Shown piece by piece: positions 1 through 64,000 of a DNA stretch of 64,000 nucleotides. Source of the stretch: Sabellastarte sp. h YS-2021. Its lineage: Eukaryota > Annelida > Polychaeta > Sabellida > Sabellidae. The notes under the pieces are model-generated. The model was not told where the DNA came from and did no database searches. It worked only from the letters and a program-made list of their open reading frames with translations. Location: the NCBI GenBank assembly GCA_964017235.1, contig OZ024934.1, positions 85,092,706-85,156,705 of the forward strand, given 5' to 3'. Positions within the stretch are counted from its first letter, which is position 1. Every line of letters starts with the position of its first letter. The position numbers were made by a program, and so were the translations under genes.

Positions 1-263
1 TTGGCCAGAATATAAGGTGGCACATACTAAATCTGACTGAACCGGTTTTAAAATTACATCTGATATAACAGTACCTATAGTTTGGCAATATTGGCTTCAG
101 CTGGCCCCAAATTCCCTTCTGTGGGGCCGCATTAAGATATACTTAAATTTGGCAAAGTAAGACAATTTTAAGGCTGAAAACCATATTGTTTGCTAGGGCT
201 GGCGCCACTAAATGAGATTCCACAAGAATATTCCTTAAGAAATACATAACTGGTCCAAAATAC
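1..263 (+). repeat. Partial satellite unit M0 (3' part)
   Basis: The last 263 bp of a unit, cut by the window edge. It carries aattccctt and ggggccgcatt, a combination seen after Bs-type and some other B-type units (for example M49 and M71), so the missing 5' part is probably type B. It joins M1 at 264 without any change of phase. Confidence 0.9.
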
Positions 264-945
264 ATGTATTGGAAGTGCAGGTATCGAGGGGGGGGATCAT
301 ATGGCACATCAGTCCAAAACCCCACTTAAACTTCATCAATCTGGCTCAGATTTTCACAGGAAACTCAGTTCATATCACACATTGATATTGTATTGGCTTG
401 ACTTACTCAGGAAACCAATTAAAATTTTCAATTTTCCGGGGTTTGGGGCCAGGCTCAGCCCCCCTCAAATTAGGAAATATCAGTTATATCCTAATACAAC
501 CAATCTGAAGCTCTTCTTTAATGTTGCATATGTTTTAACAATAATTGAGGATATATTAGGCCCATTTGGAGCATTACATCTCTAAAAAAAATTATTTCAC
601 CCATATAGTGCTGTAAAAATGGTCAAAAATACATGTAAATTACACCAAACAAGTACCAAATGTTGGTCTATAATGCTGAAATTTGACCAGAATATAAGGT
701 GGCACATACTAAATTTGACTGAACCGGTTTTAAAATTACATCTGATATAACAGTACCTATAGTTTGGCAATATTGGCTTCAGCTGGCCCCAAATTCCCTT
801 CTGTGGGGCTGCATTAAGATATACTTAAATTTGGCAAAGTAAGACAATTTTAAGGCTGAAAACCATATTGTTTGCTAGGGCTGGCGCCACTAAATGAGAT
901 TCCACAAGAATATTCCTTAAGAAATACATAACTGGTCCAAAATAC
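264..945 (+). repeat. Chimeric unit M1 (A 5' part, B 3' part)
   Basis: The 5' part is type A (G8 tract, cttactcagg, aaaattttc) and the 3' part type B (tatcagttat, ctttaatgttgc, taaaaaaaa, aattccctt). The switch lies between 426 and 483, a stretch identical in both types. M28 has the same structure. A recombination or conversion origin is inferred. Confidence 0.8.
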
Positions 946-969
946 ATGTATTGGAAGTGCAGGTATCGA

Positions 970-976
970 GGGGGGG
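970..976 (+). repeat. Variable G tract after tatcga
   Basis: The tract is G7 here. Across the array it takes four forms: G8 (M1, M4, M9, M27), G7 (M2, M6, M11, M14, M16, M22, M33, M82, M89), G6AA (the eight Am units) and G5TG (all others). It accounts for much of the 680-683 bp length variation and is a good tag for unit descent. The strand-matching C run in gcccccctc lies about 170 bp downstream. Confidence 0.9.
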
Positions 977-1125
977 ATCATATGGCACATCAGTCCAAAA
1001 CCCCACTTAAACTTCATCAATCTGGCTCAGATTTTCACAGGAAACTCAGTTCATATCACACATTGATATTGTATTGGCTTGACTTACTCAGGAAACCAAT
1101 TAAAATTTTCAATTTTCCGGGGTTT

Positions 1126-1143
1126 GGGGCCAGGCTCAGCCCC
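1126..1143 (+). repeat. GC-rich short hairpin (GGGGC / GCCCC)
   Basis: Five-base arms at 1126-1130 and 1139-1143 enclose an eight-base loop (caggctca), directly after ccggggttt. The arms are kept in nearly all units. Exceptions are the ggagcc change in M7, M12, M17, M23 and M34, which alters the left arm. Whether it folds in DNA or RNA is not known; it is the most GC-rich spot of an otherwise AT-rich unit. Confidence 0.6.
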
Positions 1144-1467
1144 TCTCAAATTAGGAAATATCAGGTATATCCTAATACAACCAATCTGAAGCTCTTCTTG
1201 AATTTTGCATATGTTTTAACAATAATTGAGGATATATTAGGCCCATTTGGAGCATTACATCTCTGAAAATAAATTATATCACCCATATAGTGCTGTAAAA
1301 ATGGTCAAAAATACATGTAAATTACACCAAACCAGTACCAAATGTTGGTCTATAATGCTGAAATTTGGCCAGAATATAAGGTGGCACATACTAAATCTGA
1401 CTGAACCGGTTTTAAAATTACATCTGATATAACAGTACCTATAGTTTGGCAATATTGGCTTCAGCTG

Positions 1468-1491
1468 GCCCCAAATTCGCTTCTGTGGGGC
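1468..1491 (+). repeat. Hairpin (GCCCCA / TGGGGC), 12-base loop
   Basis: Six-base arms at 1468-1473 and 1486-1491 enclose aattcgcttctg. The loop and right arm carry the CENP-B-box-like sequence. Rare units change the left arm: gctcca follows M40, M48, M62, M66 and M70, gcctca follows M50, and gccgca follows M34. The arms are otherwise conserved across the array. Confidence 0.6.
1475..1491 (+). promoter_or_regulatory. CENP-B-box-like sequence (7 of 9 core bases)
   Basis: The known CENP-B box core is nTTCGnnnnAnnCGGGn. Here attcgcttctgtggggc matches TTCG and the last GGG but has T for A and G for C, so seven of nine core bases agree. In type B units the site reads TTCC (six of nine), and in M76 and M93 it reads TTTG. 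The TTCG form is thus linked to type A units and to chimeras with an A-type 3' half. This may be chance; binding by any CENP-B or pogo-type protein is inference. Confidence 0.3.
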
Positions 1492-1564
1492 TGCATTAAG
1501 ATATACTTAAATTTGGCAAAGTAAGACAATTTTAAGGCTGAAAACCATATTGTTTGCTAGAGCT

Positions 1565-1603
1565 GGCGCCACTAAATGAGATTCCACAAGAATATTCCTT
1601 AAG
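1565..1603 (+). repeat. Cluster of short palindromes (GGCGCC, GAATATTC, CTTAAG)
   Basis: GGCGCC lies at 1565-1570, GAATATTC at 1590-1597 and CTTAAG immediately after at 1598-1603. GAATATTC is broken to gaataatcc just upstream of M27, M39, M46, M47, M53, M57, M61, M69, M76 and M93, mostly before Aw and Ar units. The cluster sits just upstream of the junction palindrome and is otherwise nearly invariant. Confidence 0.6.
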
Positions 1604-1622
1604 AAATACATAACTGGTCCAA

Positions 1623-1634
1623 AATACATGTATT
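1623..1634. repeat. Unit-junction palindrome aatacatgtatt
   Basis: A perfect 12-base palindrome, with outer TCC/GGA arms that also pair if two extra A residues on the left are skipped. It is present in almost every unit. It is altered to acatgtactgg at M27, M39, M53, M57 and M61, to acatatactgg at M46, M47 and M69, and to atatatgtattgg at M77. A related tacatgta recurs once inside each unit (for example 1312-1319). Confidence 0.75.
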
Positions 1635-4600
1635 GGAAGTGCAGGTATCGAGGGGGTGATCATATGGCACATCAGTCCAAAACCCCACTTAAACTTCATC
1701 AATCTGGCTCAGATTTTCACAGGAAACTCAGTTCATATCACACATTGATATTGTATTGGCTTGACTTATTCAGGAAACCAATTAAAAATTTCAATTTTCC
1801 GGGGTTTGGGGCCAGGCTCAGCCCCCCTCAAATTAGGAAATATCAGTTATATCCTAATACAACCAATCTGAAGCTCTTCTTTAATGTTGCATATGTTTTA
1901 ACAATAATTGAGGATATATTAAGCCCATTTGGAGCATTACATCTGTAAAAAAAAATTATTTCACCCATATAGTGCTGTAAAAATGGTCAAAAATACATGT
2001 AAATTACACCAAACAAGTACCAAATGTTGGTCTATAATGCTGAAATTTGGCCAGAATATAAGGTGGCACATACTAAATCTGACTGAACCGGTTTTAAAAT
2101 TACATCTGATATAACAGTACCTATAGTTTGGCAATATTGGCTTCAGCTGGCCCCAAATTCCCTTCTGTGGGGCTGCATTAAGATATACTTAAATTTGGCA
2201 AAGTAAGACAATTTTAAGGCTGAAAACCATATTGTTTGCTAGAGCTGGCGCCACTAAATGAGATTCCACAAGAATATTCCTTAAGAAATACATAACTGGT
2301 CCAAAATACATGTATTGGAAGTGCAGGTATCGAGGGGGGGGATCATATGGCACATCAGTCCAAAACCCCACTTAAACTTCATCAATCTGGCTCAGATTTT
2401 CACAGGAAACTCAGTTCATATCACACATTGATATTGTATTGGCTTGACTTACTCAGGAAACCAATTAAAATTTTCAATTTTCCGGGGTTTGGGGCCAGGC
2501 TCAGCCCCCCTCAAATTAGGAAATATCAGGTATATCCTAATACAACCAATCTGAAGCACTTCTTGAATTTTGCATATGTTTTAACAATAATTGAGGATAT
2601 ATTAGGCCCATTTGGAGCATTACATCTCTGAAAATAAATTATTTCACCCATATAGTGCTGTAAAAATGGTCAAAAATACATGTAAATTGCACCAAACCAG
2701 TACCAAATGTTGGTCTATAATGCTGAAATTTGGCCAGAATATAAGGTGGCACATACTAAATCTGACTGAACCGGTTTTAAAATTACATCTGATATAACAG
2801 TACCTATAGTTTGGCAATATTGGCTTCAGCTGGCCCCAAATTCGCTTCTGTGGGGCTGCATTAAGATATACTTAAATTTGGCAAAGTAAGACAATTTTAA
2901 GGCTGAAAACCATATTGTTTGCTAGAGCTGGCGCCACTAAATGAGATTCCACAAGAATATTCCTTAAGAAATACATAACTGGTCCAAAATACATGTATTG
3001 GAAGTGCAGGTATCGAGGGGGTGATCATATGGCACATCAGTCCAAAACCCCACTTAAACTTCATCAATCTGGCTCAGATTTTCACAGGAAACACAGTTCA
3101 TATCACACATTGATATTGTATTGGCTTGACTTATTCAGGAAACCAATTAAAAATTTCAATTTTCCGGGGTTTGGGGCCAGGCTCAGCCCCCCTCAAATTA
3201 GGAAATATCAGTTATATCCTAATACAACCAATCTGAAGCTCTTCTTTAATGTTGCATATGTTTTAACAATAATTGAGGATATATTAGGCCCATTTGGAGC
3301 ATTACATCTCTAAAAAAAATTATTTCACCCATATAGTGCTGTAAAAATGGTCAAAAATACATGTAAATTACACCAAACAAGTACCAAATGTTGGTCTATA
3401 ATGCTGAAATTTGACCAGAATATAAGGTGGCACATACTAAATCTGACTGAACCGGTTTTAAAATTACATCTGATATAACAGTACCTATAGTTTGGCAATA
3501 TTGGCTTCAGCTGGCCCCAAATTCCCTTCTGTGGGGCTGCATTAAGATATACTTAAATTTGGCAAAGTAAGACAATTTTAAGGCTGAAAACCATATTGTT
3601 TGCTAGGGCTGGCGCCACTAAATGAGATTCCACAAGAATATTCCTTAAGAAATACATAACTGGTCCAAAATACATGTATTGGAAGTGCAGGTATCGAGGG
3701 GGGGATCATATGGCACATCAGTCCAAAACCCCACTTAAACTTCATCAATCTGGCTCAGATTTTCACAGGAAACTCAGTTCATATCACACATTGATATTGT
3801 ATTGGCTTGACTTACTCAGGAAACCAATTAAAATTTTCAATTTTCCGGGGTTTGGGGCCAGGCTCAGCCCCCCTCAAATTAGGAAATATCAGGTATATCC
3901 TAATACAACCAATCTGAAGCACTTCTTGAATTTTGCATATGTTTTAACAATAATTGAGGATATATTAGGCCCATTTGGAGCATTACATCTCTGAAAATAA
4001 ATTATTTCACCCATATAGTGCTGTAAAAATGGTCAAAAATACATGTAAATTACACCAAACCAGTACCAAATGTTGGTCTATAATGCTGAAATTTGGCCAG
4101 AATATAAGGTGGCACATACTAAATCTGACTGAACCGGTTTTAAAATTACATCTGATATAACAGTACCTATAGTTTGGCAATATTGGCTTCAGCTGGCCCC
4201 AAATTCGCTTCTGTGGGGCTGCATTAAGATATACTTAAATTTGGCAAAGTAAGACAATTTTAAGGCTGAAAACCATATTGTTTGCTAGAGCTGGCGCCAG
4301 TAAATGAGATTCCACAAGAATATTCCTTAAGAAATACATAACTGGTCCAAAATACATGTATTGGAAGTGCAGGTATCGAGGGGGTGATCATATGGCACAT
4401 CAGTCCAAAACCCCACTTAAACTTCATCAATCTGGCTCAGATTTTCACAGGAAACACAGTTCATATCACACATTGATATTGTATTGGCTTGACTTATTCA
4501 GGAAACCAATTAAAAATTTCAATTTTCCGGGGTTTGGAGCCAGGCTCAGCCCCCCTCAAATTAGGAAATATCAGTTATATCCTAATACAACCAATCTGAA

Positions 4601-5036
4601 GCTCTTCTTTAATGTTGCATATGTTTTAACAATAATTGAGGATATATTAGGCCCATTTGGAGCATTACATCTCTAAAAAAAATTATTTCACCCATATAGT
4701 GCTGTAAAAATGGTCAAAAATACATGTAAATTACACCAAACAAGTACCAAATGTTGGTCTATAATGCTGAAATTTGGCCAGAATATAAGGTGGCACATAC
4801 TAAATCTGACTGAACCGGTTTTAAAATTACATCTGATATAACAGTACCTATAGTTTGGCAATATTGGCTTCAGCTGGCCCCAAATTCGCTTCTGTGGGGC
4901 TGCATTAAGATATACTTAAATTTGGCAAAGTAAGACAATTTTAAGGCTGAAAACCATATTGTTTGCTAGAGCTGGCGCCACTAAATGAGATTCCACAAGA
5001 ATATTCCTTAAGAAATACATAACTGGTCCAAAATAC
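1628..5036 (+). repeat. Five-unit higher-order repeat, copy 1 (M3-M7)
   Basis: Units start at 1628, 2310, 2993, 3674 and 4356, with order Bs-Ah(G8)-Bh-Ah-Bh. The next five units repeat the same order at an offset of exactly 3409 bp. Shared rare marks are: ctgtaaaaaaaaa after M3 and M8; G8 plus aaattgcacc in M4 and M9; gcgccagtaaatg before M7 and M12; and the ggagcc change together with an unusual TTCG in a B unit in M7 and M12. Similarity probably begins inside M2. Confidence 0.88.
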
Positions 5037-8000
5037 ATGTATTGGAAGTGCAGGTATCGAGGGGGTGATCATATGGCACATCAGTCCAAAACCCCACTTA
5101 AACTTCATCAATCTGGCTCAGATTTTCACAGGAAACTCAGTTCATATCACACATTGATATTGTATTGGCTTGACTTATTCAGGAAACCAATTAAAAATTT
5201 CAATTTTCCGGGGTTTGGGGCCAGGCTCAGCCCCCCTCAAATTAGGAAATATCAGTTATATCCTAATACAACCAATCTGAAGCTCTTCTTTAATGTTGCA
5301 TATGTTTTAACAATAATTGAGGATATATTAAGCCCATTTGGAGCATTACATCTGTAAAAAAAAATTATTTCACCCATATAGTGCTGTAAAAATGGTCAAA
5401 AATACATGTAAATTACACCAAACAAGTACCAAATGTTGGTCTATAATGCTGAAATTTGGCCAGAATATAAGGTGGCACATACTAAATCTGACTGAACCGG
5501 TTTTAAAATTACATCTGATATAACAGTACCTATAGTTTGGCAATATTGGCTTCAGCTGGCCCCAAATTCCCTTCTGTGGGGCTGCATTAAGATATACTTA
5601 AATTTGGCAAAGTAAGACAATTTTAAGGCTGAAAACCATATTGTTTGCTAGAGCTGGCGCCACTAAATGAGATTCCACAAGAATATTCCTTAAGAAATAC
5701 ATAACTGGTCCAAAATACATGTATTGGAAGTGCAGGTATCGAGGGGGGGGATCATATGGCACATCAGTCCAAAACCCCACTTAAACTTCATCAATCTGGC
5801 TCAGATTTTCACAGGAAACTCAGTTCATATCACACATTGATATTGTATTGGCTTGACTTACTCAGGAAACCAATTAAAATTTTCAATTTTCCGGGGTTTG
5901 GGGCCAGGCTCAGCCCCCCTCAAATTAGGAAATATCAGGTATATCCTAATACAACCAATCTGAAGCACTTCTTGAATTTTGCATATGTTTTAACAATAAT
6001 TGAGGATATATTAGGCCCATTTGGAGCATTACATCTCTGAAAATAAATTATTTCACCCATATAGTGCTGTAAAAATGGTCAAAAATACATGTAAATTGCA
6101 CCAAACCAGTACCAAATGTTGGTCTATAATGCTGAAATTTGGCCAGAATATAAGGTGGCACATACTAAATCTGACTGAACCGGTTTTAAAATTACATCTG
6201 ATATAACAGTACCTATAGTTTGGCAATATTGGCTTCAGCTGGCCCCAAATTCGCTTCTGTGGGGCTGCATTAAGATATACTTAAATTTGGCAAAGTAAGA
6301 CAATTTTAAGGCTGAAAACCATATTGTTTGCTAGAGCTGGCGCCACTAAATGAGATTCCACAAGAATATTCCTTAAGAAATACATAACTGGTCCAAAATA
6401 CATGTATTGGAAGTGCAGGTATCGAGGGGGTGATCATATGGCACATCAGTCCAAAACCCCACTTAAACTTCATCAATCTGGCTCAGATTTTCACAGGAAA
6501 CACAGTTCATATCACACATTGATATTGTATTGGCTTGACTTATTCAGGAAACCAATTAAAAATTTCAATTTTCCGGGGTTTGGGGCCAGGCTCAGCCCCC
6601 CTCAAATTAGGAAATATCAGTTATATCCTAATACAACCAATCTGAAGCTCTTCTTTAATGTTGCATATGTTTTAACAATAATTGAGGATATATTAGGCCC
6701 ATTTGGAGCATTACATCTCTAAAAAAAATTATTTCACCCATATAGTGCTGTAAAAATGGTCAAAAATACATGTAAATTACACCAAACAAGTACCAAATGT
6801 TGGTCTATAATGCTGAAATTTGACCAGAATATAAGGTGGCACATACTAAATCTGACTGAACCGGTTTTAAAATTACATCTGATATAACAGTACCTATAGT
6901 TTGGCAATATTGGCTTCAGCTGGCCCCAAATTCCCTTCTGTGGGGCTGCATTAAGATATACTTAAATTTGGCAAAGTAAGACAATTTTAAGGCTGAAAAC
7001 CATATTGTTTGCTAGGGCTGGCGCCACTAAATGAGATTCCACAAGAATATTCCTTAAGAAATACATAACTGGTCCAAAATACATGTATTGGAAGTGCAGG
7101 TATCGAGGGGGGGATCATATGGCACATCAGTCCAAAACCCCACTTAAACTTCATCAATCTGGCTCAGATTTTCACAGGAAACTCAGTTCATATCACACAT
7201 TGATATTGTATTGGCTTGACTTACTCAGGAAACCAATTAAAATTTTCAATTTTCCGGGGTTTGGGGCCAGGCTCAGCCCCCCTCAAATTAGGAAATATCA
7301 GGTATATCCTAATACAACCAATCTGAAGCACTTCTTGAATTTTGCATATGTTTTAACAATAATTGAGGATATATTAGGCCCATTTGGAGCATTACATCTC
7401 TGAAAATAAATTATTTCACCCATATAGTGCTGTAAAAATGGTCAAAAATACATGTAAATTACACCAAACCAGTACCAAATGTTGGTCTATAATGCTGAAA
7501 TTTGGCCAGAATATAAGGTGGCACATACTAAATCTGACTGAACCGGTTTTAAAATTACATCTGATATAACAGTACCTATAGTTTGGCAATATTGGCTTCA
7601 GCTGGCCCCAAATTCGCTTCTGTGGGGCTGCATTAAGATATACTTAAATTTGGCAAAGTAAGACAATTTTAAGGCTGAAAACCATATTGTTTGCTAGAGC
7701 TGGCGCCAGTAAATGAGATTCCACAAGAATATTCCTTAAGAAATACATAACTGGTCCAAAATACATGTATTGGAAGTGCAGGTATCGAGGGGGTGATCAT
7801 ATGGCACATCAGTCCAAAACCCCACTTAAACTTCATCAATCTGGCTCAGATTTTCACAGGAAACACAGTTCATATCACACATTGATATTGTATTGGCTTG
7901 ACTTATTCAGGAAACCAATTAAAAATTTCAATTTTCCGGGGTTTGGAGCCAGGCTCAGCCCCCCTCAAATTAGGAAATATCAGTTATATCCTAATACAAC

Positions 8001-8445
8001 CAATCTGAAGCTCTTCTTTAATGTTGCATATGTTTTAACAATAATTGAGGATATATTAGGCCCATTTGGAGCATTACATCTCTAAAAAAAATTATTTCAC
8101 CCATATAGTGCTGTAAAAATGGTCAAAAATACATGTAAATTACACCAAACAAGTACCAAATGTTGGTCTATAATGCTGAAATTTGGCCAGAATATAAGGT
8201 GGCACATACTAAATCTGACTGAACCGGTTTTAAAATTACATCTGATATAACAGTACCTATAGTTTGGCAATATTGGCTTCAGCTGGCCCCAAATTCGCTT
8301 CTGTGGGGCTGCATTAAGATATACTTAAATTTGGCAAAGTAAGACAATTTTAAGGCTGAAAACCATATTGTTTGCTAGAGCTGGCGCCACTAAATGAGAT
8401 TCCACAAGAATATTCCTTAAGAAATACATAACTGGTCCAAAATAC
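5037..8445 (+). repeat. Five-unit higher-order repeat, copy 2 (M8-M12)
   Basis: Units start at 5037, 5719, 6402, 7083 and 7765 and match M3-M7 base for base at the diagnostic positions listed for copy 1. The match ends just inside M13, where gaaacacag replaces gaaactcag. The copies are directly adjacent, as expected from one unequal exchange. Confidence 0.88.
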
Positions 8446-11400
8446 ATGTATTGGAAGTGCAGGTATCGAGGGGGTGATCATATGGCACATCAGTCCAAAA
8501 CCCCACTTAAACTTCATCAATCTGGCTCAGATTTTCACAGGAAACACAGTTCATATCACACATTGATATTGTATTGGCTTGACTTATTCAGGAAACCAAT
8601 TAAAAATTTCAATTTTCCGGGGTTTGGGGCCAGGCTCAGCCCCCCTCAAATTAGGAAATATCAGTTATATCCTAATACAACCAATCTGAAGCTCTTCTTT
8701 AATGTTGCATATGTTTTAACAATAATTGAGGATATATTAGGCCCATTTGGAGCATTACATCTCTAAAAAAAATTATTTCACCCATATAGTGCTGTAAAAA
8801 TGGTCAAAAATACATGTAAATTACACCAAACAAGTACCAAATGTTGGTCTATAATGCTGAAATTTGACCAGAATATAAGGTGGCACATACTAAATCTGAC
8901 TGAACCGGTTTTAAAATTACATCTGATATAACAGTACCTATAGTTTGGCAATATTGGCTTCAGCTGGCCCCAAATTCCCTTCTGTGGGGCTGCATTAAGA
9001 TATACTTAAATTTGGCAAAGTAAGACAATTTTAAGGCTGAAAACCATATTGTTTGCTAGGGCTGGCGCCACTAAATGAGATTCCACAAGAATATTCCTTA
9101 AGAAATACATAACTGGTCCAAAATACATGTATTGGAAGTGCAGGTATCGAGGGGGGGATCATATGGCACATCAGTCCAAAACCCCACTTAAACTTCATCA
9201 ATCTGGCTCAGATTTTCACAGGAAACTCAGTTCATATCACACATTGATATTGTATTGGCTTGACTTACTCAGGAAACCAATTAAAATTTTCAATTTTCCG
9301 GGGTTTGGGGCCAGGCTCAGCCCCCCTCAAATTAGGAAATATCAGGTATATCCTAATACAACCAATCTGAAGCACTTCTTGAATTTTGCATATGTTTTAA
9401 CAATAATTGAGGATATATTAGGCCCATTTGGAGCATTACATCTCTGAAAATAAATTATTTCACCCATATAGTGCTGTAAAAATGGTCAAAAATACATGTA
9501 AATTACACCAAACCAGTACCAAATGTTGGTCTATAATGCTGAAATTTGGCCAGAATATAAGGTGGCACATACTAAATCTGACTGAACCGGTTTTAAAATT
9601 ACATCTGATATAACAGTACCTATAGTTTGGCAATATTGGCTTCAGCTGGCCCCAAATTCGCTTCTGTGGGGCTGCATTAAGATATACTTAAATTTGGCAA
9701 AGTAAGACAATTTTAAGGCTGAAAACCATATTGTTTGCTAGAGCTGGCGCCAGTAAATGAGATTCCACAAGAATATTCCTTAAGAAATACATAACTGGTC
9801 CAAAATACATGTATTGGAAGTGCAGGTATCGAGGGGGTGATCATATGGCACATCAGTCCAAAACCCCACTTAAACTTCATCAATCTGGCTCAGATTTTCA
9901 CAGGAAACACAGTTCATATCACACATTGATATTGTATTGGCTTGACTTATTCAGGAAACCAATTAAAAATTTCAATTTTCCGGGGTTTGGGGCCAGGCTC
10001 AGCCCCCCTCAAATTAGGAAATATCAGTTATATCCTAATACAACCAATCTGAAGCTCTTCTTTAATGTTGCATATGTTTTAACAATAATTGAGGATATAT
10101 TAGGCCCATTTGGAGCATTACATCTCTAAAAAAAATTATTTCACCCATATAGTGCTGTAAAAATGGTCAAAAATACATGTAAATTACACCAAACAAGTAC
10201 CAAATGTTGGTCTATAATGCTGAAATTTGACCAGAATATAAGGTGGCACATACTAAATCTGACTGAACCGGTTTTAAAATTACATCTGATATAACAGTAC
10301 CTATAGTTTGGCAATATTGGCTTCAGCTGGCCCCAAATTCCCTTCTGTGGGGCTGCATTAAGATATACTTAAATTTGGCAAAGTAAGACAATTTTAAGGC
10401 TGAAAACCATATTGTTTGCTAGGGCTGGCGCCACTAAATGAGATTCCACAAGAATATTCCTTAAGAAATACATAACTGGTCCAAAATACATGTATTGGAA
10501 GTGCAGGTATCGAGGGGGGGATCATATGGCACATCAGTCCAAAACCCCACTTAAACTTCATCAATCTGGCTCAGATTTTCACAGGAAACTCAGTTCATAT
10601 CACACATTGATATTGTATTGGCTTGACTTACTCAGGAAACCAATTAAAATTTTCAATTTTCCGGGGTTTGGGGCCAGGCTCAGCCCCCCTCAAATTAGGA
10701 AATATCAGGTATATCCTAATACAACCAATCTGAAGCACTTCTTGAATTTTGCATATGTTTTAACAATAATTGAGGATATATTAGGCCCATTTGGAGCATT
10801 ACATCTCTGAAAATAAATTATTTCACCCATATAGTGCTGTAAAAATGGTCAAAAATACATGTAAATTACACCAAACCAGTACCAAATGTTGGTCTATAAT
10901 GCTGAAATTTGGCCAGAATATAAGGTGGCACATACTAAATCTGACTGAACCGGTTTTAAAATTACATCTGATATAACAGTACCTATAGTTTGGCAATATT
11001 GGCTTCAGCTGGCCCCAAATTCGCTTCTGTGGGGCTGCATTAAGATATACTTAAATTTGGCAAAGTAAGACAATTTTAAGGCTGAAAACCATATTGTTTG
11101 CTAGAGCTGGCGCCAGTAAATGAGATTCCACAAGAATATTCCTTAAGAAATACATAACTGGTCCAAAATACATGTATTGGAAGTGCAGGTATCGAGGGGG
11201 TGATCATATGGCACATCAGTCCAAAACCCCACTTAAACTTCATCAATCTGGCTCAGATTTTCACAGGAAACACAGTTCATATCACACATTGATATTGTAT
11301 TGGCTTGACTTATTCAGGAAACCAATTAAAAATTTCAATTTTCCGGGGTTTGGAGCCAGGCTCAGCCCCCCTCAAATTAGGAAATATCAGTTATATCCTA

Positions 11401-11852
11401 ATACAACCAATCTGAAGCTCTTCTTTAATGTTGCATATGTTTTAACAATAATTGAGGATATATTAGGCCCATTTGGAGCATTACATCTCTAAAAAAAATT
11501 ATTTCACCCATATAGTGCTGTAAAAATGGTCAAAAATACATGTAAATTACACCAAACAAGTACCAAATGTTGGTCTATAATGCTGAAATTTGGCCAGAAT
11601 ATAAGGTGGCACATACTAAATCTGACTGAACCGGTTTTAAAATTACATCTGATATAACAGTACCTATAGTTTGGCAATATTGGCTTCAGCTGGCCCCAAA
11701 TTCCCTTCTGTGGGGCTGCATTAAGATATACTTAAATTTGGCAAAGTAAGACAATTTTAAGGCTGAAAACCATATTGTTTGCTAGGGCTGGCGCCACTAA
11801 ATGAGATTCCACAAGAATATTCCTTAAGAAATACATAACTGGTCCAAAATAC
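8446..11852 (+). repeat. A/B dimer stretch (M13-M17), 1363 bp period
   Basis: Units start at 8446, 9127, 9809, 10490 and 11172, with order Bh-Ah-Bh-Ah-Bh. M13/M15/M17 and M14/M16 lie exactly 1363 bp apart, and the same dimer is present at 3674-5036 and 7083-8445. M17 carries ggagcc while M15 does not, though both follow gcgccagtaaatg. This is the simplest higher-order pattern in the window and may be the older state. Confidence 0.8.
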
Positions 11853-14800
11853 ATGTATTGGAAGTGCAGGTATCGAGGGGGTGATCATATGGCACATCAG
11901 TCCAAAACCCCACTTAAACTTCATCAATCTGGCTCAGATTTTCACTGGAAACTCAGTTCATATCACACATTGATATTGTATTGGCTTGACTTACTCAGGA
12001 AACCAATTAAAATTTTCAATTTTCCGGGGTTTGGGGCCAGGCTCAGCCCCCCTCAAATTAGGAAATATCAGGTATATCCTAATACAACCAATCTGAAGCT
12101 CTTCTTGAATTTTGCATATGTTTTAACAATAATTGAGGATATATTAGGCCCATTTGGAGCATTACATCTCTGAAAATAAATTATTTCACCCATATAGTGC
12201 TGTAAAATGTTCAAAAATACATGTAAATTACACCAAACCAGTACCAAATTGTGGTCTATAATGCTGAAATTTGGCCAGAATATAAGGTGGCACATACTAA
12301 ATCTGACTGAACCGGTTTTAAAATTACATCTGATATAACAGTACCTATAGTTTGGCAATATTGGCTTCAGCTGGCCCCAAATTCGCTTCTGTGGGGCTGC
12401 ATTAAGATATACTTAAATTTGGCAAAGTAAGACAATTTTAAGGCTGAAAACCATATTGTTTGCTACAGCTGGCGCCACTAAATGAGATTCCACAAGAATA
12501 TTCCTTAAGAAATACATAACTGGTCCAAAATACATGTATTGGAAGTGCAGGTATCGAGGGGGTGATCATATGGCACATCAGTCCAAAACCCCACTTAAAC
12601 TTCATCAATCTGGCTCAGATTTTCACAGGAAACTCAGTTCATATCACACATTGATATTGTATTGGCTTGACTTATTCAGGAAACCAATTAAAAATTTCAA
12701 TTTTCCGGGGTTTGGGGCCAGGCTCAGCCCCCCTCAAATTAGGAAATATCAGTTATATCCTAATACAACCAATCTGAAGCTCTTCTTTAATGTTGCATAT
12801 GTTTTAACAATAATTGAGGATATATTAAGCCCATTTGGAGCATTACATCTCTAAAAAAAAATTATTTCACCCATATAGTGCTGTAAAAATGGTCAAAAAT
12901 ACATGTAAATTACACCAAACAAGTACCAAATGTTGGTCTATAATGCTGAAATTTGGCCAGAATATAAGGTGGCACATACTAAATCTGACTGAACCGGTTT
13001 TAAAATTACATCTGATATAACAGTACCTATAGTTTGGCAATATTGGCTTCAGCTGGCCCCAAATTCCCTTCTGTGGGGCCGCATTAAGATATACTTAAAC
13101 TTGGCAAAGTAAGACAATTTTAAGGCTGAAAACCATATTGTTTGCTAGGGCTGGCGCCACTAAATGAGATTCCACAAGAATATTCCTTAAGAAATACATA
13201 ACTGGTCCAAAATACATGTATTGGAAGTGCAGGTATCGAGGGGGGAATCATATGGCACATCAGTCCAAACCCCACTTAAACTTCATCAATCTGGCTCAGA
13301 TTTTCACAGGAAACTCAGTTCATATCACACATTGATATTGTATTGGCTTGACTTACTCAGGAAACCAATTAAAATTTTCAATTTTCCGGGGTTTGGGGCC
13401 AGGCTCAGCCCCCCTCAAATTAGGAAATATCAGGTATATCCTAATACAACCAATCTGAAGCTCTTCTTGAATTTTGCATATGTTTTAACAATAATTGAGG
13501 ATATATTAGGCCCATTTGGAGCATTACATCTCTGAAAATAAATTATTTCACCCATATAGTGCTGTAAAAATGGTCAAAAATACATGTAAATTACACCAAA
13601 CCAGTACCAAATGTTGGTCTATAATGCTGAAATTTGGCCAGAATATAAGGTGGCACATACTAAATCTGACTGAACCGGTTTTAAAATTACATCTGATATA
13701 ACAGTACCTATAGTTTGGCAATATTGGCTTCAGCTGGCCCCAAATTCGCTTTTGTGGGGCTGCATTAAGATATACTTAAATTTGGCAAAGTAAGACAATT
13801 TTAAGGCTGAAAACCATATTGTTTGCTAGAGCTGGCGCCACTAAATGAGATTCCACAAGAATATTCCTTAAGAAATACATAACTGGTCCAAAATACATGT
13901 ATTGGAAGTGCAGGTATCGAGGGGGTGATCATATGGCACATCAGTCCAAAACCCCACTTAAACTTCATCAATCTGGCTCAGATTTTCACAGGAAACTCAG
14001 TTCATATCACACATTGATATTGTATTGGCTTGACTTATTCAGGAAACCAATTAAAAATTTCAATTTTCCGGGGTTTGGGGCCAGGCTCAGCCCCCCTCAA
14101 ATTAGGAAATATCAGTTATATCCTAATACAACCAATCTGAAGCTCTTCTTTAATGTTGCATATGTTTTAACAATAATTGAGGATATATTAGGCCCATTTG
14201 GAGCATTACATCTCTAAAAAAATTATTTCACCCATATAGTGCTGTAAAAATGGTCAAAAATACATGTAAATTACACCAAACAAGTACCAAATGTTGGTCT
14301 ATAATGCTGAAATTTGGCCAGAATATAAGGTGGCACATACTAAATCTGACTGAACCGGTTTTAAAATTACATCTGATATAACAGTACCTATAGTTTGGCA
14401 ATATTGGCTTCAGCTGGCCCCAAATTCCCTTCTGTGGGGCTGCATTAAGATATACTTAAATTTGGCAAAGTAAGACAATTTTAAGGCTGAAAACCATATT
14501 GTTTGCTAGGGCTGGCGCCACTAAATGAGATTCCACAAGAATATTCCTTAAGAAATACATAACTGGTCCAAAATACATGTATTGGAAGTGCAGGTATCGA
14601 GGGGGGGATCATATGGCACATCAGTCCAAAACCCCACTTAAACTTCATCAATCTGGCTCAGATTTTCACAGGAAACTCAGTTCATATCACACATTGATAT
14701 TGTATTGGCTTGACTTACTCAGGAAACCAATTAAAATTTTCAATTTTCCGGGGTTTGGGGCCAGGCTCAGCCCCCCTCAAATTAGGAAATATCAGGTATA

Positions 14801-17800
14801 TCCTAATACAACCAATCTGAAGCACTTCTTCAATTTTGCATATGTTTTAACAATAATTGAGGATATATTAGGCCCATTTGGAGCATTACATCTCTGAAAA
14901 TAAATTATTTCACCCATATAGTGCTGTAAAAATGGTCAAAAATACATGTAAATTACACCAAACCAGTACCAAATGTTGGTCTATAATGCTGAAATTTGGC
15001 CAGAATATAAGGTGGCACATACTAAATCTGACTGAACCGGTTTTAAAATTACATCTGATATAACAGTACCTATAGTTTGGCAATATTGGCTTCAGCTGGC
15101 CCCAAATTCGCTTCTGTGGGGCTGCATTAAGATATACTTAAATTTGGCAAAGTAAGACAATTTTAAGGCTGAAAACCATATTGTTTGCTAGAGCTGGCGC
15201 CAGTAAATGAGATTCCACAAGAATATTCCTTAAGAAATACATAACTGGTCCAAAATACATGTATTGGAAGTGCAGGTATCGAGGGGGTGATCATATGGCA
15301 CATCAGTCCAAAACCCCACTTAAACTTCATCAATCTGGCTCAGATTTTCACAGGAAACACAGTTCATATCACACATTGATATTGTATTGGCTTGACTTAT
15401 TCAGGAAACCAATTAAAAATTTCAATTTTCCGGGGTTTGGAGCCAGGCTCAGCCCCCCTCAAATTAGGAAATATCAGGTATATCCTAATACAACCAATCT
15501 GAAGCTCTTCTTGAATTTTGCATATGTTTTAACAATAATTGAGGATATATTAGGCCCATTTGGAGCATTACATCTCTGAAAATAAATTATTTCACCCATA
15601 TAGTGCTGTAAAATGGTCAAAAATACATGTAAATTACACCAAACCAGTACCAAATTGTGGTCTATAATGCTGAAATTTGGCCAGAATATAAGGTGGCACA
15701 TACTAAATCTGACTGAACCGGTTTTAAAATTACATCTGATATAACAGTACCTATAGTTTGGCAATATTGGCTTCAGCTGGCCCCAAATTCGCTTCTGTGG
15801 GGCTGCATTAAGATATACTTAAATTTGGCAAAGTAAGACAATTTTAAGGCTGAAAACCATATTGTTTGCTACAGCTGGCGCCACTAAATGAGATTCCACA
15901 AGAATATTCCTTAAGAAATACATAACTGGTCCAAAATACATGTATTGGAAGTGCAGGTATCGAGGGGGTGATCATATGGCACATCAGTCCAAAACCCCAC
16001 TTAAACTTCATCAATCTGGCTCAGATTTTCACAGGAAACTCAGTTCATATCACACATTGATATTGTATTGGCTTGACTTATTCAGGAAACCAATTAAAAA
16101 TTTCAATTTTCCGGGGTTTGGGGCCAGGCTCAGCCCCCCTCAAATTAGGAAATATCAGTTATATCCTAATACAACCAATCTGAAGCTCTTCTTTAATGTT
16201 GCATATGTTTTAACAATAATTGAGGATATATTAAGCCCATTTGGAGCATTACATCTCTAAAAAAAAATTATTTCACCCATATAGTGCTGTAAAAATGGTC
16301 AAAAATACATGTAAATTACACCAAACAAGTACCAAATGTTGGTCTATAATGCTGAAATTTGGCCAGAATATAAGGTGGCACATACTAAATCTAACTGAAC
16401 CGGTTTTAAAATTACATCTGATATAACAGTACCTATAGTTTGGCAATATTGGCTTCAGCTGGCCCCAAATTCCCTTCTGTGGGGCCGCATTAAGATATAC
16501 TTAAACTTGGCAAAGTAAGACAATTTTAAGGCTGAAAACCATATTGTTTGCTAGGGCTGGCGCCACTAAATGAGATTCCACAAGAATATTCCTTAAGAAA
16601 TACATAACTGGTCCAAAATACATGTATTGGAAGTGCAGGTATCGAGGGGGGAATCATATGGCACATCAGTCCAAACCCCACTTAAACTTCATCAATCTGG
16701 CTCAGATTTTCACAGGAAACTCAGTTCATATCACACATTGATATTGTATTGGCTTGACTTACTCAGGAAACCAATTAAAATTTTCAATTTTCCGGGGTTT
16801 GGGGCCAGGCTCAGCCCCCCTCAAATTAGGAAATATCAGGTATATCCTAATACAACCAATCTGAAGCTCTTCTTGAATTTTGCATATGTTTTAACAATAA
16901 TTGAGGATATATTAGGCCCATTTGGAGCATTACATCTCTGAAAATAAATTATTTCACCCATATAGTGCTGTAAAAATGGTCAAAAATACATGTAAATTAC
17001 ACCAAACCAGTACCAAATGTTGGTCTATAATGCTGAAATTTGGCCAGAATATAAGGTGGCACATACTAAATCTGACTGAACCGGTTTTAAAATTACATCT
17101 GATATAACAGTACCTATAGTTTGGCAATATTGGCTTCAGCTGGCCCCAAATTCGCTTCTGTGGGGCTGCATTAAGATATACTTAAATTTGGCAAAGTAAG
17201 ACAATTTTAAGGCTGAAAACCATATTGTTTGCTAGAGCTGGCGCCACTAAATGAGATTCCACAAGAATATTCCTTAAGAAATACATAACTGGTCCAAAAT
17301 ACATGTATTGGAAGTGCAGGTATCGAGGGGGTGATCATATGGCACATCAGTCCAAAACCCCACTTAAACTTCATCAATCTGGCTCAGATTTTCACAGGAA
17401 ACTCAGTTCATATCACACATTGATATTGTATTGGCTTGACTTATTCAGGAAACCAATTAAAAATTTCAATTTTCCGGGGTTTGGGGCCAGGCTCAGCCCC
17501 CCTCAAATTAGGAAATATCAGTTATATCCTAATACAACCAATCTGAAGCTCTTCTTTAATGTTGCATATGTTTTAACAATAATTGAGGATATATTAGGCC
17601 CATTTGGAGCATTACATCTCTAAAAAAATTATTTCACCCATATAGTGCTGTAAAAATGGTCAAAAATACATGTAAATTACACCAAACAAGTACCAAATGT
17701 TGGTCTATAATGCTGAAATTTGGCCAGAATATAAGGTGGCACATACTAAATCTGACTGAACCGGTTTTAAAATTACATCTGATATAACAGTACCTATAGT

Positions 17801-18005
17801 TTGGCAATATTGGCTTCAGCTGGCCCCAAATTCCCTTCTGTGGGGCTGCATTAAGATATACTTAAATTTGGCAAAGTAAGACAATTTTAAGGCTGAAAAC
17901 CATATTGTTTGCTAGGGCTGGCGCCACTAAATGAGATTCCACAAGAATAATCCTTAAGAAATACATAACTGGTCCAAAATACATGTACTGGAAGTGCAGG
18001 TATCG
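11390..18005 (+). repeat. Eleven-unit block, copy 1 (M17 3' part to M27 start)
   Basis: Units M18-M27 start at 11853, 12534, 13216, 13897, 14577, 15259, 15940, 16622, 17303 and 17983. Order is Aw-Bs-Am-B-Ah-chimera-Bs-Am-B-Ah. The first part matches the following block at an offset of 7494 bp, the second part at 8175 bp; the difference is one unit (681 bp), lost here at M23. Shared private marks include ctgtaaaatgttc after M18 and M29, cgcttttgtgg after M20 and M31, and cttcttcaattttgc in M22 and M33. The limits are approximate. Confidence 0.85.
15259..15939 (+). repeat. Chimeric unit M23 (Bh 5' part, A 3' part)
   Basis: The 5' part equals M34 (gaaacacag, cttattcagg, ggagcc) and the 3' part equals M35 (tatcaggtat, ctctgaaaataaatt, ctgtaaaatgg, aaattgtgg). 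The switch lies between 15442 and 15477, 36 bp identical in both parents. This is what deletion of exactly one unit by crossing-over between M34-like and M35-like neighbours would leave. Confidence 0.85.
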
Positions 18006-18665
18006 AGGGGGGGGATCATATGGCACATCAGTCCAAAACCCCACTTAAACTTCATCAATCTGGCTCAGATTTTCACAGGAAACTCAGTTCATATCACACA
18101 TTGATATTGTATTGGCTTGACTTACTCAGGAAACCAATTAAAATTTTCAATTTTCCGGGGTTTGGGGCCAGGCTCAGCCCCCCTCAAATTAGGAAATATC
18201 AGGTATATCCTAATACAACCAATCTGAAGCACTTCTTGAATTTTGCATATGTTTTAACAATAATTGAGGATATATTAGGCCCATTTGGAGCATTACATCT
18301 CTGAAAATAAATTATTTCACCCATATAGTGCTGTAAAAATGGTCAAAAATACATGTAAATTGCACCAAACCAGTACCAAATGTTGGTCTATAATGCTGAA
18401 ATTTGGCCAGAATATAAGGTGGCACATACTAAATCTGACTGAACCGGTTTTAAAATTACATCTGATATAACAGTACCTATAGTTTGGCAATATTGGCTTC
18501 AGCTGGCCCCAAATTCGCTTCTGTGGGGCTGCATTAAGATATACTTAAATTTGGCAAAGTAAGACAATTTTAAGGCTGAAAACCATATTGTTTGCTAGAG
18601 CTGGCGCCACTAAATGAGATTCCACAAGAATATTCCTTAAGAAATACATAACTGGTCCAAAATAC

Positions 18666-19346
18666 ATGTATTGGAAGTGCAGGTATCGAGGGGGTGATCA
18701 TATGGCACATCAGTCCAAAACCCCACTTAAACTTCATCAATCTGGCTCAGATTTTCACAGGAAACTCAGTTCATATCACACATTGATATTGTATTGGCTT
18801 GACTTACTCAGGAAACCAATTAAAATTTTCAATTTTCCGGGGTTTGGGGCCAGGCTCAGCCCCCCTCAAATTAGGAAATATCAGTTATATCCTAATACAA
18901 CCAATCTGAAGCTCTTCTTTAATGTTGCATATGTTTTAACAATAATTGAGGATATATTAGGCCCATTTGGAGCATTACATCTCTAAAAAAAATTATTTCA
19001 CCCATATAGTGCTGTAAAAATGGTCAAAAATACATGTAAATTACACCAAACAAGTACCAAATGTTGGTCTATAATGCTGAAATTTGGCCAGAATATAAGG
19101 TGGCACATACTAAATCTGACTGAACCGGTTTTAAAATTACATCTGATATAACAGTACCTATAGTTTGGCAATATTGGCTTCAGCTGGCCCCAAATTCCCT
19201 TCTGTGGGGCTGCATTAAGATATACTTAAATTTGGCAAAGTAAGACAATTTTAAGGCTGAAAACCATATTGTTTGCTAGGGCTGGCGCCACTAAATGAGA
19301 TTCCACAAGAATATTCCTTAAGAAATACATAACTGGTCCAAAATAC
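18666..19346 (+). repeat. Chimeric unit M28 (A 5' part, B 3' part)
   Basis: Type A marks (cttactcagg, aaaattttc) give way to type B marks (tatcagttat, ctttaatgttgc, taaaaaaaa, aattccctt) between 18827 and 18884. It sits at the join of the two 11/12-unit blocks, so it may mark the crossover that made the duplication. M1 has a switch in the same interval of the unit. Confidence 0.75.
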
Positions 19347-22300
19347 ATGTATTGGAAGTGCAGGTATCGAGGGGGTGATCATATGGCACATCAGTCCAAA
19401 ACCCCACTTAAACTTCATCAATCTGGCTCAGATTTTCACTGGAAACTCAGTTCATATCACACATTGATATTGTATTGGCTTGATTTACTCAGGAAACCAA
19501 TTAAAATTTTCAATTTTCCGGGGTTTGGGGCCAGGCTCAGCCCCCCTCAAATTAGGAAATATCAGGTATATCCTAATACAACCAATCTGAAGCTCTTCTT
19601 GAATTTTGCATATGTTTTAACAATAATTGAGGATATATTAGGCCCATTTGGAGCATTACATCTCTGAAAATAAATTATTTCACCCATATAGTGCTGTAAA
19701 ATGTTCAAAAATACATGTAAATTACACCAAACCAGTACCAAATTGTGGTCTATAATGCTGAAATTTGGCCAGAATATAAGGTGGCACATACTAAATCTGA
19801 CTGAACCGGTTTTAAAATTACATCTGATATAACAGTACCTATAGTTTGGCAATATTGGCTTCAGCTGGCCCCAAATTCGCTTCTGTGGGGCTGCATTAAG
19901 ATATACTTAAATTTGGCAAAGTAAGACAATTTTAAGGCTGAAAACCATATTGTTTGCTACAGCTGGCGCCACTAAATGAGATTCCACAAGAATATTCCTT
20001 AAGAAATACATAACTGGTCCAAAATACATGTATTGGAAGTGCAGGTATCGAGGGGGTGATCATATGGCACATCAGTCCAAAACCCCACTTAAACTTCATC
20101 AATCTGGCTCAGATTTTCACAGGAAACTCAGTTCATATCACACATTGATATTGTATTGGCTTGACTTATTCAGGAAACCAATTAAAAATTTCAATTTTCC
20201 GGGGTTTGGGGCCAGGCTCAGCCCCCCTCAAATTAGGAAATATCAGTTATATCCTAATACAACCAATCTGAAGCTCTTCTTTAATGTTGCATATGTTTTA
20301 ACAATAATTGAGGATATATTAAGCCCATTTGGAGCATTACATCTCTAAAAAAAAATTATTTCACCCATATAGTGCTGTAAAAATGGTCAAAAATACATGT
20401 AAATTACACCAAACAAGTACCAAATGTTGGTCTATAATGCTGAAATTTGGCCAGAATATAAGGTGGCACATACTAAATCTGACTGAACCGGTTTTAAAAT
20501 TACATCTGATATAACAGTACCTATAGTTTGGCAATATTGGCTTCAGCTGGCCCCAAATTCCCTTCTGTGGGGCCGCATTAAGATATACTTAAACTTGGCA
20601 AAGTAAGACAATTTTAAGGCTGAAAACCATATTGTTTGCTAGGGCTGGCGCCACTAAATGAGATTCCACAAGAATATTCCTTAAGAAATACATAACTGGT
20701 CCAAAATACATGTATTGGAAGTGCAGGTATCGAGGGGGGAATCATATGGCACATCAGTCCAAACCCCACTTAAACTTCATCAATCTGGCTCAGATTTTCA
20801 CAGGAAACTCAGTTCATATCACACATTGATATTGTATTGGCTTGACTTACTCAGGAAACCAATTAAAATTTTCAATTTTCCGGGGTTTGGGGCCAGGCTC
20901 AGCCCCCCTCAAATTAGGAAATATCAGGTATATCCTAATACAACCAATCTGAAGCTCTTCTTGAATTTTGCATATGTTTTAACAATAATTGAGGATATAT
21001 TAGGCCCATTTGGAGCATTACATCTCTGAAAATAAATTATTTCACCCATATAGTGCTGTAAAAATGGTCAAAAATACATGTAAATTACACCAAACCAGTA
21101 CCAAATGTTGGTCTATAATGCTGAAATTTGGCCAGAATATAAGGTGGCACATACTAAATCTGACTGAACCGGTTTTAAAATTACATCTGATATAACAGTA
21201 CCTATAGTTTGGCAATATTGGCTTCAGCTGGCCCCAAATTCGCTTTTGTGGGGCTGCATTAAGATATACTTAAATTTGGCAAAGTAAGACAATTTTAAGG
21301 CTGAAAACCATATTGTTTGCTAGAGCTGGCGCCACTAAATGAGATTCCACAAGAATATTCCTTAAGAAATACATAACTGGTCCAAAATACATGTATTGGA
21401 AGTGCAGGTATCGAGGGGGTGATCATATGGCACATCAGTCCAAAACCCCACTTAAACTTCATCAATCTGGCTCAGATTTTCACAGGAAACTCAGTTCATA
21501 TCACACATTGATATTGTATTGGCTTGACTTATTCAGGAAACCAATTAAAAATTTCAATTTTCCGGGGTTTGGGGCCAGGCTCAGCCCCCCTCAAATTAGG
21601 AAATATCAGTTATATCCTAATACAACCAATCTGAAGCTCTTCTTTAATGTTGCATATGTTTTAACAATAATTGAGGATATATTAGGCCCATTTGGAGCAT
21701 TACATCTCTAAAAAAATTATTTCACCCATATAGTGCTGTAAAAATGGTCAAAAATACATGTAAATTACACCAAACAAGTACCAAATGTTGGTCTATAATG
21801 CTGAAATTTGGCCAGAATATAAGGTGGCACATACTAAATCTGACTGAACCGGTTTTAAAATTACATCTGATATAACAGTACCTATAGTTTGGCAATATTG
21901 GCTTCAGCTGGCCCCAAATTCCCTTCTGTGGGGCTGCATTAAGATATACTTAAATTTGGCAAAGTAAGACAATTTTAAGGCTGAAAACCATATTGTTTGC
22001 TAGGGCTGGCGCCACTAAATGAGATTCCACAAGAATATTCCTTAAGAAATACATAACTGGTCCAAAATACATGTATTGGAAGTGCAGGTATCGAGGGGGG
22101 GATCATATGGCACATCAGTCCAAAACCCCACTTAAACTTCATCAATCTGGCTCAGATTTTCACAGGAAACTCAGTTCATATCACACATTGATATTGTATT
22201 GGCTTGACTTACTCAGGAAACCAATTAAAATTTTCAATTTTCCGGGGTTTGGGGCCAGGCTCAGCCCCCCTCAAATTAGGAAATATCAGGTATATCCTAA

Positions 22301-25300
22301 TACAACCAATCTGAAGCACTTCTTCAATTTTGCATATGTTTTAACAATAATTGAGGATATATTAGGCCCATTTGGAGCATTACATCTCTGAAAATAAATT
22401 ATTTCACCCATATAGTGCTGTAAAAATGGTCAAAAATACATGTAAATTACACCAAACCAGTACCAAATGTTGGTCTATAATGCTGAAATTTGGCCAGAAT
22501 ATAAGGTGGCACATACTAAATCTGACTGAACCGGTTTTAAAATTACATCTGATATAACAGTACCTATAGTTTGGCAATATTGGCTTCAGCTGGCCCCAAA
22601 TTCGCTTCTGTGGGGCTGCATTAAGATATACTTAAATTTGGCAAAGTAAGACAATTTTAAGGCTGAAAACCATATTGTTTGCTAGAGCTGGCGCCAGTAA
22701 ATGAGATTCCACAAGAATATTCCTTAAGAAATACATAACTGGTCCAAAATACATGTATTGGAAGTGCAGGTATCGAGGGGGTGATCATATGGCACATCAG
22801 TCCAAAACCCCACTTAAACTTCATCAATCTGGCTCAGATTTTCACAGGAAACACAGTTCATATCACACATTGATATTGTATTGGCTTGACTTATTCAGGA
22901 AACCAATTAAAAATTTCAATTTTCCGGGGTTTGGAGCCAGGCTCAGCCCCCCTCAAATTAGGAAATATCAGTTATATCCTAATACAACCAATCTGAAGCT
23001 CTTCTTTAATGTTGCATATGTTTTAACAATAATTGAGGATATATTAGGCCCATTTGGAGCATTACATCTCTAAAAAAAATTATTTCACCCATATAGTGCT
23101 GTAAAAATGGTCAAAAATACATGTAAATTACACCAAACAAGTACCAAATGTTGGTCTATAATGCTGAAATTTGGCCAGAATATAAGGTGGCACATACTAA
23201 ATCTGACTGAACCGGTTTTAAAATTACATCTGATATAACAGTACCTATAGTTTGGCAATATTGGCTTCAGCTGGCCGCAAATTCCCTTCTGTGGGGCTGC
23301 ATTAAGATATACTTAAATTTGGCAAAGTAAGACAATTTTAAGGCTGAAAACCATATTGTTTGCTAGGGCTGGCGCCACTAAATGAGATTCCACAAGAATA
23401 TTCCTTAAGAAATACATAACTGGTCCAAAATACATGTATTGGAAGTGCAGGTATCGAGGGGGTGATCATATGGCACATCAGTCCAAAACCCCACTTAAAC
23501 TTCATCAATCTGGCTCAGATTTTCACTGGAAACTCAGTTCATATCACACATTGATATTGTATTGGCTTGACTTACTCAGGAAACCAATTAAAATTTTCAA
23601 TTTTCCGGGGTTTGGGGCCAGGCTCAGCCCCCCTCAAATTAGGAAATATCAGGTATATCCTAATACAACCAATCTGAAGCTCTTCTTGAATTTTGCATAT
23701 GTTTTAACAATAATTGAGGATATATTAGGCCCATTTGGAGCATTACATCTCTGAAAATAAATTATTTCACCCATATAGTGCTGTAAAATGGTCAAAAATA
23801 CATGTAAATTACACCAAACCAGTACCAAATTGTGGTCTATAATGCTGAAATTTGGCCAGAATATAAGGTGGCACATACTAAATCTGACTGAACCGGTTTT
23901 AAAATTACATCTGATATAACAGTACCTATAGTTTGGCAATATTGGCTTCAGCTGGCCCCAAATTCGCTTCTGTGGGGCTGCATTAAGATATACTTAAATT
24001 TGGCAAAGTAAGACAATTTTAAGGCTGAAAACCATATTGTTTGCTACAGCTGGCGCCACTAAATGAGATTCCACAAGAATATTCCTTAAGAAATACATAA
24101 CTGGTCCAAAATACATGTATTGGAAGTGCAGGTATCGAGGGGGTGATCATATGGCACATCAGTCCAAAACCCCACTTAAACTTCATCAATCTGGCTCAGA
24201 TTTTCACAGGAAACTCAGTTCATATCACACATTGATATTGTATTGGCTTGACTTATTCAGGAAACCAATTAAAAATTTCAATTTTCCGGGGTTTGGGGCC
24301 AGGCTCAGCCCCCCTCAAATTAGGAAATATCAGTTATATCCTAATACAACCAATCTGAAGCTCTTCTTTAATGTTGCATATGTTTTAACAATAATTGAGG
24401 ATATATTAAGCCCATTTGGAGCATTACATCTCTAAAAAAAAATTATTTCACCCATATAGTGCTGTAAAAATGGTCAAAAATACATGTAAATTACACCAAA
24501 CAAGTACCAAATGTTGGTCTATAATGCTGAAATTTGGCCAGAATATAAGGTGGCACATACTAAATCTGACTGAACCGGTTTTAAAATTACATCTGATATA
24601 ACAGTACCTATAGTTTGGCAATATTGGCTTCAGCTGGCCCCAAATTCCCTTCTGTGGGGCCGCATTAAGATATACTTAAACTTGGCAAAGTAAGACAATT
24701 TTAAGGCTGAAAACCATATTGTTTGCTAGGGCTGGCGCCACTAAATGAGATTCCACAAGAATATTCCTTAAGAAATACATAACTGGTCCAAAATACATGT
24801 ATTGGAAGTGCAGGTATCGAGGGGGGAATCATATGGCACATCAGTCCAAACCCCACTTAAACTTCATCAATCTGGCTCAGATTTTCACAGGAAACTCAGT
24901 TCATATCACACATTGATATTGTATTGGCTTGACTTACTCAGGAAACCAATTAAAATTTTCAATTTTCCGGGGTTTGGGGCCAGGCTCAGCCCCCCTCAAA
25001 TTAGGAAATATCAGGTATATCCTAATACAACCAATCTGAAGCTCTTCTTGAATTTTGCATATGTTTTAACAATAATTGAGGATATATTAGGCCCATTTGG
25101 AGCATTACATCTCTGAAAATAAATTATTTCACCCATATAGTGCTGTAAAAATGGTCAAAAATACATGTAAATTACACCAAACCAGTACCAAATGTTGGTC
25201 TATAATGCTGAAATTTGGCCAGAATATAAGGTGGCACATACTAAATCTGACTGAACCGGTTTTAAAATTACATCTGATATAACAGTACCTATAGTTTGGC

Positions 25301-26180
25301 AATATTGGCTTCAGCTGGCCCCAAATTCGCTTCTGTGGGGCTGCATTAAGATATACTTAAATTTGGCAAAGTAAGACAATTTTAAGGCTGAAAACCATAT
25401 TGTTTGCTAGAGCTGGCGCCACTAAATGAGATTCCACAAGAATATTCCTTAAGAAATACATAACTGGTCCAAAATACATGTATTGGAAGTGCAGGTATCG
25501 AGGGGGTGATCATATGGCACATCAGTCCAAAACCCCACTTAAACTTCATCAATCTGGCTCAGATTTTCACAGGAAACTCAGTTCATATCACACATTGATA
25601 TTGTATTGGCTTGACTTATTCAGGAAACCAATTAAAAATTTCAATTTTCCGGGGTTTGGGGCCAGGCTCAGCCCCCCTCAAATTAGGAAATATCAGTTAT
25701 ATCCTAATACAACCAATCTGAAGCTCTTCTTTAATGTTGCATATGTTTTAACAATAATTGAGGATATATTAGGCCCATTTGGAGCATTACATCTCTAAAA
25801 AAATTATTTCACCCATATAGTGCTGTAAAAATGGTCAAAAATACATGTAAATTACACCAAACAAGTACCAAATGTTGGTCTATAATGCTGAAATTTGGCC
25901 AGAATATAAGGTGGCACATACTAAATCTGACTGAACCGGTTTTAAAATTACATCTGATATAACAGTACCTATAGTTTGGCAATATTGGCTTCAGCTGGCC
26001 CCAAATTCCCTTCTGTGGGGCTGCATTAAGATATACTTAAATTTGGCAAAGTAAGACAATTTTAAGGCTGAAAACCATATTGTTTGCTAGGGCTGGCGCC
26101 ACTAAATGAGATTCCACAAGAATAATCCTTAAGAAATACATAACTGGTCCAAAATACATGTACTGGAAGTGCAGGTATCG
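18884..26180 (+). repeat. Twelve-unit block, copy 2 (M28 3' part to M39 start)
   Basis: Units M29-M39 start at 19347, 20028, 20710, 21391, 22071, 22753, 23434, 24115, 24797, 25478 and 26158. Order is Aw-Bs-Am-B-Ah-Bh-Aw-Bs-Am-B-Aw. It repeats copy 1 with one more unit (the M34 3' half plus the M35 5' half). Both copies end in the same acatgtactgg mark at M27 and M39, then diverge (G8 against G5TG). M29 has a private tgatttactc, so some divergence followed the duplication. Confidence 0.85.
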
Positions 26181-27520
26181 AGGGGGTGATCATATGGCAC
26201 ATCAGTCCAAAACCCCACTTAAACTTCATCAATCTGGCTCAGATTTTCACTGGAAACTCAGTTCATATCACACATTGATATTGTATTGGCTTGACTTACT
26301 CAGGAAACCAATTAAAATTTTCAATTTTCCGGGGTTTGGGGCCAGGCTCAGCCCCCCTCAAATTAGGAAATATCAGGTATATCCTAATACAACCAATCTG
26401 AAGCTCTTCTTGAATTTTGCATATGTTTTAACAATAATTGAGGATATATTAGGCCCATTTGGAGCATTACATCTCTGAAAATAAATTATTTCACCCATAT
26501 AGTGCTGTAAAATGGTCAAAAATACATGTAAATTACACCAAACCAGTACCAAATTGTGGTCTATAATGCTGAAATTTGGCCAGAATATAAGGTGGCACAT
26601 ACTAAATCTGACTGAACCGGTTTTAAAATTACATCTGATATAACAGTACCTATAGTTTGGCAATATTGGCTTCAGCTGGCCCCAAATTCGCTTCTGTGGG
26701 GCTGCATTAAGATATACTTAAATTTGGCAAAGTAAGACAATTTTAAGGCTGAAAACCATATTGTTTGCTAGGGCTGGCGCCACTAAATGAGATTCCACAA
26801 GAATATTCCTTAAGAAATACATAACTGGTCCAAAATACATGTATTGGAAGTGCAGGTATCGAGGGGGTGATCATATGGCACATCAGTCCAAAACCCCACT
26901 TAAACTTCATCAATCTGGCTCAGATTTTCACAGGAAACTCAGTTCATATCACACATTGATATTGTATTGGCTTGACTTACTCAGGAAACCAATTAAAATT
27001 TTCAATTTTCCGGGGTTTGGGGCCAGGCTCAGCCCCTCTCAAATTAGGAAATATCAGGTATATCCTAATACAACCAATCTGAAGCTCTTCTTGAATTTTG
27101 CATATGTTTTAACAATAATTGAGGATATATTAGGCCCATTTGGAGCATTACATCTCTGAAAATAAATTATATCACCCATATAGTGCTGTAAAAATGGTCA
27201 AAAATACATGTAAATTACACCAAACCAGTACCAAATGTTGGTCTATAATGCTGAAATTTGGCCAGAATATAAGGTGGCACATACTAAATCTGACTGAACC
27301 GGTTTTAAAATTACATCTGATATAACAGTACCTATAGTTTGGCAATATTGGCTTCAGCTGGCTCCAAATTCGCTTCTGTGGGGCTGCATTAAGATATACT
27401 TAAATTTGGCAAAGTAAGACAATTTTAAGGCTGAAAACCATATTGTTTGCTAGAGCTGGCGCCACTAAATGAGATTCCACAAGAATATTCCTTAAGAAAT
27501 ACATAACTGGTCCAAAATAC

Positions 27521-28202
27521 ATGTATTGGAAGTGCAGGTATCGAGGGGGTGATCATATGGCACATCAGTCCAAAACCCCACTTAAACTTCATCAATCTGG
27601 CTCAGATTTTCACAGGAAACTCAGTTCATATCACACATTGATATTGTATTGGCTTGACTTATTCAGGAAACCAATTAAAAATTTCAATTTTCCGGGGTTT
27701 GGGGCCAGGCTCAGCCCCCCTCAAATTAGGAAATATCAGTTATATCCTAATACAACCAATCTGAAGCTCTTCTTGAATTTTGCATATGTTTTAACAATAA
27801 TTGAGGATATATTAGGCCCATTTGGAGCATTACATCTCTGAAAATAAATTATATCACCCATATAGTGCTGTAAAAATGGTCAAAAATACATGTAAATTAC
27901 ACCAAACCAGTACCAAATGTTGGTCTATAATGCTGAAATTTGGCCAGAATATAAGGTGGCACATACTAAATCTGACTGAACCGGTTTTAAAATTACATCT
28001 GATATAACAGTACCTATAGTTTGGCAATATTGGCTTCAGCTGGCCCCAAATTCGCTTCTGTGGGGCTGCATTAAGATATACTTAAATTTGGCAAAGTAAG
28101 ACAATTTTAAGGCTGAAAACCATATTGTTTGCTAGAGCTGGCGCCACTAAATGAGATTCCACAAGAATATTCCTTAAGAAATACATAACTGGTCCAAAAT
28201 AC
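27521..28202 (+). repeat. Chimeric unit M41 (B 5' part, A 3' part)
   Basis: Type B up to tatcagttat at 27740, then type A from cttgaattttgc (27775) onward including the As mark atatcaccc. The switch falls in 27741-27774. M63 (42507) and M67 (45232) have the identical structure, so the chimera arose once and was then copied: M63 by the 22-unit duplication, M67 by a later local exchange. Confidence 0.82.
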
Positions 28203-28883
28203 ATGTATTGGAAGTGCAGGTATCGAGGGGGTGATCATATGGCACATCAGTCCAAAACCCCACTTAAACTTCATCAATCTGGCTCAGATTTTCACAGGAA
28301 ACTCAGTTCATATCACACATTGATATTGTATTGGCTTGACTTATTCAGGAAACCAATTAAAAATTTCAATTTTCCGGGGTTTGGGGCCAGGCTCAGCCCC
28401 CCTCAAATTAGGAAATATCAGTTATATCCTAATACAAGCAATCTGAAGCTCTTCTTTAATGTTGCATATGTTTTAACAATAATTGAGGATATATTAGGCC
28501 CATTTGGAGCATTACATCTCTGAAAATAAATTATTTCACCCATATAGTGCTGTAAAATGGTCAAAACTACATGTAAATTACACCAAACCAGTACCAAATT
28601 GTGGTCTATAATGCTGAAATTTGGCCAGAATATAAGGTGGCACATACTAAATCTGACTGAACCGGTTTTAAAATTACATCTGATATAACAGTACCTATAG
28701 TTTGGCAATATTGGCTTCAGCTGGCCCCAAATTCGCTTCTGTGGGGCTGCATTAAGATATACTTAAATTTGGCAAAGTAAGACAATTTTAAGGCTGAAAA
28801 CCATATTGTTTGCTACAGCTGGCGCCACTAAATGAGATTCCACAAGAATATTCCTTAAGAAATACATAACTGGTCCAAAATAC
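28203..28883 (+). repeat. Chimeric Bn unit M42 (B 5' part, A 3' part)
   Basis: B marks run through ctttaatgttgc; A marks start at ctctgaaaataaatt, so the switch lies in 28462-28521. It carries the diagnostic acaagcaat and then ctgtaaaatgg and aaattgtgg. The same form recurs in M52, M56, M64, M74, M80, M83, M84, M87, M90 and M91, making it the most amplified chimera. M42 alone has caaaactacatg. Confidence 0.82.
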
Positions 28884-30925
28884 ATGTATTGGAAGTGCAG
28901 GTATCGAGGGGGTGATCATATGGCACATCAGTCCAAAACCCCACTTAAACTTCATCAATCTGGCTCAGATTTTCACAGGAAACTCAGTTCATATCACACA
29001 TTGATATTGTATTGGCTTGACTTATTCAGGAAACCAATTAAAAATTTCAATTTTCCGGGGTTTGGGGCCAGGCTCAGCCCCCCTCAAATTAGGAAATATC
29101 AGTTATATCCTAATACAACCAATCTGAAGCTCTTCTTTAATGTTGCATATGTTTTAACAATAATTGAGGATATATTAAGCCCATTTGGAGCATTACATCT
29201 CTAAAAAAAATTATTTCACCCATATAGTGCTGTAAAAATGGTCAAAAATACATGTAAATTACACCAAACAAGTACCAAATGTTGGTCTATAATGCTGAAA
29301 TTTGGCCAGAATATAAGGTGGCACATACTAAATCTGACTGAACCGGTTTTAAAATTACATCTGATATAACAGTACCTATAGTTTGGCAATATTGGCTTCA
29401 GCTGGCCCCAAATTCCCTTCTGTGGGGCCGCATTAAGATATACTTAAACTTGGCAAAGTAAGACAATTTTAAGGCTGAAAACCATATTGTTTGCTAGGGC
29501 TGGCGCCACTAAATGAGATTCCACAAGAATATTCCTTAAGAAATACATAACTGGTCCAAAATACATGTATTGGAAGTGCAGGTATCGAGGGGGGAATCAT
29601 ATGGCACATCAGTCCAAACCCCACTTAAACTTCATCAATCTGGCTCAGATTTTCACAGGAAACTCAGTTCATATCACACATTGATATTGTATTGGCTTGA
29701 CTTACTCAGGAAACCAATTAAAATTTTCAATTTTCCGGGGTTTGGGGCCAGGCTCAGCCCCCCTCAAATTAGGAAATATCAGGTATATCCTAATACAACC
29801 AATCTAAAGCTCTTCTTGAATTTTGCATATGTTTTAACAATAATTGAGGATATATTAGGCCCATTTGGAGCATTACATCTCTGAAAATAAATTATTTCAC
29901 CCATATAGTGCTGTAAAAATGGTCAAAAATACATGTAAATTACACCAAACCAGTACCAAATGTTGGTCTATAATGCTGAAATTTGGCCAGAATATAAGGT
30001 GGCACATACTAAATCTGACTGAACCGGTTTTAAAATTACATCTGATATAACAGTACCTATAGTTTGGCAATATTGGCTTCAGCTGGCCCCAAATTCGCTT
30101 CTGTGGGGCTGCATTAAGATATACTTAAATTTGGCAAAGTAAGACAATTTTAAGGCTGAAAACCATATTGTTTGCTAGAGCTGGCGCCACTAAATGAGAT
30201 TCCACAAGAATATTCCTTAAGAAATACATAACTGGTCCAAAATACATGTATTGGAAGTGCAGGTATCGAGGGGGTGATCATATGGCACATCAGTCCAAAA
30301 CCCCACTTAAACTTCATCAATCTGGCTCAGATTTTCACAGGAAACTCAGTTCATATCACACATTGATATTGTATTGGCTTGACTTATTCAGGAAACCAAT
30401 TAAAAATTTCAATTTTCCGGGGTTTGGGGCCAGGCTCAGCCCCCCTCAAATTAGGAAATATCAGTTATATCCTAATACAACCAATCTGAAGCTCTTCTTT
30501 AATGTTGCATATGTTTTAACAATAATTGAGGATATATTAGGCCCATTTGGAGCATTACATCTCTAAAAAAATTATTTCACCCATATAGTGCTGTAAAAAT
30601 GGTCAAAAATACATGTAAATTACACCAAACAAGTACCAAATGTTGGTCTATAATGCTGAAATTTGGCCAGAATATAAGGTGGCACATACTAAATCTGACT
30701 GAACCGGTTTTAAAATTACATCTGATATAACAGTACCTATAGTTTGGCAATATTGGCTTCAGCTGGCCCCAAATTCCCTTCTGTGGGGCTGCATTAAGAT
30801 ATACTTAAATTTGGCAAAGTAAGACAATTTTAAGGCTGAAAACCATATTGTTTGCTAGGGCTGGCGCCATTAAATGAGATTCCACAAGAATAATCCTTAA
30901 GAAATACATAACTGGTCCAAAATAC

Positions 30926-32287
30926 ATATACTGGAAGTGCAGGTATCGAGGGGGTGATCATATGGCACATCAGTCCAAAACCCCACTTAAACTTCATCAA
31001 TCTGGCTCAGATTTTCACAGGAAACTCAGTTCATATCACACATTGATATTGTATTGGCTTGACTTACTCAGGAAACCAATTAAAATTTTCAATTTTCCGG
31101 GGTTTGGGGCCAGGCTCAGCCCCCCTCAAATTAGGAAATATCAGGTATATCCTAATACAACCAATCTGAGGCTCTTCTTGAATTTTGCATATGTTTTAAC
31201 AATAATTGAGGATATATTAGGCCCATTTGGAGCATTACATCTCTGAAAATAAATTATTTCACCCATATAGTGCTGTAAAATGGTCAAAAATACATGTAAA
31301 TTACACCAAACCAGTACCAAATTGTGGTCTATAATGCTGAAATTTGGCCAGAATATAAGGTGGCACATACTAAATCTGACTGAACCGGTTTTAAAATTAC
31401 ATCTGATATAACAGTACCTATAGTTTGGCAATATTGGCTTCAGCTGGCCCCAAATTCCCTTCTGTGGGGCTGCATTAAGATATACTTAAATTTGGCAAAG
31501 TAAGACAATTTTAAGGCTGAAAACCATATTGTTTGCTAGGGCTGGCGCCACTAAATGAGATTCCACAAGAATAATCCTTAAGAAATACATAACTGGTCCA
31601 AAATACATATACTGGAAGTGCAGGTATCGAGGGGGTGATCATATGGCACATCAGTCCAAAACCCCACTTAAACTTCATCAATCTGGCTCAGATTTTCACA
31701 GGAAACTCAGTTCATATCACACATTGATATTGTATTGGCTTGACTTACTCAGGAAACCAATTAAAATTTTCAATTTTCCGGGGTTTGGGGCCAGGCTCAG
31801 CCCCCCTCAAATTAGGAAATATCAGGTATATCCTAATACAACCAATCTGAGGCTCTTCTTGAATTTTGCATATGTTTTAACAATAATTGAGGATATATTA
31901 GGCCCATTTGGAGCATTACATCTCTGAAAATAAATTATTTCACCCATATAGTGCTGTAAAATGGTCAAAAATACATGTAAATTACACCAAACCAGTACCA
32001 AATTGTGGTCTATAATGCTGAAATTTGGCCAGAATATAAGGTGGCACATACTAAATCTGACTGAACCGGTTTTAAAATTACATCTGATATAACAGTACCT
32101 ATAGTTTGGCAATATTGGCTTCAGCTGGCCCCAAATTCGCTTCTGTGGGGCTGCATTAAGATATACTTAAATTTGGCAAAGTAAGACAATTTTAAGGCTG
32201 AAAACCATATTGTTTGCTAGGGCTGGCGCCACTAAATGAGATTCCACAAGAATATTCCTTAAGAAATACATAACTGGTCCAAAATAC
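30926..32287 (+). repeat. Single-unit tandem duplication (M46, M47; type Ar)
   Basis: Two adjacent units at 30926 and 31607 share the rare marks acatatactgg and tgaggctc, otherwise seen only in M69. M46 is preceded by gcgccattaaatg, as is M69, while M47 has the usual gcgccactaaatg. M46 is followed by aattccctt and M47 by aattcgctt, placing the join in the 3' half. A one-unit unequal exchange is the simplest explanation. Confidence 0.8.
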
Positions 32288-35013
32288 ATGTATTGGAAGT
32301 GCAGGTATCGAGGGGGTGATCATATGGCACATCAGTCCAAAACCCCACTTAAACTTCATCAATCTGGCTCAGATTTTCACAGGAAACTCAGTTCATATCA
32401 CACATTGATATTGTATTGGCTTGACTTACTCAGGAAACCAATTAAAATTTTCAATTTTCCAGGGTTTGGGGCCAGGCTCAGCCCCTCTCAAATTAGGAAA
32501 TATCAGGTATATCCTAATACAACCAATCTGAAGCTCTTCTTGAGTTTTGCATATGTTTTAACAATAATTGAGGATATATTAGGCCCATTTGGAGCATTAC
32601 ATCTCTGAAAATAAATTATATCACCCATATAGTGCTGTAAAAATGGTCAAAAATACATGTAAATTACACCAAACCAGTACCAAATGTTGGTCTATAATGC
32701 TGAAATTTGGCCAGAATATAAGGTGGCACATACTAAATCTGACTGAACCGGTTTTAAAATTACATCTGATATAACAGTACCTATAGTTTGGCAATATTGG
32801 CTTCAGCTGGCTCCAAATTCGCTTCTGTGGGGCTGCATTAAGATATACTTAAATTTGGCAAAGTAAGACAATTTTAAGGCTGAAAACCATATTGTTTGCT
32901 AGAGCTGGCGCCACTAAATGAGATTCCACAAGAATATTCCTTAAGAAATACATAACTGGTCCAAAATACATGTATTGGAAGTGCAGGTATCGAGGGGGTG
33001 ATCATATGGCACATCAGTCCAAAACCCCACTTAAACTTCATCAATCTGGCTCAGATTTTCACAGGAAACTCAGTTCATATCACACATTGATATTGTATTG
33101 GCTTGACTTATTCAGGAAACCAATTAAAAATTTCAATTTTCCGGGGTTTGGGGCCAGGCTCAGCCCCCCTCAAATTAGGAAATATCAGTTATATCCTAAT
33201 ACAACCAATCTGAAGCTCTTCTTTAATGTTGCATATGTTTTAACAATAATTGAGGATATATTAAGCCCATTTGGAGCATTACATCTCTAAAAAAAATTAT
33301 TTCACCCATATAGTGCTGTAAAAATGGTCAAAAATACATGTAAATTACACCAAACAAGTACCAAATGTTGGTCTATAATGCTGAAATTTGGCCAGAATAT
33401 AAGGTGGCACATACTAAATCTGACTGAACCGGTTTTAAAATTACATCTGATATAACAGTACCTATAGTTTGGCAATATTGGCTTCAGCTGGCCCCAAATT
33501 CCCTTCTGTGGGGCCGCATTAAGATATACTTAAATTTGGCAAAGTAAGACAATTTTAAGGCTGAAAACCATATTGTTTGCTAGGGCTGGCGCCACTAAAT
33601 GAGATTCCACAAGAATATTCCTTAAGAAATACATAACTGGTCCAAAATACATGTATTGGAAGTGCAGGTATCGAGGGGGTGATCATATGGCACATCAGTC
33701 CAAAACCCCACTTAAACTTCATCAATCTGGCTCAGATTTTCACAGGAAACTCAGTTCATATCACACATTGATATTGTATTGGCTTGACTTATTCAGGAAA
33801 CCAATTAAAAATTTCAATTTTCCGGGGTTTGGGGCCAGGCTCAGCCCCCCTCAAATTAGGAAATATCAGTTATATCCTAATACAACCAATCTGAAGCTCT
33901 TCTTTAATGTTGCATATGTTTTAACAATAATTGAGGATATATTAGGCCCATTTGGAGCATTACATCTCTAAAAAAAATTATTTCACCCATATAGTGCTGT
34001 AAAAATGGTCAAAAATACATGTAAATTACACCAAACAAGTACCAAATGTTGGTCTATAATGCTGAAATTTGGCCAGAATATAAGGTGGCACATACTAAAT
34101 CTGAATGAACCGGTTTTAAAATTACATCTGATATAACAGTACCTATAGTTTGGCAATATTGGCTTCAGCTGGCCTCAAATTCCCTTCTGTGGGGCCGCAT
34201 TAAGATATACTTAAATTTGGCAAAGGAAGACAATTTTAAGGCTGAAAACCATATTGTTTGCTAGGGCTGGCGCCACTAAATGAGATTCCACAAGAATATT
34301 CCTTAAGAAATACATAACTGGTCCAAAATACATGTATTGGAAGTGCAGGTATCGAGGGGGTGATCATATGGCACATCAGTCCAAAACCCCACTTAAACTT
34401 CATCAATCTGGCTCAGATTTTCACAGGAAACTCAGTTCATATCACACATTGATATTGTATTGGCTTGACTTACTCAGGAAACCAATTAAAATTTTCAATT
34501 TTCCGGGGTTTGGGGCCAGGCTCAGCCCCTCTCAAATTAGGAAATATCAGGTATATCCTAATACAACCAATCTGAAGCTCTTCTTGAATTTTGCATATAT
34601 TTTAACAATAATTGAGGATATATTAGGCCCATTTGGAGCATTACATCTCTGAAAATAAATTATATCACCCATATAGTGCTGTAAAAATGGTCAAAAATAC
34701 ATGTAAATTACACCAAACCAGTACCAAATGTTGGTCTATAATGCTGAAATTTGGCCAGAATATAAGGTGGCACATACTAAATCTGACTGAACCGGTTTTA
34801 AAATTACATCTGATATAACAGTACCTATAGTTTGGCAATATTGGCTTCAGCTGGCCCCAAATTCGCTTCTGTGGGGCTGCATTAAGATATACTTAAATTT
34901 GGCAAAGTAAGACAATTTTAAGGCTGAAAACCATATTGTTTGCTAGAGCTGGCGCCACTAAATGAGATTCCACAAGAATATTCCTTAAGAAATACATAAC
35001 TGGTCCAAAATAC

Positions 35014-37738
35014 ATGTATTGGAAGTGCAGGTATCGAGGGGGTGATCATATGGCACATCAGTCCAAAACCCCACTTAAACTTCATCAATCTGGCTCAGAT
35101 TTTCACAGGAAACTCAGTTCATATCACACATTGATATTGTATTGGCTTGACTTATTCAGGAAACCAATTAAAAATTTCAATTTTCCGGGGTTTGGGGCCA
35201 GGCTCAGCCCCCCTCAAATTAGGAAATATCAGTTATATCCTAATACAAGCAATCTGAAGCTCTTCTTTAATGTTGCATATGTTTTAACAATAATTGAGGA
35301 TATATTAGGCCCATTTGGAGCATTACATCTCTGAAAATAAATTATTTCACCCATATAGTGCTGTAAAATGGTCAAAAATACATGTAAATTACACCAAACC
35401 AGTACCAAATTGTGGTCTATAATGCTGAAATTTGGCCAGAATATAAGGTGGCACATACTAAATCTGACTGAACCGGTTTTAAAATTACATCTGATATAAC
35501 AGTACCTATAGTTTGGCAATATTGGCTTCAGCTGGCCCCAAATTCGCTTCTGTGGGGCTGCATTAAGATATACTTAAATTTGGCAAAGTAAGACAATTTT
35601 AAGGCTGAAAACCATATTGTTTGCTAGGGCTGGCGCCACTAAATGAGATTCCACAAGAATAATCCTTAAGAAATACATAACTGGTCCAAAATACATGTAC
35701 TGGAAGTGCAGGTATCGAGGGGGTGATCATATGGCACATCAGTCCAAAACCCCACTTAAACTTCATCAATCTGGCTCAGATTTTCACTGGAAACTCAGTT
35801 CATATCACACATTGATATTGTATTGGCTTGACTTACTCAGGAAACCAATTAAAATTTTCAATTTTCCGGGGTTTGGGGCCAGGCTCAGCCCCCCTCAAAT
35901 TAGGAAATATCAGGTATATCCTAATACAACCAATCTGAAGCTCTTCTTGAATTTTGCATATGTTTTAACAATAATTGAGGATATATTAGGCCCATTTGGA
36001 GCATTACATCTCTGAAAATAAATTATTTCACCCATATAGTGCTGTAAAATGGTCAAAAATACATGTAAATTACACCAAACCAGTACCAAATTGTGGTCTA
36101 TAATGCTGAAATTTGGCCAGAATATAAGGTGGCACATACTAAATCTGACTGAACCGGTTTTAAAATTACATCTGATATAACAGTACCTATAGTTTGGCAA
36201 TATTGGCTTCAGCTGGCCCCAAATTCGCTTCTGTGGGGCTGCATTAAGATATACTTAAATTTGGCAAAGTAAGACAATTTTAAGGCTGAAAACCATATTG
36301 TTTGCTACAGCTGGCGCCACTAAATGAGATTCCACAAGAATATTCCTTAAGAAATACATAACTGGTCCAAAATACATGTATTGGAAGTGCAGGTATCGAG
36401 GGGGTGATCATATGGCACATCAGTCCAAAACCCCACTTAAACTTCATCAATCTGGCTCAGATTTTCACAGGAAACTCAGTTCATATCACACATTGATATT
36501 GTATTGGCTTGACTTATTCAGGAAACCAATTAAAAATTTCAATTTTCCGGGGTTTGGGGCCAGGCTCAGCCCCCCTCAAATTAGGAAATATCAGTTATAT
36601 CCTAATACAACCAATCTGAAGCTCTTCTTTAATGTTGCATATGTTTTAACAATAATTGAGGATATATTAAGCCCATTTGGAGCATTACATCTCTAAAAAA
36701 AAATTATTTCACCCATATAGTGCTGTAAAAATGGTCAAAAATACATGTAAATTACACCAAACAAGTACCAAATGTTGGTCTATAATGCTGAAATTTGGCC
36801 AGAATATAAGGTGGCACATACTAAATCTGACTGAACCGGTTTTAAAATTACATCTGATATAACAGTACCTATAGTTTGGCAATATTGGCTTCAGCTGGCC
36901 CCAAATTCCCTTCTGTGGGGCCGCATTAAGATATACTTAAACTTGGCAAAGTAAGACAATTTTAAGGCTGAAAACCATATTGTTTGCTAGGGCTGGCGCC
37001 ACTAAATGAGATTCCACAAGAATATTCCTTAAGAAATACATAACTGGTCCAAAATACATGTATTGGAAGTGCAGGTATCGAGGGGGGAATCATATGGCAC
37101 ATCAGTCCAAACCCCACTTAAACTTCATCAATCTGGCTCAGATTTTCACAGGAAACTCAGTTCATATCACACATTGATATTGGATTGGCTTGACTTACTC
37201 AGGAAACCAATTAAAATTTTCAATTTTCCGGGGTTTGGGGCCAGGCTCAGCCCCCCTCAAATTAGGAAATATCAGGTATATCCTAATACAACCAATCTGA
37301 AGCTCTTCTTGAATTTTGCATATGTTTTAACAATAATTGAGGATATATTAGGCCCATTTGGAGCATTACATCTCTGAAAATAAATTATTTCACCCATATA
37401 GTGCTGTAAAAATGGTCAAAAATACATGTAAATTACACCAAACCAGTACCAAATGTTGGTCTATAATGCTGAAATTTGGCCAGAATATAAGGTGGCACAT
37501 ACTAAATCTGACTGAACCGGTTTTAAAATTACATCTGATATAACAGTACCTATAGTTTGGCAATATTGGCTTCAGCTGGCCCCAAATTCGCTTCTGTGGG
37601 GCTGCATTAAGATATACTTAAATTTGGCAAAGTAAGACAATTTTAAGGCTGAAAACCATATTGTTTGCTAGAGCTGGCGCCACTAAATGAGATTCCACAA
37701 GAATATTCCTTAAGAAATACATAACTGGTCCAAAATAC
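35014..37738 (+). repeat. Four-unit higher-order repeat, copy 1 (M52-M55)
   Basis: Units start at 35014, 35695, 36376 and 37058, with order Bn-Aw-Bs-Am. The next four units repeat it at 2725 bp, sharing gaataatcc/acatgtactgg before Aw, gctacagctgg after Aw, and cttaaacttgg after Bs. M55 has a private tattggattgg. The Aw-Bs-Am-B order also appears at M18-M21, M29-M32, M35-M38 and M57-M60. Confidence 0.85.
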
Positions 37739-40463
37739 ATGTATTGGAAGTGCAGGTATCGAGGGGGTGATCATATGGCACATCAGTCCAAAACCCCACT
37801 TAAACTTCATCAATCTGGCTCAGATTTTCACAGGAAACTCAGTTCATATCACACATTGATATTGTATTGGCTTGACTTATTCAGGAAACCAATTAAAAAT
37901 TTCAATTTTCCGGGGTTTGGGGCCAGGCTCAGCCCCCCTCAAATTAGGAAATATCAGTTATATCCTAATACAAGCAATCTGAAGCTCTTCTTTAATGTTG
38001 CATATGTTTTAACAATAATTGAGGATATATTAGGCCCATTTGGAGCATTACATCTCTGAAAATAAATTATTTCACCCATATAGTGCTGTAAAATGGTCAA
38101 AAATACATGTAAATTACACCAAACCAGTACCAAATTGTGGTCTATAATGCTGAAATTTGGCCAGAATATAAGGTGGCACATACTAAATCTGACTGAACCG
38201 GTTTTAAAATTACATCTGATATAACAGTACCTATAGTTTGGCAATATTGGCTTCAGCTGGCCCCAAATTCGCTTCTGTGGGGCTGCATTAAGATATACTT
38301 AAATTTGGCAAAGTAAGACAATTTTAAGGCTGAAAACCATATTGTTTGCTAGGGCTGGCGCCACTAAATGAGATTCCACAAGAATAATCCTTAAGAAATA
38401 CATAACTGGTCCAAAATACATGTACTGGAAGTGCAGGTATCGAGGGGGTGATCATATGGCACATCAGTCCAAAACCCCACTTAAACTTCATCAATCTGGC
38501 TCAGATTTTCACTGGAAACTCAGTTCATATCACACATTGATATTGTATTGGCTTGACTTACTCAGGAAACCAATTAAAATTTTCAATTTTCCGGGGTTTG
38601 GGGCCAGGCTCAGCCCCCCTCAAATTAGGAAATATCAGGTATATCCTAATACAACCAATCTGAAGCTCTTCTTGAATTTTGCATATGTTTTAACAATAAT
38701 TGAGGATATATTAGGCCCATTTGGAGCATTACATCTCTGAAAATAAATTATTTCACCCATATAGTGCTGTAAAATGGTCAAAAATACATGTAAATTACAC
38801 CAAACCAGTACCAAATTGTGGTCTATAATGCTGAAATTTGGCCAGAATATAAGGTGGCACATACTAAATCTGACTGAACCGGTTTTAAAATTACATCTGA
38901 TATAACAGTACCTATAGTTTGGCAATATTGGCTTCAGCTGGCCCCAAATTCGCTTCTGTGGGGCTGCATTAAGATATACTTAAATTTGGCAAAGTAAGAC
39001 AATTTTAAGGCTGAAAACCATATTGTTTGCTACAGCTGGCGCCACTAAATGAGATTCCACAAGAATATTCCTTAAGAAATACATAACTGGTCCAAAATAC
39101 ATGTATTGGAAGTGCAGGTATCGAGGGGGTGATCATATGGCACATCAGTCCAAAACCCCACTTAAACTTCATCAATCTGGCTCAGATTTTCACAGGAAAC
39201 TCAGTTCATATCACACATTGATATTGTATTGGCTTGACTTATTCAGGAAACCAATTAAAAATTTCAATTTTCCGGGGTTTGGGGCCAGGCTCAGCCCCCC
39301 TCAAATTAGGAAATATCAGTTATATCCTAATACAACCAATCTGAAGCTCTTCTTTAATGTTGCATATGTTTTAACAATAATTGAGGATATATTAAGCCCA
39401 TTTGGAGCATTACATCTCTAAAAAAAAATTATTTCACCCATATAGTGCTGTAAAAATGGTCAAAAATACATGTAAATTACACCAAACAAGTACCAAATGT
39501 TGGTCTATAATGCTGAAATTTGGCCAGAATATAAGGTGGCACATACTAAATCTGACTGAACCGGTTTTAAAATTACATCTGATATAACAGTACCTATAGT
39601 TTGGCAATATTGGCTTCAGCTGGCCCCAAATTCCCTTCTGTGGGGCCGCATTAAGATATACTTAAACTTGGCAAAGTAAGACAATTTTAAGGCTGAAAAC
39701 CATATTGTTTGCTAGGGCTGGCGCCACTAAATGAGATTCCACAAGAATATTCCTTAAGAAATACATAACTGGTCCAAAATACATGTATTGGAAGTGCAGG
39801 TATCGAGGGGGGAATCATATGGCACATCAGTCCAAACCCCACTTAAACTTCATCAATCTGGCTCAGATTTTCACAGGAAACTCAGTTCATATCACACATT
39901 GATATTGTATTGGCTTGACTTACTCAGGAAACCAATTAAAATTTTCAATTTTCCGGGGTTTGGGGCCAGGCTCAGCCCCCCTCAAATTAGGAAATATCAG
40001 GTATATCCTAATACAACCAATCTGAAGCTCTTCTTGAATTTTGCATATGTTTTAACAATAATTGAGGATATATTAGGCCCATTTGGAGCATTACATCTCT
40101 GAAAATAAATTATTTCACCCATATAGTGCTGTAAAAATGGTCAAAAATACATGTAAATTACACCAAACCAGTACCAAATGTTGGTCTATAATGCTGAAAT
40201 TTGGCCAGAATATAAGGTGGCACATACTAAATCTGACTGAACCGGTTTTAAAATTACATCTGATATAACAGTACCTATAGTTTGGCAATATTGGCTTCAG
40301 CTGGCCCCAAATTCGCTTCTGTGGGGCTGCATTAAGATATACTTAAATTTGGCAAAGTAAGACAATTTTAAGGCTGAAAACCATATTGTTTGCTAGAGCT
40401 GGCGCCACTAAATGAGATTCCACAAGAATATTCCTTAAGAAATACATAACTGGTCCAAAATAC
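37739..40463 (+). repeat. Four-unit higher-order repeat, copy 2 (M56-M59)
   Basis: Units start at 37739, 38420, 39101 and 39783, with M60 at 40464. They match M52-M55 at 2725 bp. The match ends inside M60, which has acaaccaat where M56 has acaagcaat (near 40695 and 37970). Confidence 0.85.
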
Positions 40464-43400
40464 ATGTATTGGAAGTGCAGGTATCGAGGGGGTGATCATA
40501 TGGCACATCAGTCCAAAACCCCACTTAAACTTCATCAATCTGGCTCAGATTTTCACAGGAAACTCAGTTCATATCACACATTGATATTGTATTGGCTTGA
40601 CTTATTCAGGAAACCAATTAAAAATTTCAATTTTCCGGGGTTTGGGGCCAGGCTCAGCCCCCCTCAAATTAGGAAATATCAGTTATATCCTAATACAACC
40701 AATCTGAAGCTCTTCTTTAATGTTGCATATGTTTTAACAATAATTGAGGATATATTAGGCCCATTTGGAGCATTACATCTCTAAAAAAATTATTTCACCC
40801 ATATAGTGCTGTAAAAATGGTCAAAAATACATGTAAATTACACCAAACAAGTACCAAATGTTGGTCTATAATGCTGAAATTTGGCCAGAATATAAGGTGG
40901 CACATACTAAATCTGACTGAACCGGTTTTAAAATTACATCTGATATAACAGTACCTATAGTTTGGCAATATTGGCTTCAGCTGGCCCCAAATTCCCTTCT
41001 GTGGGGCTGCATTAAGATATACTTAAATTTGGCAAAGTAAGACAATTTTAAGGCTGAAAACCATATTGTTTGCTAGGGCTGGCGCCACTAAATGAGATTC
41101 CACAAGAATAATCCTTAAGAAATACATAACTGGTCCAAAATACATGTACTGGAAGTGCAGGTATCGAGGGGGTGATCATATGGCACATCAGTCCAAAACC
41201 CCACTTAAACTTCATCAATCTGGCTCAGATTTTCACTGGAAACTCAGTTCATATCACACATTGATATTGTATTGGCTTGACTTACTCAGGAAACCAATTA
41301 AAATTTTCAATTTTCCGGGGTTTGGGGCCAGGCTCAGCCCCTCTCAAATTAGGAAATATCAGGTATATCCTAATACAACCAATCTGAAGCTCTTCTTGAA
41401 TTTTGCATATGTTTTAACAATAATTGAGGATATATTAGGCCCATTTGGAGCATTACATCTCTGAAAATAAATTATTTCACCCATATAGTGCTGTAAAATG
41501 GTCAAAAATACATGTAAATTACACCAAACCAGTACCAAATTGTGGTCTATAATGCTGAAATTTGGCCAGAATATAAGGTGGCACATACTAAATCTGACTG
41601 AACCGGTTTTAAAATTACATCTGATATAACAGTACCTATAGTTTGGCAATATTGGCTTCAGCTGGCCCCAAATTCGCTTCTGTGGGGCTGCATTAAGATA
41701 TACTTAAATTTGGCAAAGTAAGACAATTTTAAGGCTGAAAACCATATTGTTTGCTAGGGCTGGCGCCACTAAATGAGATTCCACAAGAATATTCCTTAAG
41801 AAATACATAACTGGTCCAAAATACATGTATTGGAAGTGCAGGTATCGAGGGGGTGATCATATGGCACATCAGTCCAAAACCCCACTTAAACTTCATCAAT
41901 CTGGCTCAGATTTTCACAGGAAACTCAGTTCATATCACACATTGATATTGTATTGGCTTGACTTACTCAGGAAACCAATTAAAATTTTCAATTTTCCGGG
42001 GTTTGGGGCCAGGCTCAGCCCCTCTCAAATTAGGAAATATCAGGTATATCCTAATACAACCAATCTGAAGCTCTTCTTGAATTTTGCATATGTTTTAACA
42101 ATAATTGAGGATATATTAGGCCCATTTGGAGCATTACATCTCTGAAAATAAATTATATCACCCATATAGTGCTGTAAAAATGGTCAAAAATACATGTAAA
42201 TTACACCAAACCAGTACCAAATGTTGGTCTATAATGCTGAAATTTGGCCAGAATATAAGGTGGCACATACTAAATCTGACTGAACCGGTTTTAAAATTAC
42301 ATCTGATATAACAGTACCTATAGTTTGGCAATATTGGCTTCAGCTGGCTCCAAATTCGCTTCTGTGGGGCTGCATTAAGATATACTTAAATTTGGCAAAG
42401 TAAGACAATTTTAAGGCTGAAAACCATATTGTTTGCTAGAGCTGGCGCCACTAAATGAGATTCCACAAGAATATTCCTTAAGAAATACATAACTGGTCCA
42501 AAATACATGTATTGGAAGTGCAGGTATCGAGGGGGTGATCATATGGCACATCAGTCCAAAACCCCACTTAAACTTCATCAATCTGGCTCAGATTTTCACA
42601 GGAAACTCAGTTCATATCACACATTGATATTGTATTGGCTTGACTTATTCAGGAAACCAATTAAAAATTTCAATTTTCCGGGGTTTGGGGCCAGGCTCAG
42701 CCCCCCTCAAATTAGGAAATATCAGTTATATCCTAATACAACCAATCTGAAGCTCTTCTTGAATTTTGCATATGTTTTAACAATAATTGAGGATATATTA
42801 GGCCCATTTGGAGCATTACATCTCTGAAAATAAATTATATCACCCATATAGTGCTGTAAAAATGGTCAAAAATACATGTAAATTACACCAAACCAGTACC
42901 AAATGTTGGTCTATAATGCTGAAATTTGGCCAGAATATAAGGTGGCACATACTAAATCTGACTGAACTGGTTTTAAAATTACATCTGATATAACAGTACC
43001 TATAGTTTGGCAATATTGGCTTCAGCTGGCCCCAAATTCGCTTCTGTGGGGCTGCATTAAGATATACTTAAATTTGGCAAAGTAAGACAATTTTAAGGCT
43101 GAAAACCATATTGTTTGCTAGAGCTGGCGCCACTAAATGAGATTCCACAAGAATATTCCTTAAGAAATACATAACTGGTCCAAAATACATGTATTGGAAG
43201 TGCAGGTATCGAGGGGGTGATCATATGGCACATCAGTCCAAAACCCCACTTAAACTTCATCAATCTGGCTCAGATTTTCACAGGAAACTCAGTTCATATC
43301 ACACATTGATATTGTATTGGCTTGACTTATTCAGGAAACCAATTAAAAATTTCAATTTTCCGGGGTTTGGGGCCAGGCTCAGCCCCCCTCAAATTAGGAA

Positions 43401-46400
43401 ATATCAGTTATATCCTAATACAAGCAATCTGAAGCTCTTCTTTAATGTTGCATATGTTTTAACAATAATTGAGGATATATTAGGCCCATTTGGAGCATTA
43501 CATCTCTGAAAATAAATTATTTCACCCATATAGTGCTGTAAAATGGTCAAAAATACATGTAAATTACACCAAACCAGTACCAAATTGTGGTCTATAATGC
43601 TGAAATTTGGCCAGAATATAAGGTGGCACATACTAAATCTGACTGAACCGGTTTTAAAATTACATCTGATATAACAGTACCTATAGTTTGGCAATATTGG
43701 CTTCAGCTGGCCCCAAATTCGCTTCTGTGGGGCTGCATTAAGATATACTTAAATTTGGCAAAGTAAGACAATTTTAAGGCTGAAAACCATATTGTTTGCT
43801 ACAGCTGGCGCCACTAAATGAGATTCCACAAGAATATTCCTTAAGAAATACATAACTGGTCCAAAATACATGTATTGGAAGTGCAGGTATCGAGGGGGTG
43901 ATCATATGGCACATCAGTCCAAAACCCCACTTAAACTTCATCAATCTGGCTCAGATTTTCACAGGAAACTCAGTTCATATCACACATTGATATTGTATTG
44001 GCTTGACTTATTCAGGAAACCAATTAAAAATTTCAATTTTCCGGGGTTTGGGGCCAGGCTCAGCCCCCCTCAAATTAGGAAATATCAGTTATATCCTAAT
44101 ACAACCAATCTGAAGCTCTTCTTTAATGTTGCATATGTTTTAACAATAATTGAGGATATATTAAGCCCATTTGGAGCATTACATCTCTAAAAAAAATTAT
44201 TTCACCCATATAGTGCTGTAAAAATGGTCAAAAATACATGTAAATTACACCAAACAAGTACCAAATGTTGGTCTATAATGCTGAAATTTGGCCAGAATAT
44301 AAGGTGGCACATACTAAATCTGACTGAACCGGTTTTAAAATTACATCTGATATAACAGTACCTATAGTTTGGCAATATTGGCTTCAGCTGGCCCCAAATT
44401 CCCTTCTGTGGGGCCGCATTAAGATATACTTAAACTTGGCAAAGTAAGACAATTTTAAGGCTGAAAACCATATTGTTTGCTAGGGCTGGCGCCACTAAAT
44501 GAGATTCCACAAGAATATTCCTTAAGAAATACATAACTGGTCCAAAATACATGTATTGGAAGTGCAGGTATCGAGGGGGGAATCATATGGCACATCAGTC
44601 CAAACCCCACTTAAACTTCATCAATCTGGCTCAGATTTTCACAGGAAACTCAGTTCATATCACACATTGATATTGTATTGGCTTGACTTACTCAGGAAAC
44701 CAATTAAAATTTTCAATTTTCCGGGGTTTGGGGCCAGGCTCAGCCCCTCTCAAATTAGGAAATATCAGGTATATCCTAATACAACCAATCTGAAGCTCTT
44801 CTTGAATTTTGCATATGTTTTAACAATAATTGAGGATATATTAGGCCCATTTGGAGCATTACATCTCTGAAAATAAATTATATCACCCATATAGTGCTGT
44901 AAAAATGGTCAAAAATACATGTAAATTACACCAAACCAGTACCAAATGTTGGTCTATAATGCTGAAATTTGGCCAGAATATAAGGTGGCACATACTAAAT
45001 CTGACTGAACCGGTTTTAAAATTACATCTGATATAACAGTACCTATAGTTTGGCAATATTGGCTTCAGCTGGCTCCAAATTCGCTTCTGTGGGGCTGCAT
45101 TAAGATATACTTAAATTTGGCAAAGTAAGACAATTTTAAGGCTGAAAACCATATTGTTTGCTAGAGCTGGCGCCACTAAATGAGATTCCACAAGAATATT
45201 CCTTAAGAAATACATAACTGGTCCAAAATACATGTATTGGAAGTGCAGGTATCGAGGGGGTGATCATATGGCACATCAGTCCAAAACCCCACTTAAACTT
45301 CATCAATCTGGCTCAGATTTTCACAGGAAACTCAGTTCATATCACACATTGATATTGTATTGGCTTGACTTATTCAGGAAACCAATTAAAAATTTCAATT
45401 TTCCGGGGTTTGGGGCCAGGCTCAGCCCCCCTCAAATTAGGAAATATCAGTTATATCCTAATACAACCAATCTGAAGCTCTTCTTGAATTTTGCATATGT
45501 TTTAACAATAATTGAGGATATATTAGGCCCATTTGGAGCATTACATCTCTGAAAATAAATTATATCACCCATATAGTGCTGTAAAAATGGTCAAAAATAC
45601 ATGTAAATTACACCAAACCAGTACCAAATGTTGGTCTATAATGCTGAAATTTGGCCAGAATATAAGGTGGCACATACTAAATCTGACTGAACCGGTTTTA
45701 AAATTACATCTGATATAACAGTACCTATAGTTTGGCAATATTGGCTTCAGCTGGCCCCAAATTCGCTTCTGTGGGGCTGCATTAAGATATACTTAAATTT
45801 GGCAAAGTAAGACAATTTTAAGGCTGAAAACCATATTGTTTGCTAGAGCTGGCGCCACTAAATGAGATTCCACAAGAATATTCCTTAAGAAATACATAAC
45901 TGGTCCAAAATACATGTATTGGAAGTGCAGGTATCGAGGGGGTGATCATATGGCACATCAGTCCAAAACCCCACTTAAACTTCATCAATCTGGCTCAGAT
46001 TTTCACAGGAAACACAGTTCATATCACACATTGATATTGTATTGGCTTGACTTATTCAGGAAACCAATTAAAAATTTCAATTTTCCGGGGTTTGGGGCCA
46101 GGCTCAGCCCCCCTCAAATTAGGAAATATCAGTTATATCCTAATACAACCAATCTGAAGCTCTTCTTTAATGTTGCATATGTTTTAACAATAATTGAGGA
46201 TATATTAGGCCCATTTGGAGCATTACATCTCTAAAAAAATTATTTCACCCATATAGTGCTGTAAAAATGGTCAAAAATACATGTAAATTACACCAAACAA
46301 GTACCAAATGTTGGTCTATAATGCTGAAATTTGGCCAGAATATAAGGTGGCACATACTAAATCTGACTGAACCGGTTTTAAAATTACATCTGATATAACA

Positions 46401-49400
46401 GTACCTATAGTTTGGCAATATTGGCTTCAGCTGGCCCCAAATTCCCTTCTGTGGGGCTGCATTAAGATATACTTAAATTTGGCAAAGTAAGACAATTTTA
46501 AGGCTGAAAACCATATTGTTTGCTAGGGCTGGCGCCATTAAATGAGATTCCACAAGAATAATCCTTAAGAAATACATAACTGGTCCAAAATACATATACT
46601 GGAAGTGCTGGTATCGAGGGGGTGATCATATGGCACATCAGTCCAAAACCCCACTTAAACTTCATCAATCTGGCTCAGATTTTCACAGGAAACTCAGTTC
46701 ATATCACACATTGATATTGTATTGGCTTGACTTACTCAGGAAACCAATTAAAATTTTCAATTTTCCGGGGTTTGGGGCCAGGCTCAGCCCCCCTCAAATT
46801 AGGAAATATCAGGTATATCCTAATACAACCAATCTGAGGCTCTTCTTGAATTTTGCATATGTTTTAACAATAATTGAGGATATATTAGGCCCATTTGGAG
46901 CATTACATCTCTGAAAATAAATTATTTCACCCATATAGTGCTGTAAAATGGTCAAAAATACATGTAAATTACACCAAACCAGTACCAAATTGTGGTCTAT
47001 AATGCTGAAATTTGGCCAGAATATAAGGTGGCACATACTAAATCTGACTGAACCGGTTTTAAAATTACATCTGATATAACAGTACCTATAGTTTGGCAAT
47101 ATTGGCTTCAGCTGGCCCCAAATTCGCTTCTGTGGGGCTGCATTAAGATATACTTAAATTTGGCAAAGTAAGACAATTTTAAGGCTGAAAACCATATTGT
47201 TTGCTAGGGCTGGCGCCACTAAATGAGATTCCACAAGAATATTCCTTAAGAAATACATAACTGGTCCAAAATACATGTATTGGAAGTGCAGGTATCGAGG
47301 GGGTGATCATATGGCACATCAGTCCAAAACCCCACTTAAACTTCATCAATCTGGCTCAGATTTTCACAGGAAACTCAGTTCATATCACACATTGATATTG
47401 TATTGGCTTGACTTACTCAGGAAACCAATTAAAATTTTCAATTTTCCGGGGTTTGGGGCCAGGCTCAGCCCCTCTCAAATTAGGAAATATCAGGTATATC
47501 CTAATACAACCAATCTGAAGCTCTTCTTGAATTTTGCATATGTTTTAACAATAATTGAGGATATATTAGGCCCATTTGGAGCATTACATCTCTGAAAATA
47601 AATTATATCACCCATATAGTGCTGTAAAAATGGTCAAAAATACATGTAAATTACACCAAACCAGTACCAAATGTTGGTCTATAATGCTGAAATTTGGCCA
47701 GAATATAAGGTGGCACATACTAAATCTGACTGAACCGGTTTTAAAATTACATCTGATATAACAGTACCTATAGTTTGGCAATATTGGCTTCAGCTGGCTC
47801 CAAATTCGCTTCTGTGGGGCTGCATTAAGATATACTTAAATTTGGCAAAGTAAGACAATTTTAAGGCTGAAAACCATATTGTTTGCTAGAGCTGGCGCCA
47901 CTAAATGAGATTCCACAAGAATATTCCTTAAGAAATACATAACTGGTCCAAAATACATGTATTGGAAGTGCAGGTATCGAGGGGGTGATCATATGGCACA
48001 TCAGTCCAAAACCCCACTTAAACTTCATCAATCTGGCTCAGATTTTCACAGGAAACTCAGTTCATATCACACATTGATATTGTATTGGCTTGACTTATTC
48101 AGGAAACCAATTAAAAATTTCAATTTTCCGGGGTTTGGGGCCAGGCTCAGCCCCCCTCAAATTAGGAAATATCAGTTATATCCTAATACAACCAATCTGA
48201 AGCTCTTCTTTAATGTTGCATATGTTTTAACAATAATTGAGGATATATTAAGCCCATTTGGAGCATTACATCTCTAAAAAAAAATTATTTCACCCATATA
48301 GTGCTGTAAAAATGGTCAAAAATACATGTAAATTACACCAAACAAGTACCAAATGTTGGTCTATAATGCTGAAATTTGGCCAGAATATAAGGTGGCACAT
48401 ACTAAATCTGACTGAACCGGTTTTAAAATTACATCTGATATAACAGTACCTATAGTTTGGCAATATTGGCTTCAGCTGGCCCCAAATTCCCTTCTGTGGG
48501 GCCGCATTAAGATATACTTAAATTTGGCAAAGTAAGACAATTTTAAGGCTGAAAACCATATTGTTTGCTAGGGCTGGCGCCACTAAATGAGATTCCACAA
48601 GAATATTCCTTAAGAAATACATAACTGGTCCAAAATACATGTATTGGAAGTGCAGGTATCGAGGGGGTGATCATATGGCACATCAGTCCAAAACCCCACT
48701 TAAACTTCATCAATCTGGCTCAGATTTTCACAGGAAACTCAGTTCATATCACACATTGATATTGTATTGGCTTGACTTATTCAGGAAACCAATTAAAAAT
48801 TTCAATTTTCCGGGGTTTGGGGCCAGGCTCAGCCCCCCTAAAATTAGGAAATATCAGTTATATCCTAATACAACCAATCTGAAGCTCTTCTTTAATGTTG
48901 CATATGTTTTAACAATAATTGAGGATATATTAGGCCCATTTGGAGCATTACATCTCTAAAAAAAATTATTTCACCCATATAGTGCTGTAAAAATGGTCAA
49001 AAATACATGTAAATTACACCAAACAAGTACCAAATGTTGGTCTATAATGCTGAAATTTGGCCAGAATATAAGGTGGCACATACTAAATCTGAATGAACCG
49101 GTTTTAAAATTACATCTGATATAACAGTACCTATAGTTTGGCAATATTGGCTTCAGCTGGCCCCAAATTCCCTTCTGTGGGGCCGCATTAAGATATACTT
49201 AAATTTGGCAAAGGAAGACAATTTTAAGGCTGAAAACCATATTGTTTGCTAGGGCTGGCGCCACTAAATGAGATTCCACAAGAATATTCCTTAAGAAATA
49301 CATAACTGGTCCAAAATACATGTATTGGAAGTGCAGGTATCGAGGGGGTGATCATATGGCACATCAGTCCAAAACCCCACTTAAACTTCATCAATCTGGC

Positions 49401-50590
49401 TCAGATTTTCACAGGAAACTCAGTTCATATCACACATTGATATTGTATTGGCTTGACTTACTCAGGAAACCAATTAAAATTTTCAATTTTCCGGGGTTTG
49501 GGGCCAGGCTCAGCCCCTCTCAAATTAGGAAATATCAGGTATATCCTAATACAACCAATCTGAAGCTCTTCTTGAATTTTGCATATGTTTTAACAATAAT
49601 TGAGGATATATTAGGCCCATTTGGAGCATTACATCTCTGAAAATAAATTATATCACCCATATAGTGCTGTAAAAATGGTCAAAAATACATGTAAATTACA
49701 CCAAACCAGTACCAAATGTTGGTCTATAATGCTGAAATTTGGCCAGAATATAAGGTGGCACATACTAAATCTGACTGAACCGGTTTTAAAATTACATCTG
49801 ATATAACAGTACCTATAGTTTGGCAATATTGGCTTCAGCTGGCCCCAAATTCGCTTCTGTGGGGCTGCATTAAGATATACTTAAATTTGGCAAAGTAAGA
49901 CAATTTTAAGGCTGAAAACCATATTGTTTGCTAGAGCTGGCGCCACTAAATGAGATTCCACAAGAATATTCCTTAAGAAATACATAACTGGTCCAAAATA
50001 CATGTATTGGAAGTGCAGGTATCGAGGGGGTGATCATATGGCACATCAGTCCAAAACCCCACTTAAACTTCATCAATCTGGCTCAGATTTTCACAGGAAA
50101 CTCAGTTCATATCACACATTGATATTGTATTGGCTTGACTTATTCAGGAAACCAATTAAAAATTTCAATTTTCCGGGGTTTGGGGCCAGGCTCAGCCCCC
50201 CTCAAATTAGGAAATATCAGTTATATCCTAATACAAGCAATCTGAAGCTCTTCTTTAATGTTGCATATGTTTTAACAATAATTGAGGATATATTAGGCCC
50301 ATTTGGAGCATTACATCTCTGAAAATAAATTATTTCACCCATATAGTGCTGTAAAATGGTCAAAAATACATGTAAATTACACCAAACCAGTACCAAATTG
50401 TGGTCTATAATGCTGAAATTTGGCCAGAATATAAGGTGGCACATACTAAATCTGACTGAACCGGTTTTAAAATTACATCTGATATAACAGTACCTATAGT
50501 TTGGCAATATTGGCTTCAGCTGGCCCCAAATTCGCTTCTGTGGGGCTGCATTAAGATATACTTAAATTTGGCAAAGTAAGACAATTTTAA
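38485..50590 (+). repeat. Eighteen-unit stretch, copy 2 of 22-unit repeat (M57-M74)
   Basis: Units M61-M74 start at 41144, 41825, 42507, 43189, 43870, 44551, 45232, 45914, 46594, 47275, 47957, 48639, 49320 and 50002. Order is Aw-Bs-Am-B-Aw-As-B/A-Bn-Bs-Am-B/A-Bh-Ar-As-Bs-Bk-As-Bn. The correspondence ends near 50590, where M53 and M75 differ in type. Private differences from copy 1 include gcccctctc in M61, gaactgg after M63, gtgctgg in M69 and cccctaaaatt in M72. Confidence 0.82.
44551..45913 (+). repeat. Exchange patch M66-M67 (Am/As chimera and B/A unit)
   Basis: M66 begins as Am (G6AA, gtccaaacccc near 44600) and becomes As (gcccctctc near 44735, then atatcaccc and gctccaaattcg). M67 copies the M63 chimera. 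In the other 22-unit copy the matching units are plain Am (M44) and B (M45). An out-of-register exchange with M62-M63 would produce this. Confidence 0.7.
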
Positions 50591-51230
50591 GGCTGAAAAC
50601 CATATTGTTTGCTAGAGCTGGCGCCACTAAATGAGATTCCACAAGAATATTCCTTAAGAAATACATAACTGGTCCAAAATACATGTATTGGAAGTGCAGG
50701 TATCGAGGGGGTGATCATATGGCACATCAGTCCAAAACCCCACTTAAACTTCATCAATCTGGCTCAGATTTTCACAGGAAACTCAGTTCATATCACACAT
50801 TGATATTGTATTGGCTTGACTTATTCAGGAAACCAATTAAAAATTTCAATTTTCCGGGGTTTGGGGCCAGGCTCAGCCCCCCTCAAATTAGGAAATATCA
50901 GTTATATCCTAATACAACCAATCTGAAGCTCTTCTTTAATGTTGCATATGTTTTAACAATAATTGAGGATATATTAAGCCCATTTGGAGCATTACATCTC
51001 TAAAAAAAAATTATTTCACCCATATAGTGCTGTAAAAATGGTCAAAAATACATGTAAATTACACCAAACAAGTACCAAATGTTGGTCTATAATGCTGAAA
51101 TTTGGCCAGAATATAAGGTGGCACATACTAAATCTGACTGAACCGGTTTTAAAATTACATCTGATATAACAGTACCTATAGTTTGGCAATATTGGCTTCA
51201 GCTGGCCCCAAATTCCCTTCTGTGGGGCTG
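47970..51230 (+). repeat. Six-unit repeat, copy 1 (M71-M75)
   Basis: Order Bs-Bk-As-Bn-Bs, repeated 4088 bp later at M77-M81 with M76 (Aw) between the copies. Shared marks are cccctaaaatt in M72/M78, ctgaatgaacc and caaaggaag after them, and acaagcaat in M74/M80. The copies part near 51230/55318 (ggggctgc against ggggccgc). Confidence 0.82.
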
Positions 51231-52057
51231 CATTAAGATATACTTAAATTTGGCAAAGTAAGACAATTTTAAGGCTGAAAACCATATTGTTTGCTAGGGC
51301 TGGCGCCACTAAATGAGATTCCACAAGAATAATCCTTAAGAAATACATAACTGGTCCAAAATACATGTATTGGAAGTGCAGGTATCGAGGGGGTGATCAT
51401 ATGGCACATCAGTCCAAAACCCCACTTAAACTTCATCAATCTGGCTCAGATTTTCACTGGAAACTAAGTTCATATCACACATTGATATTGTATTGGCTTG
51501 ACTTACTCAGGAAACCAATTAAAATTTTCAATTTTCCGGGGTTTGGGGCCAGGCTCAGCCCCCCTCAAATTAGGAAATATCAGGTATATCCTAATACAAC
51601 CAATCTGAAGCTCTTCTTGAATTTTGCATATGTTTTAACAATAATTGAGGATATATTAGGCCCATTTGGAGCATTACATCTCTGAAAATAAATTATTTCA
51701 CCCATATAGTGCTGTAAAATGGTCAAAAATACATGTAAATTACACCAAACCAGTACCAAATTGTGGTCTATAATGCTGAAATTTGGCCAGAATATAAGGT
51801 GGCACATACTAAATCTGACTGAACCGGTTTTAAAATTACATCTGATATAACAGTACCTATAGTTTGGCAATATTGGCTTCAGCTGGCCCCAAATTTGCTT
51901 CTGTGGGGCTGCATTAAGATATACTTAAATTTGGCAAAGTAAGACAATTTTAAGGCTGAAAACCATATTGTTTGCTAGGGCTGGCGCCACTAAATGAGAT
52001 TCCACAAGAATATTCCTTAAGAAATACATAACTGGTCCAAAATATATGTATTGGAAG

Positions 52058-55000
52058 TGCAGGTATCGAGGGGGTGATCATATGGCACATCAGTCCAAAA
52101 CCCCACTTAAACTTCATCAATCTGGCTCAGATTTTCACAGGAAACTCAGTTCATATCACACATTGATATTGTATTGGCTTGACTTATTCAGGAAACCAAT
52201 TAAAAATTTCAATTTTCCGGGGTTTGGGGCCAGGCTCAGCCCCCCTCAAATTAGGAAATATCAGTTATATCCTAATACAACCAATCTTAAGCTCTTCTTT
52301 AATGTTGCATATGTTTTAACAATAATTGAGGATATATTAAGCCCATTTGGAGCATTACATCTCTAAAAAAAATTATTTCACCCATATAGTGCTGTAAAAA
52401 TGGTCAAAAATACATGTAAATTACACCAAACAAGTACCAAATGTTGGTCTATAATGCTGAAATTTGGCCAGAATATAAGGTGGCACATACTAAATCTGAC
52501 TGAACCGGTTTTAAAATTACATCTGATATAACAGTACCTATAGTTTGGCAATATTGGCTTCAGCTGGCCCCAAATTCCCTTCTGTGGGGCCGCATTAAGA
52601 TATACTTAAATTTGGCAAAGTAAGACAATTTTAAGGCTGAAAACCATATTGTTTGCTAGGGCTGGCGCCACTAAATGAGATTCCACAAGAATATTCCTTA
52701 AGAAATACATAACTGGTCCAAAATACATGTATTGGAAGTGCAGGTATCGAGGGGGTGATCATATGGCACATCAGTCCAAAACCCCACTTAAACTTCATCA
52801 ATCTGGCTCAGATTTTCACAGGAAACTCAGTTCATATCACACATTGATATTGTATTGGCTTGACTTATTCAGGAAACCAATTAAAAATTTCAATTTTCCG
52901 GGGTTTGGGGCCAGGCTCAGCCCCCCTAAAATTAGGAAATATCAGTTATATCCTAATACAACCAATCTGAAGCTCTTCTTTAATGTTGCATATGTTTTAA
53001 CAATAATTGAGGATATATTAGGCCCATTTGGAGCATTACATCTCTAAAAAAAATTATTTCACCCATATAGTGCTGTAAAAATGGTCAAAAATACATGTAA
53101 ATTACACCAAACAAGTACCAAATGTTGGTCTATAATGCTGAAATTTGGCCAGAATATAAGGTGGCACATACTAAATCTGAATGAACCGGTTTTAAAATTA
53201 CATCTGATATAACAGTACCTATAGTTTGGCAATATTGGCTTCAGCTGGCCCCAAATTCCCTTCTGTGGGGCCGCATTAAGATATACTTAAATTTGGCAAA
53301 GGAAGACAATTTTAAGGCTGAAAACCATATTGTTTGCTAGGGCTGGCGCCACTAAATGAGATTCCACAAGAATATTCCTTAAGAAATACATAACTGGTCC
53401 AAAATACATGTATTGGAAGTGCAGGTATCGAGGGGGTGATCATATGGCACATCAGTCCAAAACCCCACTTAAACTTCATCAATCTGGCTCAGATTTTCAC
53501 AGGAAACTCAGTTCATATCACACATTGATATTGTATTGGCTTGACTTACTCAGGAAACCAATTAAAATTTTCAATTTTCCGGGGTTTGGGGCCAGGCTCA
53601 GCCCCTCTCAAATTAGGAAATATCAGGTATATCCTAATACAACCAATCTGAAGCTCTTCTTGAATTTTGCATATGTTTTAACAATAATTGAGGATATATT
53701 AGGCCCATTTGGAGCATTACATCTCTGAAAATAAATTATATCACCCATATAGTGCTGTAAAAATGGTCAAAAATACATGTAAATTACACCAAACCAGTAC
53801 CAAATGTTGGTCTATAATGCTGAAATTTGGCCAGAATATAAGGTGGCACATACTAAATCTGACTGAACCGGTTTTAAAATTACATCTGATATAACAGTAC
53901 CTATAGTTTGGCAATATTGGCTTCAGCTGGCCCCAAATTCGCTTCTGTGGGGCTGCATTAAGATATACTTAAATTTGGCAAAGTAAGACAATTTTAAGGC
54001 TGAAAACCATATTGTTTGCTAGAGCTGGCGCCACTAAATGAGATTCCACAAGAATATTCCTTAAGAAATACATAACTGGTCCAAAATACATGTATTGGAA
54101 GTGCAGGTATCGAGGGGGTGATCATATGGCACATCAGTCCAAAACCCCACTTAAACTTCATCAATCTGGCTCAGATTTTCACAGGAAACTCAGTTCATAT
54201 CACACATTGATATTGTATTGGCTTGACTTATTCAGGAAACCAATTAAAAATTTCAATTTTCCGGGGTTTGGGGCCAGGCTCAGCCCCCCTCAAATTAGGA
54301 AATATCAGTTATATCCTAATACAAGCAATCTGAAGCTCTTCTTTAATGTTGCATATGTTTTAACAATAATTGAGGATATATTAGGCCCATTTGGAGCATT
54401 ACATCTCTGAAAATAAATTATTTCACCCATATAGTGCTGTAAAATGGTCAAAAATACATGTAAATTACACCAAACCAGTACCAAATTGTGGTCTATAATG
54501 CTGAAATTTGGCCAGAATATAAGGTGGCACATACTAAATCTGACTGAACCGGTTTTAAAATTACATCTGATATAACAGTACCTATAGTTTGGCAATATTG
54601 GCTTCAGCTGGCCCCAAATTCGCTTCTGTGGGGCTGCATTAAGATATACTTAAATTTGGCAAAGTAAGACAATTTTAAGGCTGAAAACCATATTGTTTGC
54701 TAGAGCTGGCGCCACTAAATGAGATTCCACAAGAATATTCCTTAAGAAATACATAACTGGTCCAAAATACATGTATTGGAAGTGCAGGTATCGAGGGGGT
54801 GATCATATGGCACATCAGTCCAAAACCCCACTTAAACTTCATCAATCTGGCTCAGATTTTCACAGGAAACTCAGTTCATATCACACATTGATATTGTATT
54901 GGCTTGACTTATTCAGGAAACCAATTAAAAATTTCAATTTTCCGGGGTTTGGGGCCAGGCTCAGCCCCCCTCAAATTAGGAAATATCAGTTATATCCTAA

Positions 55001-55318
55001 TACAACCAATCTGAAGCTCTTCTTTAATGTTGCATATGTTTTAACAATAATTGAGGATATATTAAGCCCATTTGGAGCATTACATCTCTAAAAAAAAATT
55101 ATTTCACCCATATAGTGCTGTAAAAATGGTCAAAAATACATGTAAATTACACCAAACAAGTACCAAATGTTGGTCTATAATGCTGAAATTTGGCCAGAAT
55201 ATAAGGTGGCACATACTAAATCTGACTGAACCGGTTTTAAAATTACATCTGATATAACAGTACCTATAGTTTGGCAATATTGGCTTCAGCTGGCCCCAAA
55301 TTCCCTTCTGTGGGGCCG
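52058..55318 (+). repeat. Six-unit repeat, copy 2 (M77-M81)
   Basis: Units start at 52046, 52727, 53408, 54090 and 54771 and match M71-M75 at 4088 bp. M77 has private aatatatgtattgg and caatcttaagc. The block overlaps the start of the seven-unit repeat, so it is part of two nested duplications. Confidence 0.82.
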
Positions 55319-57496
55319 CATTAAGATATACTTAAATTTGGCAAAGTAAGACAATTTTAAGGCTGAAAACCATATTGTTTGCTAGGGCTGGCGCCACTAA
55401 ATGAGATTCCACAAGAATATTCCTTAAGAAATACATAACTGGTCCAAAATACATGTATTGGAAGTGCAGGTATCGAGGGGGGGATCATATGGCACATCAG
55501 TCCAAAACCCCACTTAAACTTCATCAATCTGGCTCAGATTTTCACAGGAAACTCAGTTCATATCACACATTGATATTGTATTGGCTTGACTTACTCAGGA
55601 AACCAATTAAAATTTTCAATTTTCCGGGGTTTGGGGCCAGGCTCAGCCCCCCTCAAATTAGGAAATATCAGGTATATCCTAATACAACCAATCTGAAGCA
55701 CTTCTTGAATTTTGCATATGTTTTAACAATAATTGAGGATATATTAGGCCCATTTGGAGCATTACATCTCTGAAAATAAATTATTTCACCCATATAGTGC
55801 TGTAAAAATGGTCAAAAATACATGTAAATTACACCAAACCAGTACCAAATGTTGGTCTATAATGCTGAAATTTGGCCAGAATATAAGGTGGCACATACTA
55901 AATCTGACTGAACCGGTTTTAAAATTACATCTGATATAACAGTACCTATAGTTTGGCAATATTGGCTTCAGCTGGCCCCAAATTCGCTTCTGTGGGGCTG
56001 CATTAAGATATACTTAAATTTGGCAAAGTAAGACAATTTTAAGGCTGAAAACCATATTGTTTGCTAGAGCTGGCGCCACTAAATGAGATTCCACAAGAAT
56101 ATTCCTTAAGAAATACATAACTGGTCCAAAATACATGTATTGGAAGTGCAGGTATCGAGGGGGTGATCATATGGCACATCAGTCCAAAACCCCACTTAAA
56201 CTTCATCAATCTGGCTCAGATTTTCACAGGAAACTCAGTTCATATCACACATTGATATTGTATTGGCTTGACTTATTCAGGAAACCAATTAAAAATTTCA
56301 ATTTTCCGGGGTTTGGGGCCAGGCTCAGCCCCCCTCAAATTAGGAAATATCAGTTATATCCTAATACAAGCAATCTGAAGCTCTTCTTTAATGTTGCATA
56401 TGTTTTAACAATAATTGAGGATATATTAGGCCCATTTGGAGCATTACATCTCTGAAAATAAATTATTTCACCCATATAGTGCTGTAAAATGGTCAAAAAT
56501 ACATGTAAATTACACCAAACCAGTACCAAATTGTGGTCTATAATGCTGAAATTTGGCCAGAATATAAGGTGGCACATACTAAATCTGACTGAACCGGTTT
56601 TAAAATTACATCTGATATAACAGTACCTATAGTTTGGCAATATTGGCTTCAGCTGGCCCCAAATTCGCTTCTGTGGGGCTGCATTAAGATATACTTAAAT
56701 TTGGCAAAGTAAGACAATTTTAAGGCTGAAAACCATATTGTTTGCTAGAGCTGGCGCCACTAAATGAGATTCCACAAGAATATTCCTTAAGAAATACATA
56801 ACTGGTCCAAAATACATGTATTGGAAGTGCAGGTATCGAGGGGGTGATCATATGGCACATCAGTCCAAAACCCCACTTAAACTTCATCAATCTGGCTCAG
56901 ATTTTCACAGGAAACTCAGTTCATATCACACATTGATATTGTATTGGCTTGACTTATTCAGGAAACCAATTAAAAATTTCAATTTTCCGGGGTTTGGGGC
57001 CAGGCTCAGCCCCCCTCAAATTAGGAAATATCAGTTATATCCTAATACAAGCAATCTGAAGCTCTTCTTTAATGTTGCATATGTTTTAACAATAATTGAG
57101 GATATATTAGGCCCATTTGGAGCATTACATCTCTGAAAATAAATTATTTCACCCATATAGTGCTGTAAAATGGTCAAAAATACATGTAAATTACACCAAA
57201 CCAGTACCAAATTGTGGTCTATAATGCTGAAATTTGGCCAGAATATAAGGTGGCACATACTAAATCTGACTGAACCGGTTTTAAAATTACATCTGATATA
57301 ACAGTACCTATAGTTTGGCAATATTGGCTTCAGCTGGCCCCAAATTCGCTTCTGTGGGGCTGCATTAAGATATACTTAAATTTGGCAAAGTAAGACAATT
57401 TTAAGGCTGAAAACCATATTGTTTGCTAGAGCTGGCGCCACTAAATGAGATTCCACAAGAATATTCCTTAAGAAATACATAACTGGTCCAAAATAC
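52727..57496 (+). repeat. Seven-unit higher-order repeat, copy 1 (M78-M84)
   Basis: Units start at 52727, 53408, 54090, 54771, 55453, 56135 and 56816. Order is Bk-As-Bn-Bs-Ah-Bn-Bn. The next seven units repeat it at exactly 4770 bp, including the otherwise rare cccctaaaatt, ctgaatgaacc and caaaggaag marks and the return of an Ah unit with G7. Confidence 0.9.
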
Positions 57497-60400
57497 ATGT
57501 ATTGGAAGTGCAGGTATCGAGGGGGTGATCATATGGCACATCAGTCCAAAACCCCACTTAAACTTCATCAATCTGGCTCAGATTTTCACAGGAAACTCAG
57601 TTCATATCACACATTGATATTGTATTGGCTTGACTTATTCAGGAAACCAATTAAAAATTTCAATTTTCCGGGGTTTGGGGCCAGGCTCAGCCCCCCTAAA
57701 ATTAGGAAATATCAGTTATATCCTAATACAACCAATCTGAAGCTCTTCTTTAATGTTGCATATGTTTTAACAATAATTGAGGATATATTAGGCCCATTTG
57801 GAGCATTACATCTCTAAAAAAAATTATTTCACCCATATAGTGCTGTAAAAATGGTCAAAAATACATGTAAATTACACCAAACAAGTACCAAATGTTGGTC
57901 TATAATGCTGAAATTTGGCCAGAATATAAGGTGGCACATACTAAATCTGAATGAACCGGTTTTAAAATTACATCTGATATAACAGTACCTATAGTTTGGC
58001 AATATTGGCTTCAGCTGGCCCCAAATTCCCTTCTGTGGGGCCGCATTAAGATATACTTAAATTTGGCAAAGGAAGACAATTTTAAGGCTGAAAACCATAT
58101 TGTTTGCTAGGGCTGGCGCCACTAAATGAGATTCCACAAGAATATTCCTTAAGAAATACATAACTGGTCCAAAATACATGTATTGGAAGTGCAGGTATCG
58201 AGGGGGTGATCATATGGCACATCAGTCCAAAACCCCACTTAAACTTCATCAATCTGGCTCAGATTTTCACAGGAAACTCAGTTCATATCACACATTGATA
58301 TTGTATTGGCTTGACTTACTCAGGAAACCAATTAAAATTTTCAATTTTCCGGGGTTTGGGGCCAGGCTCAGCCCCTCTCAAATTAGGAAATATCAGGTAT
58401 ATCCTAATACAACCAATCTGAAGCTCTTCTTGAATTTTGCATATGTTTTAACAATAATTGAGGATATATTAGGCCCATTTGGAGCATTACATCTCTGAAA
58501 ATAAATTATATCACCCATATAGTGCTGTAAAAATGGTCAAAAATACATGTAAATTACACCAAACCAGTACCAAATGTTGGTCTATAATGCTGAAATTTGG
58601 CCAGAATATAAGGTGGCACATACTAAATCTGACTGAACCGGTTTTAAAATTACATCTGATATAACAGTACCTATAGTTTGGCAATATTGGCTTCAGCTGG
58701 CCCCAAATTCGCTTCTGTGGGGCTGCATTAAGATATACTTAAATTTGGCAAAGTAAGACAATTTTAAGGCTGAAAACCATATTGTTTGCTAGAGCTGGCG
58801 CCACTAAATGAGATTCCACAAGAATATTCCTTAAGAAATACATAACTGGTCCAAAATACATGTATTGGAAGTGCAGGTATCGAGGGGGTGATCATATGGC
58901 ACATCAGTCCAAAACCCCACTTAAACTTCATCAATCTGGCTCAGATTTTCACAGGAAACTCAGTTCATATCACACATTGATATTGTATTGGCTTGACTTA
59001 TTCAGGAAACCAATTAAAAATTTCAATTTTCCGGGGTTTGGGGCCAGGCTCAGCCCCCCTCAAATTAGGAAATATCAGTTATATCCTAATACAAGCAATC
59101 TGAAGCTCTTCTTTAATGTTGCATATGTTTTAACAATAATTGAGGATATATTAGGCCCATTTGGAGCATTACATCTCTGAAAATAAATTATTTCACCCAT
59201 ATAGTGCTGTAAAATGGTCAAAAATACATGTAAATTACACCAAACCAGTACCAAATTGTGGTCTATAATGCTGAAATTTGGCCAGAATATAAGGTGGCAC
59301 ATACTAAATCTGACTGAACCGGTTTTAAAATTACATCTGATATAACAGTACCTATAGTTTGGCAATATTGGCTTCAGCTGGCCCCAAATTCGCTTCTGTG
59401 GGGCTGCATTAAGATATACTTAAATTTGGCAAAGTAAGACAATTTTAAGGCTGAAAACCATATTGTTTGCTAGAGCTGGCGCCACTAAATGAGATTCCAC
59501 AAGAATATTCCTTAAGAAATACATAACTGGTCCAAAATACATGTATTGGAAGTGCAGGTATCGAGGGGGTGATCATATGGCACATCAGTCCAAAACCCCA
59601 CTTAAACTTCATCAATCTGGCTCAGATTTTCACAGGAAACTCAGTTCATATCACACATTGATATTGTATTGGCTTTACTTATTCAGGAAACCAATTAAAA
59701 ATTTCAATTTTCCGGGGTTTGGGGCCAGGCTCAGCCCCCCTCAAATTAGGAAATATCAGTTATATCCTAATACAACCAATCTGAAGCTCTTCTTTAATGT
59801 TGCATATGTTTTAACAATAATTGAGGATATATTAAGCCCATTTGGAGCATTACATCTCTAAAAAAAAATTATTTCACCCATATAGTGCTGTAAAAATGGT
59901 CAAAAATACATGTAAATTACACCAAACAAGTACCAAATGTTGGTCTATAATGCTGAAATTTGGCCAGAATATAAGGTGGCACATACTAAATCTGACTGAA
60001 CCGGTTTTAAAATTACATCTGATATAACAGTACCTATAGTTTGGCAATATTGGCTTCAGCTGGCCCCAAATTCCCTTCTGTGGGGCCGCATTAAGATATA
60101 CTTAAATTTGGCAAAGTAAGACAATTTTAAGGCTGAAAACCATATTGTTTGCTAGGGCTGGCGCCACTAAATGAGATTCCACAAGAATATTCCTTAAGAA
60201 ATACATAACTGGTCCAAAATACATGTATTGGAAGTGCAGGTATCGAGGGGGGGATCATATGGCACATCAGTCCAAAACCCCACTTAAACTTCATCAATCT
60301 GGCTCAGATTTTCACAGGAAACTCAGTTCATATCACACATTGATATTGTATTGGCTTGACTTACTCAGGAAACCAATTAAAATTTTCAATTTTCCGGGGT

Positions 60401-62266
60401 TTGGGGCCAGGCTCAGCCCCCCTCAAATTAGGAAATATCAGGTATATCCTAATACAACCAATCTGAAGCACTTCTTGAATTTTGCATATGTTTTAACAAT
60501 AATTGAGGATATATTAGGCCCATTTGGAGCATTACATCTCTGAAAATAAATTATTTCACTCATATAGTGCTGTAAAAATGGTCAAAAATACATGTAAATT
60601 ACACCAAACCAGTACCAAATGTTGGTCTATAATGCTGAAATTTGGCCAGAATATAAGGTGGCACATACTAAATCTGACTGAACCGGTTTTAAAATTACAT
60701 CTGATATAACAGTACCTATAGTTTGGCAATATTGGCTTCAGCTGGCCCCAAATTCGCTTCTGTGGGGCTGCATTAAGATATACTTAAATTTGGCAAAGTA
60801 AGACAATTTTAAGGCTGAAAACCATATTGTTTGCTAGAGCTGGCGCCACTAAATGAGATTCCACAAGAATATTCCTTAAGAAATACATAACTGGTCCAAA
60901 ATACATGTATTGGAAGTGCAGGTATCGAGGGGGTGATCATATGGCACATCAGTCCAAAACCCCACTTAAACTTCATCAATCTGGCTCAGATTTTCACAGG
61001 AAACTCAGTTCATATCACACATTGATATTGTATTGGCTTGACTTATTCAGGAAACCAATTAAAAATTTCAATTTTCCGGGGTTTGGGGCCAGGCTCAGCC
61101 CCCCTCAAATTAGGAAATATCAGTTATATCCTAATACAAGCAATCTGAAGCTCTTCTTTAATGTTGCATATGTTTTAACAATAATTGAGGATATATTAGG
61201 CCCATTTGGAGCATTACATCTCTGAAAATAAATTATTTCACCCATATAGTGCTGTAAAATGGTCAAAAATACATGTAAATTACACCAAACCAGTACCAAA
61301 TTGTGGTCTATAATGCTGAAATTTGGCCAGAATATAAGGTGGCACATACTAAATCTGACTGAACCGGTTTTAAAATTACATCTGATATAACAGTACCTAT
61401 AGTTTGGCAATATTGGCTTCAGCTGGCCCCAAATTCGCTTCTGTGGGGCTGCATTAAGATATACTTAAATTTGGCAAAGTAAGACAATTTTAAGGCTGAA
61501 AACCATATTGTTTGCTAGAGCTGGCGCCACTAAATGAGATTCCACAAGAATATTCCTTAAGAAATACATAACTGGTCCAAAATACATGTATTGGAAGTGC
61601 AGGTATCGAGGGGGTGATCATATGGCACATCAGTCCAAAACCCCACTTAAACTTCATCAATCTGGCTCAGATTTTCACAGGAAACTCAGTTCATATCACA
61701 CATTGATATTGTATTGGCTTGACTTATTCAGGAAACCAATTAAAAATTTCAATTTTCCGGGGTTTGGGGCCAGGCTCAGCCCCCCTCAAATTAGGAAATA
61801 TCAGTTATATCCTAATACAAGCAATCTGAAGCTCTTCTTTAATGTTGCATATGTTTTAACAATAATTGAGGATATATTAGGCCCATTTGGAGCATTACAT
61901 CTCTGAAAATAAATTATTTCACCCATATAGTGCTGTAAAATGGTCAAAAATACATGTAAATTACACCAAACCAGTACCAAATTGTGGTCTATAATGCTGA
62001 AATTTGGCCAGAATATAAGGTGGCACATACTAAATCTGACTGAACCGGTTTTAAAATTACATCTGATATAACAGTACCTATAGTTTGGCAATATTGGCTT
62101 CAGCTGGCCCCAAATTCGCTTCTGTGGGGCTGCATTAAGATATACTTAAATTTGGCAAAGTAAGACAATTTTAAGGCTGAAAACCATATTGTTTGCTAGA
62201 GCTGGCGCCACTAAATGAGATTCCACAAGAATATTCCTTAAGAAATACATAACTGGTCCAAAATAC
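57497..62266 (+). repeat. Seven-unit higher-order repeat, copy 2 (M85-M91)
   Basis: Units start at 57497, 58178, 58860, 59541, 60223, 60905 and 61586, directly adjoining copy 1. Differences noticed are ggctttactt in M88 and tttcactcat after M89. The series stops in M92, which has cccctcaaatt and attaagccc instead of the Bk marks. The very low divergence suggests a recent event. Confidence 0.9.
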
Positions 62267-64000
62267 ATGTATTGGAAGTGCAGGTATCGAGGGGGTGATC
62301 ATATGGCACATCAGTCCAAAACCCCACTTAAACTTCATCAATCTGGCTCAGATTTTCACAGGAAACTCAGTTCATATCACACATTGATATTGTATTGGCT
62401 TGACTTATTCAGGAAACCAATTAAAAATTTCAATTTTCCGGGGTTTGGGGCCAGGCTCAGCCCCCCTCAAATTAGGAAATATCAGTTATATCCTAATACA
62501 ACCAATCTGAAGCTCTTCTTTAATGTTGCATATGTTTTAACAATAATTGAGGATATATTAAGCCCATTTGGAGCATTACATCTCTAAAAAAAAATTATTT
62601 CACCCATATAGTGCTGTAAAAATGGTCAAAAATACATGTAAATTACACCAAACAAGTACCAAATGTTGGTCTATAATGCTGAAATTTGGCCAGAATATAA
62701 GGTGGCACATACTAAATCTGACTGAACCGGTTTTAAAATTACATCTGATATAACAGTACCTATAGTTTGGCAATATTGGCTTCAGCTGGCCCCAAATTCC
62801 CTTCTGTGGGGCTGCATTAAGATATACTTAAATTTGGCAAAGTAAGACAATTTTAAGGCTGAAAACCATATTGTTTGCTAGAGCTGGCGCCACTAAATGA
62901 GATTCCACAAGAATAATCCTTAAGAAATACATAACTGGTCCAAAATACATGTATTGGAAGTGCAGGTATCGAGGGGGTGATCATATGGCACATCAGTCCA
63001 AAACCCCACTTAAACTTCATCAATCTGGCTCAGATTTTCACTGGAAACTCAGTTCATATCACACATTGATATTGTATTGGCTTGACTTACTCAGGAAACC
63101 AATTAAAATTTTCAATTTTCCGGGGTTTGGGGCCAGGCTCAGCCCCCCTCAAATTAGGAAATATCAGGTATATCCTAATACAACCAATCTGAAGCTCTTC
63201 TTGAATTTTGCATATGTTTTAACAATAATTGAGGATATATTAGGCCCATTTGGAGCATTACATCTCTGAAAATAAATTATTTCACCCATATAGTGCTGTA
63301 AAATGGTCAAAAATACATGTAAATTACACCAAACCAGTACCAAATTGTGGTCTATAATGCTGAAATTTGGCCAGAATATAAGGTGGCACATACTAAATCT
63401 GACTGAACCGGTTTTAAAATTACATCTGATATAACAGTACCTATAGTTTGGCAATATTGGCTTCAGCTGGCCCCAAATTTGCTTCTGTGGGGCTGCATTA
63501 AGATATACTTAAATTTGGCAAAGTAAGACAATTTTAAGGCTGAAAACCATATTGTTTGCTAGGGCTGGCGCCACTAAATGAGATTCCACAAGAATATTCC
63601 TTAAGAAATACATAACTGGTCCAAAATACATGTATTGGAAGTGCAGGTATCGAGGGGGTGATCATATGGCACATCAGTCCAAAACCCCACTTAAACTTCA
63701 TCAATCTGGCTCAGATTTTCACAGGAAACTCAGTTCATATCACACATTGATATTGTATTGGCTTGACTTATTCAGGAAACCAATTAAAAATTTCAATTTT
63801 CCGGGGTTTGGGGCCAGGCTCAGCCCCCCTCAAATTAGGAAATATCAGTTATATCCTAATACAACCAATCTGAAGCTCTTCTTTAATGTTGCATATGTTT
63901 TAACAATAATTGAGGATATATTAAGCCCATTTGGAGCATTACATCTCTAAAAAAAAATTATTTCACCCATATAGTGCTGTAAAAATGGTCAAAAATACAT
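61586..64000 (+). repeat. Copy of M74-M77 at 11,584 bp spacing (M91-M94)
   Basis: Units start at 61586, 62267, 62949 and 63630 (the last cut at 371 bp). Order Bn-Bs-Aw-Bs equals M74-M77 (50002-52416). The rare aaatttgctt after M76 and M93 occurs nowhere else in the window. M76 additionally has private aaactaagttc, so it changed after copying. The correspondence may continue past the window edge. Confidence 0.82.

Follow-up and report, generated by a model that had tools for sequence, protein, structure and literature searches.

The window (the whole stretch of DNA analysed, 64,000 bp) contains a 12.2-kb, 18-unit block of satellite monomers that occurs twice at a spacing of 22 units. Read from the sequence, this spacing is probably best understood as the result of two steps, a tandem duplication of 18 units (12.26 kb) and, later, a 4-unit (2.725 kb) duplication of its seam. 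The two copies span 23440–50615 (Table 1), bearing out the first-pass annotation, which had placed an 18-unit stretch repeated at this spacing between 23500 and 50590.

The array and its monomer

The 64-kb window is filled by a ~681-bp satellite monomer arranged head-to-tail, with 94 anchors spaced 680–683 bp apart. Full units were numbered M01–M93 (n = 93), and a cut 94th monomer was excluded from every monomer count. The monomer alignment has 683 columns, of which 60 are variable, and unit pairs average 98.4% identity over the array. Variant linkage declines with physical distance and carries on over the monomer boundary. This long, homogeneous head-to-tail array is a eukaryotic-type satellite, and it looks non-coding wherever this was scanned, with no closed ORF of at least 120 aa in the whole window (translation table 11), no Rfam match within 30000–34000 and no tRNA in 1–3000. 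No known satellite with a monomer of 680, 681 or 682 bp was recognised among the literature matches listed. Among collections that are not eukaryotic, a 28-mer from the repeat had no match in viral_contigs, a 21-mer from the repeat had a single match in genome_contigs (with dissimilar flanks) and positions 1–1400 had no match in a phage collection.

Distinct monomers duplicated as blocks, and an A/B alternation that recalls a dimer, are shared with alpha satellite and other centromeric higher-order repeats. However, the alpha satellite monomer is ~171 bp, against 681 bp here, and no internal sub-period of ~170 or ~341 bp was detected (autocorrelation 0.268 and 0.267, respectively, vs a mean of shuffle maxima of 0.317), nor a CENP-B box on either consensus strand. 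Unlike centromeric higher-order repeats, block sizes here are varied, with no single iterated unit.

Table 1 Satellite array, duplicated segments and individual units in the window.
Feature	Position	Strand	Partner or source	Basis
Satellite monomer array, head-to-tail (681/682 bp)	1–64000	.		Anchors and 683-column alignment
5-unit-lag repeat near window start	1344–8296	.	4753–11703	LOD 99.8, 9 mismatches
11-unit-lag repeat	11370–15460	.	18864–22954	LOD 80.2, 1 mismatch
18-unit (12.2 kb) duplication, copy 1, inside M35–M53	23440–35627	.	38426–50615	Match at lag 14986–14988 and unit alignment
M46/M47 pair of copy 1, single unit (M69) in copy 2; offsets gain	30663–32024	.		208T
4-unit duplication across 18-unit seam, first copy	34669–37958	.	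37394–40683	Lag-4 LOD 62.0, 1 mismatch
Four-unit linker M53–M56, read as second copy of seam segment	35432–38156	.		Unit comparisons
Hybrid seam unit M57 (= M53)	38157–38837	.		Like M75 in columns 1–196 and like M35 from column 270
18-unit duplication, copy 2, inside M57–M75	38426–50615	.	23440–35627	Same lag match and unit alignment
One-unit net gain in copy 2 (M66–M68), read as copy	44643–46007	.	41918–43282	Lag-4 segment, 1 mismatch, LOD only 25.5
6-unit-lag repeat, first copy, with 466A at 48840	48289–51220	.	52377–55308	LOD 58.3, 0 mismatches
7-unit tandem duplication, first copy	52671–57695	.	57441–62465	LOD 95.3, 2 mismatches

The 12-kb repeat at a 22-unit lag

The repeat includes an exact match of 2916 bp (23440–26355). 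Base-level alignment of the copies with cheap long gaps fell into one gap, and a unit-level alignment of M35–M52 with M57–M74 was used instead. Here 17 of the 18 units are paired in order, with 18 differences (99.84% identity, vs the array mean of 98.4%), at an alignment cost of 28; shuffling the order of copy 2 gave a minimum cost of 70 (mean 98.2; n = 1000), and reversing it gave 115. The shared unit order claimed for these blocks at offsets of 14986–14988 bp is seen for these 17 units, but the strict 22-unit register is interrupted at M45–M46 (8 and 20 differences) because of one-unit changes that cancel.

Ranked by LOD score, lag 22 comes first among all lags, with one segment at 117.3 and another at 62.8. 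By a simpler unit score lag 22 is second (30), behind lag 5 (31). Shuffles of single-unit order reach a LOD of 46.6 (n = 60) and a unit score of 14 (n = 200), while block shuffles reach maxima (LOD/unit score) of 61.4/24 with 2-unit, 81.9/30 with 4-unit and 123.8/35 with 7-unit blocks. The values observed at lag 22 are exceeded by 7-unit-block shuffles, and the unit score is equalled by 4-unit-block shuffles; both were judged poor nulls because such blocks retain real local order and shift genuine repeats to new lags.

Copy 2 has a +1-unit change, cancelled by what is probably a −1-unit change. In the region of the gain, M67 is identical to M63, and M66 agrees with M62 from column 317 on; the lag-4 segment behind this reading is weak, and the gain would need two events or a templated insertion. 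At the offsetting change, 208T is exclusive to M46 and M69, which differ from each other at 279 only.

Probable duplication of the seam

Addition of the linker M53–M56 turns an 18-unit lag into one of 22 units. M53–M55 differ from M57–M59 at one site (five in the next best of 86 blocks), and M52–M55 differ from M56–M59 also at one (15 in the next best of 83 blocks). M53 and M57 share a sequence seen in no other unit, M56 does not differ from M52, and an exact match of 2518 bp at lag 2725 starts at 34665. The neighbours that form the seam (M52-type then M53-type) are found at two places only, each inside the near-identical 4-unit pair, and of the nine units with the M52 sequence, just M52 and M56 precede an M53-type unit. 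As the 4-unit segment includes the 18-unit seam, the 18-unit duplication would have come first and the 4-unit duplication second. Uniqueness of the seam to the duplication would fail if M34 was formerly M52-type.

For the 4-unit event, identity between the recombining units is unbroken over about 585 columns, from column 598 of M51 to column 499 of M52. Columns 231 and 269 of seam unit M57 match neither parent, a point against the preferred reading. A lag-18 match of M35–M38 to the linker is non-specific (LOD 42.8 vs a shuffle maximum of 46.6) and was dropped as strong support for the 18 + 4 reading, M18–M20 fitting M53–M55 equally as well as M35–M37 do (5 differences each).

Nested repeats elsewhere in the window

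Besides 22, strong lags by LOD are 4, 5, 6, 7, 11 and 17. Variant 466A is present in M72, M78 and M85 only and is absent from M50, the copy-1 partner of M72, supporting onward copying of a later variant of copy 2 at 6- and 7-unit lags, to M78 and M85. Together with the 4-unit pair that holds the 18-unit seam, this relay supports, at the level of sequence, the copying of earlier duplication products by later events, which is the part of the earlier proposal of layered expansion that these data sustain. A 7-unit similarity inside both 12-kb copies was dropped as a candidate older layer (LOD 37.4 and 20.7 vs a mean of unit-shuffle maxima of 36.4).

In the centromere model of layered expansion, as presented in the portions available of PMC11034957, PMC10910784 and PMC11276891, a young homogeneous core is flanked by older diverged sequence. 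The array resembles this model in having newer duplications atop older ones, a comparison made within 64 kb, which is too short for core/flank geometry.

Proposed growth by exchange of misaligned monomers

Nested duplication is how satellite arrays are thought to grow. This array has probably grown and shrunk via in-register exchange of mis-aligned monomers, by unequal sister-chromatid exchange or by its one-sided equivalent, break-induced replication (BIR). An 18-unit tandem duplication would have been followed by 4-unit duplication of its seam, and then, or separately, by 6- and 7-unit events and by the gain of one unit and the loss of another in copy 2. Taken as a whole, 18 + 4 duplications by exchange are, in our judgement, quite likely to be the best explanation. 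Repeat offsets are whole monomers throughout and, apart from its two discordant columns, the seam unit is a hybrid, as unequal exchange predicts. These features, the joint duplication of blocks of distinct monomers and the fit of seven of eight statistics to neutral simulation resemble the unequal-exchange model of Smith (1976), to the extent that it is set out in the excerpted text of PMC8997354.

Those seven statistics lie inside the 5–95% range of a neutral, homology-blind simulation in which exchanges averaged 8 units (71/80 runs kept); the lag-1 ratio lies outside. Runs outside a set range of mean difference (7–16 for homology-blind and strong-bias runs, 8–14.5 for a later homology-biased set) were dropped before percentages were taken. 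The observed lag-1 ratio is 1.215, and the simulated 95th percentile is 0.16, 0.56, 0.95, 1.17 and 1.21 at means of 1, 2, 4, 8 and 15 units. The ratio was attained in 0/65, 0/57, 0/65 and 0/71 kept homology-blind runs at means of 1, 2, 4 and 8, and in ~3/76 at 15. This percentile climbs with mean exchange length, and few-unit exchanges therefore fit worst.

Neighbouring units are thus more unlike than homology-blind exchange yields, and in this the array departs from the homology-blind form of the model as excerpted. The excess difference could be explained by a mild homology preference or by an old A/B dimer. With homology-biased exchange (mean 8, bias 0.3) the ratio was attained in 21/102 runs, and all tolerances were satisfied in at most 4/160 runs at any one homology-biased setting; strong homology bias was rejected, the simulated repeats being too long. 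Exchange in the array is inferred to be neutral, driven by homology and several monomers in length.

Alternative explanations

Two haplotypes fused end to end by the assembly, or a single stretch counted twice, could mimic a second copy on one chromosome: assembly is difficult for near-identical repeats of such length, and the copies, differing at only 18 sites over 17 paired units, are at a plausible allelic distance. Such an artefact is improbable: private variants in each copy (M42, M44, M48 and M51 vs M64, M69 and M72; for example at 28567 in M42, 32461 and 32544 in M48 and 48840 in M72), together with the unit changes, indicate that one copy was not simply read twice, the 4-unit repeat over the seam would need a separate cause, and repeats of similar style are found throughout the array. 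The first-pass annotation had instead proposed a very long 22-unit higher-order unit. Of that proposal the nesting of duplications stands, but the unit itself was rejected: only two copies are present, and M53–M56 match neither M75–M78 (16, 18, 19 and 11 differences) nor M31–M34 (12, 5, 7 and 10 differences). Nor does the array show the many in-register iterations of an n-monomer unit that mark a classical higher-order repeat: the 18-unit block is present twice and the 22-unit block is never repeated whole. A true 22-unit unit (M35–M56 or M53–M74), duplicated once and with four units of one copy overwritten later, would account for an offset of 22 units across 12 kb, yet we consider it very improbable, as it requires replacement exactly at the end of the repeat and leaves the pair M52–M55 and M56–M59, with its single difference, unexplained.

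Least probable of all is rolling-circle amplification of excised circles followed by reinsertion. Whole-monomer offsets would also be expected from this process, and the 5-unit lag, which matches across 10.2 units, suggests three successive copies, but runs of many equal blocks are predicted, whereas the 18-, 4- and 7-unit blocks are each found about twice in tandem. A special case of the preferred explanation by exchange is that the duplications arose by BIR restarting out of register and not by reciprocal unequal crossing-over; this has a real, if lesser, chance of being correct. The M66–M68 change, with two units from four units upstream replacing one, resembles template switching, but duplication of 4 units and then deletion of 3 would yield the same product, the segment behind the reading is weak, and BIR and reciprocal exchange are inseparable from one sequence. 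PMC11034957, in the portion available, presents BIR as a supported route to changes of copy number in human centromere arrays; such expansion could produce the same nested blocks and the M66–M68 change.

Implications for satellite evolution

The history of a satellite array is usually blurred by the array itself. In this one, variants are sufficiently few and sufficiently shared that some duplications can be placed in order, and exchange size is roughly bounded, with one to four monomers fitting poorly and about eight better. The array illustrates a known process well; the process itself is not new. A more specific and rather doubtful possibility is that exchange is homology-checked, with crossovers between the A and B subfamilies disfavoured, so that multi-kb duplications tend to retain the A/B alternation. 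If true, the array would be a readable record from which to estimate how long satellite exchanges are and how much homology they require.

Array and monomer

All 64,000 bases of the window form a single head-to-tail array of an AT-rich ~681/682-bp monomer, in which a 20-base anchor occurs 94 times, 680–683 bp apart, and G+C content is 0.36–0.37 in each 2-kb bin. The 93 complete monomers (M01–M93; the cut 94th monomer was omitted from the alignment and counts) align over 683 columns, 60 of them variable; in 15 of these only one unit deviates. Pairs of monomers are on average 98.4% identical, and 51 of the 93 sequences are distinct. No closed ORF of at least 120 aa (table 11) was found in the window, no Rfam match within 30000–34000 and no tRNA in 1–3000. 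The monomer consensus is depleted in CpG (observed/expected 0.22) with an excess of TG (1.24) and CA (1.31), a pattern suggestive of DNA methylation in the host. The first monomer and the consensus both contain a 21-base direct repeat with 90% identity that ends in ATACATGTA. A 21-base exact monomer match in a bacterial metagenome contig (L001:3206–3226), with flanks lacking clear similarity, was read as chance.

Main repeat features of the array
Feature	Position	Units	Remarks
21-base direct repeat	248–268 and 617–637	first monomer
5-unit repeat	1344–11703		near window start
Copy 1	23440–35627	within M35–M53	recurs as copy 2, lag 14986–14988
Linker	35432–38156	M53–M56	between the two copies; best explained as second seam copy
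Copy 2	38426–50615	within M57–M75

A 12.2-kb repeat at a 22-unit spacing

The first-pass annotation described an 18-unit stretch repeated at a 22-unit spacing, and alignment of the two copies (M35–M52 with M57–M74) by unit, permitting single-unit gaps, bears this out: 17 of the 18 units pair in order with 18 differences at a cost of 28, the lowest cost in 1000 shuffles of copy-2 unit order being 70. Lag 22 (offset in monomer units) gives the top-scoring segment among all lags (LOD 117.3, M35–M44; additional segment 62.8, M47–M53) and ranks second by a simpler unit score (30 versus 31 for lag 5), with the register broken at M45 (8 differences) and M46 (20 differences). Single-unit order shuffles reached at most LOD 46.6 (60 shuffles) and unit score 14 (200 shuffles). 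Shuffles of 2-, 4- and 7-unit blocks reached 61.4/24, 81.9/30 and 123.8/35, respectively, the last surpassing the observed lag-22 values; since such shuffles keep real repeats intact and shift them to other places, they were judged poor nulls, and their scores argue against a heavy reading of any single lag from score alone. The 5-unit repeat, whose match spans 10.2 units at lag 5, maybe reflects two rounds.

Duplication of the whole 22-unit segment, by contrast, is not upheld: M53–M56 differ from M75–M78 at 16, 18, 19 and 11 sites and from M31–M34 at 12, 5, 7 and 10 sites, matching neither. The spacing is best explained by head-to-tail duplication of an 18-unit block (12.26 kb), followed by duplication of a 4-unit segment (2.725 kb) including the new seam between the copies. 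M52–M55 and M56–M59 show one difference over four units (next-best of 83 four-unit blocks, 15), and M53 is identical to M57 and to no other unit. Nine units are identical to M52, and the M53 type comes next only after M52 and M56; an M52-type unit followed by an M53-type unit is the pair expected at the junction of the last unit of copy 1 (M52) with the first of copy 2 (M57). At lag 18, M36 = M54, M37 and M55 have one difference, M38 = M56 to column 499, and M35 and M53 have four differences (columns 107, 115, 231 and 269). This likeness agrees with the two-step reading but is not specific, because its LOD (42.8) is below the shuffle maximum and M18–M20 match M53–M55 equally well. A weak point is that, if M34 was once M52-type, the seam neighbours could predate the duplication.

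The seam unit (M57 = M53) reads as M75 through column 196 and, from column 270 onward, as M35. In between, columns 231 and 269 fit neither and perhaps reflect a later change or conversion, possibly a short conversion tract; the seam unit shares its variants at these two columns (which lie at 23401 and 23439 in M35) with M39. The units that recombined in the 4-unit event share an identical stretch of about 585 columns, running from M51 column 598 to M52 column 499. Within copy 2, M66–M68 (column 358 to column 358) resembles M62–M64 over the same columns, replacing one unit, with M67 = M63 and a LOD of only 25.5, as would result from a templated insertion or from duplication of four units and then deletion of three. 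Variant 208T is confined to M46 and M69, so the M46/M47 pair was most likely reduced to one unit in copy 2; this one-unit loss and the one-unit gain cancel, restoring the 22-unit offset.

Assembly error is possible, as one copy read twice or a join of two haplotypes; the first of these is made less likely by the private variants of the copies and by their differing one-unit changes.

Order of events

The suggestion that later events copied the products of earlier ones finds support here. The 4-unit segment includes the 18-unit seam, which places its duplication later. Variant 466A is carried by M72, M78 and M85, and M50, the counterpart of M72, lacks it; the simplest reading dates its origin after the 18-unit event and has it relayed at 6- and 7-unit lags (M71–M76, 0 mismatches; M78–M85, 2 mismatches), in either order. 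Had M50 lost 466A through conversion, this step would no longer hold. Similarity at seven units within both copies was not counted as an older layer, its LOD (37.4 and 20.7) being no better than that of unit shuffles (mean of maxima, 36.4).

Alternation, exchange and mechanism

Two monomer subfamilies, 51 A and 42 B (assigned by columns 406/425), have consensus sequences differing at 11 columns. A and B switch in 66 of 92 neighbour pairs (shuffle mean 46.1; reached in 0 of 20,000 shuffles), most strictly in M01–M38 (31/37), with 34/54 in M39–M93 (P = 0.029). Neutral simulations applied random duplication and deletion to a 250-unit array with a 93-unit sample (80 runs per setting), discarding runs with a mean difference outside 7–16. 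At a mean exchange of 8 units (71/80 runs kept), seven of eight statistics fell within the 5–95% range; the eighth, the lag-1 ratio (difference between neighbouring units relative to mean difference), was 1.215 in the window. Simulated 95th percentiles were 0.16, 0.56, 0.95, 1.17 and 1.21 at means of 1, 2, 4, 8 and 15 units, all below the observed ratio, so in this model small exchanges are far off and a mean of 8 comes close yet also misses.

Homology-blind exchange attained the lag-1 ratio in 0/71 kept runs (mean 8) and about 3/76 (mean 15), in 0/87 of a repeat simulation (mean 8), and in 1/106, 3/132 and 4/133 of a further set (means 8, 15 and 20). Mild homology preference attained it in 1/93 and 11/88 (mean 5), 14/123 and 21/102 (mean 8), 12/123 and 26/130 (mean 12) and 10/131 (mean 20); under strong preference, repeat length overshot. 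Because all tolerances were met in at most 4/160 runs under every setting, mild homology preference is suggested rather than shown, and an inherited A/B dimer would explain the alternation equally well.

The array differs from a classical higher-order repeat because its 18-unit block occurs only twice, and from alpha satellite in lacking a 170-bp period and a CENP-B box; layered expansion at centromeres exceeds in scale the 64 kb compared here. In the unequal-exchange model, variant monomers should be duplicated together, forming larger blocks; the main alternative is break-induced replication (PMC8997354, PMC11034957). The array fits both and does not tell them apart. Linkage between variants declines with physical distance with no step at the monomer boundary (mean r2 at 200–300 bp, 0.107 inside a monomer and 0.180 across a boundary). 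Taken with the whole-monomer offsets and the hybrid seam examined, this boundary-blind linkage reads as the traces left by homologous exchange between mis-aligned monomers, which would have shaped the array.
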